Positions 1-64,000 of a stretch of 64,000 nucleotides of DNA are shown in pieces. Every line of letters starts with the position of its first letter. The stretch's first letter is position 1. The notes under the pieces were generated by a model. It did no database searches. It had not been told where the DNA came from and saw only the letters and a program-made list of their open reading frames with translations. The stretch is from positions 1,240,001 through 1,304,000 of the forward strand of contig OY725490.1 of the NCBI GenBank assembly GCA_963281255.1, given 5' to 3'. This DNA is from Aphrocallistes beatrix (Eukaryota > Porifera > Hexactinellida > Sceptrulophora > Aphrocallistidae). Both the position numbers and the translations under genes were made by a program.

Positions 1-95
1 TCACAAAACAAATACATTCACAAGGTAATTTGGCTTAGAATAATACAGGTTTAGGGTTTTGTGTATTTTGATGTAAATTCATATGATTTCTTTAG

Positions 96-1815
96 GTAGC
101 AGCATCTCATTCTCTCCTAACTCACCACTCTGCATTGGAGAAGAATTTGAGATGGTATGCTATGTGGAATCTTCTGTACAGTTCAGGGCAGATGATGCCC
201 AAGTTTCATTCAACTCTTCAAACCCTTCTTCGATTAGTCAGCTTAATTCAGACGCAGTAGTGGATGGTATCGACTTATCTCGTTACAGAGCTGACCTTGA
301 TGACCTGAGTATCAGCATGAGCAGACCAGGGATCAGACTCATCATCAAGAGTTATCAGCCTTCTGACTCTAATACTATATTTAGATGTCATGGAGAGTTT
401 ACGAACTTCACTGTGAGCCCTGCTCTTGTATCCGGACAACCTAATGAACAAGCTGGTAATTTTATTTATCTTTTGTTCACTTTCACAAATAGTGTAGCTT
501 CTCTATAAAGGAAACACTCCTCATTGTGGACGGTGCATTATATCCACTTCAATTTTCCTATATTTACCATTTAGTGTTTTAGAATTTTTTCGAATTATAT
601 ACAGCGAATCCGACAAAAATATCCAAAACTAAGGAGATTAATTTTCTCACATAACTTATAATTATAATGAATTCCAATATTATAAGGCAAAGAGAACTTC
701 GGTCTTGTTAGAAACAGACTGTTATATATCACTAAACAAACTAAAGAAAAATACTACAGAGAAAGAATTGTAATATATCTTATTGCTGCTTATGTTTAGT
801 CGCCCCCTTACCTCCCATCTCTCAATCTAATTATTTTTCTTCCCTCAACTCATACACGTGTGAGGCTACTTTCTCAGTTAGCTGGACACCTAACCCACAG
901 AATGTAGTAAGATAGGATTACATAGTATATTTCAATGGACAGATGATTTCATTCACAGCTAATGTATCGTACTCCTATGATGCCACACTACAGCTTTATA
1001 CGCCGCTTTCCTTCGCTGTTGCAGCTAGCAACTGTGCTGGCAATTCCCCTCAATATAACTCTACAGTCAGTTACCCCGGTTAGACTATAGCTCATTTGTT
1101 GAAGAAATCAGTTCATAAATAAGCTTACTATGTTTACAATAGGCTACGTACTGTTCCAAAGTTCCAGTTCCTGTCTCTACTATGATAATGATTCCAGTTT
1201 GCTATCAATACAATGGGTTAGTTGTGAGATTGTGAATGAATACAACTAATGTGCTATCTAATATTTTTCTGCATTTTTGAGGTTCAAGTGACTTTAGTTT
1301 GTAATAAATTGATTGAATCTTATCTTCAATTTATCTCACAGGACCTGGATACTTTGCCATACAGACTCTTCGTACAATATTCTCTCCAATTGAACATTAC
1401 TTATACTCAGAGAAATATTTCAATTTCTTTCAGACAACTTTCTATTTTCACTCTACTCTCCTTTCTAACCAGTTACACTCAGTCCATTACTCCTCATGAC
1501 TTCTCTACAACTGATAGTATAGAGACTAACATAACAGCTTGCTTGAAGATAACTCACCAGTGCGGGCAGCCTCACACAGGCATAGACATATGTTGTTGCT
1601 ATAGTACAAGTAAGATTTCAGTCTTAAGAAATCTTAGTCTTAAGAAATCTCCATCTAAGCCAGCTCCATCTCATCCTTACGAGTACATAGATATAGATGA
1701 GATGAGTGGTAACATCAACTCTCCTACTCAACAACAATCTCCTCAGGATTATGTCCATAGAGTTCTGTACCAGAACAAGATAAGTTATCACTCAAACTCC
1801 TACTCAGTATGCTAA
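96..1815 (+). CDS. Ig/FN3 receptor-family gene A, 5' partial, with in-frame stop
   Basis: Member of the local Ig/FN3 receptor family, starting outside the window. Inferred exons: 96-455 (Ig-like, acceptor TTTCTTTAG, phase 1-1), 800-1078 (FN3A type, phase 1-1), 1143-1216 (first strands of FN3B, ends at the Trp, phase 0) and 1342 onward (rest of FN3B). The FN3A exon has TAG at 913-915, after which the FN3 continues undisturbed (YIVYFNG ... SNCAGNS), so it is a nonsense mutation, an error, or an exon that can be skipped without frame change. After FN3B there is a good donor at 1610 (GTAAG). If it is not used, the frame runs on to a stop at 1813-1815 through a hydrophilic Pro/Ser segment with PYEYIDIDEM and no transmembrane helix. 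If it is used, phase 1 fits gene B's exon at 2149, so A and B could be one gene. Its domains are clearly more diverged than those of the other members. Confidence 0.55.
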
Positions 1816-2148
1816 CTTGAAATGATAGCTTAGCAACTGTATATGAACAGAAATTATTATATAGAACTGATTTTAAGGAAGGTTTTAATGTAAATATGTC
1901 CAATATGTTTGGTTGATATTATTGCATTTTGAAATTTTTTATATATTATATTAGTTTGGTGTCAATCTTAATATATGCTCTACATCAGTTTATAAACTGT
2001 GCATTTTACGGGTAGCTATTGTTGTAGCTAGTATACACATATAACTAACCTTGGAACTTTATATGTATTTTGGCTTATTCATCGCTATTTTAATAGATTC
2101 TTCAAACTGACTGTTGGTTACTGTTATTACACATATTGTATTTTCTAG

Positions 2149-5100
2149 TTCCTCCTTCTGCTCCCAGTCTACAGATCTCTGTATCTAACTTCAACACAGC
2201 TACTTGCTCAGCTGACATATCTCTATCATGGAATACTCCTCCTAGCAACAGAACTGTAGATAGGTATTTCCTGTATCTTGATGGATCTCCACTAGCTACT
2301 ACTAATTCTAACAGTTACATTCACTCCACTATTCTGAATATCAACACTGACTATCAGTACTCTGTAACAGCTATGAGCTGTGCTGGTAACTCTACTACCA
2401 GCTCTTTGAATAACCCAGTCAATATTGCAGGTTGGTTAACAGCTCTACTAATGTTAACTCTGTTGCATGTGGGTCATAATAGTAGATCATTTGTAAAAGA
2501 GTTGGTTACTCATCAACAATGCTATGAAATGTATGAACGTATTTAGGTTACTCATTAAAGAGAAGTTTTCAGTATGTGTGTCTTGCATATGACAATGTCA
2601 CAGGAGTACTCACAGTTAATTGGGTGAGTTTATTCTTAACATTAATATAACTGTACTACAAAGTATACCACATGTCTCAGAAGAAATGCCAATCGCAATT
2701 TGAATTGATAAAAAATATTGAAATTGACTTGTTTACTATAAAAAGTTCATTTGTTATACTTTGTTATTTCTCACAATCTCAAATCTCACACCAGCTTCTG
2801 GTAACAGGTGTTAAATCCAGAACAACAGAATTTTTTTTTGCATTACATAGTATGAAGCATTGACGGAAAATGATAGGTTTGCATTCATAAATTCGGAGTT
2901 GTAGCTTGTCAGGACTCATTTCAGAAGTTGGTCACTATACATACTAAAAATCAAGAATATCCATCTTAATATTAAATATTTCATATATAGGGACTAAGTA
3001 CTCCTACACAGCCATCAGGAGTATCAGTATTAGACATTTCGTATTCTCTCCAACTCCTCTACTCTCACAGTAGACAAGGTATAACATACACATACACTGA
3101 CAGTACTAGCTTCACTCTACCATCTTCTCAACTCAGTTACAATACAGTTCTAACTGCTCACAACTTCACTCAGCTAGATGGAGTAGAAACTAACATTACA
3201 GCTAACTTGATGATAGTACAACAGTGTGGACAGTCATTCAGTGGAACAGTAATGGAATGTTTCTTTAACTCTAGTAAGTTAACTGTTTTAGTAGTAACCA
3301 TTGAAGTCTTGTTTGATTAATTTATTTGCATAATATATGTACAGCTATAATTATGTTTCAAACAATTTTCCATGTCAATCAATCATATTTCAAGTTTAGG
3401 AGAGTATAATCCTATTTACCAATTATATTAAGCAAGCACGCTTCCGCACTTACGTAAGGCGACTGGAAATGTCAAATAAATTATTAAAATATGCTATTTG
3501 AAATACATACAATAACAAACAAATCCTAATATATCTCTGAATAACGGACACATTTGGGACATGGTCTTTGTCCGTGTAGGGAGATGTCCACTTCTGGAGG
3601 GTGTTTAAGTACTACATACGTATATGACGAATTTATTCCGTCCACGAGGTTTGTCAGTTGGTGAGGGGCTGACTGTTCAGTGTGTCTGTTTTTGGAGACT
3701 CCACATTATATATAGATCAGAGTAAGTGAGGAAATAAATCATTTATGTCCAACAGCTTGCCCATCACACATAATTTTATTTTGAAAAGCTTACTATATCA
3801 ATACCTAGTGGGCCAGTTAGTGCAGTCTGATATTCAAATGTAAAATTAATTTAATATTAGAGGAAGTGGGCATGAACAATGCTTGATAATAATAGAACTA
3901 ATTTTGTCCAGCGAATTAAAGATTGCATGGTGCCAAAAACTATTAAGTATAGCTCTTGTTTCAACTGAAACAGAAAAGTATACTTTTCTAAAATACATCA
4001 ATTTTAATTTCAGTTAGGAGCCCTAATGTTAGGGACATCACTAGTTTAGACGATCTAGCTTATGATAGGCATCAATAATGCACCGTAAAGGATTTTAAAT
4101 AATATCTGTTTATATGCCTTGCACAATAATTTTACAATCTATTTATAGGTAATCCTCCTACTCCACCTACTAAACCTACTACACCTACTCCACCTAGTCC
4201 TACAAATCTTGCAGGTAATTTTTGTACATACCGTAATAGCTTGAATAATGCACCCAATTACTCTTGAATTATGATTTATTTAATCTCCTATGATTACTGT
4301 CGTTGTATGTAAATTATTTTTTGCAAGCGAGCTTCACTCACTTGCATAGCGATTTTGGTCCTCCGAACTCTCCATTCAGGAGAATCCTGCTATATTTTTA
4401 AAATTAAATTTTCATGCAAACTCGAAAGTTCACTAGTCGCGCTTGTGCTTATGAAACCGTCAATAAAAGTATTTGACTATAGAAGCAGGTCCAAGCCTGA
4501 TTAAAAATTATAAAACAGTAAATAAGTGTTCAGGTATTTATATTTTCCCAAATATGTGTATTCCTCCAACCTGAAAATATTGTAATTTCTAGATACAATA
4601 ACTCAGACTCCAACCACTGCGTGTGAAGGAGACACAGTCAGTGTCAGCTGTGTACTGACTGCACCTGGTGATCTAATGTTCAACTATACTTTTCCTCGTT
4701 TCTTCATCGGAAATTCTATTACTTCAATTTCAGCTAACAACATCAATAACAGTGTATCACACCCTGATGTAGATCTGACTAGACTGACAGCTTACACCAA
4801 TGCTGGATCTCAAACGATGGTGTCTGGAGTAGTCAATCTAACTTCTTACCAAACTTCTGATGAAGGACTACGTATCGGGTGTGAAGTGCCTCTGGATAAT
4901 GGAACTGAAATTACCGTAGAACTTCGACTAATTCAATCATGTTGGTACATTTTTTATTTTTTTTAGTTTTAGCCTTTGTTTGTGCGAATCGATTATGGTG
5001 CTACAAAGCGAAATTTGGCATGTACTAGGTAAATGGTAATTCGCTTACAAATGAGTTAGAATATCTGGAAAAAAATTTCACACCTTTTGGGAAAAGTGAA

Positions 5101-6862
5101 AAATTGTGTTGCTGTGGCTACGTACACTCGAAGCCGTTTTTCTTATTATTTCTTTACAGCTTCAAACAGTGAGATAAACGATACGTGATGCATGTAATCG
5201 AAAACAACATTAGTTTGTAATATTTCCAGATTTTCAAGTTGGGGTATACTAGATATACAAAATAAATGCAATATTTGTCACAAAATTTATTTAATTTTTG
5301 GTTCACTGAGTTTAACAGTCATAATCTTATATGACAGATAGCATCTTACTTTGTAGATAAATTAATACTCAAATAGAAGTTATTAGAGTTGGTATTTATT
5401 AATAATATTCATATAAAATGTATTTAAATGCAACACAATAGAGATATATTTCTGTTCTTTTTTTTAAAGGTCCAAAGGTTCCAAGCATTCCCCTTCTTGG
5501 TAAGTTGATTTTTATAATGTGCAACTTGAATACCTTAAAGTATTCGCGATAAAATGATTTTTAATGATATTTGAGCACTTTTGTTCCTCTAAATAATGAC
5601 CGATATTTAATTTTTGATATACTTTTTTAGCCTAAAAATGGGATACCTGAGAGATTTTCCCATAATACGCTTAGTTAATTTATCCTTAATTTAACCTTAT
5701 ACTTCTATATTTATTCTAATTTATGTATTCTTCAGTTATCATTGGATCTGCTGTGGGCGCAGTCGTACTATCAGTTATCCTGATCACACTCATAGCTCTG
5801 TTTGTATTGATTAATATTGTTTTCTGGAGCAAAAGAAAAGAAATACACAGTTAGTTGTATTTATAATTAGATTTACTGAGTATTTTGTCGACTGACTAGA
5901 CCCACCATTCTATAGAACATACAGGGGCAGATGGATCTGATGTGAAAGAGTAAGTGTACTCGTATTGTCAATTAAAGAATTCATTGTTTAATAATTTTTA
6001 ATTTTGTTTAAGTAGTTATCTTTTTTAAGAGAAATTAATCAAAGATCATAAATTCTACATCGTCTATTCCATCTATAGGTCGGATTTCAAATTTCATTAA
6101 GAAATCTTCTAGAGTAATAACCATTCAATCGCCCTTTAGAATGTCTTGTTTTCCTAATATTCAAAAATTTTCATTAGATAGTTTTCTCAACTAAAATTGG
6201 CACTTGCCTCCTCTATTTCTCAATTACGTATAAGCAATTCCCGTTTTCAAAAATCAAAAATCAAAAATTTTTCTCCATTCACAGAGGCTCCATTAGAGAT
6301 ATTTCAATGTACATTAAATATTGGATATAGTAATATTGCCGGGGCAGAGAATTTTTGGTTAAATTATTGCTATAATCAATATACCACTATATCCAATAAA
6401 ACTAGTATGGAATATCATCGCGGGGAATCTCAAACCGAACTAAATATTCTCTTATCCAACATCTACTGTATACGTATTGCTTCGAACTGATATTTCTATT
6501 TTCACCTATTTGCTTTGGTAGAAATCAGGAACTAGATGATAAGCCGAAGAAGGATAAGGTAATAACAACTTAGTACTATCTAAAAGTGATTATACTTATG
6601 AAGCTAATCAAAATACAGCTTTGGTACTTAAATATTATTCGACATCTAATTCCAAATACAATTCATTTCAATATTATTTAAAACTATCTGCAAAGAAATC
6701 TCCAGCATTTACCTACTTTATAGTTATTTCAATTTCTTTCCACAGATCAAACTCCATTACTTGGATATAGACCATAGTCCTCATCCTGGAAAAATAGTGA
6801 AGCCTCCAAACATTCCGCCTACTAGCTATGCTAATATAGACCACTTTGAGACTAATCAATAA
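2149..6862 (+). CDS. Ig/FN3 transmembrane receptor B with ITIM- and ITSM-like tail
   Basis: Receptor of the local family; no start exon of its own was found, so it may continue gene A. Exons: 2149-2430 FN3A; 2547-2623 and 2991-3273 FN3B; 4149-4214 Pro/Thr stalk; 4593-4940 Ig-like (begins DTITQTP, with ACEGD, SVSC and LRIGC); 5470-5499 short stalk; 5736-5849 transmembrane helix (VIIGSAVGAVVLSVI...) followed by SKRKE; 5916-5949, 6522-6558 and 6746-6862 tail. Phases run 1-1-0-1-1-1-1-1-2-0-stop and stay in frame to TAA at 6860-6862. The tail has LHYLDI (ITIM consensus) and, 23 residues on, TSYANI (ITSM consensus), separated by KPPNIPP. The Ig domain lies next to the membrane, after the FN3s, unlike C, D and E. 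The donor at 4941 (GTTGGT) is the least certain junction. Expected role: cell-surface recognition with phosphotyrosine signalling (inference). Confidence 0.72.
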
Positions 6863-8164
6863 GCACGAAGGCAAACTGATTGGTGGCTAGATGGATGCAA
6901 ACTTTGCTTTCAAAATGTAAACTCTCTTATATATACTGTATGAATACTTGTATATATATATATATATATATTGAACTATTAGATATTCTGATTTGAAACT
7001 GTATATTTTTATTCCCTTTTTTATGGATGTTATCATACTTTTTAGTGATTAAAATATATTCGATGAATTATATTGGCATATTTTTATTACATTTCTTCAC
7101 ATTTATCAGGATAGACTGACAGATACAACTGGATAAAGAATACTATCAAGCCAATGGCGAATACGAGTAAGTAACACATTCACAAGAAACGCTAAAAATT
7201 GGTTGAATAAAATCAAAGTAGACTTCAAATTGTAATATATTTTATATAGATAATTTCCCTATCCGTTCCACCTTTATAATAGTAGGAGTCCATAGAGGAA
7301 ATACGTAATATCCAATCTAGAAAACTTATCTACGTATTAAAAATCAAATATTACACATTCAATCAAAATGGTAAAACATAGCAAGAAATACTGAAAGTCT
7401 CTTACAGAGGGAATGAGTCTCTTTTCATATTTTTGGTAATTACACATTATTTTATGTTGTCAAGAATGTAGAAGCACACTCTAATCACATCTGTGAGGAG
7501 CTATTTTATAACCAAGAAATTAGAATGGACAGATTTCGGATCTGAAATTAGACTCCTAGCATTTCTTAGTTTGATTGTATTTCCCTTATTGAAGAGATCT
7601 AATTTGCTATTAGTTGTATGGAAAATAATGAAGTGTTGAAGTACTTTTGTCCGGTTAGTGTAGCATATAGTGTGGTACCTATGCAAATATTAGAGATATT
7701 CTGAGTTTAGATTATGTATATATTTTTCTATTCAATACATGTGATTATACTTCGTTGTGATTATTAAACGATGTGCTCTAATAGTACATAGCAACAGGGA
7801 TGAAGGAAAAATATGCTAGTCATTCAACCGCTACATTATATTGTGATAATATGAACCTACGCACACCAAATTTATCCCTAAATTTAATTGTAATTCATAA
7901 TAGAATTATAATTCAGTCCTTGGTAATGAATCTGTAATATTTGCAAATATTCCCCGTTTAATTCCAAACTAAAAGAGCCGAAAATGCTGATAGACAGAAA
8001 ATATTCACAATAGAGTTAAGTTTAAAAGTGAGAATACTACATACAAATAATACAAATGCAAACATTTAAGGTTGAATTCAGAAATATTAGATACAAATAT
8101 AAATCCAAAGGTATTTATATCAAACTACGTATTATGATATATCAGAAGAAGGATTAGCTGTCTT
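6863..8164. other. Tail-to-tail intergenic region of genes B and C
   Basis: No coding exon recognised. It holds a (TA)n run near 6953-6970; a worn Tc1-type MITE end near 7600-7670 (ACTTTTGTCCGGTTAGTG, related to the elements at 21724 and 27799); and at about 7735-7830 a segment resembling the 3' UTR of gene D near 21470-21545 (both have ATTAAACGAT and then ACNGGGATGA). The last suggests the 3' end of a lost family member. Confidence 0.5.
7048..7053 (+). promoter_or_regulatory. Probable polyadenylation signal of gene B (ATTAAA)
   Basis: ATTAAA about 186 bases after the stop of gene B, in a context (TTAGTGATTAAAATAT) that recurs after gene F (46184-46189). Seen by comparing paralogue 3' ends; not proven. 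Confidence 0.45.
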
Positions 8165-11100
8165 TCAGATATTTAGAATTTCGGAGTATTTAGTGGGTGG
8201 AATCGGAGGTCTCTTTCTTCCAGTGTCTCTTCTGTCAAACTTTAATAATTCAGCGTACATAACACCACTCTGTGAAGAAATTAATTCCAAATTATAGATA
8301 CGAGCATAGTAGTAATTTTCATACATAATCATTAGAGATTAAATCAATTCAATTACAAAAATCATCCGAATACTGTTGAGTTTATTCTTTCATTATAAAG
8401 TGGACCTAGCTTCAAAGAAATAACTCTTCATAAAGCAACTAATTCTAATTGTCTTATTGGTGCATACTCATACTATTTAGCACAGTTGACTCCGCTTAAT
8501 AGGGTCAGCTGCTTAATCGGGTCACTTTTGATAAGACCGAAATAGCTTTACACATAGAAGCTAATACAAAATATTTTCGGTTAATAGGGTTCTCCGCTTA
8601 AATGGGGCAAAATGTCCTCTGACCGATGTGACCCTATTAAGCGGAGTCAACTGTATAACTCCCCTAATCGTGTTTATGTATCTGGGCTAATTATGCTAAT
8701 TATGGGAAACATAATATTTGATGAGTACATAGTAGCCCCATTTAAACAATATACATACCTTCACTTTATTCTCGTATCTAGATAAGAGAAAGAACTAGTG
8801 TAATAAAGTGAACTTATTAGACAAATAATTTCTGATTACTTCCAGTATTTTTAAATAAAATAAATATAAATAGTAGTATTTATAATACAAAATTTACCTT
8901 TGTATCTGATAGTCTTTTCTGCATCTATACATAAACAAGATGAGAAATTTAAAACTCTGGAAACATTTAAAAAATTCAAAGTAACTAACTCATACCTTTT
9001 TCTTAAACAGTGAAATCCCATTCCAACCAATACGATGAGAACGAGGAGAATAAGAGATAAAAATCCAAAGATGTATCCAATGAGGTGTATCCAGGAAATT
9101 TGAGCTAAACAGAGGCTTAACGATAAATATACTCACATGAGAGATTATATAACCGTGTATTTCCTGAATATCATCTAGGGGGATTATTGCGTTTTTGTAT
9201 CATTTACCCGTGATGAAAAAATAAAATTTCGGAAATGAGAGACTTTTAACTGAATTCTTGGATAAACGGTAGAAGGTAGAATTGCATTAAAACTATACTA
9301 GCAAACCTAAGTCAACACTGGTCAACCTTTAGATGTAAAATGAAAAGTGAAATTCTAAGTATAACAATGGTGACAATGTTCTCTTAATTCCTTGGAGAGT
9401 TGACATTTTTATGAGATTCATACTTGCTCGAGTCAGTCTGACAAGATACTGTGATGTGCCAGAAACTGGTTTTCTGCTATTGATAGTTTACCTCTAACAT
9501 TGCTCAGTCCCTAAGTGAAATATCAAATATTTTTTCATTATTCCAGTTTCAAATTTGAGTAATTCATTGATAATTCATGAATTAGTCAACTTATCTCAAT
9601 CGTTTCTATTTATCTATCTTCAGTATCCAACAGGATTATTCTCTTCTGCATGCATTCAATGCACTAACGTAACTCAATTAGAAGCGGGTAGCTGTATGTA
9701 ATTTAGTTTACTTTATTACTATACTGATTTGATGATGGTGACTATATTGTTTACTTACTGGTATTGGAATCAGAAGTGTAGGGCAGTATAGTAGTATTGG
9801 TACTAGGCTTAGCTGTCTGTGTATTATTAGACGAAGTTGTAGCTGGAGAGATGGCAGGATTGTCTGAATAAAAAATACAATAGTATACCACCACGGTGTT
9901 GATCAAAATTGATGTACTGTTGACTAAATACAATGATATTTCTGACATACCTGATTTATAGAAACATCCCATTGCTTTTCCACTGAATGACTGTCCACAC
10001 TGCTGTACTATCGTCAAGTTAGCTGTAATGTTAGTCTCTACTCCATCTAGCTGAGTGAAGTTGTGAGCAGTTAGAACTGTATTGTAACTGAGTTGAGAAG
10101 ATGGTAGAGTGAAGCTAGTACTGTCAGTGTATGTGTATGTTACACCCTGTCTACTGTGAGAGTAGAGGAGTTGGAGAGAATACGAAATGTCTAATCCTGA
10201 TACTCCTGATGGCTGTGTGGGAGTAGTCAATCCCTAAATATTGAATATAACCCTGTTACAGAATGCTATGAAGGTTGAAATTTAAACAAAGCATTTTCCA
10301 CATTATAAAATATCAGTATTCCATTTATGATCAAAAAGACATCTATATTGGATGGTGCAGTCATCATAATATTCTCATTATCAAGTTGTCAAAAATGTTT
10401 CAGTAATTAAGACATGATAATTAAAACACTTCTTACTACCAAGTTTAATTAGTCGCCCTGAAAATATAAATCTTCAAATTGAAATATACAAAAATAGTCA
10501 AACAAGAATAATAACTGCTCAACTAACCCAATTGATTGTTAGATCTCCTGTGGTATTATGATAACCAAGACACACACCTTGAGAACTGTTTGTTAGTAAA
10601 TAACCTAATTGAATTACAAACATATTAAATAACTTTATTATAAGATTAAAATGTGTAAAAACTTACTTGCAACAGAATTAACATTAGTAGAGCTGTTAGT
10701 AGAGTTACCAGCACAGCTCATAGCTGTTACAGAGTACTGATAGTCAGTGTTGATATTCAGAATAATGGAGTGAATGTAACTGTTAGAATTAGTAGTATTT
10801 AGTGGAGATCCATCAAGATATAGGAAATACCTATCTACAGTTCTGTTGCTAGGAGGAGTATTCCATGATAGAGATATGTCAGCTGAGCAAGTAGCTGTGT
10901 TGAAGTTAGATACAGAACTCTGTAGACTGATAGGAGGAGAAGGAGGTGCTAAGAACAATTTAAAATAATAGATACACTCAAGGAACTTATAACACATCAC
11001 AATTTTTCATCTTAATTTTTAATAAACTAGGTCTGCTTGTAGTCAATGCATTAAAGTTATAACAGATAATACAAGTATTTCTAAAAGTGTCGATGGACAA

Positions 11101-12013
11101 ACCGATAGTTCAGTGTTTTGGTAAGTGACTATGTTACATAATACAGCAGTTTCAACCTTTTTTGGCCACTGAATTATAACTAATATAGCAATAATTCTAC
11201 ATTCTGTGAATATAGTCCCAGTTCATTTTCCATCTTCACAAGTGTAGAAACTAATTAAAATTTTTATCTATGTTTCAAGACTGCATAAAATCCGATTGGC
11301 GTTTTCTAGGACAATATTTTGTTAATATTTCCATTTAAAAAGTAAACCCAAATTTCGTTTTTATAAAGAGGCACTATAAAAATGGTTACATAAGAAATGA
11401 AATTATTATAAAGGTGAGAAGCATGATAAGTTTACACATACCAGCTCCAACTACTCGATGAGTTATGATTAACATTTTTGACACATCTGGTTCAATCTCT
11501 CTCATATCAACCATGCATCCGATAGGAATGCCTTCATCTGAGCTGTTGTAGACAAAAGAGATATATCCGTTTACACTCCTCAAAGATCCAATTGGTATAT
11601 AAGGCTGGAATCGATTTAAATCAACACCTTTATAGCTACAAATACCGATATTTCGGCATCCAAAAATTGCATTCTCAAGCCCGTTAATGTTGAAGCTAAT
11701 TTCTGTGGCAGTGAATGTGTATCCATCATTCGGTACAGTTAGTACACAGCTGACTGTGATGCTCTCTCCTTCACACGCATAATCAGGATTCTGTGTTATT
11801 GAAGTACCTGAAAAGAGAATGATAGCAAGAATTATATTAGAGTAAGAATGGTGAGTTAGTAGTGGAAGAAGTATGTGTAATTAAGTCCATGGAATATACT
11901 AGCGACAAATGTAAACTGCATCTAAAATAGAATTGAATTTGAATAGTTCCTTACTTACCATAGAGGAGAATAAGATGTGTGGAGAGGAGAAATATTTGGA
12001 AGAGTTTAAACAT
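8165..12013 (-). CDS. Ig/FN3 transmembrane receptor C with ITIM- and ITSM-like tail
   Basis: Complete family member, ten exons on the minus strand, total 1428 nt (475 aa). Exons: 11959-12013 signal peptide (MFKLFQIFLLSTHLILLYG); 11442-11807 Ig-like (GTSITQNPDYACEGE ... IPIGC); 10667-10948 FN3A (LSW, RYFLYLDG, YSVTAMSCAGNS); 10528-10604 and 9951-10233 FN3B; 9759-9863 Ser/Thr/Asn stalk with several NxT/S sites; 8996-9104 transmembrane helix ending HCLRKR; microexons 8898-8924 and 8759-8777; last exon 8165-8269. Splice sites are GT-AG with phases 1-1-1-0-1-1-2-2-0. The last exon reads SGVMYAELLK then RPPIPPTKYSEILNI: VMYAEL fits the ITIM consensus and TKYSEI the ITSM consensus, 23 residues apart. 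Type I membrane protein, probably an immune-like or self-recognition receptor (inference). It lies head to head with gene D. Confidence 0.85.
8483..8653. mobile_element. 'GCTTAATNGGG' MITE
   Basis: Inverted ends CAGTTGACTCCGCTTAATAG and CTATTAAGCGGAGTCAACTG (perfect 20-base arms), about 171 bp, with TA on the right side. Lies in the intron before the last exon of gene C. The size and TA target fit a Tc1/mariner-pogo derived MITE. Confidence 0.8.
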
Positions 12014-12110
12014 GTTTATCTAATTGTCAAATCTTCAGTTAACTTCCTTTTAACAGCAACAAACTAATGGAAAATCAATATTATCGATCGACAGAGTGAT
12101 AGTGCAGCTT

Positions 12111-12117
12111 TTTTATA
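12111..12117 (-). promoter_or_regulatory. Possible TATA box of gene C
   Basis: The minus strand reads TATAAAA about 100 bases upstream of the gene C start codon, inside the inverted duplication shared with gene D. Gene D's arm lacks a clean match at the same place, so support is weak. Confidence 0.3.
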
Positions 12118-12731
12118 AATTTATATATCATAAATATGGATAATAGTTCAATCTAATGTTGAAACCGTTGAAATCTAGTCTCTTGCATATAAATGAGATT
12201 TGTTTACTATATATATCGATTGTAGATAAAAATAAACAAATATTTATCACATAGTTTTGTGTGATAAATATTTTTTTATGTTAGTTTTGAAAATGCAGTA
12301 TTTGGAATCTACACCTCTAAATACACCAGGTCAACAATTGAAAGCTATTTTCCAACATATTTTTTGTGATTTTCAATTTATTATATCTTGTAAACTAGTG
12401 TATCATCATACACCCCGAAAACACAATACATTTGACACCTAAATGCCATTTTTCATATCCAAACAATTTCCCAGTTTTTCTATCGATTCAAACAAACAAA
12501 CAAAATCCTAACGTTTTAGTATTTAAGATTATTTAACATATATACATATATATCTGCACTTATGTACATACAATGTACCTCAAGCTAATTAATGCATTTT
12601 AAGTGATGTGGATATTTGACATTACTACATTGAAGGAGTCTATAGTGGAGAATATACATACCTTTCTATGCCAGTGAGTAATGTCAATTGTGAAGTAAAG
12701 TCATCTCAGGGATTATCATAAAGTATATTGC

Positions 12732-12959
12732 TAAGTTGACTAATTCCAGAATTAATGAATAATTTGAATAATTCATAATTCAGGAATTATGAAATATTCC
12801 AATAATTAAGAATCCTGAATTATGAATTATTCGAAAAATCCATTCAAATCATTAATGATATTTTCTTGTATAAAACTTTCAATTTTGAATAAGTATAGTC
12901 AGGCTTGATGAATTATGAATTATTCGAATTATTCATTAATTCATGAATTTGTCAACTTA
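12732..12959. mobile_element. AT-rich MITE with TAAGTTGAC inverted ends
   Basis: Starts TAAGTTGACTAATTC and ends GAATTTGTCAACTTA. The inner arms also pair (ATTAATGAATAATTTGAATA against its complement near 12920). A related single end lies at about 9545-9595. No coding capacity. Confidence 0.65.
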
Positions 12960-13766
12960 GGTCTATCGTGAAGTACAGTTATTTCAATGATTAAGGTCAA
13001 TCAATCGTGAAGGTAATGTCAATAATGAAACAAAGTACTCTAATTTCTGAAAAATTTAATTACTTCATCTTTTGTAATGTGGATGAACTTCAAAAACATT
13101 CAATTATAATGTCAATACATAAGATTCTACATAATGTAGCATCACCAATTCGATGATAATTAACTTCTTACGACCAGTTTCCTAACCAACGCATTATCTA
13201 ACTACGTACAAGTAGATCAACTATTGCAAATGTTCACAGGATTCACTAGTCTTTTTGTTGTTTGTTGCTTACTTGTTACTATATTTTTTAAAAAAAGGAA
13301 AAGCTTAGAATTTTAAAAGTTGCAGAATGGCAACAAGTTCACAAATATAATTAAGATTTTTTATCTTTTTGCATTATTACTAACTTTGCTCTTATTAGAG
13401 TATATAGAATTTGAATAATAATCAATTTCAATATAACATAGATCTGCTGCCCAATAACTTCTAAGTAGTATGCATCAGTCTTTTGTAAGAGACCTTTTTA
13501 CTACACAGACCAAAAGGCATTCAAGAATGTATGGCGCAATTACCACGTTAAGCCGAATTTTCTAGACTTAAGAATTGAGTAAATTGGGAAGTATTTTTCT
13601 TTTGTAAAATAAGAATCCTTTATTTACAGAGACAGTATGTAATTCACTGAATGTATATAAAATATAAAAATAGAATAGTCACAGTATGCGCAAAATTATT
13701 TTAACTCAGATTTCTTTGCATAATATCCTTGCTAATACAATTCGATTAATGTTTATATATCTCTGA

Positions 13767-14231
13767 AACGAATTGATTGAAGAATCTGCCAGGCACAGAA
13801 AGTTGATTTTCGGCATATGGGAGCCTTTTGTCTATGGCTCCACTAAGTTCTGAGCTCAGAACAAAATGTTGACTCATCATGGAATTATGACGTCATTGTC
13901 AACTTTTTAGTATTAGAATTTTCAGTTTTTCGACTATAACTCAGCCATTTTAGGTGATAGAAGGCTGAAACTTTAATAGAATGTGTATATTAATATATCA
14001 CATTTATGATATAACTCTCATTAAATAGCGATGACTCATCAATCTGTTATGCCGTCATCATTACGCATCAAAAATTGACTTATTTTGTGAGATTTCGAGT
14101 AATATCGATTATAACGGTAAGACAGACGTTTTAGGGATGTTATCCACCTTATAATTACCCAGGCACGGGCGCCTTCGGTGGACACAAAGTGTCCAACAGC
14201 CGCGTAGCGCAAGCAAGCGAATCGCGCTTGT
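13767..14231 (-). mobile_element. Hairpin-headed dispersed repeat, full copy
   Basis: Runs from AACGAATTGATTGAAGAATC to the GC-rich head (GTGTCC ... CGCGCTTGTGA). Same family as 18393-18882, 30780-31268, 49636-50050, 61238-61698 and 62446-62904. Contains the family landmarks TGACGTCAT and the GTGTCC hairpin. Here the head is slightly degraded. Confidence 0.7.
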
Positions 14232-14831
14232 GATGAATATATCTATCCATCGAGTGCAATCTCATAATTTGATATCAGATATGCAATAGCTGTCAAAGTT
14301 TAAATGGATTTGACTCTAAGGATAGATCCATTTTAGTACTAATTATGATGCAAATTAATGCTGTGTAAAAGGGAGTTAACTGAAGATCTGGCAATTAGAT
14401 AAACATGAAAATTGGCATTTAGGTGTCAAATGTATTGTATTTTCGGGATTGTAAGATGATATACTAGTTTACAATATATAAATAAAGTGAAAATCACAAA
14501 AATATGTTGGAAACTAGCTTTCAATTGTTAATCTGTTGTATTTACATAGAGGTGTAGATTTTAAATACTGCATTTTCAAAACTATGTGATGAATATTTGT
14601 TTATTTTTATCTACAATCGATATTAAAGTAAACAAATATCATAAATATGCTAGAGGCTAGCTTTCAACGGTTTCAACATTAGAATGAACTATTATCCATA
14701 TTCTATGAGGTAATTTATAACAACGGATATTCTAGAAATGTACTATCTCTCTGTCGATCGATAATATTGATTTTCCATTAGTTCGTTGCTGTTAAAAGGA
14801 AGTTAACTGAAGATTTGACAATTAGATAAAC

Positions 14832-17800
14832 ATGTTTAATCTCTTCCAAATATTTCTTCTCTCCACACATCTTATTCTCCTCTATGGTAATGGTAAGTAA
14901 GGAATTATTCAAATTCAATTCTACTTACTTAGTTCAATTTTAGTTTACATTTGTCGCTAGTAGATTCCATGGACTTAATTACACATTCTTCTTCCACTAC
15001 TAACTCACCATTCTTACTCTAATATAATTCTTGCTATCATTCTCTTTTCAGGTACTTCAATCACACAGAATCCTGATTATGCGTGTGAAGGAGAGAGCAT
15101 CACAGTCAGCTGTGTACTAACTGTACCGAATGATGGATATACATTCACAATAGTAGTAACTGATTTTATCATTGGAGAAACTAATGTTTCTTTTTCAAAG
15201 AGTGAGATTGACATGAATGAAAATCAGAATGGTTTTGATTTATCTCGATTCAATGTTGATGCACCTCTCGGAAACACAACATATGTGACTGGATCCATCA
15301 CTCTTCTCTCTTATAACAGTTCTACGGACAAAGATCTCCGTATGGGATGTCATGCTAAGATCAAGGCGGTTAATGAAACATCGATATCAGAACAATTTAT
15401 TCGAACTATTCGATTGGTTCCAGCTGGTATGTATTGTAAATTAACATAGTTGTGTTTTATATATTTTCTATCATTCTATTACTGTTAAATCCTGAAATTC
15501 AAATATCTGAAGACCACCGAATATTTTTAACATTTAATGAATTTTAATGGAGCAGCATTATCGATCTGATTGCCTCCATTCGTTGTAAATTGCCCCTCAC
15601 AGACGGGATGTTAGTGTACTTCCAACTCACTGTGATAGAATACAAGTGAAAGGTTGTGTGATTGAGTCTCAATTCCCCGATTTTTTTAATTCCTTTTCTG
15701 ATAACTCATCATGATGCAACTATGATAACGTTAGCATAATATTATGAGAGACACCCAAAATGAACATTTTACTCATCAATTCTATCTCTCGCCATTCGAA
15801 AGATATGCCCTCTGGTAAAAAGTTAAAAGATTTAGATTTGGAATGTTGGCGCCATCATAATGAAACCAGGATAATACTGTAGAAACATCCATATGAAGCA
15901 TTGTTGATTTTGCATGTTTCGAAAATCGAAGCATTGGTTGTAAATTTTATACAGTCTCATCTGCACAACATTTTCAAGTCATTTTGTTTTAAGCTGATAA
16001 GTTACGCCTGGTCGGATACAAACATTCATTTTAGAACTTTTTAGAAGTCGGTATGCTTATAGGCTATGGCTACCAGGCTACATACTTCTATTTACCACGT
16101 ACGCGGGAAAAGCATAATGTTTATAACTAGCTATATTTCCTAGCTCCTCCTTCTGTTCCTAATCTACAGAGTTCTGTATCTAACTTCAACACAGCTACTT
16201 GCTCAGCTGACATATCTCTATCATGGAATACTCCTCCTAGCGACAGAACTGTATATAGGTATTCCTTGTATCTTGATGGATGTCCACTAGCTACTACTAA
16301 TTCTAATAGTCACAATCACTCCACTATTCTTAATATCAACACTGACTATCAGTACTCTGTAACAGCTATGAGCTGTGCTGGTAACTCTACTAACAGCTCT
16401 AGCAATGTTATCTCTGTTGCAAGTGAGTTCTAATTGTTGAACATTTGTAAGAGAGTTATTTTACACATCAACAATAGTATAAAAGGTATGACCGTATTTA
16501 GGCTATTCATTAATGCGGAGTTTTCAGTATGTGTGTCTTGCATATGACAATGTTACAGGAGCACTCACAGTTAATTGGGTGAGTTCATTCTTAGCATGAA
16601 TATAACTGTAATTGGGAAATTATATCACATGTCTCAGACGAACTGTGAATTGCACTGAATTAGTAAAATAAATTTGCTTACTAAAAACATCTTATTTGTT
16701 GCACTTTGTTATTTTTATGAAAATTATTCTAATTTGGACTAATATTGCAGACAAAATAATCAAGAATATACATCATGATCTAAAATATTTCCTATATAGG
16801 GACTAAGTACTCCTACACAGCCATCAGGAGTATCAGGATTAGACATTTCGTATTCTCTCCAACTCCTCTACTCTCACAGTAGACAATATGTAACATACAC
16901 ATACACTGACAGTACTAACTTCACTCTACCATCTTCTCAACTCAGTTACAATACAGTTCTAACTGCTCACAACTTCTCGAACAATACTCAGCTAGATGGA
17001 ATACGGAGTAACATTACAGCTAACTTGATGATAGTACAACAGTGTGGACAAACATTCAGTGTGACAGCAATGGAATGTCTCTACGATTCAAGTAGTTTAT
17101 TGTCTTACTATAAATCGTGTATTATTTAGAACTGTCAATAAGTTAAAGGAATGGCAATACGTATATGAAAATAGAAATTCATGCGGATTTAACCTAACTA
17201 AAAGTCTGTCGGATATTTGTAAGACGGATACAGTCTCTCGCTTAATCGGGTCACTTTTGGCAGGACCGGAATAGCTCTCACACATAAAAGCTAATACAAA
17301 ACATTTTCGGTTAATACTCGTGGAGTTCTCTGCTTAATCAGGGCAAAATGTCCTCTGGCTAATGTGACCTTATTAAGCGGAGTCAACTGTATTTTCAAGA
17401 TTTAGGTATAAATTTAAAGCGGGCTTTCATATAATTGCCATAAATTTATTCAAACGGTTGAATGACTTACAATGACTTAATCGATAAAAAATGAGTTTGC
17501 CGAGCTGGAGGGGCAGTCGCATCCCCCAAGCCCATGTGTCCATTGAAAGAGTATGAAGTACGAGTACATATATGTATGTGTACAATATTGTTGCTACTGT
17601 ACTTTATTTGATTATTTCAAGGTAATCCTCCTACTCTACCTCCTACTCCATCAATTACTACTAGTCCTACGGATACTATGAATGCTACTAATTCTACAGG
17701 TGTGTTTATGTTTTTAATCAATGTGCTCAAAATTTCTAGACATAAACCTGACCATATTAGTATGGATAATTTTTAGTCCTATAGCACTCGCGGTAATTAT

Positions 17801-20800
17801 TATTATAAGTTGTCAACAATGAAAGGTATACGTAGTTTAATTATCCACACTTGCCAGACTTACAGTAATTATCACGCTGAATTAAGTAATCTACAATCTC
17901 TTATACTCTTATATATCATCCTTGTTTATCTCTAATTTTGATGAAACTGATACTTCATATCCCGAAAGTAATACCAGCAAGATAAATTTATAATCCACCT
18001 ACACCACCTACTCCACCTGCTTCTACAGATCCAGGTATTTTGTACATACCGTATTAGCATGAATAATGCACCCATTGACTCTTAGATTATGGTTTATACT
18101 GATTATAACTATCTATATAAGTTATTTTCTACAAGCGCGCTCCGCTTGCTTAATGCGCGGCTTAAGGACACTGTGTGTCCGCAGAGTATCACTGTAAGTC
18201 CTGGGGGTATTCAAGAAGCGGCCGATTGCTTTTCTAATTCTCTGCTAAAATGTCATTTATCTACAGTTAATCATGAATTCAGGAACTAATAGACTCAAAA
18301 TAGCTGTATTCAATCATTTATACGAAATAGAATAAGTGTGAATCGCATTATAAAAAATTAGCGCATTAAAAACAATTGCGTTTTATTATATAACAAGCGC
18401 GCTTCGCTTGCTTGCGCTGCGCGGCTGGCGGACACTTTCTGTCCGCCGGAGGCTCCCTTCGGTTGCCTGGGGTCACATTGGTTAATTATAAGGGAGATAA
18501 CATCTCTAAATACGTCTGTCCTACTGTTATAATCTATATCGCACGAAAAATCACCAAATTTATCATTTTTTCAATTTTTGATTAGTAATGATGACGTCAT
18601 AACAAAGTGATGAGTCATCACTTTTTGATGATAGTTGTATCATGTGAAATATGTTAGTATACAGATTCTATTAAAATTTCAGTCTTCTATCTCCTATAAT
18701 GGCTGAGTTATGCTCGAATAACTGTATTGCTTAACTTTTAAAAATGTGATAATGACGTCATGATTCCATAATGAGTCGACATTTTCATATTAACTCAGAA
18801 CTTAGTGGAGCCATAGCCAAAATACTCCCACATGCAAAAAATCAGCTTTCTGTCTGGCAGTTTCTTCAATCAATTCGTTACATATATATATATATATATA
18901 TGCTGACGATGCTGATTAGTCTAATTTATAAGTGCCATTTTGGGGATGAAATGTAAAATATCGCTTCAAAATTGAAAACTGTCACTCAGTAATACCCTCT
19001 GTAACCCCAAATTATGTGGTTAAACCTTGCCATGTGTTCCAGACGAGGAAATTTTCGATTGAATGCTTTTTTAAAAGTTGGTCTTCATAGTAAGGTTCAG
19101 ATAAACTGCATTTAAATTTTGGCAAAATGCAAATTCATCTCTAAAGTATTCAATAAATGCTGCACAATAAAGATATATTTATTTTTATAGATTCAGAAAT
19201 GCCAACCGTTCTTATAGCTGGTAAGTTGATTTTAATAATGTTAAAAAATTCAGAAATTATTTCACATTCAAATTAATCTCTAATGGGGGTGAAGTGCTAA
19301 GGGAGCGGTTTTATAGACATAATTTTAACTTTTCATTTGGTTGATTCTTGATTTGACCTGACTTGGACTAGAAAGTATCTTTCTAAACATCTAGACTGAC
19401 AACGTTTTGATCACAATAGTCAGAAAATAAACGAAATAAATATGCGTGATTTATTGTCCTAAAATTACTAAAAAGACTTGTAATTACTATCTTTGAATTT
19501 AACTTTAGAATGCTTAGCACTTTTATGGCTTCAGTGACATAGAAAATGGCTGGGATATCCGCGATATCGGAGACACTGTGTCCCCAGTCGGCATTCTATG
19601 TTAATCAAACCAGTTTTGGCAAAATTATTAATCATTCTATAATTCATAAAACAAATGTAAACTATATACTATTATTAAAATGTTTTTTTACGTGTTTATA
19701 TTTCATTTTAATTCAACAGTAAATTTGTTGTAATATATGAAACAACAATATAGTAATAATTAAAAAGTTAGTTGCAACGATACATGTGTGAGTATGTTAA
19801 CAGTATTAATTTAGACCTTTTAACTTATCTCTATTTAGCTATTGCTGGTGGTGTTGCAGTCCTTATTATCATTGTTCTAATCATAATCATAATAACCCTG
19901 GCAATCTGCATTTGTTGCTTGATGAGAAGAATAAATCGAAGTCAGTTTCAATTTTCTTACTTTGTGTTCAAATTAATTGTATCTTCACTAACAGAATACT
20001 ATCACCTCTAGATCCTCCCGAAAATCAATACATCGAAATGGCGTAAGCTACTAAGAAAATAATTTGCCTAAATACTTGATACTGTATTACCATAATTGTG
20101 TTTATAGTTGATAGTATTATACCATAGCCTACTCTAATAATGCCTCACAGTAGACTGAAAATCATGGACTAGGGATGAAGTAGTAGCCGAATGGATTAAT
20201 ACACGATTAGCCTAAATTCGTTAACCATGTAGAATAGCCATTAAGAATGTATTACTAGCATATATAAACATGGTATCAAAGTACACATATCCGTTGGAAA
20301 AATTTCGATTAGTAATCATAACATTGCGCAACAGGTCATTCTAAGGAGAATTTTAGTGATTTTCTAAGCTGTTTTAACCCTACAAGCGCGCTTCGCTTGC
20401 TTGCGCTGCGCGGCTTGCGGACACTGTGTGTCCGCAGAGTCGCCCTGCGGGCGCCTGGAGTTACTCAATCTAAACTATTTCTGGAATTTTTTTCCTTTAT
20501 ATATAGTACTACTTCCTATTAGGTGATAATACAACTTTTTTCTAAATTCAACGAGTTTTGAGTTATGGGTTGATTTTAAGAATGTGACCAAAACACTAAT
20601 TGCCACATAACTCTATAGTCTGTTAATTTAGAAGTAAATATTGTATTATTACCTAATAGGAAGTTGCTAATTGCCTGCCTATCAAATACGATCAAATTTG
20701 AAGACCTAGTTCTTAACAGTTTGCAGGATATGGCTCAAACTGATCAAAATGCTTTACCATAGCAACGCAGGAATGTAACAACATTCCATTTAAAAATTCT

Positions 20801-21332
20801 AAATTTTTCAAATCAACTTGTACTAATCTTAGTTCTACACAAAAACTCTACCTTAATAACATTTAGAAGTAGGCTTAAAACAGCTTAGAAAATTGCCAAA
20901 ATCCTCCATAAAATGACCTGTTGCGCAATGATATGATGACTAATCGAAATTTTTCCAACGGATATATGTACTTTGATACCATGTTTATATATGCTGGTAA
21001 TACATTCTTAATGCCTATCCTACATGGTTAACGATTTTAGGCTAATCGTGTATTAATCCATTCGGCTATTACTGCATCCTTGGTTATTTTACTGTGAGGC
21101 ATTATTAGAGTAGGCTATGATTATACCTTGATTTACAAGTACAATGATAGTATGTATATGTATATATGCTACAGTTAATACGTCAAATCATTAATATATT
21201 TTGCTATCGAGAAGATATTCATGTTCTGAATTGATCTCTTCTGCTATTAACTCATTTATAATATTTCTACATAGGAATAATCCCCAAGATGATCAGGCTG
21301 CCAACAACGCTGCCAACCAGCCTACTGATTGA
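14832..21332 (+). CDS. Ig/FN3 transmembrane receptor D, YxxM-type tail
   Basis: Complete family member, ten exons, 1383 nt (460 aa). Exons: 14832-14892 signal peptide (MFNLFQIFLLSTHLILLYG); 15052-15426 Ig-like (GTSITQNPDYACEGE ... LRMGC); 16144-16422 FN3A; 16502-16578 and 16800-17091 FN3B, with two extra Asn before TQLDG; 17622-17699 Pro/Thr stalk; 19191-19220 short stalk; 19839-19940 transmembrane helix (about 23 hydrophobic residues, then CCLMRRINR); 20012-20042 (DPPENQYIEMA); 21275-21332 last exon (Asn/Ala/Gln-rich, stop TGA). The tail has no ITIM or ITSM but one YIEM, a YxxM motif typical of SH2 docking for PI3K p85. The first donor could also be six bases earlier, as in gene C (GTAATG is a small duplication). 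The introns hold several repeats, which explains the 6.5 kb span. Confidence 0.85.
17231..17389. mobile_element. 'GCTTAATNGGG' MITE in an intron of gene D
   Basis: Ends in TTAAGCGGAGTCAACTG, with a worn left end. Same family as 8483-8653, 58385-58537, 62234-62420 and 63099-63242. The internal GGCAGGACCGGAATAGCT is shared. Confidence 0.7.
17985..18036 (+). pseudogene. Dead Pro-rich stalk exon in gene D
   Basis: AATCCACCTACACCACCTAC followed by a donor-like CCAGGTATTTTG resembles gene B's stalk exon (4149-4214), but the acceptor (TTTATAGGT in B) has become TTTATAAT, so no frame-preserving splice is available. The sequence just after it (TTGTACATACCGT) also matches gene B downstream of its stalk exon. 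Confidence 0.5.
18393..18882 (+). mobile_element. Hairpin-headed dispersed repeat, full copy
   Basis: Head ACAAGCGCGCTTCGCTTGCT, hairpin GGACACTTTCTGTCC, TGACGTCAT near 18590, and tail TTCTTCAATCAATTCGTTAC, followed by (TA)n. A short worn copy of the head alone lies at about 18130-18200. Confidence 0.8.
20123..21120. mobile_element. Fold-back element with ~240-base inverted arms in gene D
   Basis: The left arm (about 20123-20380, ATAGCCTACTCTAATAATGC) and right arm (about 20880-21120) are reverse complements over most of their length. A GC-rich hairpin head of the other repeat family (about 20381-20462) is nested inside the left half. Relatives lie at about 31980-32660 and 34775-35075. Confidence 0.75.
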
Positions 21333-21497
21333 TAGATAGATAGGTGGACAAAAAACTTTTTTGCTTGTATACGCTTTGTTTGATTTTATAGTTCTGTTTT
21401 CTATAACCATATGTATTGAACTATTTCATAGGAGTCTGGTTTGAAGCTTTATACTTTCTTGTCCCTATTCTATTAGATGTGAGTATACTTTATAGTC

Positions 21498-21503
21498 ATT
21501 AAA
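21498..21503 (+). promoter_or_regulatory. Probable polyadenylation signal of gene D (ATTAAA)
   Basis: ATTAAA in GTCATTAAACGAT, 166 bases after the stop of gene D. The same context is found in the orphan 3' UTR-like segment near 7765. Confidence 0.45.
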
Positions 21504-21723
21504 CGATATTATTCCTAATAGAGTTGTAACTACTGGGATGAGGCAATTACTTTACTTTATTAAATCCAACTCCATATCCACACTACGATTATGTTTGTTA
21601 AGTTTTGATAAACAAATAAAAATTATGATAAGAAAGTATCTATAGAATTGCTTATATGCAAATATATAATATTTTTAACATATGGTAATGAGGTAAATCC
21701 TGCAAGGAATAATATTATATATA

Positions 21724-22198
21724 CAGTGCCCAAACAAAAGTATTTGACCCCCACAGAAACCTCCATACAAATAGTATTAAAGTGGGTCTATTCATAAAGG
21801 AATATGTACTCAAACTGTAAGGAATACTCCATTTTTTATTTCAAATTCGTAAACTACACATTCTAATTACTCATAATTGATAGCCTCAGCTTAATTACTA
21901 ACTCCCAAGTTAATAAATATCAACATTTGAAACTTGGCTACTTGTCCCAAGTCACAGCCATTATATATGATGACGTTTAGTGACACAAAGTGGCATAGGT
22001 TGATAATTTTTTACATAAGAATAAGTGATTGAGTTGAAACTCTCAATTATGAGTAATTAGAATGTGTAGATTACGAATCTGAACTAAAAATAGAGTATTT
22101 TCTACTGTTTAAGGACGTGTTCCTTTTTTAAAAGATCTAGTTTAATACTATTTGTATGGAAGTTTTCGTGGTGGTCGAATACTTTTGTCCGGGCAGTG
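21724..22198. mobile_element. Tc1/mariner-type MITE
   Basis: Left end CAGTGCCCAAACAAAAGTAT, right end ACTTTTGTCCGGGCAGTG, flanked by TA; both arms include CTATTTGTATGGA or its complement. A sister copy is at 27799-28260. The ends have the usual Tc1 pattern (CAGTG...CAAAAGT.TT.GACC). No transposase frame remains. Confidence 0.75.
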
Positions 22199-22589
22199 TA
22201 TATACACCTAAAACATTCATCTACCTTACTCGAGCACCAGACTATTCCTGAACTCATGCAGGAGATAATTACTTTGGGAGTTCTGATACATACGTAATGT
22301 GATAGTGATGTCATAATGTACACTAGGTTCAACAAGTTCAAGCTTTCTCGCTCCCCTCAGGGCCGAAAACTGTATATTGACCTTTCTGTGAAGATCAAAA
22401 AGTTCGGAGATCATATCATCCTGAGTTCATTGAAAAAGAATAATTACTAGTAATTATTCAATTTCAAAACAATAAATAACTCAAAGATCAAATCAAGTTT
22501 TAAAACGAAGTTAGATTATGAAATATGAAATTGGAGCAGATATTCAGTTTAATTGAGTTCATTACTGTGACAGAGATCAACACTCATTA

Positions 22590-23872
22590 GATACATAAAG
22601 TAATCAGCATGATACTAAAGGCTATGAGAAATATGTTTTAAATACTAAAAATAATTTACAAACTTGTTCAATTCTATATCTCATATCTGACAAAAGATCC
22701 CAGTTGCGAAAACTAACACAATCTTGCTAGCTTTGCTTACTTCTATGCCTCTAGGCTTCTCCAGTTTCCATTTAGAAGTATCGATAAGATGCAACAGCCT
22801 TCCATCTCCACTGATTATCTTGATCTGATTCGTCGTCCAATTCGTAATTCCCAATCCAAACAGAAATGAAAAGCATTTTCAAACTTTGTACCATCTCTAT
22901 CAGTGTTGACTATTCTCATCAGGAAACCTGTGTCAGAGTCAAGCAGTTTGATTTTGTTAGTATTTACTTCTAGCGCATAAATAATATATTTATTTACTTT
23001 AATATCATAACACCTTTCAATATATTCTGTAAAACTTTCTATAAACTGGAGATCAGTGTTGAGTACTATGATAGTATTTCTATCGCTAACAACAAACACT
23101 ATCTATGCTAGAACATATTGCACTAGGAAATACCAATTCATTATAACTAGCTAGTGTTTGGAAGTTGGAAAGTTGAAATTTGAATACACTGTTTTGATCA
23201 TAATCAGTTACAAACAATCGATATTGTGATTTTATGAGGATTTTCCAAAACACTTTCACCAAAAGTGCTCCGATAATTTCCATCCAAGCTCCACACCTAT
23301 ATTCTCCTATTGCCTCTGTCTGCGATGTAAACGAGATCTGTTGGATTATCACTGTACAGTCTGATAGGATTATTCAACTGCTTTTGAAGGCTTCCAAACT
23401 CGCTAGCTTTGAAGAGAGAAGATTTGATTAGAGAGTAGTCACGTTGTTTTATTTCTTCTATCTTTCCGAGATAATTGATAGCTTGCTCCAACTTCTGAGT
23501 ATCACAACTCAAATCTATCCGTACGGATGATGAAGACATTTTCTTTTTCAGATTATCAATTTGCTCTTCCAAATTCTGAATCGACTTTTCAATTTCTATT
23601 TTTGCTACATTTGTTCTTACTTCACTGCAGAGTTCATTTTTGGATGTTTCTAGCTCTGTTATTTGGTGTAGAATTTCTAGATTCTCATCTGTGTGTTTTC
23701 TTCGTAACACTCTTAACTCTGTTAACAGCTGATCTCTCCTTCTCTCAAAGCTTCGATCAGCTGGTTAAATTTCAGAGTAATCTTTTGTTCTACATCAGAG
23801 AATGAATCTCTATCAGAGGGGACAGGTAGGTTAGGACTTGTTAGATCAATTAAATTCGTTCACTAGAAAGAC
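22590..23872 (-). pseudogene. Broken coiled-coil/NHL-repeat (TRIM-like) gene, copy 1
   Basis: Minus-strand remains of a protein with a coiled coil (about 23430-23760: ENLEILHQITELETS, KIEIEKSIQNLEEQI) followed by an NHL beta-propeller (LNNPIRLYSDNPTDLVYIAD, then LFVTDYDQNSVFKF, MFVVSDRN, KIKLLDSDTGFL). NHL repeats follow coiled coils in TRIM/NHL ubiquitin-ligase-type proteins; no RING or B-box was seen. The propeller changes frame at least four times: near 23297, near 23220, near 23095 and near 22848. The region matching the start of copy 2 (48085-48109) is missing, so there is no start codon. The 3' flank (22590-22730, GATACTAAAGGCTATGAGAA) also recurs at about 37590-37720 and 47390-47520. 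Confidence 0.7.
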
Positions 23873-24540
23873 AATTAAAGCTCATTAAACTGCAAACAAA
23901 ATCGTGAGAGAACAGATGTAACTACAATAACATAGATATCAATCATATAGGGAGAAGGCTAGTTTATTTGATATTATTATATGCGAGTTTGTAGGTTAAT
24001 ACGTTGTACATGTACGATAGTTACTTGTAAAATAAGGAGAGTAAAAACGATTCGTGAAGTGAATTCGATTTAAATAACAATTCCGATAATCACAGAAATT
24101 GTTTCGTTGAATCAGTCCAGCCCATTAACTCAGGAAATTATTCACTTGATAACATTGGTACATCAATGGCATGGCTTTCATAGTGATGGTATGTGCATGA
24201 AAATATTTGATAATTATAAAAATTAACACTAGCTTACAGAAATAAGATCGTTAGCAACGATATTTGCGTTATAAATTTCGAATTCTTTGAAGGATTTCAC
24301 ATTCCTATTACTCGTACATACGGGCATGGGTTCATTTATACAAACGAATACACACATTACGTATTATCTCCATAATTATCAAAATTACTCAATCGTCTAT
24401 CTTAGGTATTGGAAATTCCAAAACACGTAATGAATTTACATTATTGATTAGGGCGTGACTTTGTTTACATGTTAGTCTCAGTCAAGCATTAAAGTAGGCA
24501 ATAGGAACTGCCTAAGTTCTAAGTTCGGTCAGTATACAGC
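23873..24540. other. Intergenic region, nothing recognised
   Basis: Between the NHL pseudogene and the LRAT gene promoter. AT-rich, no frame with family signature and no clear inverted repeat. Confidence 0.4.
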
Positions 24541-24550
24541 TTTATCTGTA

Positions 24551-24557
24551 TATAAAA
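24551..24557 (+). promoter_or_regulatory. TATA box of the LRAT-domain gene
   Basis: TATAAAA, 66 bases before the end of the 5' leader of the gene at 24623. No competing ATG lies close upstream of the chosen start. Confidence 0.55.
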
Positions 24558-24622
24558 GTACATACATACGATACTTGCCAATAAATTTTCTTCACTCTAC
24601 ACACAAATACCAATTGCACAAA

Positions 24623-25408
24623 ATGAGTACTAAGCCGAGTGAATTAGAAGCGGGAGATCTCATCTACCGTCCATACGATGGGTCTGGAGGAGGAGCTACC
24701 AATGCCAGTGCGGGGGGAAGATTCGTATATCATTACGGTATCTACATAGGAAATGGCAAAGTAATCGACTTTACAAAGGATGAAGGTATTCGTGAGTGCA
24801 GCTGGGATGAGTTTGCATCTGGTTGTAAAGTCTCAAAGGAAAGGTGAGCTACTTCTTTATTTATACTTTATTTGCTACAAAGCACACATCTAGATGATTG
24901 GATAGATATGCTTCAATAAAAGTTAACGAGAAATTGTTTAGAGGTAGTGAAATGTTGTTCAAATGTTTCTAGAGTAAATAGTTGTCATTCAAAGGAGAAG
25001 ATAGTCGAGACAGCGAACTACTACTACAAAAACCCAGATAAGTGGGATCCCTACAGTCTTCGGTACAACAATTGTGAACATTTTGCTCAATTCTGTGCCA
25101 CTGGAGTCAAGAAATCTAGTCAGGTTGAAAGTGTACAGGAACTCGTTGAGTCAGTAGTTGGGATTGGAAAGGAAATTTTGAAATTAATTCCCGGCTCAGA
25201 AGTCATAAGTGATGATTTAGCAAGTTTGGGTGCGGGAAGACAAATGGAAAATCATGAACCAAAGTCTAGGTTTGAAGATGTTGATCTTAAAAAAATAAAT
25301 AGGGCGCTACTTCAGGATATTGAAAAGGCACAAGAAAGGCCGATTTTTGAGATTGAAGAGACACAAGAAAGTTCAAATGAAAAGGGAGAAGAAAAGTCGA
25401 TTTTTTAG
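24623..25408 (+). CDS. LRAT-domain (NlpC/P60-like) protein
   Basis: Two exons, 24623-24843 and 24973-25408, joined in phase 2 (GTGAGC donor, TTTCTAG acceptor), 218 aa. Opening the frame at 24947 instead would lose the join; an acceptor at 24941 runs into a stop. The N-terminal half is an LRAT-type papain-like fold: LEAGDLIYRPY, then YHYGIYIGNGKVIDF (His37, Asp49), and YNNCEHFAQFCATG with the nucleophile Cys108 in the family's NCEHF motif. Family members (LRAT, HRASLS/PLAAT) are acyltransferases or phospholipases using His-His-Cys. Here the second His position, 12 residues after the first, is Asp. After about residue 125 comes a Glu/Lys-rich tail, with no C-terminal membrane helix of PLAAT type. 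TATA box 66 bases upstream of the leader end. Substrate unknown. Confidence 0.85.
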
Positions 25409-25935
25409 GAGCTTGAAAAGTTCGGAAAATTGTCACTTTTGCATTAGCTCTTCGAACAAACTGAAACGGTGCAATCCTAAGTTCAAAATACCCTCTCGTA
25501 GTAACCTATAGTTTTATTAGTTGTTAGCTAGAATATTAGTATATGCAGCATTCAGCTTGTTAGTGCTAGTCCTTTATCTTAACGAATAGTGAATTTTCTT
25601 TAATTGTGTTGATCATAAATTCATAAAATCTTATATATTTATGTTTTGTATTTGCCCGAATTGATTGAAGAATTGGTAAGTCGTAGATAAATGAAAATTC
25701 GCATTTCTGTTTAATTGGTATGATAATTATTGTAAAAATTAAGCAGAATATTTGTTGAATTTTCGTTGTTTATGGATAAATTGGTCCATATATAATAAGC
25801 GCGAAGTATGGGGCACCAACTAAATCGAATTTCGGGACATAATTGGAATTGGGTTTGGGGTGGATCCAATTCAAACCGGGGTTCTATCTAGGATGTTAAA
25901 TTTGGGTGGAGCGGAAGCTTCTGAAAATCTTAATA

Positions 25936-26515
25936 CAGGGTGATCCAAAAGTTCTGCAACAAATTTTGCTGAAGTATCATACTTACACTTGAGGATCTAG
26001 CATCCGATATTTCGTTTTACTTGAAAATCATAAGGGTTATTTCAATTATTTTGCAATCCAATTTCCTATCTTTCCTAATGTATTTGCTAAGGTGGATCAT
26101 AAATGTTTGTGTTTAGAAAAAAGAGAAAAATCAAAAGAAAAAAATCTCGAATGCTTGGTACATTCTATGATTATACTTTAAGAATTGTTGTTCTTATTGG
26201 TGATTACTGGTATAGAAACCAAAAGAAATAATCATATATTAGTATTTTGAATTAATAACTAACTATTGGAAGATATAAATATATTTAATAAGGTTTTTTC
26301 GAACTTGACATTTTTGAGATCAGATTATTGGAGTCCCGGGTATATAATATTTCAAAAATTTGTATAAAAAATATTTTGCGCAATGAATAGTGTTCATTTC
26401 TAAACTAGAAGAGTGGTAGATTCCATAGATGCAAACCGATTTAAAGTTAAACTAAATTATCTTAGTTAAATCAATGAAGTAGAATTTATAGTTGCAGAAC
26501 TTTTGGATCACCCTG
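25936..26515. mobile_element. Mariner-like MITE (CAGGGTGATCC ends)
   Basis: Left end CAGGGTGATCCAAAAGTTCT, right end AGAACTTTTGGATCACCCTG: perfect arms of at least 20 bases, TA on both sides. About 580 bp, AT-rich, no coding frame. Confidence 0.85.
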
Positions 26516-26689
26516 TATACACTCAATTGTCAAATACTAAAGAACCTTTAAACACGCGATTTAGCCTTGGGGCCAATTTGGGCCAAACCTAATTTTTCTG
26601 TATTCAAGATTCACCTTTGATAAATAAAATTTTTTTCTTTAATAGAGAAATTGGAAAGCACTCAACTGTTTCTTTGATATCCCTAGGCT

Positions 26690-26755
26690 CTTGCAGGGCG
26701 ACTCTGTGGACACGTAGTGTCCGAAAGCCACAATCAAGCGAAGCGCGCTTGTTAC
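26690..26755 (-). repeat. Head-only copy of the hairpin-headed repeat
   Basis: GGACACGTAGTGTCC hairpin followed by AAGCGAAGCGCGCTTGTTAC, without the long body. Confidence 0.6.
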
Positions 26756-26789
26756 TGAGAAAACATAACAGGGCTTACATGATTTTTCT

Positions 26790-27165
26790 AGCTTTTCATT
26801 TCCTTATTTCCTTCCAGTATTTCCTCAAATTTTTCAACAGATAGGTGATCAGGACTTTCGATGCAGATGCGAGTTTGTATCATAGTAGAAGCGTCTCTCA
26901 CTCATTCAGCTGCGAAGCATCGTTTTATTAACTTCATATTGCCGAAACTCCGTTCCATTGGGGCTGTTGTGTCACTGGAAATACTTTTCTCTATGAGATT
27001 TCAGTAAGGTGTCTCCATTCTCAATTTGTAAAGTAATGAGGCCTTCTCATGTAGTTGTTTGTGGAACATGATGCTTAGCCAAGGAATATAATAATCGGAT
27101 AAGCTTTTTTATAAAGTCACAGTTCTGTTTCTTCTCCTCTGCAGTGGATGTTCCATTACATTACC
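26790..27165 (-). pseudogene. hAT-type transposase C-terminal remnant
   Basis: The minus strand, with two in-frame stops, reads SDYYIPWLSIMFHKQL, then SSDTTAPMERSFGNMKLIK, then MIQTRICIESPDHLSVEKFE. The ERSF...K.IK block followed by a short I...SP stretch resembles the C-terminal dimerisation region of hAT transposases. No complete frame, so a fossil. Confidence 0.5.
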
Positions 27166-27513
27166 ACATTGATGATAACAAACATGTAGTAACACGTAGA
27201 TAATCAACTATTATGGATGTTAGTTCGCAACGAAATAAATGTTTATTTATTAGTATATTTATATTACAAGTATGACGAATTTTGTGATAGGTTGTTTCAT
27301 CAGATGGAAAACTATGTCAAATAAATTTCAATACCATCAGGGAATCAAATCCACATATTTCAACTAATTTCAAAATATATTTAATATAATAATTATCAGA
27401 TATTAATATACAATAATACTATATGTACATAGATATACGGCGTATATGTTTGGTTCGAAATTAAATTCAGAAAGATGAGATACAAATATACATCCAAAGA
27501 GTATTTATACAAA

Positions 27514-27716
27514 CTATGGCGATATATCAGAAGAATGATTTGTGATCTCTTCGAAATCTTGAATTTCGGAGTATTTAGTGGGCGGAATAGGTGGTCTCTT
27601 TATTCCAGTGTGTGCTTTGAGAAACTTTAATTCAGCATACATGACACCACCCTGTGAATAAATATAATACCAAGCTATCGGTAGTGATTTATACATTTTT
27701 ATTATTAAAACTCAAT

Positions 27717-27803
<87 letters not shown>

Positions 27804-30800
27804 CCGGACAAAAGTATTCGACCACCACAGAAACCTCCATACAAATAGTATTAAAGTAGATCTGTTCACAAAGGAACACATGCTCAAACTATTAGAAATA
27901 CTCTATTTTTGATTTCTAATTCCTAATCTACACATTCTAATTACTCATAATTGAGATCCTCAACTCAATAACTAACTCCCAAAATTATAAATATCTACCT
28001 TTGATACTTGATGCTACTTGCCCCAAGTCATAGCTATTATATATGATGGCGATTAGTGACACAAAGGTTGATAATTTTCTACAGTTAGTATTGTACTAAA
28101 AATATCAAAAATTAGTAATTCGGATGTGTAGTTTACGAATCTAAAATCAAAAATAGAATATTTCTTCTGTTTGAGTACATATTCCATTATGAATAGATCC
28201 ACTTTAATACTATTTGTATGGAGGTTTTCGTGGTGGTCGAATACTTTTGTCCGTGTAGTGTAAATATATATATGTAACGAATTGATTGAAGAAACTGCCA
28301 GGACAAAAATGTCGACATTTTTTATAATTAGAAATTTTAATTAGTAATTGGTCTAGCATGCTTGATATAAATTATATATCATCCTTCCCCTAGCAAAGGA
28401 TAAGGATAATATAGATATATATGTACTATAGAAGAATAACATGAATATAATATTCTTATATTGCAATAATTCCAATATAGTCCAATCTCGTACAATTTTA
28501 GAATTTGTTTCATGGATTTAGGGATATTCTTGCAACTATGTATTCTTTTATACAAGTAGTTAATGTGCATTGTAAAAGGCGGCCAGTAAGTTTTGTCCCA
28601 AGCTCAATTGGGTTTAAAATTTGTTGAACTCCCACAATCTTGGTTATTATGGTTTGGAGATTGTATTTGGAATATCATGGATGATTTTAAGAAAAGTTTA
28701 ATACTGAAACCGTATTTTGTATGCTGAATTAAGAAAAAATGTATCCTGACTGCGAAATTTGCGAAAACTGCAAAATCACGATCACGATCCACTGCTTAAA
28801 GTAAAGATTATTTGTGAAGTGAATCAAACTGTCATTTTGGATGATTGTGCAAAATGGGATCAATATTGACTTATGAAAGGATCAGACGAAAGAAATTAGA
28901 AAATAATCTGATTCCGGCGGGTAGGTGGTCCAAACTACGCATTGAACTCTTAAACCGTGTTTTTGTAACTGAATTAATTTTTCAAACAAAAGAAAAAAAT
29001 TAGCCTTAAAGAGCTTGTAGCAGTCGATACTATTTTAAATCAACGTTCATTACCTTTATCACTTCATGCTCGTGTCTAGATAAAAGAAAATGAGTGTAAT
29101 AAAGCAAACAAAATAAACGAATCAAGTAATTATAAATACAAGATTTACCCTTGTATCTGATTCTTTCTGCATCTATCACAACGAAATGAAAGATTTAGAA
29201 CTCTGAAAACTTTTTAAATATTTCAATTTAATCAATTCATACCTTTTTCTCAAACAGTGAATAATCAATCCAATCAGAACGAGAATAATAATATTAATAA
29301 TCAGAAATCCTGCAGCAACGACGCATCCAATGATGATATGATCTAAACAGAGGCTTAAAATAAAAATAGTAAAATTGGTCTACATATTGTCTATTCATGA
29401 AAGTGAATACTTCTAAACGGTAAAGGATACAACCAATCGGGTTTCAGATTCGAAAAAATACTCATTCAAATTAGTCCGATATTTCTAATGTTTAGCATTT
29501 ATCGTGAATTCAAATTTTAAACCCTATATTTAAAAAGTGCAAAACGATAGAGCAAAAAACTGAAATTTCTAACCATTAATAAGTAATAATGATGCCATAA
29601 TTCCATACAAACTTGCTCAAAACAGTTCACACAAAATACTCTGGTGTGCCCAAATTTGTTTTCTTCTGCTGGCAGTTGTTTCATATAATTCGTAAGTAAT
29701 TACATGGAAATATATATGTGTATATTAATATATTTCACATATGATATAACTATCGTCCAAAAATAATGACTCATCACTCTGTTATGACGTCATCGCATCA
29801 AAATTTATAAATTTGAATTTGGTATAAATTCGTTTACTTACCGTTATTGAGATCAGAAGTTTGTGGTAACACAGTAGTATCATTCATCGATGTAACAGTA
29901 GGTACAGTACTATGCATCGGTGCAATGGAAGACGTAACAATAGATGTTGGTATTAATGCTGTAGTTGAAGGGGTAGCTGAATTGTCTGTACAAAAGATAT
30001 AATAATACCATATCCTCACCAATGTCTTCATCAATACTGTCCAGAAAAAAAATAGATGTATTTGTCTGAGAGAATAATGTCAAACACTAAGAATATTACA
30101 CTCAAAATAGACGTCCATCGTCTCTTCTACAAGATGACTGGTTATATTTTTTTTAAAATAGGTAATCACGATACTTTAAAAGAATTTTTGGGGATAATCT
30201 TTGACGAAGCGTCATAAATATCTTACTAAAAGGCATTTTTCAAAAATCGAAACCAGTATTCTGTAGAAGCAGATTTTTTGAATTCTTTAATCATCTCCAT
30301 ATTCTTATGCAGAATATACTTTCTATTTCTGATCAATATGTAAAATTAGTATTATTTAATATGTAAAATTAGTATAATTTAGAAAAAACTAATCACAATG
30401 AAATTGTAACATACCTGATTTTAAAAAATATTCCATTGCTGTTCCATTGAATGACTGTCCACACTGTTGTACTATCATCAAGTTAGCTGTAATGTTAGTC
30501 TCTACACCATCTAACTGAGTGAAGTTGTGAGCAGTTAGAACTGTATTGTAACTGAGTTGAGAAGATGGTAGAGTGAAGTTAGTACTGTCACTGTATGTGT
30601 ATGTTACATCTGGGCTACTGTGAGAGTAAAGGAGTTGGAGAGAATACGAAATGTCTAATTCTCTTCGTGGTATTGTAGTTGTGTTGAGTCCCTGCAATAT
30701 CAAGTCGCTAATATACAAGTATAACTGAAATGTTGCTAAATCCTTACTATTAAAACTCGATTATTGTATATATATATATGTAACGAATTGATTGAAGAAA

Positions 30801-33800
30801 CTGCCGGGCGTAGAAGGCTGATTTTTGGCATGTGGGAGTTTATTGGCTATGGCTCCAGTAAGTTCTGAGTTCAGAGCAAAATGTCGACTCATCATGGAAT
30901 TATGACGTCATTGTCACATTTTTAAAAGTTAAGCAACACAGTTATTCGAGCATAACTCAGCCATTATAGGAGATAGAAGGCTGAAATTTTAATAGAATCT
31001 GTATACTAACATACCTCACATATGATGCGACTTAAAAATGATGACTCATCACTTTGTTATACCGTCATCATTATGCATCAAAAATTTTAAAATTGACAAA
31101 TTTGGTGATTTTTCGAGTGAAATCGGTTTTATCACTAAGATGGACATATTTAGAGATGTTATCTCCCTTATAATTAACCAATGTCACCTCCAGGTGACCG
31201 AAGGGAGCCTCTGGCGGACACGAAGTGTCCGCCAGCCGCGCAGCGCAAGCAAGCGAAGCGCGCTTGTTACAAGTATTATGCTATCAGTTCTTATCAAAAA
31301 TACCTAAGATGGTTTCAATTAGAGGTAGACAAGCAATAAACTCAAATCTACCAAGAGATGACGTATGGTAAATTCTCTAACTCTTAGTCTGTATATGATC
31401 GAAACCCTTTTCATCATAATAATAGTAGATATGGCCACTACAATGCATGGAAATGGGTGCTCGTAGGATACTTCTTATGACGAAACTAACCTAGATATAT
31501 GTTAAAGTAAAATAGTCAGACAAAAGAGTAATACTCAACTAACCCAATTAATTGTGAGTTTTCCACTGACATTTTCATAAATAAGACGCACATTCTGAGA
31601 ATTATTTGTTAGTGAGTAACCTAAATGAATTCCAAACAGAGTAACCATGAATAAATTACGAGATTTCCAATTCTGCCAAAATATACTTGCAAAAGAGATA
31701 GTGTTAGCAGAGCTGTTAGTAGAGTTACCAGCACAGCTCATAGCTGTTACAGAGTACTGATAGTCAGTGTTGATATTCAGAATAGTGGAGTGAATGTAAC
31801 TGTTAGAATTAGTAGTAGCTAGTGGAGATCCATCAAGATACAGAAAATACCTATTAACAGGTACGTCGCTAGGAGGAGTATTCCATGATAGAGATATGTC
31901 AGCTGAACAAGTAGCTGTGTTGAAGTTAGATACAGAGCTCTGTAGACTGGGAGCAGGAGGAGCTAGGAAAGTGTTTAATTGTTACAAGCGCGCGCTTCAC
32001 GTACTTGTGAAGCACGGCTAGCGAACACTTAGTGTTCGCAGAGTAGCCATATGCCTGATAATGTGATCAAATTCAGAATCTCCATGGTTCACGAGATATT
32101 CGACAAATTACCAAATGTGACTAATATGATACATTGTCGAATATCACGTGAACCATTGAATTTAGAGGTCGAAATTATATTATCACTTGATAGGAAGTAG
32201 TATATTCACTATCAAATGGAATTACATTTGAATGTCAAGCTATCGCGGTTTTCAAGATATAACCCCAACTGACCAAAACACGTTTCCATAGCAACACTGG
32301 AATATAGCAACATTCCATGAAAAAAATCCAAATTTTTCGTATTATCTCATTCACATCTGAGTTCAATATGAAAACAATATTATAAAAACACTTAGAAGTT
32401 CCCTTAAACGACCTCTGAAAATCTCCAAATTTGACACAAATATAACATATTGCGCAACCATATGATGACTAATCTAAATTTTAACAACGGATATGGGTAC
32501 TTTCACACCATATTTATATATGCTGCTAATACATTCCTAAGCTCCACTGTGCTTTGCTAATGATTTAAGGCAGCTCATGTATTAGTTCAACCATCTTCTA
32601 CCGCATCCCTAGTCCCAAATCCGTAAGTTACTGTGAGGCCTTATATACAGTAGGCTATGAATTAATATATAAAGTTATTGCTTTGAAGTATCTTATATAT
32701 TAAAATGCTAGGAATTTGTGTGTGTGTTTGTCCGAATTGATTGAAGAATTGGGAAGTCATAGAGATGTGAAAATTGGCATGTAGGGGTCAAATGATATGA
32801 CTACGGTTAAGTTCTAAGATCTAAGCGAAATTTTCACATCTCTGCAAAAAAATGGAAAATAATTTTTCACACCTTTTCTATACAAAATAAATGACTACAC
32901 TATCACAATAGAAACCATTGTACGACACTACAATAGATCGTCATTGTTATTAATAATACTTCAAAGCCACAAATTATGTTTGATATCTAAATGTATTATA
33001 GTGTATGGCAATAAAAAATATTATGTGCAAATTTTCACACTTTTATATACATATTTTCACACCATTGATGAATTTTGAAAATATGCTAGAGACTAGCTTC
33101 CAACGGGTGACATGGGGTTTTCAGGGGTGTAGATTTCGAATATCATATTTTCGAGTAAATTTAATGATCAATTTGTTCACTTTTGTTTACAATAGGTACA
33201 TAAAGTAAGCAAATTACAAAAATGGGCTAGAGACTAGCTTTCAACGGTTGACATTGGGTTTTTAGTGCTGTAGATTTCGAATATTATATTTTTGGATCCA
33301 TATGAGAAATTATTCGTTAACCTTTGTGTACAATATTTATATAAAGGAAAAAATTCCCAAAATATGTTAGATTGAGTAACTCTAGGCGCCCGCAGGGCGA
33401 CTCTGTGGACACGCAGTGTCCGCAAGCCGCGCAGCGTAAGCAAGCGAAGCGTGTTTGTTATTAATTAATAGTCAGGAATCATACATATGACTTACTTGAT
33501 GCATAATTAACAATACTAGAGCTGGCGGTAGAGTTACCAGCACAGCTCATAGCTGTTACAGAGTACTGATAGTCAGTGTTGATATTAAGAATAATGGAGT
33601 GAATGTAACTGTTAGAATTAGTAGTAGCTAGTGGAGATCCATCAAAATACAGGAAATATATATTAACAGGTATGTTGCTAGGAGGAGTATTCCATGATAG
33701 AGATATGTCAGCTGAGCAAGTAGCTGTGTTGAAGTTAGATACTGAGCTCTGTAGACTGGGAGCAGAAGGAGGAGCTAGGAAAGTGTTTAATTACTATGTA

Positions 33801-36800
33801 TATGTTGCAGTGTAAATGCGAAACTGGTGTATTCGCGAATACACCGGAGGATTCGCGAATACACTGAATAGTTGGTGGATTCGCGAATACACCGGTGCAA
33901 ATGCGAAACCTTTTTATCTTAAATCTTATGGTTGATTTATATTTCTCATGGGAACAACTAGATTACAACAAAACTTTTAATCAAGATCAATGAATGTAAA
34001 ACCTTATTCTAAATCGTTTTCATGTAATCTTCAAGCTTGATAAATTATTCTTACATTACATACATCACTCCTCATGCTATGCTATATTATTTGCTTTTTG
34101 GTATGTTTTAAGTTTAAAAACTTTACTTTCTAACGCCAAAAATGTAGTTGTATAGTAGCTTTGAAAACATGTTGTTTACATCATCTTACTGTCAAATTTT
34201 TAGTTATGAAACAGCTGAGTATTACTAATAATAGTGTAAATACTACGTATTTCCTTTGAGTTATATAATTAACCAACCATAAGATTTAAGATAAAAAGGT
34301 TTCGCATTTCACCGGTGTTTTCGCGATTCCACCAACTATTCAGTGTTTTCGCGAATCCACCAGTTTCGTATTTACACTGCAACATACATATTACATAACA
34401 CCTCTTAATTTAACCAGAAATCATACTATTATGACTTACTTGAGACATAATTAACACTACTAGAGCTGGTAGTAGAGTTACCAGCACAGCTCATAGCTGT
34501 TACAGAGTACTGATAGTCAGTGTTGATATTCAGAATAGTGGAGTGAATGTAACTGTTAGAATTAGTAGTAACTAGTGGAGATCCATCAAGATACAGGAAA
34601 TACCTATCTACAGTTCTGTTGCTAGGAGGAGTATTCCATGATAGAGATATGTCAGCTGAGCAAGTAGCTGTGTTGAAGTTAGATACAGAGCTCTGTAGAC
34701 TGGGAGCAGAAGGAGGAGCTAAGGGATAAATTATATTCTGCATAGTTAACTAATTTAGGCTAATTATGTACGTAGTATTATTCCAATAGGCTACTACTTC
34801 ATCTCTAGTCCATAATTTACGATCAAATTTGAAGGCCTAGTTTTACAGTTTGCAGGAATGGCGTAAACTGACAAAGTGCTTTACCATAGCAATGCAAGAA
34901 TATAACAACATTCAATGAAAAATTCTAGATGTTTCAAATCAATTATTACTAATCTTGGTTCTACACAAAAATCATATATTAATAACATTTAGAAGTAGGC
35001 TTAAACGCTCAGAAAAAGCTAAAACCGTCCTAAAAATTACCTGTTGCGCAATGATATGATTTTAATATATGGTAAACAAAAACAACCAAAACATTTATCC
35101 TATAGAACAGAACCTCTATAAATAGAGGTGCGGCATAGTAAAACAATTGTGCATTTTGTGATAAAAGCACCAAAATTGGTACACATGTACTTTGATATAC
35201 TATGAACATTTTTGGATATTGGACCACCTGAAACGATGCCTATGTCAGCCATGACAGCTGGCCCCAAATTACCACGTCCGATTGTATTGCCGGAATTGTC
35301 TCCTATCAATAACTTCTTTTAATCACACCAGATCATATTGATTGTTAAATTCGCGTCCAGCACGAAATTTCCAGCAATTTGATATATATATTGACCATAT
35401 TTGGAGAATCTTTTTGGTTGCCCGTTCCTAGCAACGGCCAGGAATGTTGAAAAATTCCTGCTGGACACGAATTTAACAATCAATATGATCTGGTGTGATT
35501 AAAAGAAGTTATTGATAGGGGACAATTCCGGGAATACTATCGGACGTGGTAATTTGGGGCAGCTGTCATGGCTGACATAGGCATCTTTCAGCTAGCCCAA
35601 TATGATATCCAAAAATGTTCATAGTACATCAATGTACATGTGTACCAATTTTGGTGCTTTTATCACAAAATGCACAATTGTTATAAATTTCATGCAATGC
35701 CGCACCACTAAAATGGGAAGTCTCTTTATGTGTGGCAATTTTGGGTCATTTTTATTTGATTCGAAATAAATGAACCTCTATAAGTGGGGAAGTGGGGAAT
35801 TAAGGAATACAAATTTTCAGAGAAAAAATTTCCCATTTCAATGAAGTACTAAGAGGACAGTTTTCCGGGCACAATTGTCATTATGTCGATTCTTGACTTG
35901 ATCTGATTTGATTTTTGGATTTATTCAAACAATTATGACTTAATTTCTTGCGATTAAGGTACAAATCATAGTGGAGAATGGGGGAGTAGGTATATTTTCG
36001 CCGTCCCGTGCTCCCCTACTTATGGAGGTTCTACTGTAGATTCGAAAATACGAAATTCGAAATCTTCATCTTTAAAAACCCCAGGTCAACAGTTTAAAGT
36101 TAATCTTTAGCATATTTTTGGAATTTGTTACTCTATGTAACAACTGTAAACAAAAACAAACTGTATATTTATCATATCGTCCCTGTACATACCAGCTGAA
36201 TCCAATCGAAGAGTTCGAGCGAAATATTCTGACATTGAAGCTCCACTAGCCCTGATCTTATTATCACATCCCATACGGAGATTCTCATCGGTAGAACTGT
36301 TGAAAGAGAGAAGAGTGATGGATCCAGTCACATATGTGGAATTTCCGAGAGGTGTATCAGCTGTGAATCGAGATAAATCCATACCATGGAGTGCGTTGCT
36401 TTTAATTGTATGTTTAAATATCAAAATATTATTTCCAATGACGAAACTAATTTCTCTTGAAGTGAATCTATATCCATCATTCGGTACAGTTTGTACACAG
36501 CTGACTGTAACATCCTCTCCTTCACATGCATAATCAGGATTCTGTGTGACTGAAGTACCTGAGGGAAAATATAGTAAAATTCCTTTATTTAAAACGCAGG
36601 ATTTCGATTTTTTTGGCAAAAACTTCTTTGATTTCAACAAGTGTTCGCAGGAGACTCATACAGAAGTGTACGCCAGCCACACAACACAAGTAAGAGTTCT
36701 AACAGTGAGATTTATTGTGAAACTTTAATACCATATTTCTCTGAAAAAATCCCGGGGGATTTTGTGCGTATAAAAGATAAACGTCAGCTCTTATTCAAGG

Positions 36801-36887
36801 AAATATGGTAGTTCAATACTCACCATAGAAGAGAATATAATGTGTGGAGGAGAGGAGAAATATTTGAAAGAGATTAGAAATATACAT
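27514..36887 (-). CDS. Ig/FN3 transmembrane receptor E, three FN3A domains, ITIM/ITSM-like tail
   Basis: Complete family member, twelve exons on the minus strand, 2046 nt (681 aa). Exons: 36824-36887 signal peptide (MYISNLFQIFLLSSTHYILF); 36193-36558 Ig-like (GTSVTQNPDYACEGED ... LRMGC); FN3A three times at 34440-34718, 33496-33774 and 31687-31962; 31544-31620 and 30415-30691 FN3B; 29842-29985 Ser/Thr stalk; 29243-29342 transmembrane helix ending HCLRKR; microexons 29149-29172 and 29054-29075; 27514-27651 last exon. Every junction is GT-AG and the phases close. The last exon has VMYAEL (ITIM consensus) and, 22 residues later, TKYSEI (ITSM consensus) after KRPPIPP, then an acidic end. Same tail class as gene C. 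The long introns hold fold-back elements and a full hairpin-headed repeat. Use of all three FN3A exons in one transcript is inferred from phase only. Confidence 0.82.
27720..27799. repeat. (CT)n(AT)n microsatellite
   Basis: About 32 bases of CT repeats run directly into about 47 bases of AT repeats, ending at the Tc1-type MITE. Confidence 0.95.
27799..28260. mobile_element. Tc1/mariner-type MITE, second copy
   Basis: Left end TACCCGGACAAAAGTATTCG, right end CGAATACTTTTGTCCGTGTA. Sister of 21724-22198, with the same CTCCATACAAATAGTATTAA block. Inserted next to the AT microsatellite in gene E's last intron. Confidence 0.75.
30780..31268 (-). mobile_element. Hairpin-headed dispersed repeat, full copy
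   Basis: Begins GTAACGAATTGATTGAAGAA after (TA)n and ends GCGAAGCGCGCTTGTTAC. The hairpin GGCGGACACGAAGTGTCCGCC near 31214-31234 is perfect apart from the loop. Intron of gene E. A partial body copy lies at about 29700-29815 and a tail fragment at 28276-28320. Confidence 0.85.
31980..32660. mobile_element. Worn relative of the 20.1 kb fold-back element
   Basis: Carries the GC-rich head (about 31984-32045) and then the landmarks ATTGCGCAAC, ATGATGACTAATC and ACTGTGAGGC ... AGTAGGCTATGA shared with 20880-21120. Intron of gene E. Confidence 0.6.
33802..34385. mobile_element. MITE with TTCGCGAAT-rich inverted ends, between FN3A exons
   Basis: Inverted arms begin ATGTTGCAGTGTAAATGCGA and end TTTACACTGCAACAT. 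Each arm holds repeats of ATTCGCGAATACACC or TTTTCGCGAATCCACC, then AAACCTTTTTATCTTAAATC and its complement. About 584 bp with a non-pairing AT-rich middle. Lies exactly between two FN3A exons of gene E. Confidence 0.85.
35095..36036. mobile_element. Large fold-back (pogo-like) element in gene E
   Basis: Two long arms (about 35129-35371 and 35448-35706) are near-perfect reverse complements, for example CAATTGTGCATTTTGTGATA and its partner, with a non-pairing centre of about 75 bases. Outer ends are GAACCTCTATAAATAGAGG and, at the right, TTATGGAGGTTCTACTG, which resembles pogo/Tigger ends. No transposase frame. Confidence 0.7.
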
Positions 36888-38650
36888 CTAATTATCAAAT
36901 CGTCATTTGATTCCGTTTACTACAATAACAGTGGAAAGTTAAAAATAATTTATTAATCGATCATGCATTTAACCAGCAATTAACCAGAAATATTGGAATG
37001 TCCGTTTTTAGTGCAGCTCCAATAGAGAAATATCTTTCTGCCTCTGTATATACTTCGAAATATATATGTCAAAATTGGTCCGGGGGACCAGTTTTGGCTC
37101 CAAATTTGGTGCGTGGAGCAGTTTTTATTTCCAATACGGTTACATTGAGTATAATTTGATATAGGTGTTAGTTTTATATATACAAATAATTAAAAATGCA
37201 GGGCATACAACTAACTATGGCTTAGTATATACGTATGAAGTGAAGCCTATTTGCCTATAGAGACTTCCTAGAGTGATTATAACGTTATCACATCCTATGA
37301 GGAAGGGACTACTATAGAGTAGAAAGGTAATTATAATCAAATGACACAAAATATTGACCTAAAACTATATCCAACACTTCCTTCTCGTCAGAGCTGCTAA
37401 TCCGTGGAGCTTGGATTTCGTGTCGAGAGTTAAACGAAATATTTCTCAGACCAGTAGGTGTCAATAACCACTTGGTAAATTAATTATAACGGATAATAAA
37501 TTATGGACAGTCACCTTTAGATAAACAAAAGACAATGACGATGATTATATCATTGAGTTCATTTACGTATAGTGCCAAAGAATAGTGAAATATTCAATCA
37601 CTATGATACTAAAGGCTATGAGAAAGTTTTGAAATACTGAAAAATAATGTACAACTTTAACAAGGGTTTAATTCCTTCGTTCATATCTGGCTTAAGATCT
37701 CAGTTGATTCCTTCTTGTTCGTTTTGCTATTCTTTACTTTATTTGTATGTTTTAATACTTAATTTTTGCACAGTGTCAATTAATACAGATGAAAAGTACA
37801 CCTGTTGGTTTCTTGAGTATAGTTGATATCATGTGTTGTGTCGTAGTGAGAGGAAGAGACAGAATAGCAATACCTGGAAAGTTTGTGGCTAATTTTCTTG
37901 CATTAGTATTGTGTCATACTTCTATCATATTTCCTTGTACAACCTCCTTGTACTCCGAACTTACTTTCAATGTTCTTTACTTCAAAATAATTGTGAACAA
38001 TTTAGAATTGAGTCAGATATTAGCCAAATTATACAGTGATCTATCTGATTCTTAGATAAATCACCATTTTACTAGTTTTTAGATTAGATAGTTAAGAACA
38101 TTTATCAGGTGAAATTTGTTAGCTTCTGTGTTTAAAAATTTTGAAACAGTTGATATTGTTTAAATCACTAAACCAAATTGTACATAATTTGGACCATATA
38201 TTCCTTTTATGGGGGAGATTTGAACTTGGATGCAACGTTTATATACTTTACACACCTTTTCACAGGTCTCGATTTGTATCACCAGTAGTTTAGTTAACAT
38301 ACACTTTTCTTTGTGATATTTAATTAAATTAGATACATGGGTTGTCTTAAAAGTACCTTTACGTTTACATATAATATATGCTCTCAATATACATAGAGCA
38401 GTAGCATAATTATGCCTACCATACTCCATTTTGGAGTGCATCCAATTACAATCGATCGAGATACAATACTATAAATTCTAATAAAGATTGGTTAATAGAT
38501 TAAGCAAATTATTTAAATCATTTTTAATTTGAAGAATTAGACTGGAAATTACATAAATATTTTAGTATGCAAATTATTGAACGACAGTTTTGACTTTTTT
38601 GATTGGTTGATGAATATATTACTACTCTTCCCTTTACTAGCATTCTGGTG
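36888..38650. other. Head-to-head intergenic region of genes E and F
   Basis: No exon recognised. About 37590-37720 resembles the 3' flank of the coiled-coil/NHL copies (GATACTAAAGGCTATGAGAA), so a third NHL copy may have stood here. An 88-residue open frame at 37789-38055 has no recognisable motif. A possible promoter of E was not identifiable. Confidence 0.45.
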
Positions 38651-41600
38651 ATGGATAAATCATTCGTTTCCATGGTGATTCAACTGCTGATAATATTGTC
38701 ATTGATACAATTGTTGTCATCAACAGGTAAATTTATTTATCCGTCGGTATATTCTAATTTTTTAATGCAGCTCCTAATATGAGAATTGCCTTATTTGCAC
38801 ATCTACGTAGACGTCTTGGTAGAGCTTTCCGGGTGAACTTAACCAAACTTAGCAAATACATCCCTTATGTGGTGTACGTATGTTTCGCGCTAAGTGGGAA
38901 TTTCTACTTGGTGCAACAAAGTTGGAATATTTTGTGTTTCAGAAATATTCTTACTTAGTACTGTGCTGAAATACGAGAGGGATTCCAAAGGTTTCGAGTT
39001 CAGTGTTTAAGAATTTTCAGATCAATCAGAACCTTTCTCACTAACTTTATTTTAATATATAACATTCTGACAGCACACTGATCCATCATGTGGAATAAGC
39101 TTTTTACCTCCTACTCCAAGTATTCCTCCATAGCATCATGGAAAACAAATTTTCACACCTTTCTAAATAATATGTATGGCTTCGCTCTCTCAATAGAAAT
39201 CATTGTACGACACCACACAGGCCCGGCGGAAGCAACTTTTTATTGGTCCGGCCAAAAGCAAATTTGCATATGAAAATAAGCCATAATGGCATAAAACTGG
39301 TCCGGCCAAAGCCGGACCAGTTCCGCCGGCCCTGCCACAATAGACTCATTGTTATTAAAAATTGATTGTACTGTACAGCAATAAAATAGGGCATGTATAT
39401 ATTTCCACACCTTTATATACATATTTTCACACCATTTGACGAATTTTAAAATATCCTAGATACTAATCCAACAGGCCATAGGGTATTTTGAGGTGTAGAT
39501 TTCGAATATCATATTTTCTAATGTATATAATAAATTATTTTTGGTGCAATGTTACTCCAGAAATACAATATTTATAAAAGTTTAAATCGTTCCCTACGCT
39601 AATAATATTCACAAATTTATTTCCTTATTCTGGTGTCCGGAGTTGTCGCCACGGGAGCGGGTGATAATGCTTCCCCTGGTATGAATGTATTCATAGTTTT
39701 TAGTATTTCGTGTTCCCATCAGGATTTAATAAACTATATTACTTGAATAATATTTAATTTGTTTAAATTTGAGGAATCTTGACTTGGTTATCAGACAAAT
39801 ACTGTCAGTGGTGTTCAGGTTCTTATAGTACCCCAGTCCCCCAGCTGGGTATTGTATTCCCATAAGAAATTTGTGGCTTGCTCCCTTTGTTGACTCGGTA
39901 TCCTGTTGGTATAATGTCGAAGAAGTATTGAAATGATGTCCCAGTTTGCTTCAACCTCTCCCATGCAGTTACCATCCAGACAACGCACAAAGTACTGTGG
40001 CGAGTGAGTACTATAGTCGAGCACAGTTATTGCTCAATGAGCTAAGTTTCTGTATTAAACTATGTATACTTACTTGGTAACGAGAACTTGGTGGGGATTT
40101 GGATAGCTGCATGAGAAAGGTGAACCAAACTGTGGTAACTTAGTACTTTTTGTTCATTTAATAATTGTTACTCTCATTTTCTTCAGTTATACAAAACCCT
40201 TATCAAGCAAGTGATGGAGAAAACGTTACAGTCTGCTGTGCATTATTTGTATCGAATGATAGCGAAAGATTCACATCAATTGAAATTTTTTTCATCATTG
40301 GAGATATTAATGATTTTATTCCAAAGTATATAATTGACAGTAATATAACCTATAACGGCATTGATTTATCTCGATTTATCGCTAATGCACCTCTTGGAAA
40401 TTCCAATAATGTGAACGGATCAATCACTCTCCTCTCTTACAACAGTTCTACTGATAAGGATCTTCGCATGGGATGCTATAATAAGGTTAGACCTATTGGA
40501 GCATCGATGTCACATTCTTTTAATCAAACTCTCCGATTGATTGGTATGTTAGTCTTTGTATATTCCTCTCGCTACCTTGTTGATGTTATGTGCTTTGTTT
40601 TAAAAGATGTATCCATATATTAGGCTAAAACTAATATGGTATACAGAGCGAACGTTGTTAAAACTGCTCAGTTCGCTCTGTATACCTTCGCGACATCAAT
40701 ATTTTCTAAATGGAATATAATGTATTAATAGTTGTATATTTCTTATTATTTTATAGAAAAATCCAATATATCATCCACTCCTCCTGTCACGATGTGTCCC
40801 CTCAATGTTGATATTAGTATGAACAGTAAGTACTACTGGAAGCAGTTTAATTGGAACTTTGTCTTTATGATTTTTAAGATCTATTGGCTTTGATTTTTGA
40901 AGACATTTTGGACAGATTTGTGAATCGACACGGACTCTTTATTCCACTAAATGGGTCTGATAACTAACTAATTCCTTTAGGTACCAATGAACTACCCAGA
41001 ATGAAATTCACTCCTGATCCAGGTTTGGTATTAGTCATAATAGATATTTGTTTACTCTTACCATTTATCTACTGATGAGTTTAGAATTGAACTTGACAAA
41101 AATGCAATTTTAATGTGCGATTTAGTGATAAAAATATTTTCTATATCAAACCACTAGGATTTTTTAAGTGGACTTGGACATTTGCCATCGTGAAAGGGTT
41201 TGGACTATGCCTGAGTCAACTGATGAGTCTGGAGGATATTTAAACAATATTTTCGCACCTCTACGGAAAACCAACGGACATTGTTTACACATCTCTTCTA
41301 TACTACTATATATAGTATACTGTAGACTGTAATGTCCAATAACAAAGTTTTGCAGCAATAAATTATGGTTGTTAATGATGCTTCAATGTAGCAACTTAAA
41401 CAGTACTCTCGTATATGTATCCGTTAATTTATTAATAAGGAATAGCAATTAAAGAATTACGTCCATGTTTTCATACCTCTATGTATAACATATTCGCACC
41501 CTTTAACAAATTTTAAAAATATATTACTTGTAAAGATGAACTTTAAAAGGAAAATCCAAAAATCTTAAATTCCGAAAATAAATTTGAAACATATGAACTT

Positions 41601-44600
41601 TCATTAATATGGAATTTTTTGGTGTTTTCAATTTAATGTTTCTGTTAAATATTATTTTCCTCTCAGATACTTCAATAATGCAGAATCCTCCCCTCGCGTG
41701 TGAAGGAGAGAAAATCAACGTCAGCTGTGTACTGAGTGTACCAAATATTGGAGATGAATTCACAGCATATGTAATTAGCTTCAATATTAATGGTATTACG
41801 AATCCACTTATTACATGTCCGTTAATGGATCATGCTGTTCAATGCAATAGTATTGATATATCTCGATTCATGTCTGATGCACCTGATGGATCTTACACGA
41901 GTGTAAGCGGATCAATAACATTTTTCTACAACAGTTCTACTGATAAGAATCTCACTATCGGATGTATGAATATTATAAATTATGGAGAAAAGACAGATTC
42001 AGAGAATTTCGCTCAAAAACTTCAAGTATCAGGATCAGGTATGCCAATTTTTGTGATTTTATACTGCTAACCTTTACTAGCGGTTTATTCTTACCAAATT
42101 TCCTGCACATATTAATTAATTTGTTTCTATAATTAACAAGCGCGATTCACTTACTTGCGCTGCGCAGCAAGCGGGCACTGCTTGTCCGCAGAGTTACCCA
42201 GTGGGCGCTTGGGGATATTAGAGAAACATAGGTCGCTTTCTTGTTCTCTACTGATAAGTATGGTGAATTATCATTTGTATGCAATTACTTTAATAAATCA
42301 GAACTGTATAGAGAAAATTTAGGTTCGTGATAAATAGAATTTACTTCGTATTAAGTAAACTAATCCTGAATGTAAGGTTAATTTGAGTTCAGAAAGTTCA
42401 CTAAAGATTATGTACTTGAAAAGTCAACCAATTTCAGTCTATGTCGATAACAACAATGAAAGCGTGTTATATGTATGAAATTAATCGTAGACTCAAAATA
42501 TTAACTTCAAGCGCTTTGCTTGCTTGCGCTGCGCGGCTGGCCGATACTTTGTGTCTGCCGGAGGAACTAAATTTTTTATTATGAATTAATCATAACTTAA
42601 ATGCTTAGAGTAATAATTGAACTAGTATTTTATAGAAATTTTTAGCCCACCTTTTTACTATATTTACAAGATTCTATTACTTGTACTTTATTTTCGTATT
42701 CAGATAATCCATGCACTACTCCATCAAATTCCTACGTCAGTACTACCATAGCATTCAATGGTACGAGTGCTTTAAGTGAGTTTTATTATATACCGTATAT
42801 TTTCTAATATTATGATATCATCACAATAAGATTGATGAAATGATCCTTTAGAATAAAGGCAAACGTTGCCTCTTCTCATTTAGTGAATAATTCGGACATT
42901 CAATTAAAGTTCCTTTTTGTAAATATAGCACTATTTGCTGCTGAAGAGTTTCTATCTTAACCAACCCCATCCCTATTCAACACAATAGATATATATTTCT
43001 ATGATTTTTATTTTTTATAGGTCTAGAAGTTGCAATCATTTTCACTCCTTGTAAGTTGGTTTTATAATGTGCAACTTAAAAAGCTTAAAGTATTCACAAT
43101 TTTATGGTTTTTTAATCATATTTGAGCACTTTTGTTCCTCTATATGTGTAGCGTTGTAGTAAATTACAATACTATTTCATTGGACAATGTAGATTCATTA
43201 TTTGATGAATATTTATTTACTTAATGATATTTATTGGTATAAATAAACAAATTTTATAGGTTGTTAGTAGTAAATCAAACAATTAAAAGCTCATCACGGA
43301 CGGGATAGGAATGTGCTTCCAACATATTATTGTGATAATACACATGTGAAATGTTATTGAGTCACTTTACCCCGATTTGAGAACTTTTGCTGACTAATCA
43401 CGACGTCACATGATAAAATTCGCATAATATTGTAGGGTAATCTACACTAAATATTTCATCGAACATATCCACTTGCTAAATATATCTCATTTATTCGCGA
43501 GATAAATTTTATTAAGAAGTTGAGATTCGGATTTTTGATTTTTTACTGAGTATTCATGATATCATCATAACGAAGTTAACATATATACCACTTGTAGAGG
43601 GATCACCAATAAACATTTTAACATTGCTTAACTTTTAAAATGTCATGGGGGAACCTCAAATCTGGGGGAATTTGAAGTTCCCCTGGGGGAACTTCAAATT
43701 CCCCCAGATTTGAAGTTCCCCCATGACATATATATATATATACACACACAAACAAACAATAATCGAGTTTTAATAGTAAGGATTATGTATTAGATTGAAC
43801 GAGTCCATTGGTATTAAATGAGAAAAATAATTTTATAATCAAGTTTGTTTGAACTGAAAATGCTGGTCACTTGGGATGAATGCAATTTCTCTCATTTGGC
43901 CTAAATTATACGTATATCTGATTGGTTGACATGGAGAACATTGACAACGCAATTAAGGCTGTGTATTATCCACAATAATTCATTTAATTCCAGAGTTCTT
44001 CGAACCTCGAACTCTGTTGTAGACTCAGCAACTTAGTAGTATGGTAGTAGCAGGGTTTCATCCAGCTTTCCGAAGTCATACGCCTAAATGGGCGCCACCA
44101 TTTTTCTACGCGCCTAGACTCTGCATTTTATATATGTTTTATGCCACGCGCCTAAGTAGGCGTATGCCGCGCGCCTAAATCGTACGCCTAATTATGATCC
44201 ATGGGATCAAATACGCGCCTCTAGGCGCGCCCAGTACGCCTGGATGAAAGCCTGGGTAGTAGGTAAGACATAGCTAAGGCCTTGAGATAATAAGCAATAA
44301 AATACTAAATACAGAGTTCATAAAAGTGTATGCATGTTAGAAAATTCTGAAATGAATGAAAAGAATCGCGAGATTTTCCCATAGTACACTTGTACTTATT
44401 TATTTTTATCCATTATTTAACTTTATATTTTTAATTTATTCTAATATATTTTCTCTTCAGTTATCATTGGAACTGCTGTGGGAGTAGTCGTGTTCTTAGT
44501 TATTCTGATCATACTCATAATTCTGTGTGTATTGCTTATTACTTTCCTGAGGAAAAGAAAAGAAAACCCCAGTCAGTTATATTTTATAATTAGATTTACT

Positions 44601-45642
44601 TAGTATTTGATCTATTGACCATTCTTTAGAACATACAGGAGCAGACGGATCTGATGCAAAGAAGTAAGTATACTCGGATAGACAATATCTCAATTGGTAT
44701 AATGCTATATTGTACCATAACTGAAAGACTTTTGAATCTAGAGCAGGTTTCTCAATGTGTGCTCTTTTGGTCAAAATTGACCACAGTTTAGTCAATTACG
44801 AGTAAAAATTTACAGTATTTTATGGCTAATTCACACGGTCTTTGATCAGATTTATTCTATATCTGTGCAGTTATTTGGAAAATGTCATTGAAATTGTATT
44901 AATTGAGAATTGGACCAATAAATTCGAGTTGTGATGTAACTAAGTTGTGTATAGCCATGGAACTACTGGAAGCACTCTAAAATGGGTATTGAGATGTCGT
45001 ACTTTCCATAACCATGACTCAGGAATACAAGTTGTCTTTAAGCAATTTAGCGTCAAAATTGTGATATTTATGCAAAAAAGATTGAGAATTCCTGATAGAG
45101 AGATATAAATTGTATTATCAACGAATAGGAAGTAAGGTATTTCCCATCATATAAGGTTAGCACTTGCCTTCCCCATTACAGATGCTCCATTCCAACTTTT
45201 ATATTGCTTTGAACTAATATTTCTATTTTAACTCAATTGCTTGGGTAGATATGAGGGGTTAGAAGAAGTTACTTACAGTCAGGTTAAGAAGAAATCTAAG
45301 CTTAAGCCTGAACCTGTGAAGAAGGATGAGGTAATAGCAACGTAGCACTATAGATTCTTAATTTATATGAAACTAATTGTAACACAGTATTGATATTCGA
45401 CACTTTTAAGTACAAATACAATTGATATCATATTTAATTATAGAACTCAAAAGCCTTTATATACACGTATCCTAATATATTATTTCTATCAATTTATTTC
45501 ACAGAATGAGTTCCATTACTTGGAGATAGACCACAGCTCTGGTACTGGAAGAATAGTGAAGCCTCCAACTATACCAAAAACCAACTACGTAGATATAGCT
45601 GACTTACCTGAGACTACTCAATATGTGAGTCTGCAAAACTGA
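38651..45642 (+). CDS. Two-Ig transmembrane receptor F with four-tyrosine tail
   Basis: Complete family member without FN3: eleven exons, 1383 nt (460 aa). Exons: 38651-38726 signal peptide (MDKSFVSMVIQLLIILSLIQ); 40187-40543 Ig-like 1; 40757-40825 and 40981-41022 stalk; 41667-42038 Ig-like 2 (DTSIMQNPPLACEGE ... LTIGC); 42704-42775 and 43021-43050 stalk; 44461-44571 transmembrane helix (IIGTAVGVVVFLVILIILII) then LRKRKE; 44630-44663, 45249-45330 and 45505-45642 tail. Ig-1 has Ser where its relatives have the first Cys (YQASDGE), and VCC at strand B. The tail has VTYSQV (ITIM consensus), FHYLEI, TNYVDI (ITSM consensus) and TQYVSL; TNYVDI lies 23 residues after FHYLEI. The transmembrane and tail exons are close to those of gene B. 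The donor at 41023 (GTTTGG) is weak. Role inferred: surface receptor signalling through SH2 proteins. Confidence 0.82.
39218..39334. mobile_element. Small GC-rich MITE (CAGGCCCGGCGGAA ends)
   Basis: 117 bp with ends CAGGCCCGGCGGAA and TTCCGCCGGCCCTG, and an internal TTGGTCCGGCC against TCCGGCCAAAGCCGGACC. In the first intron of gene F. Confidence 0.8.
40638..40686. repeat. Perfect hairpin in gene F intron
   Basis: GGTATACAGAGCGAAC and GTTCGCTCTGTATACC pair over 16 bases around a 17-base loop. May be a tiny MITE. Confidence 0.85.
42137..42212 (+). repeat. Head-only copy of the hairpin-headed repeat
   Basis: ACAAGCGCGATTCACTTACT, then GGGCACTGCTTGTCCGC. A second worn head follows at about 42510-42565. 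Both lie in an intron of gene F. Other head-only copies: 20381-20462, 31984-32045 and 33387-33460. Confidence 0.65.
43640..43729. repeat. 90-base near-perfect palindrome
   Basis: ATGTCATGGGGGAAC at the left and GTTCCCCCATGACAT at the right, with inner GGGGGAATTTGAAGTTCCCC against its complement. Followed by (TA)n and (CA)n. Confidence 0.9.
44051..44254. mobile_element. MITE rich in GCGCCTA, ends CAGGGTTTCATCCAG
   Basis: Left end CAGGGTTTCATCCAG, right end CTGGATGAAAGCCTG; the interior repeats CGCCTA and its complement TAGGCG. 204 bp, intron of gene F. Confidence 0.8.
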
Positions 45643-45705
45643 TTGGTGGATGGATGGATACAAACTCTGCTTTTATAATACGCTCTATTTTCTATATAAA
45701 TGAAC

Positions 45706-46090
45706 ACCGTATTTCCCTGAATAAGCGCCGGGGCTTGAATGAGCGCCGGTTTGAATAAGCGCCGGGTCTAAAGGGTGAGCGAAATAAATAAGCGCCGGAG
45801 CATTTTAGTTCTCTGAACATCATATCAAACTAGTATTCTCAGTAGTGGCATAGATACAAGTGCTTTTTGAAACATTACATTATCCTTTTTTAATATAACT
45901 AACATTCTCAGTTGTGGCAAAAATAAAAGTGCCAGTCAATGTAGTAAACAAAAAAAAGAGCGCCAGGTCAAAATAGCGAATGAGAAAAATAAGCGCCGGG
46001 GCTTGAATAAGCGCCGGTTTGAATAAGCGCCGGGTCTAAAGGGTGAACGAAATAAATAAGCGCCCGGGCGCTTATTCGAAGCAATACGGT
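45706..46090. mobile_element. MITE of AATAAGCGCCGG repeats
   Basis: Left end ACCGTATTTCCCTGAATAAG, right end CTTATTCGAAGCAATACGGT. The interior has at least seven copies of (G)AATAAGCGCCGG, in two related blocks. Begins 64 bases after the stop of gene F, so it lies in its 3' UTR. Confidence 0.85.
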
Positions 46091-46183
46091 ATGTATGTAT
46101 ATGTTGAACTATGAAATAGATACTCTATTGAAGCTATATTTTCTTATTCCCTAACCCTAGAGATGTGATCATTCTTTCTTGTG

Positions 46184-46189
46184 ATTAAA
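46184..46189 (+). promoter_or_regulatory. Probable polyadenylation signal of gene F (ATTAAA)
   Basis: GTGATTAAAATATAT, same context as after gene B (7048). It lies beyond the MITE at 45706-46090, so the MITE would be carried in the 3' UTR. Confidence 0.45.
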
Positions 46190-46295
46190 ATATATCTCCT
46201 ATTTGAGTTTATTAATAAATGAGTGAATTGTAATAGAAGTGTGGACAATAATCCTTACTATTAAAACTCGATTAATGTGTGTGTATATATATATA

Positions 46296-46590
46296 CAGTG
46301 GAACCTCGGTAATCCGACATTTCTCTAAACCGACATTATTTCTGTTCACGGATCGTTTTTCTATAGAAAACAACTTCTATAATCCGACACCTCGCTATTC
46401 AGGAATCCGACAATTTAATGATTTTCCAGTCATGCAAATTCGACCTGTAAAATCCGACAATTTTTTCGTCTATCAAATAATGTCGGATTGTGGAGGTTAT
46501 TTTACCTCCATAATCCGACATTTTGCTGATTTTCCACAAATGTCGGATTATGGAGGTTATTCGATTATCCGACAATTTGCTAATCCGACA
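46296..46590. mobile_element. pogo/Tigger-like element fragment
   Basis: Starts CAGTGGAACCTCGGTAATCC and contains six or more copies of ATCCGACA or TGTCGGAT in both directions, including an internal fold (TGTCGGATTGTGGAGGTTAT against ACCTCCATAATCCGACA). No matching right end, so truncated. Confidence 0.65.
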
Positions 46591-46944
46591 TTTTTCATAT
46601 TATTGACTTGATACCTGAAACAAACAAACATTAATTAAGCTTCTGGAGACTCTGTCGGTGGATGGGAAGAAGCTTTCGAGAAAGATTTTATTCGGGAAAA
46701 TAATGTCTTTTGTGGAATGAAATTATGGCAAAAAGCACAACGTGGGGTGAAGTTACATAAATTTGTCACAGAAACGTGATTTTAAAGTCGTTCGTCATAC
46801 GTCCTTAGAATTTCCAATATCATTTTTACAGCAAAGACTTCAACTTGATGACAATTTCGTCGAAAGTATGGCCCGTGTTGCGAAGTTTGAGGCGTCAGTA
46901 GATGATATTAGGCAAGTGCATGAAAAGTAGCCCCTGATATTGAT

Positions 46945-47262
46945 TTGGCTATGTTAGCTGACCAATTCGAAGCAGACTGTGAGAGACTCATTTCAGCATA
47001 TAACAATATTAAATCAGTTTCTAGATGCTCTCTGCAACGTGAAACAATCAGTGATTACTTGTATATTAATATAAACATGCCATCTGTCAGTAATTTTGAT
47101 GCACGTCCAGCAGTTTGTATGTGGATGAATGCTAAGGATCGTAGAAGTCGTGAAACTCCAAAAGCCAGTAAGCAACAATGGTTTGCACATACTTTTGAAA
47201 TTGAGAATAAACAAGAAAATGAATCAGAGGAGGAGAAAACGATTCTTCGAAAATTTTATTAA
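46945..47262 (+). pseudogene. hAT-type transposase C-terminal fragment
   Basis: An open frame of 105 residues with ADCERLISAYNNIKSVSRCS, then YLYININMP and DARPAVCMWMNAKDRR. The (D/S)CER..S...NIKS...L......L.I..N.P pattern resembles the dimerisation end of hAT transposases. Upstream sequence is broken by stops in all frames. Probably a fossil, though a domesticated fragment cannot be ruled out. Confidence 0.45.
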
Positions 47263-47560
47263 TTGTCAAAAATAGCAGATTAGAAAATTAGATTAGACTC
47301 TTATGTCAACATATGCATTATTCGATTATATTAGAATTTATAACAACATTGTGCAGCTGTAAAAATTTCTTAAAATAAGGCCTACACAATAATCAACATG
47401 ATACTAAAGGTTATGAGAAATAGGTTTAAAATACTAAAAATAATTTACAAACTTGTTCAATTATATACCTCATATCTGAAAAAAGATCCCAGTTGCGAAA
47501 ACTAACGCAATCTAGCTAGCTTTGCTCACTTCAATAACTCTAGCCTTATCCAGTTTCCAT

Positions 47561-48109
47561 TTAGAAGTATCGATAAGACGCAACAGCTTTCCATCTCCAC
47601 TGATTGTCTTGATCTGATCCATCGTCCAATTCGTAATTAAGAGTTCCCAATCCAAACAGAAATGACAAGCATTTCCAAACTTTGTAGTCACGTTGTTTTA
47701 TTACTTCTATCTTTCCGAGATAATTGATAGTTTGTTCCAAATTCTGAGTATCACAACTCAAATCTATCCGTACGGATGATGAAGAAATTTTCTTTTTCAG
47801 ATTATCAATTTGCTCTTCCAAATTCCGAATCGACTTTTCAATTTCTATTTTTGCTACATTTGTTCTTACTTCACTGCAGCATTGGGTGAGTTGATTTTGG
47901 GATGTTTCTAACTCTGTTATTTGGTTTACAATTTCTAGATTCTCATCTGTGTGTTTTTTTCTCAACACTCTCAACTCTGTTAACAGCTGATCTCTCCTTC
48001 TCATCACAACTTCGATCAGCTGGTTGAATTTCAGAGTAATCTTTTCTTCTACATCAGAGAATGGATCTCTATCAGAGGGGACAGGTAGGTTAGGTAGACG
48101 AGCAGCCAT
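47561..48109 (-). CDS. Coiled-coil protein, copy 2 of the NHL gene, propeller deleted
   Basis: Minus-strand frame of 182 aa from MAARLPNLPVPSDRDPFSDV. Long coiled coil from about residue 25 to 125 (KITLKFNQLIEVVMRRRDQL, ENLEIVNQITELETSQNQL, KIEIEKSIRNLEEQIDNLKK). It is the paralogue of 22.6-23.9 kb but lacks about 540 bases encoding most of the NHL propeller. At the junction (TACAAAGTTTGG) the frame changes, so the last 40 residues (KVWKCLSFLFGLG...) are out-of-frame reading of the former last blade. In the old frame that blade reads FHF/CHFCLDWELLITNW. It has a proper start and an uninterrupted frame, so a short coiled-coil protein could still be made. More likely a decayed copy. Confidence 0.5.
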   Translation of the reverse strand: MAARLPNLPVPSDRDPFSDVEEKITLKFNQLIEVVMRRRDQLLTELRVLRKKHTDENLEIVNQITELETSQNQLTQCCSEVRTNVAKIEIEKSIRNLEEQIDNLKKKISSSSVRIDLSCDTQNLEQTINYLGKIEVIKQRDYKVWKCLSFLFGLGTLNYELDDGSDQDNQWRWKAVASYRYF

Positions 48110-49187
48110 GCAAGAATTGTAAAATCAATTAAATACGTTCACTAAATAGACAATCAAAACTTAATAAACTCACAAACAAAAGTGTAAGATAATCTGGAGG
48201 GAACTACAATGTCATAGAACAGCGGTTCTGACCTGGGTACTCGTAGCACCTCCAGGGAGTACCTGGACTCTATCAATGACTTCACCTCAAATCGAATTAT
48301 TAGTCCTATTCAGAGAATTCAAACTTGTCAGAAATGCTTACTAGAACCTTAATAAAGTTATTAGTTATTGTTTGTTTATTTTTTTAGGATAATCATTGCA
48401 TTATTATCAATGACTAAGTTCAACAACATGAGAGTACGTGAACCCTCATGTTTCATCTTTTTATCTTTTTGAAGTGTACAGCATCATTTTATATTAGAAC
48501 TGTAACATAACAGGATTTAACCTACACTTCCATGGTTAGTGAAATATATCAGCCTCTGAATACTGAATTTGGCCAGACGCCCATAGGGCATCTCATGCTG
48601 ACAAAAAGTGCTATCAGCGCTATTCAAGCGCAAAGCGTGTTTGAAACTTTCCAAAATCTTGGTCTATTTACACTTGCAATGTTGGAATGCCTTTAGTATT
48701 AAATTCCCAATTTATTCTCTTCTAAGTTAAATATAGCACAGGTTTAATTCTATTAATAGTACACTACACAACACAATGAGTGTTCTAGAATGTTCTAATT
48801 CTGGAATAGGATTAATAGAATGTTAAGTAGAGTAGCAGATAGGTGTGAAGAGAAGTAGACTCGTGTGAGATTGTACCTAGAAAAGAGACAGTGAGGATGA
48901 GCTCAAATATTAAAAACATTTAATTTCCTAGCTAGATCATAGCAAGCGAGTTACTCCTCAAACCTGAACCTAGACCATTTGCCGTATTGTATATTTCTAA
49001 CTAGGAAGGAGTTCGCAAGAAAGTAATTTGAATAAACAAATGTAACAAAATCACTAAACAAACTGTAAGCACAATACTTTGAACAAACAACGAAAGTAAA
49101 TTTAAGAATACTTCACTTCAAATCATTTGAAAGATTAAAATTAAAAGTGAGAAAAAGTATTTAATATATATATATACGTATATATAT

Positions 49188-49565
49188 AGTCGAACCTGTA
49201 TATAACGGCCACGCAAGGGACTGGACAAAATTGGTCATTATACACAGGTGACCGTTATATAGAGGTGATTGCCTTAATCCCAAAGGTGTTTTTTAAAATC
49301 CATTGACTTGAAGTAATTACAAGAAACTTGATATTCGTTCGTAACAGCTCCTGAAATAAACACATAAAACGGTGAAAAAAAGGTGATGGCCGTTATACAC
49401 AGTTTTAGGGTCAGTCAGGGACTACAAACGGGTGGCCGCTGGCCGCGTTGAGCAGGTGACCGCTATACACAGGTTCAATATTATGGATTTTCGGACGGGA
49501 CTGTTCATTGGTGACCGCTATAGAGAGGTGACCGTTATATAGAGTGGCCGTTATAGCAGGTTCGA

Positions 49566-49568
<3 letters not shown>
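49188..49568. mobile_element. pogo-like MITE
   Basis: Ends AGTCGAACCTGTATATAACG and GTTATAGCAGGTTCGACT. The interior repeats GTGACCG(C/T)TATA and its complement. Flanked by TA, beside a (TA)n run at 49568-49632. Confidence 0.85.
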
Positions 49569-49610
<42 letters not shown>

Positions 49611-49635
49611 TATATATATATACGTATATATATCT

Positions 49636-50050
49636 GTAACGAATTGATTGAAGAAACAAATTCTGAGCTCAGACGAAAATGTCGACTCATCATGGAATTA
49701 TGACGTCATTGTCACCTTTTTATAATTAGAAATTTCAGTCTTTTTAACTATAACTCAGCCATTTTAAGTGATAGAATGCTGAAATTTTAATAGAATGTGC
49801 ATATTAATATATCTCACATATGATACAACTCTCAACCAAATATGATGACTCAGCACTCTGTTATGACGTCATCATTACACATCAAAAAAAGTTTAAATTG
49901 ACAAATTTGGTGATTTTTCGTTCGATATCGATTATAACAGTAAGACAGACGTATTTAGGGATGTTATCCCCTTAATAATGAATCAATGTGGCCCCAGGTG
50001 CCCACAAAGTGTCCGCCAGCCGCGTAGCGTAAGCAAGCAAAGCTCGCATT
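49636..50050 (-). mobile_element. Hairpin-headed dispersed repeat, copy
   Basis: Begins GTAACGAATTGATTGAAGAA, lacks part of the tail segment, contains TGACGTCAT twice, and ends in a worn head (GCCGCGTAGCGTAAGCAAGC). Confidence 0.75.
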
Positions 50051-50367
50051 TATTGTAAAATAGGAAGCCATATTTGAGGAATCCATTGGTCATGTTGGCT
50101 GACCTCGCGATGTGTGGAACGTGAATTATGTGGTTTTCACAACTGTTTTGGGCACAGTTAAAAGCGTTATCAATATATGATTTTCAAAGATAATCAAGGT
50201 GAATACGGGTTGATTCGAAAAGAGCTTTTCTAAAGGAATGTTACATTCCAGCGTTGCTATGGAAGAGCATTTCTTCCATTTTAGCCAATCTCTTGAAAAT
50301 CGTTAAAGTTATACATTTCAACTTGAAAATGAATTAAGAAACACTCACCTAATCTGAGTTAATATTC

Positions 50368-53300
50368 TTACTCAACCTTAACAGAGCATTCTTCTGCTAA
50401 CTGCAAGAGGCTTTGGAACTGTTCTGAATCCGGACTGGATAGCTCAGACTTGGAAAATACCAGTATTCTCACACGTGGAAGTGTCTGTATAAGGCACTTT
50501 AGTGCGACACATGAGGAAGAGGTGAGTTCGCAGTCTTCCACGTCCAAGGTCCTAATAGCTGGATGGTAAGCTAAACTGCTGCACACTACCAGCATACCTG
50601 AGTCCTGTAACGGGATAGAGTCAAGTGACAAGAAAACCAGTGAGTTCAGAGCTGATAGGGCATTGTACCAGAAACTCATATCCTCAGAAATGAATTGAGT
50701 ACGCCACAGCTGTAACACCATCATGTTAGAACACAACGAGACAACAGTGAAGAAACTATTACAGCTGTGATACCATAATCCATGTAAAAAAGTTAAAGTA
50801 ATCTCTCTCAGAGAATTAGCGTTTGAAATGATGAGTTCAATTAGCGAGGTTAGAAGGGATTCATTAGGAGATGGAGGAGTACGAGATACTAGAGTCAGTT
50901 GTGTGAGAGAGTTAATGCTGCTTAAGGAAGGAATGACTCTGTAGCAATCTTCTCTTGTCCACCAAACTAACTCTGTTAGGGAGGAGTGGCCTGATAATAT
51001 GTCAGGTGTCAGTGGAAGGTGGCGTTCAAAAGCTTGAATGTAGAGTCCATCAAGCTGATGGTTAGTTATTAACTGGGAGAGGATGGACCAATCAGATTTA
51101 TTCGACTTAGGACTATAGTACAAATTCTGAAATGAAGAAAATTGGTTGGTTAGTTCTTCTAACATCTGTCGGTTCATTACGGAACTGTATAACTGTAAAC
51201 TCCCAGTTAATTGGTTGTTGGAGGAGAATAGTCGTTGAGAAGCTTGACAGGATGATAGGTCACAATCTTGTAAGCTAATGCTGACTCTGGTGTCAGGTGG
51301 CAGAGTGGCAGTAGTGATAATGCTGGTGAACGAATGAATGGCAGCGTAATCTTTCTTAACAAAGAGTAGAGCTAAGTAATGTACATTACAAGTAGCTAGC
51401 TGGTTTAGGAGAGAGTTGAACTGGATGGCAGTGACGTGATCTGATTGAATTAGTATTACTTGGAAATTCCGAACATATTCCAGCGATCTCAGCAAGCAAT
51501 GCCATTCGTTTGGAGAAATGGTGTCAGTGAAATATAGATAGAGAGGATAGGGAAATCTCTTTTCAAAATGAGCGAAGTGCTCATGGATGGAATGTGAGTT
51601 TGTTTCAATGATGACTGTGCATAGGAAAAGGAAGGATTCAGTGAATTCCTTCCAGTCTGAAACATCAACAAGAGTAGTATGATAATACAGCTGATAGTAC
51701 ATAGGTGCATCATGGAGTGGTAATGGGTTTGGGAGAACATGTCTGCAGAGAACGGGCGTTATGAAACCTGCGTCCTGCATTAGAATGCCACCCACGAAGC
51801 GAACCACCATCCTGTACATGTCGAGGAGCTTGCTGGAAGTGGTGAAATAACGGACGATGTAACATTGATTGCGCCAAAAGTTGTTGCAGATGGAAACGGC
51901 CGCCATATACTCTTGAATGGTGAGGTGTTGGAACGTCCACATCTTCACGCGGACACCGAAATCGTTAACTTTTATATGCGCGTGCATTAGGCCGAGTTGT
52001 TCGCAATCGTAAGACTTATCTTCGAGTTTCAGAGGGATGGACTTGTCGGACATAAGGTCCCTTTTGTAGATTCCTTGATTGGCTTCTAGCCCGATGGCAT
52101 TGATGCACTCCTTAATGCCCGGATGGAAATGGGACATTGAGAGGACTTCGCTGTGCTCGTAGAGACACATTCGCGACAATTGCCTCCTGATAATGTAGAC
52201 AACGAGCTGTGTGTAGAGGTGCGATAAAGTATGAGTTAGAATCGCGTCCGAATTGTTGAAAAGTGAAGTGAACAGACTGGCATTGACGGGAACAAGTGCC
52301 AGCTGTTTAATCTCATCGTGACGGTTGAATAGTTGGTGGACGGATTTTAGTTTTTCAAGAGTGGTGATTCTCTTCTCGAAGTAGAGGTCTCGGTTTTCTG
52401 GTGAAAATCCGAGCACCTGGAAGTCATCGTTGATCTTAAATTTTTGCCCAAAATCGAGTCGGAGTTCTGTCCATTGGCTGGGACGGCTCGTGACGAGGAT
52501 AGTGGCGAGACTGAGGAAATGTCTCTCTAGAATTCTGCAGAGTAGAGTGGTCTCGAATGGCACACTGGTGGTGAACTCATCGACTCCATCCATTATAATC
52601 AGAAGTCCCTCTCCGTCTGTTCGATATAGGTGTCGAGAGAGGGATTCACTCCATTTCGCGCCAAATGTCATGGAAAGGGAAAGCCAGTTGATCACGAATT
52701 CTTGGTCGACAACATCTTTTGCTTCCTCTCTCACTTCTTCAAGTTTGTGCCACTCTGGCATCCGACATGGTACGGAAATGACAAAACGGAAAATATTCAT
52801 TTGACGGGTGCCATAAAGGAAAGCAAAGTGTTTGCAGAGGAAACTTTTCCCACTTCCAGGATTACCAATGAGACACCAAACTGGACTTGATGATGGGTCA
52901 CATTTGGTCACGATGGTTTCAAAATGCACCACCTCGACGGATTTCTCTCTCACGCCCTTATGAATGTTTCGCAAGAAGTTAATTTCATTAATACCACTGG
53001 CCTCTTTCGCTCTCTCCTCAGCTGGCTTAACTCTAATCACAGTCAGAGGTGTGAACACTGACTCTATTGGGACGCTTCGCTCATTGAGGACAACACTAAC
53101 ATTTTCATTTTTCTCTTTCATGTGTTTGGTCAGTTTAAATTCCCAAAACTCGATGGTTTCCTCTTCATCCTGATCAAGGCCTAATTCCTGATGGATTTGC
53201 TCGTGGAATTCAGTGTTAGAAATATTTTGGAAAGTGGATTTGTAGCTTTCGACTTTAACAGCTAAATCATTCCTTCGGACTAATTTCAAGTATTTGCATA

Positions 53301-53727
53301 GGCTATTCAAATCTTTGGTGATAATATTTCTGTCAACACAGGACTTTAACATGGAATGGGAGTCTAGTTCAGATGGTTCGTTTCCAATTATCTTCCATTC
53401 TTTGGTGGTTAATTCTTCAGTTAACAACTTAACGAACGTTTTTGTGGAACGTACAGTGGATTTTACTTGTTTAAACTGAGGATTGCTTAGCCATTTAAGT
53501 CTTCTAGCAGTGGCCTGCATACTCCCACTGATGTATCCTAATGCGTCATCGAAAAGTGCGGGATTAAATCCATCCCACTCCCTCATGGCGTAGAGAAAAT
53601 CAATGGGATCGTTTTTTGTCTTCTCCATTATGTGTGCGGGTACACTTAAGGCATTGCCTAACTTTTGAAGCGTTTCAGGCTTCATTGAATCTCCAAGTTC
53701 CATGAAAACCGTTATTTGCTCTTCCAT
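50368..53727 (-). CDS. NLR-type protein: death-fold-like region, NACHT NTPase, leucine-rich repeats
   Basis: One uninterrupted minus-strand frame of 1119 aa. Residues about 1-85 and 95-165 are two helical stretches with the look of death-fold domains (ALGYISGSMQATARRLKWLS; LCKYLKLVRRNDLAVKVESY); class not assignable by eye. NACHT: Walker A GNPGSGKS at 288-295, Walker B LLIIMDGVDEF at 375-385, TSRPSQW at 413-419, and FQHLTIQEYMAA near 599-610, the conserved NLR end-of-NACHT motif. From about 730 to the end come irregular leucine-rich repeats (LVFLSLDSIPLQDSG, IRTLDVEDCELTSS). Start MEEQIT fits the fold; just upstream, TTCAATAG could be an acceptor after a 5' UTR intron. The end GTTGAGTAAG is itself a possible donor, so a further exon is possible. 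Cytosolic pattern-recognition or cell-death adaptor by family (inference). Confidence 0.88.
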   Translation of the reverse strand: MEEQITVFMELGDSMKPETLQKLGNALSVPAHIMEKTKNDPIDFLYAMREWDGFNPALFDDALGYISGSMQATARRLKWLSNPQFKQVKSTVRSTKTFVKLLTEELTTKEWKIIGNEPSELDSHSMLKSCVDRNIITKDLNSLCKYLKLVRRNDLAVKVESYKSTFQNISNTEFHEQIHQELGLDQDEEETIEFWEFKLTKHMKEKNENVSVVLNERSVPIESVFTPLTVIRVKPAEERAKEASGINEINFLRNIHKGVREKSVEVVHFETIVTKCDPSSSPVWCLIGNPGSGKSFLCKHFAFLYGTRQMNIFRFVISVPCRMPEWHKLEEVREEAKDVVDQEFVINWLSLSMTFGAKWSESLSRHLYRTDGEGLLIIMDGVDEFTTSVPFETTLLCRILERHFLSLATILVTSRPSQWTELRLDFGQKFKINDDFQVLGFSPENRDLYFEKRITTLEKLKSVHQLFNRHDEIKQLALVPVNASLFTSLFNNSDAILTHTLSHLYTQLVVYIIRRQLSRMCLYEHSEVLSMSHFHPGIKECINAIGLEANQGIYKRDLMSDKSIPLKLEDKSYDCEQLGLMHAHIKVNDFGVRVKMWTFQHLTIQEYMAAVSICNNFWRNQCYIVRYFTTSSKLLDMYRMVVRFVGGILMQDAGFITPVLCRHVLPNPLPLHDAPMYYQLYYHTTLVDVSDWKEFTESFLFLCTVIIETNSHSIHEHFAHFEKRFPYPLYLYFTDTISPNEWHCLLRSLEYVRNFQVILIQSDHVTAIQFNSLLNQLATCNVHYLALLFVKKDYAAIHSFTSIITTATLPPDTRVSISLQDCDLSSCQASQRLFSSNNQLTGSLQLYSSVMNRQMLEELTNQFSSFQNLYYSPKSNKSDWSILSQLITNHQLDGLYIQAFERHLPLTPDILSGHSSLTELVWWTREDCYRVIPSLSSINSLTQLTLVSRTPPSPNESLLTSLIELIISNANSLREITLTFLHGLWYHSCNSFFTVVSLCSNMMVLQLWRTQFISEDMSFWYNALSALNSLVFLSLDSIPLQDSGMLVVCSSLAYHPAIRTLDVEDCELTSSSCVALKCLIQTLPRVRILVFSKSELSSPDSEQFQSLLQLAEECSVKVE

Positions 53728-55942
53728 ACTTCCTGACGTTGCAATCTATTGAATTAAAAAAATAAAAAACTGCTCCGTTAAGTGAATAACAAGACACGAA
53801 ATGTTAATATTCCTTTTGGGAAATCTCTATTTTGGAGTTTGATATATGAAATCAATATAACGAAATATCATATAGTAATCATTGACAACTAGTTTGTAAA
53901 TTATAAGTTTCATAGAATAAATTAAGTCGTTTTCAAGAATTTATTTTGTTATGACCTGCAGAACTTTGCGGTTGTAACTATATGACATTATTTCAATTAT
54001 ACACAGGGTGGCTCATAAGTTCTGAATCAAGCTTCATTGGTGATTTAATTTCTTATACTCAAACAATCTTAGCTATTATGGTCTTTCGATTTCTTTTTTC
54101 GAATATTATAAATTATTTCAAAAGATTTCCCGAGTCTAAGACCTAGAACTGTGTTTTGTGGGGGAAAGTGTGTCTTGGCACGGAGCGAAAATCGAGAATC
54201 AAGGTCACTGCTTCTGTAAAAAGTGTCTTCATAATTGATGTTTTATGATGATTTAGTACCAGATACATACTTACCAACCCCTCCGAGGATCTCTGGATTA
54301 TCCAGAGAAATGGCTCATGATCCAGGGATCCAAGGATTTTGAGCTTTTAACTAGCCTATACTGATTTTCATTAATGCAATATTTTTTATGGAATTAATTG
54401 AGTGCCTCTACAAGTCTACAGGGATCCAGGAAAATTGCCTGGACATTCGGCCTTTATTTAAAATCCAGGAAATTCTAACAAGTTCTGTGACAGCAAGCGT
54501 AGCTTGTTTGTGCTTCTCGGATTGTGGACACTTTAGCTTGAGTCGCTTTAATAATATCTTATCCTTCCTATAGGTAACTAGGCCTGAAATATTGGTCTGT
54601 TAACCAAACAAGAAATTTGATTATTTAATCTTTGCGACTTTTTGTGAAAAGGTTTAAGACAGAGATAGATATATTTGGTATATTTTAAAATCAATATATC
54701 TCAAGTACGTACGTATTTGTATTTCAACTTTTTCTCAAAATATTTCCCTTTTAATGTACTAAATACACAACATTTAACACTGACTATATAAAATGTTACT
54801 TTAACGATTTTTAAATGAGAAATAAAAGGTTTGTCTGACTTCAGGACAAAGCACCAAAATCAAAGGATGAACAAAATTAGCTAATATTCTATTTATAGAA
54901 TTCCTTGCCACTATTATCCATGGTGGCAAGATGTACTAATAAGACTGAAAACTAGATCTTAACTTAATTGGACATTATCCATGGTTATGAAGTGAACAGA
55001 CGGGGGCGCGTCGTTAGTCCTACTCTACATGTAGACGTTAGTCCTACTCTCACAATTAGCCACCATTTAAATGAAATATATGTAAGAAGAAAGGGAAGAG
55101 CAGCATTTTGAGTTGAGAATATTAGCCAAAGACTGTGAAAGAGGCATTTTGAATGAAGAGGTGGTTGAGTGGCATTTTAAGTGAGTGACAATGAATAACA
55201 GGGATAAATGGTACCTTTTGGTGAGGACCAATTGAAATAGTTTTAGGAGTAGGACTAACGCCTACATATAGAGTTGGACTAACTAACGCATGCGCCCCGA
55301 ACAGATAATGCGCTTATAATTGCTCTAAAGTATCCATGGTTAATATTAGTTATTACATGATTCAACATTACTGAATCAGCACTAGACCTGATTATGTATT
55401 ATCCATGGTTAATAATGAATAACTGCATTACAGTACACGTTAATGGTAGAAGATTAGTTAGAACTGTTCTATTAACTCGCTTGTGTCTAAAGAATGTGAA
55501 GAAACTCTCAAAATACGTTGATTCAATGAAAAAATGTAACTAAAAATAGAAAAAAATTAATTTGTGAAGGAAATACTTGATAAATTCTGAAACATAACTA
55601 TTAACGCAGAACATTATTAGTTTAAAGTATAGTTAGAGAAATTCCCTCCAAATATCTTTGGAAAATTTTAATAAAACCGTATAAAACATTTCAACAAACA
55701 ATTTCTTAATTTGAGAGTGAATATCTGTCGTTTTTATTTAAATCACCTGCTGAATAAACTAGGACAAGTTTTTTGGGCCTCTTGTTGTTAAAATTACACG
55801 ATTTTGGGAGTTACACCATGATTCATATTTTTGGTGGTTATCAGTATGGTTAAGCAGAGTTATACCAAAGTCTCGACTTAAACCCTGAACTAGGAAGGTT
55901 AATTCGATTCGTGAAACGATATTGAATGAATAGATTAAAACT
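53728..55942. other. Intergenic region upstream of the NLR gene
   Basis: Probably contains the NLR promoter, not identifiable by eye. One transposon-like end at 54006 (CAGGGTGGCTCATAAGTTCT) has no partner. 55002-55298 is listed separately. Paired ATTATCCATGGTTA sites occur at about 54973 and 55400. Confidence 0.4.
55002..55298. mobile_element. Possible MITE (GGGGGCGCGTCGTTAGTCC ends)
   Basis: Left GGGGGCGCGTCGTTAGTCCT and right GGACTAACTAACGCATGCGC form imperfect inverted ends; TTAGTCCTACTC is repeated inside in both directions. About 297 bp. Confidence 0.5.
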
Positions 55943-56347
55943 TCATTCTCTACACTCAATGATTTGAAGAAAAAATAGAGAGAAATAGCGAAATAGCATA
56001 TAGTACTTTCTTAAATAATTTTGGGTAAATAGAAATGGACTCACTCGTGTCAGATTGGAATGTTCCTGTTTCTGTGAGTGTTTCTGTCTTTGTGAAATGT
56101 TTGTTGTATTCGTGTTTAGATTCGGTTGGGATCGTTTGGAAATAGTGTCGATTATGCTTGAATAGTTTTCAGTAGAACTGTTGCTGAATTTGAAGATAAC
56201 GAGTGAGATATTCTCTCTATTTAACTGAGCATAGAACTGTGACAAGATTGCTACAGAGAACTTTACTACAAGCGTCACGCATGAATTCATTAATATCTCC
56301 TTTCCTAGGAAATTGATCCTTAAGCACATTCCAGCTAACCACTCCAT
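55943..56347 (-). CDS. Unrecognised open frame, possibly one exon
   Basis: 134 residues on the minus strand, begins MEWLAGMCLRINFLGKEI. Rich in Ser/Asn with three possible N-glycosylation sites. A segment TTAG|CTGGAATG ... ACACGA|GTGAGT could instead be an exon of a larger extracellular protein. No motif recognised, and no neighbour exon was found. Confidence 0.25.
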   Translation of the reverse strand: MEWLAGMCLRINFLGKEILMNSCVTLVVKFSVAILSQFYAQLNRENISLVIFKFSNSSTENYSSIIDTISKRSQPNLNTNTTNISQRQKHSQKQEHSNLTRVSPFLFTQNYLRKYYMLFRYFSLFFLQIIECRE

Positions 56348-56659
56348 TCATCTTGTGTTGCTATCTCCAAGCAAAGATGTCTGTAGAATGTTCTTAACTG
56401 TTTATGTGGTTAGTGGTTGTGGCACAGATACCATCAACCACTTCAAGAACTCAAAGTTTGTGTAATAATTCTGACTCGCATAACTGAGTTTATAATGGAC
56501 AGATTTCAAAGCTCTAAGATTAGTGTTAATAGCCATTGTCACGAATCATCTCATCATATCATATTATGGTATCATCACTATATGAGAACATTTCATAACA
56601 TAGGATTCCTATATGGTGTAAATTTTAGTATAATATCACCTCTTTGTTAAGGCATTCTA

Positions 56660-56830
56660 ATGCGTGAGTTAGAAAGGAGTGGTAGGGAGGATTTGGCTAA
56701 AGAATTGGTTCTAGTTCCAGTTCTACCTGGTTTCAGTACGAGCTGTTCTATCAGACGGACTGACAGAGGTGCTAACCGGAGTGAGTGTAAGCTATGTCCT
56801 CTGGATTCTTCACGTCACTCAGCGGCTTAG
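56660..56830 (+). CDS. Short unrecognised open frame
   Basis: 56 residues (MRELERSGREDLAKELVLVP ... SECKLCPLDSSRHSAA). It stands out because the local GC content and codon use are more gene-like than the flanks. Could be the last exon of something lost. No motif recognised. Confidence 0.22.
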   Translation: MRELERSGREDLAKELVLVPVLPGFSTSCSIRRTDRGANRSECKLCPLDSSRHSAA

Positions 56831-57211
56831 TCAGCTTCAGAGACCTAAAAAACAACAATAACAACAATTGTTATAACTAACTAATGCACTATATACAGTC
56901 AACTCCGCCTAATAGGATTAAGTTAACTATTATTAATACAATATATATATAAATATGTATGATGCTCAGTGAATTGTTCAATAATATTAGTTCATTAGTC
57001 ATATGATCTCAATGAGCACTCAAATGTTTCAATGTCTGATAAAATATGGTAGTTTTAGGCACTCTTATGATAGCTTTCAGTTTAAAAAACTAACTTTTTC
57101 AGGAAAGTTCTAATAACTAAAATAGCCAATCATTCTAAAAATGCTGACAAATTGAAAGTAATTCCGCTTTACAATATACTTGTATATTCCATAAGCTATT
57201 TTTATAACATA

Positions 57212-57838
57212 CAGTGCCGGTCAAAAAGAATTGCTCAAAATCAATGCATATAGCATAGTAAACGTCAAATAGTTTCGACTCACTAGATAGTTTCTTTCTT
57301 GCGAAATCATATACATCTTTGTTTATTTTGCTAAGTAATACCGTAATACAGATATTTCATTCATTATATTTGAATAATTAGCCCTTTTCACTTTTCTACT
57401 CTTTATTACAATTTATCAGTGTTTATCGAATTTTCAATGCCTTCGAAACCCCGAATTTCCTTTGAAAATCTGGCAAACCTGATATTGAATCTGAAAACGG
57501 CCATACTCAGAGGGAGGTAGCTAAAATGGTTGGGTGTTGCCAAAAAAGCGTTGGTGAGATCCCAAGGAAACATGGACTGACTTGCTCGGTAAGAAACCTC
57601 ACCATTCCGGGTAGGCCTCGTGTCACAACCAAAAGGTAAGACAGCTTATTAGTCAGAAAAAGCAAAAGGATCGATTTAAGACTGCTACTCATATAAGAAC
57701 CGAAGTATTATCAGAATATTCGTTAAAAATGTCCACTTCAACAGTTCAGAGAATGTTACGAGGGGCGAGCTATCATTGTTAAAATCGATCAAATTTTGGG
57801 TAAACCTATTTTGAGCAATTCTTTTTGACCGGCAGTGT
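57212..57838 (+). mobile_element. Tc1/mariner element with truncated transposase
   Basis: Ends CAGTGCCGGTCAAAAAGAAT and ATTCTTTTTGACCGGCAGTG, with TA outside. From 57437 a frame reads MPSKPRISFENLANLILNLK, followed by GCCQKSVGEIPRKHGL and IPGRPRVTTKR, the paired helix-turn-helix and GRPR hook of Tc1 transposases. After a frame change it reads QKKQKDRFKTATHIRTE and STVQRMLRG. The catalytic DDE part is missing, so it is not autonomous. Confidence 0.8.
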
Positions 57839-59860
57839 ATAAAGAGATTTAACAAAAGATGAACGGTGGATCAATCCGATCAGAGAGTTAATATAATGAA
57901 CAATTACCAGGAATTTGAACAATAAAATTTCTATTTACAGAGCGGTGAACTGGAATAAGGAAAGTGTAAATGGGATTAATAAAACAGTATCCGGGCACGA
58001 CACAACCACTCAGAGTACGTCAGAAATTTAATCGAATTTGGCTCGACTAGCCGTATCTGGTATTCGAATGTGGTCCATACCATATCAATGTAATTAAGAA
58101 CAGAAAAGACTGAATGTTCGACACGGATACCCTTATCGCTATGCAAACTTGACGAGGTGTTAAAAGAGTGTGGTCTAGGATAGTGCAATTTGTGTCCTGC
58201 TGTTAAATTAAATCTGAAATCTTTATGAGTTTCATTTTCGAGGATTACAATTAGTACTAACCAGTGATAGTGAGGTATATTTTCTTGATTCACACATTTA
58301 CAAAACATTTTATTAAATTCAACATCAATCAAATGCACAGATTCTACACACAAATTAGTTAGATGGGTGGATGAAGTTAATTAAAGTCGACTCCGCTTAA
58401 TAGGGACACTTTTGGCAGGACCGGAATAGCTATCATACATAGAAGCTAATTCAAAATATTTCAGTTAATAGGGTTCTCCGCTTAATCGGGGCAAAATGTC
58501 CTCTGACCGATGCGACCCTATTAAGCGGGGTCGACTGTATTATAAATACAATAAATAAAAATACGATGCTCAGCGAATTGTTTTATAATAATAATTAATT
58601 ATTCATATCAGTGAGCACAAAATGTTTCAGTACATGATACAATTATAGGTACTTTTATAGATGACCTGTGTTTTCAGTAAATTTCTGAAAACTACCCTCA
58701 AATTCATTCTACAAGTAATAATGCTGACACATTGAGAGTAATTCAGTTAAAATATACTATTTCATAAGATACTTTTTACGTTAACATATAAAACATAATT
58801 TAGTTTCGTAAGACCTATTGGGCCATAGATGCAAACATTTCTGGTGACACAATTTTGTATATGGTCTTACCATACAAATTGTGCCATCAAATTATGTCGC
58901 ATGCCATTAAATTGTGACGCTCAACACAATTTGGTGGCGATTGTTGACTAGCCTAATGTTTGTAAGAATATCACGGTAGTAGAAATATCATGCAACAGTT
59001 CTAACCAGCGATAATGAGATATATTTTCTTGATTCATACATCTACAAAACATTTCATAAATTCATATCAAACAAATGAGATTCTACACACAAATAAATAT
59101 GAAGGACAAATATATATAAAAAGCTATAATAACACATGTACAAATGTGGTTGCATCTAACAGCTTCAGACAATGCGAGCATACAATTAAATATTCAATAG
59201 CAATGAGCATAGGCAGCAAAAATATTATAGATTGCAGGAATTAGATAATGAAAACTTTATTTTAAGTGATAGAAGGCTGGGATTTTAATAGAATTTGTAT
59301 ATTAATATATTTTACATATGATGCAACTATCATCAAAAAATGATGACTATCACTCTATTATGACGTCATCATTACGTATCAACATTTCAAAATTGACAAT
59401 TTTTTTTGATTTTTCGATTGATATGGATTATAATATCAGTAAGACATACGTATTTAGAGATGTTATCTACCTTATAATTAATCAGTTTCAATCCAGGCGC
59501 CTCCGACGGACACAAATTGTCCCCAGCCGCACAGCGTTTTATTGAACACGATCTAGTTGTAGAGTCAAGCATCCACAAAATCATATCATATTCTAATCAA
59601 TTCAAAATGAAATTATAATCCAACTACGTACGTATTTAAATATATGCACTTACAATGATATCATATCCTTTCAGGATCAGTTTCATAATTTTTCTCCAGA
59701 GTAGTTAATTAAATTGGGATACTGTATTAATCAATTAATCATCAATTCTAGTTACATAATTATTATAAATTTATTGAACCTTTAAAATGGCAAGAATTTA
59801 CAATTAAACATTTGTAATTAGAATTCAATATCAATCATTTCCATCAACTGGACACAGAAG
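57839..59860. other. Gap with repeats and a diverged internal duplication
   Basis: 58255-58370 and 58998-59105 are related (ATATTTTCTTGATTCA.ACAT, CTACACACAAAT). The MITE 58385-58537 and a partial hairpin-headed repeat (about 59263-59536, minus) lie here. The open frame at 57976-58353 spans the first duplicate and shows no motif. Confidence 0.45.
58385..58537. mobile_element. 'GCTTAATNGGG' MITE
   Basis: AGTCGACTCCGCTTAATAGG ... CCTATTAAGCGGGGTCGACT with the shared GGCAGGACCGGAATAGCT core. Confidence 0.8.
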
Positions 59861-60316
59861 TTAATGGAAAGAGGGAATTCCTGACTGTTCATCAATCTGA
59901 GCTGAGTATGGATGAGGGAGCTGTGGAGGCTGAGGAGTACAATAACTCACTTCATGCGGTTGTAAGAGTGATGGATTGAAAGGTTGGATCTGTCGCGGGA
60001 GTGAATCTCTGTTCTGTCTCGCTGGCTGATACGGTGCGATCCGAAGTGGATGTGGTCTCTCAAGTCCAAACACTTCGTGATTGATCATTCCGTTTACGTC
60101 ACAGTAGAATGCTTCATACTTTCCGAAATGGGTTTCCAGAATGAGAGGGAGATCTAGGATTGGACCTTGTCGGGATTCTACCCAATTCCCGTTCAAGTAC
60201 CAGTCACACGTGTTAGTGGAGATGGAGCCCTGGACTTTAAACACGATTGACTCCTCGAACGATTTGAACGCAATAGGATGGTTCCTATATATGCAAGGTA
60301 AAGGTATGGTAGACAT
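59861..60316 (-). CDS. Small protein with possible Ig-like fold and Pro/Gln-rich C-terminus
   Basis: Intronless minus-strand frame, 151 aa. Residues about 15-85 have an Ig-like rhythm: SIVFKVQGSI, CDWYLNGNWV (Cys-x-Trp after strand B), ILDLPLI, GKYEAFYCDVNG (a GxYxxFYC end). The rest is Pro/Gln-rich (RQIQPFNPSLLQP, CTPQPPQLPHPYS). No signal peptide and no membrane helix, so a cytosolic or nuclear single-Ig adaptor-like protein is possible; loss of neighbouring exons is the alternative. A TATA-like TATAAAT lies 64 bases upstream. The family assignment is tentative. Confidence 0.5.
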   Translation of the reverse strand: MSTIPLPCIYRNHPIAFKSFEESIVFKVQGSISTNTCDWYLNGNWVESRQGPILDLPLILETHFGKYEAFYCDVNGMINHEVFGLERPHPLRIAPYQPARQNRDSLPRQIQPFNPSLLQPHEVSYCTPQPPQLPHPYSAQIDEQSGIPSFH

Positions 60317-60379
60317 GTTTCAAGTGTATAAATTTGTATTTTAGAACTCTTCGTTTTTTAACCGTAAAATTTTACACGT

Positions 60380-60386
60380 ATTTATA
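60380..60386 (-). promoter_or_regulatory. TATA-like box of the gene at 59861-60316
   Basis: The minus strand reads TATAAAT 64-70 bases upstream of the start codon, the same spacing as in the LRAT gene. Confidence 0.4.
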
Positions 60387-60978
60387 CTACACCCCAAAAA
60401 AAAACAGATAGTAGTAAGTATGCACGTGCATAAAATAATGCTGACGTCATCTTGCCGAATGTTACCACCCACAATCTTAAATCCATCATTGTTCAGTAGC
60501 TTTTAAGAGTAACATTCAAATCCAGAAATTTTTAAAACAGTCGATGGCTATCCCTTTTCTTCCAGTTTCTCTCATATCATGCACTAACTAAGTTGTTCTC
60601 ATATATCCTTTAGCTAAGGTTAAACTATGTCAATTTGAAAGATAATAAAAGTACAAATAAACATAATCTAGTATAGTCAAAACCACGCGTGCCTAATATA
60701 AATTGTGTGCGAGTTGCTAGTGAGTTGTCTATACTTCATAATACTATGGATACCTCTACTAGCGTCAAATCTTTACTATTAAAACTCAAGTAATATATAC
60801 ATATACATATGTTGAATATTTTATAGTACAGTTACAAGGAATAATAATTTTACACAAAATGTGTTAGTATGATGATTGCAAATCTACACATAGTGATACT
60901 CAATGAAAAAATATTATCTTTAAACTCTTGTTGAGAGAGGATGAAGGAAGGCTGAACATATCTCAATTTAAAAGTATA

Positions 60979-61698
60979 CAAGCGCACTTAGATAGGTTGC
61001 GCTGCGCGGCTGGCGGACACAAACTGTTCTCCAGGGCGCCAAGGCTCACATTTATTAGGTATATGGTAGATAACACCTCTAAATACGCCTGTCTTACTGT
61101 TATAATCACTCGAAAATCACCATATTTGTCAATTTTTCAATTTTTTTACAGCTCCCCTGTACTAATTTGTTGGGGAATTCCTGGGCAAAGTGATTAAGCA
61201 GAGTTCCCAAATGACAGATTTAAAAATTTATAGAAACTAGCGGACACTTTGTGTCCGCCGGAGGCTCCCTTCGGTCGCCTGGGGTCACATTGGTTAATTA
61301 TAAGAGAGATAGCATCTCTAAATATGTCTGTCCAACTGTGAAAATCGATATCACTCGAAAAATCACCAAATTTGTCAATTTTAAAATTTTTGATGCGTAA
61401 TGATGACGTCATAACAAAATGATGAGTCATCATTTTTTGATGATAGTTGCACAATATGTGAGGTATGTTAGTATACAGATTCTATTAAAATTTCAGCTTT
61501 CTATCTCCTATAATGGCTGAGTTATGCTCGAATAACTCTGTTGCTTAACTTTTAAAAATGTGACAATGACGTCATAATTCCATGATGAGTCGACATTTTG
61601 CTCTGAACTCAGAACTTACTGGAGCCATAGCCAAAAGACTCTCACATGCCAAAAATCAGCTTTCTATGACCGGCAGTTTCTTCAATCAATTCGTTACA
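60979..61698 (+). mobile_element. Two hairpin-headed repeats in tandem, one truncated
   Basis: First a partial copy, about 60979-61150 (head ACAAGCGCACTTAGATAGG, then body to TCAATTTTT). Then an almost complete copy, 61238-61698, with hairpin GGACACTTTGTGTCC, CTCCCTTCGGTCGCCTGG, TGACGTCAT twice, and tail TTCTTCAATCAATTCGTTAC followed by (TA)n. Confidence 0.75.
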
Positions 61699-61735
61699 GA
61701 TATATATATACATGTATATAAATATATATATATAT

Positions 61736-62226
61736 ATCAGGGTTGAAACCGAATAGTTGATTATTCGGTTCGACCAAATATTATTTGCAAATAATTGATA
61801 TTTGGTTTGTAACCAAATATCATTATTTGGTATTTGTTTGAGAACCAAATAATTTGGTCAACCGAATAATTTGGTCAACCGAATATTTGGTCAACCGAAT
61901 ATTTGGTCAACCGAATAATTTGGTCAACCGAATATCTGGTCAAACAAATAACTTGCAAGCTTTCCCAATACAATCACACGTTCTTACATGAGGTGGTCCG
62001 AACACAAATTAATATAACAGGCCTACTTATACTTGATTATATTTTTGTATAAATATTTATATAATAGATAAAAATTTATGCAAAAATATAATCAAGTATT
62101 ATTTGGTTAACCAAATTATTCGGTAGACCAAATATTCGGTTGACCAAATATTCGGTGAACCAAATTATTTGGTCTGACCATTATTCGGTTAAAATGATAT
62201 TTGGTTGAAGCGGTTTCAACCTTGAT
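61736..62226. mobile_element. MITE with tandem TTGGTCAACCGAATA repeats
   Basis: Ends TCAGGGTTGAAACC and GGTTTCAACCTTGA. The left arm has about five tandem units of TTGGTCAACCGAATA(A/T) at about 61852-61940; the right arm has complementary ACCAAATATTCGGT units. The centre is an AT-rich palindrome. Surrounded by (TA)n. Confidence 0.85.
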
Positions 62227-62233
62227 ATATATA

Positions 62234-62420
62234 CAGTCGACTCTGCTTAATAGGGCCACTGTTTAATCGGGTCAGCCGCTTAATCGGGCCACTTTTGGCA
62301 GGACCGGAATAGCTCTCACACATAGAAGCTAATACAAAATATTTTCGGTTAATAGGGTCCTCCGCTTAATCGGTGCAAAATGTCCTCTGACCGATGTAGC
62401 CTATTAAGCGGAGTCGACTG
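62234..62420. mobile_element. 'GCTTAATNGGG' MITE
   Basis: CAGTCGACTCTGCTTAATAG ... CTATTAAGCGGAGTCGACTG with TA on both sides, eight bases from the preceding MITE. Another worn copy of the family is at 63099-63242. Confidence 0.85.
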
Positions 62421-62445
62421 TATATATACGTATATATAAATAAAT

Positions 62446-62904
62446 ACAAGCGCGCTTCGCTTGCTTGCGCTGCGCGGCTGGCAGACACTTTGTGTCCGCC
62501 GGAGGCTCCCTTCGGTCGCCTGTGGTCACCATTGATTAATTATAAGGGAAATAACATCTCTAAATACGTCTGTCCCACTGGTCTAATCGATACCGCACGA
62601 AAAATCACCAAAAATATCAATTTTTAAAATTTTGATGAGTAATGATGACGTTATAAAAAAGTGATGAGTCATGTTAGTATACACATTTTATTAAAATTTC
62701 AGCCTTATATCTCCTATAATGGCTGAGTTATGCTCGAATAACTGTATTGCTTAACTTTTAAAAATGTGACAATGACGTCATAATTCCATGATGAGTCGAC
62801 ATTTACTCTGAGCTCAGAACTTACTGGAGCCATAGCCAAAAGACTCCCACATGCCAAAAAATCAGCTTTCTGTGACTGGCAGTTTCTTCAATCAATTCGT
62901 TACA
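62446..62904 (+). mobile_element. Hairpin-headed dispersed repeat, full copy
   Basis: Begins ACAAGCGCGCTTCGCTTGCT, has CAGACACTTTGTGTCCGCCG and CTCCCTTCGGTCGCC, and ends TTCTTCAATCAATTCGTTAC before (TA)n. A short deletion around the GATGAGTCAT site. Confidence 0.85.
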
Positions 62905-64000
62905 GATATAGATATATATAAACATTAATCGAGTTTTAATAGAAAGGATATGTACCTCTGTCCCAATGCATTGTTTGTCTTCGCAGAAATGAAACTCTCC
63001 TGGATCTAACTCATCAGTGTGAAATCATCAGTAACCTTGTTCTCCGCTTATATGAGTAGTCTCAGTTGTCCATGTCCCAAACTCTACATTAAAATATACA
63101 ATCAACTCCGCTTAATTGGGACAAGTCTCCAGGAACGGAATGGTTCCCTTACATAGAAACTAATACTAAAATTCATCGGTTAATTGCTTAATTGGGACAA
63201 AATATCCGGGACCAAAGTCTCCAGATTAAGCGGAGTCACCTGACTTTGATTTCTTACTCTGAAGTTAAAAAAGAAGAAGAATTAAATGAATAATAACGAC
63301 AATTAATTATAAAATACAATAAAAGGAAGCTACCACTGATACACAATGCTAATGATGCCAAAGATCAAATTATCCAATGAGATGAGTGAATCATTGATAA
63401 AAAGATAAACGCTAAATCATTAGATTAGAAATAAAAGAAATAATACTCTGTGAGAGGTATTAAGTCATGGAATGCGGTGGAATAAATAAAAGAAATTGAT
63501 AAGGATGAGTTTCTGTCCGTCGCCCACAGACTCCATTCCTAGGTTCTGCCAGGAGTCAGACCTGGCGGAGAACTCGCACTGGGGTCCGGGGAGAGACCGC
63601 ATCACGCGCTTCTAGTTCATGGGGCCAGACCCTATCAAGATTCTGTGTTACAATCGTGTAGCCAATGGAATGGCGTGAAAGAACGAGTGCGGTCCGGTCG
63701 CTAAGTTTATGCGGCCCGCGGGGTTCGTTTGGAAAGGGCATGAATGCGGCCCGAATAATTTTCTAGGACACTTTTAGCCCTTACTTGAGTGGAGTAGATT
63801 TATTTTTCCATTCATAAATCCCTTTCTATAATTCTATAATGGCATTGTACTCCAAGTACATATTTAATTACTGAGAAAATCCAGGTAGAATGCATCTTGC
63901 AGAGTTCAATTATACATTATCATGGTAGCAAAAACATTCTCAAATTTTGTGGCACGCCAAGTCGGCTCAAAGTTTCACTGCGGCCCGAAAGCTAACTTTT
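62905..64000. other. Repeat-like end of the window
   Basis: Contains the MITE at 63099-63242. From about 63500 a GC-richer segment (GTGCGGTCCGGTCGC, TGCGGCCCG repeated at about 63720, 63750 and 63985) looks like part of an unidentified transposon. No supported gene. Confidence 0.4.

What the first reader, a model, noticed from the sequence alone, without database searches (positions are those of the whole stretch)
8165..36887. ITIM plus ITSM tail pairs in an invertebrate Ig/FN3 receptor family
Seen: the last exons of B, C and E encode LHYLDI/TSYANI, VMYAEL/TKYSEI and VMYAEL/TKYSEI. The first motif of each pair fits the ITIM consensus (S/I/V/L-x-Y-x-x-I/V/L), the second the ITSM consensus (T-x-Y-x-x-V/I), with 22-23 residues between the tyrosines and a conserved PP-x-IP-x-T-x-Y linker. 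Known: vertebrate inhibitory receptors such as PD-1 use this order with similar spacing, and Hydractinia Alr proteins have ITAM/ITIM-type tails. Inferred: an inhibitory or self-recognition receptor system, probably convergent in detail. Four genes keeping both tyrosines while other tail residues change suggests selection.
Basis: partly seen in the sequence, partly recalled or inferred. Interest (0 to 1): 0.9.

Follow-up and report, generated by a model that had tools for sequence, protein, structure and literature searches.

The report
Sponge immune-type receptors with paired tails
A sponge chromosome carries a 1.3-million-base cluster of cell-surface receptor genes whose inner tails look like the on and off switches of vertebrate immune receptors, which makes it a testable candidate for how the simplest animals tell self from non-self.

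Summary
Four window genes encode, in one tail exon, an ITIM-like then an ITSM-like motif, tyrosines 22-23 residues apart; all four join a transmembrane exon in frame in prediction. The pair alone is weak evidence (3 seen, 0.26 expected); paralogues are strong. Of 17 tail exons on one contig, 15 are intact; all 15 keep both tyrosines and the ITSM threonine, while the 26 other ungapped columns change 3.5 times on average. The window lies in a 1.3-Mb complex (78 of 87 Ig-like matches). A second tail class (31 matches; 22 read) carries YVPM and YANL. In the one pair compared it shares gene B's FN3 stem (92 and 96%) but not its Ig-like domain (37%): a paired-receptor layout. The genome encodes a SHP-2-like phosphatase and p85-like genes. 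Mitochondrial atp9 makes a sponge very likely. Inhibitory and activating signalling and self-recognition are inferred: no RNA, binding or polymorphism data, and the Ig fold is unproven.

The parts
11442..11807 (-). gene B, Ig-like exon, phase 1-1
   Evidence: family HMM; splice sites; Ig fold not proven
10667..10948 (-). gene B, FN3 exon (FNX), phase 1-1
   Evidence: Pfam fn3 borderline for the homologous exon in frame 2097-2543
10528..10604 (-). gene B, first part of a second FN3-like domain, phase 1-0
   Evidence: FN3 reading is inference
9951..10233 (-). gene B, second part of that FN3-like domain (FNY), phase 0-1
   Evidence: no Pfam match for the homologous frame 2991-3317
8996..9104 (-). 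gene B, transmembrane exon, phase 1-2, runs into CLRKR
8759..8777 (-). gene B, linker exon (YENKVK), phase 2-0
8165..8269 (-). gene B, tail exon VMYAEL/TKYSEI, with stop
36193..36558 (-). gene D, Ig-like exon, phase 1-1
34440..34718 (-). gene D, FN3 exon 1
33496..33774 (-). gene D, FN3 exon 2
31688..31963 (-). gene D, FN3 exon 3 (HMM hit; donor not settled)
30458..30691 (-). gene D, FNY domain (HMM hit; acceptor not settled)
29243..29342 (-). gene D, transmembrane exon
29054..29075 (-). gene D, linker exon (HEHEVIK)
27514..27651 (-). gene D, tail exon VMYAEL/TKYSEI, with stop
4589..4936 (+). gene A, Ig-like domain (HMM hit)
5736..5849 (+). gene A, transmembrane exon
6536..6558 (+). gene A, linker exon (acceptor chosen to keep the frame)
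6746..6862 (+). gene A, tail exon LHYLDI/TSYANI, with stop
40174..40539 (+). gene E, Ig-like domain 1 (HMM hit)
41667..42038 (+). gene E, Ig-like exon 2, phase 1-1
44461..44571 (+). gene E, transmembrane exon
45263..45330 (+). gene E, linker exon with a further ITIM-like motif VTYSQV (acceptor chosen to keep the frame)
45505..45642 (+). gene E, tail exon FHYLEI/TNYVDI/TQYVSL, with stop
14979..17126 (+). gene C, Ig-like and FN3 exons of the same family; its tail was not resolved (a transmembrane candidate is at 19772-20008)
1642..1761 (+). decayed class-2 tail sequence (PYEYIDI...QDYV) upstream of gene A

Best explanation
The window is a slice of a roughly 1.3-Mb sponge gene complex of single-pass receptors (Ig-like domain, FN3 stem, transmembrane segment). 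Shown from sequence: two tyrosine-bearing tail classes occur in one family, and in the one class-1/class-2 gene pair compared in full the FN3 stem is nearly identical while the Ig-like domain is not. Predicted by eye only: a tandem array of members with a short tail. Inferred: the outer Ig-like domains bind varied partners. Class-1 tails (ITIM-like then ITSM-like), once phosphorylated by Src-type kinases, dock the tandem SH2 domains of the SHP-2-like phosphatase and damp signalling. Class-2 tails (YxxM and YxN) dock PI3K p85 and Grb2-type adaptors and promote it. The balance decides the cell's response to contact, most likely with self or non-self tissue. Exchange between genes (gene conversion or unequal crossing-over) keeps stems alike and recombines outer domains with tails.
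For: 15 of 15 intact class-1 tails keep Y1, Y2 and the -2 threonine; a neutral simulation keeps one such codon in all 15 in 33 of 20,000 runs. TM, linker and tail join in frame in 4 of 4 window genes with a resolved tail. Basic residues follow the TM segment, so the tail is predicted cytoplasmic. SHP-2-like gene at C8: the N-SH2's best PDB matches are SHP-2 (E 1.6e-73); C-SH2 and PTP domains follow on the same strand. SH2-iSH2-SH2 order at two loci. Class-2 tails: of 22 read, YE[YC]I 22, YxxM 20, C-terminal YANLK 22. Gene B against one class-2 gene: FN3 dS 0.13 and 0.09, Ig-like dS 2.2. 78 of 87 Ig-like matches on C3:518,281-1,833,866. Splice phases form one consistent chain in gene B, a possible stalk exon apart.
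Against: No transcript, phosphorylation or binding data. A SHP-2-like gene is a general animal signalling enzyme and does not by itself show coupling; the PTP domain's top PDB matches are receptor PTPs, ahead of SHP-2. Both iSH2 matches are below Pfam's cut-off. Only 11 of 15 intact class-1 tails fit both strict consensuses (13 ITIM, 12 ITSM; rows). Two of 17 tail exons are broken. Tails were found by likeness to tails with both tyrosines, and the 20 class-2 copies fetched were the better-scoring ones. Two of the 26 non-tyrosine columns are invariant too. Ig assignment is weak. Polymorphism cannot be seen in one genome. No clear positive selection on Ig-like exons.
Confidence: 0.55

Rival explanations
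1. The tyrosine motifs are endocytic or sorting signals (Y-x-x-hydrophobic, AP-2 type) of adhesion proteins, not SH2 docking sites.
For: YLDI, YAEL, YSEI, YANI and YVDI all fit Y-x-x-hydrophobic.
Against: AP-2 signals need no set residue at -2 (recalled), yet T at Y2-2 is invariant in 15 of 15 and Y1-2 is V, L, M or F in all 15. The pair spacing is kept at 22 or 23 in the four window tails. Of 22 class-2 tails read, 18 carry YVPM and 22 YANL.
Confidence: 0.2
2. These are innate receptors for microbes or symbionts that use inhibitory and activating tails; self-recognition is not their job.
For: A NACHT gene lies beside the family in the window; large receptor families in sponges are discussed as microbial sensors (recalled).
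Against: Nothing here tests ligand type. A variable outer domain on a conserved stem fits either reading.
Confidence: 0.3
3. Tails are alike only because of recent duplication and gene conversion; the tyrosines carry no function.
For: Stem exons are homogenised (dS about 0.1) and the class-2 tails read are nearly uniform.
Against: Class-1 tails are diverged (pooled pS 0.52, pN 0.34 over 105 pairs; 3.5 changes per non-tyrosine column) yet the tyrosines never change in the 15 intact copies.
Confidence: 0.07

Closest known systems
Hydractinia allorecognition complex (Alr family)
   Same: A clustered family of unusual Ig-type receptors (41 members reported, passages of PMC11999971); ITAM/ITIM motifs reported on candidate genes (passages of PMC12065747).
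   Different: Sponge, not cnidarian; FN3 stems; ITIM-then-ITSM pair and a separate YxxM/YxN tail class. Huene et al. 2022 itself is not held, so its tails were not compared. No homology test of the Ig domains was possible.
Botryllus fuhc fester co-receptors (FcoR)
   Same: Clustered IgSF receptors with ITIM or hemITAM tails, read as inhibitory and activating members (passages of PMC12065747).
   Different: FcoR has a V-type Ig, a sushi and two C2-type Ig domains (same passages); here one or two Ig-like domains and FN3. hemITAM was not searched for here.
Vertebrate PD-1 and BTLA type inhibitory tails
   Same: ITIM followed by ITSM with similar spacing and SHP-2 as partner (recalled).
   Different: No homology of ectodomains shown; PD-1 spacing was not measured in a call; some sponge members have further tyrosines in the linker exon or at the C-terminus.
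KIR, LILR and SIRP paired receptors
   Same: Clustered genes with alike stems and opposed tails (recalled).
   Different: The second class here has its own YxxM/YxN tail rather than a charged transmembrane residue for an ITAM adaptor; the outer domain differs strongly between the two genes compared.
Sponge aggregation factor
   Same: Candidate for sponge allorecognition (Grice et al. 2017, cited in the passages of PMC12065747; not read).
   Different: Different molecule: secreted proteoglycan core, no signalling tail (recalled).

Membership tests
ITIM | [SIVL]-x-Y-x-x-[IVL] in a tail predicted to be cytoplasmic | tested here: met
   13 of 15 intact class-1 tails strict; F or M at -2 in the other two (rows)
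ITIM | phosphorylated tyrosine recruits an SH2 phosphatase | not testable with these tools
   only the presence of a SHP-2-like gene was shown
ITSM | T-x-Y-x-x-[VI] | tested here: met
   12 of 15 strict; L twice and M once at +3; T and Y in 15 of 15 (rows)
ITSM | switching by SAP/EAT-2-like SH2 adaptors | not tested
   62 SH2 matches were not sorted for SAP-like genes
Immunoglobulin superfamily | Ig fold | tested here: inconclusive
FN3 | Pfam fn3 profile | tested here: inconclusive
   one exon E 2.3e-5, 24.9 bits, cut-off 25; the FNY frame tested had no match
Paired receptors | members with alike ectodomain stems but different tails in one cluster | tested here: met
   one pair in full: FN3 92 and 96%, tails unrelated by eye; opposed function not tested
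Hydractinia Alr family | homology to Alr Ig domains | not testable with these tools
   no Alr sequences at hand
Allorecognition locus | polymorphism and linkage to graft outcome | not testable with these tools
   one genome only

The most novel reading that the evidence does not exclude
This is the sponge histocompatibility complex: a germline paired-receptor system in which variable Ig-like domains on a homogenised FN3 stem are read out through an ITIM/ITSM 'stop' tail and a YVPM/YANL 'go' tail, so that SHP-2 against PI3K balance, the logic of NK-cell and T-cell checkpoints, already decides self from non-self in the sponge lineage.
Probability: 0.3. Interest if true: 0.95.

Novelty: new variant of a known kind. 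Interest (0 to 1): 0.82.

Why it matters
Sponges reject foreign tissue, but I know of no established receptor system for it; the review whose passages were read calls the mechanisms of invertebrate allorecognition unknown and the candidate proteins not conserved between sponges, cnidarians and ascidians (PMC12065747). A mapped complex with ITIM/ITSM tails, a second PI3K-type tail class on a shared stem, and a SHP-2-like gene in the same genome makes the question directly testable by graft genetics, RNA-seq and phosphopeptide binding.

Tried and rejected
Rejected: chance as the explanation of the tail pairs; a conversion-only explanation for class 1. Gene C's tail was not resolved. Short-tailed array at C3:1.674-1.706 Mb: seven stretches between a TM candidate and the next Ig-like exon were read by eye; five show a frame ending in FQSxGFLFYT-stop, one has the like frame running on without that stop, and in one it is not among the frames printed; splicing was not checked and a weak tail-profile match (E 0.22) lies at 1,684,220, so 'short tail without ITIM' is only a guess. 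No charged residue was seen by eye within the core of those TM stretches. A tyrosine phosphatase match inside the complex (C3:1,014,690-1,016,085) was read: a frame upstream looks coiled-coil, no Ig-like or FN3 frame was recognised by eye; no profile was run on it. Paper searches bearing on novelty: 20 of 228 listed; 10 of 10; 20 of 57; 20 of 9,869; 5 of 5; 1 of 1; 11 of 11; no listed title is a sponge receptor family with ITIM or ITSM tails. Only titles and abstract starts were seen, apart from the papers named elsewhere, and most subscription journals are not held.
Full report
What is in the window. Four genes (A +, B -, D -, E +) each end in a short exon with two tyrosine motifs: LHYLDI/TSYANI at 6746-6859, VMYAEL/TKYSEI at 8168-8269 and 27517-27651, FHYLEI/TNYVDI at 45505-45639. 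In prediction, each joins a transmembrane exon through a small linker exon, in frame and without a stop; the TM segment is followed by LRKR or SKRK. For B and D the frame follows from the splice sites found; for A and E the acceptor was chosen among several AGs so that the frame stays open, and their donors score lower. Gene B's exon phases run Ig-like 1-1, FN3 1-1, FN3-part 1-0, FN3-part 0-1, TM 1-2, linker 2-0, tail 0, a consistent chain; a stalk exon may lie between FN3 and TM and was not modelled, nor was a signal peptide exon. Gene E's linker exon adds VTYSQV. Gene C is of the same family but its tail was not resolved.

Is it more than chance. Strict ITIM-ITSM pairs: 3 in the window against 0.26 in shuffled frames; loose spacing 4 against 1.99. 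That alone is weak and the pairs are paralogues. Searching the whole genome with three tail peptides gave 17 distinct tail exons, all on contig C3 between 1,150,608 and 1,731,300. Two (L022, L023) are frame-broken and were left out. In the 15 others, Y1, Y2, the threonine at Y2-2 and one proline are invariant. The 28 ungapped columns changed 3.29 times on average on the tail tree, the 26 without a tyrosine 3.54 times; two of those 26 did not change. A neutral simulation on that tree, whose branch lengths come from the tails themselves, kept a tyrosine codon in all 15 tips in 33 of 20,000 runs. Both tyrosines show silent TAT/TAC variation. Strict ITIM 13 of 15, strict ITSM 12 of 15, both 11 of 15 (rows). 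Of 105 pairs, 65 have dS below 1.5; among these dN/dS is mostly below 1 but exceeds 1 in seven, five of them with L027, and is undefined in two. A bias remains: the tails were found by likeness to tails with both tyrosines.

The complex. One Ig-like exon as query found 87 matches, 78 on C3:518,281-1,833,866 (a lower bound by the tool's own note, and a few are two pieces of one exon). At C3:1.674-1.706 Mb lies a tandem array of small Ig-FN3-TM genes, perhaps with a short tail (by eye only), followed by two Ig-FN3-FN3 units and the tail VMYAEL/TRYAEI at 1,714,699. One of five further regions showed a second tail class, TM and tail in one exon...KPAPSHPYEYI[DE]x...SGNISSPTQQQSPQDYVPMSSV...YANLK-stop. 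It has 31 matches, 30 on C3:949,337-1,611,931 and one on C6. I read 22 copies: 20 fetched, chosen from the better-scoring matches without inner stops, and 2 in L064; a third L064 copy lacks the first block and was not counted, and the remaining matches, among them weak or broken ones, were not fetched. Of the 22: YE[YC]I 22, YxxM 20, YVPM 18, YANLK at the end 22, all three blocks by the script's stricter test 19; T-x-YANL only 13. YxxM is the classic PI3K p85 site and YxN the Grb2 site (recalled).

Same stem, different tail. The class-2 gene at C3:1.0401-1.0426 Mb has the order of gene B: Ig-like, FN3, FN3, TM. Against gene B its FN3 exons are 92 and 96% identical (dS 0.13 and 0.09; the first is 90% by BLAST) while its Ig-like exon is 37% (dS 2.2) and its tail unrelated. 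Such discord in silent divergence along one gene pair points to exchange between genes. This was done in full for one pair only. Across 8 FNX exons mean identity is 0.87 (28 pairs), across 5 FNY exons 0.90 (10 pairs). There is no clear sign of positive selection on Ig-like exons: 67 pairs with dS below 0.6 give pooled pS 0.24, pN 0.18, and 2 of the 18 pairs printed exceed 1.

Partners. SH2 62 matches, PTP 155 (lower bounds). On C8:160,251-163,182 two SH2 exons and a PTP domain follow in one direction; Pfam confirms them, the PTP frame holds HCSAGIGRTG, and the N-SH2's best PDB matches are SHP-2 (E 1.6e-73, ahead of SHP-1 at 1.4e-54); the PTP exon's top matches are receptor PTPs, then SHP-2. 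SH2-iSH2-SH2 order occurs at C2:796,661-799,625 and C12:2,710,325-2,711,449, the iSH2 below its cut-off in both. Kinases were not searched for.

Which animal. Its 17,996-bp contig C28 carries atp9 and an nad3-like frame (nad3 by eye). Mitochondrial atp9 was found in all demosponges studied except Amphimedon queenslandica (passages of PMC2444032); its absence from other animal mtDNAs is recalled. So a sponge is very likely; the species is not known.

Reading. I take this as a clustered paired-receptor system. The SHP-2 and PI3K steps, and self-recognition, are inferred. Against a plain endocytic reading stands the invariant threonine at -2. The Ig fold is unproven by sequence and could not be folded. 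Closest known systems are the Hydractinia Alr complex and the Botryllus fuhc FcoRs, both reported with ITIM-type motifs (passages of PMC11999971 and PMC12065747). A sponge case with an ITIM/ITSM tail and a separate PI3K-type tail on a shared stem was not among the papers listed, of which 19, 39 and 59 listed only part. The graft transcriptome of Amphimedon (term search of its main text) holds neither 'immunoglobulin' nor 'receptor'.

Noticed in passing
window 50371-53745 (-): Long open frame of 1,125 residues with a NACHT domain (Pfam 1.5e-15) beside the receptor genes; its C-terminal part looks LRR-like by eye, but no LRR family was matched.
   Followed up: no
window 1642-1761 (+), and C3:1238497-1238580: Decayed class-2 tail sequence upstream of gene A and in the 3' part of the neighbouring gene C'.
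   Followed up: partly
C3:1.223-1.240 Mb against window 1-20000: The A, B, C gene block of the window has a duplicate just upstream (A' L019, B' L010/L047, C' L030/L063); B and B' Ig exons 95%, C and C' 80% identical.
   Followed up: partly
C4:2022946-2034517 against C3:1685238-1696809: Three stretches of the small-gene array (about 3 kb each compared) recur on another contig, inverted, at 99.9-100% identity: very recent copy or assembly duplicate.
   Followed up: partly
C3:1543359-1546739 and 1559993-1563373: Inverted near-identical pair around Ig-like exons (99.95% over 2 kb).
   Followed up: no
C15:65,915-276,551 and C2:51,758-86,825: Dense runs of tyrosine phosphatase frames, many with two domains: a large PTP expansion.
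   Followed up: no
C3:1014690-1016085 (-): Tyrosine phosphatase matches inside the receptor complex.
   Followed up: partly
window 24920-25405 (+): LRAT-like frame (Pfam 1.5e-5, just over its cut-off) between genes of the family.
   Followed up: no
window 23300-23764 (-) and 47564-48124 (-): Two copies of a protein that looks coiled-coil, 77% identical over 128 residues.
   Followed up: no
C6:1338296-1344693: A lone outpost of the family off C3: an Ig-like match and a class-2 tail match 6 kb apart on the same strand.
   Followed up: no
C28: Mitochondrial contig of 17,996 bases with atp9.
   Followed up: partly
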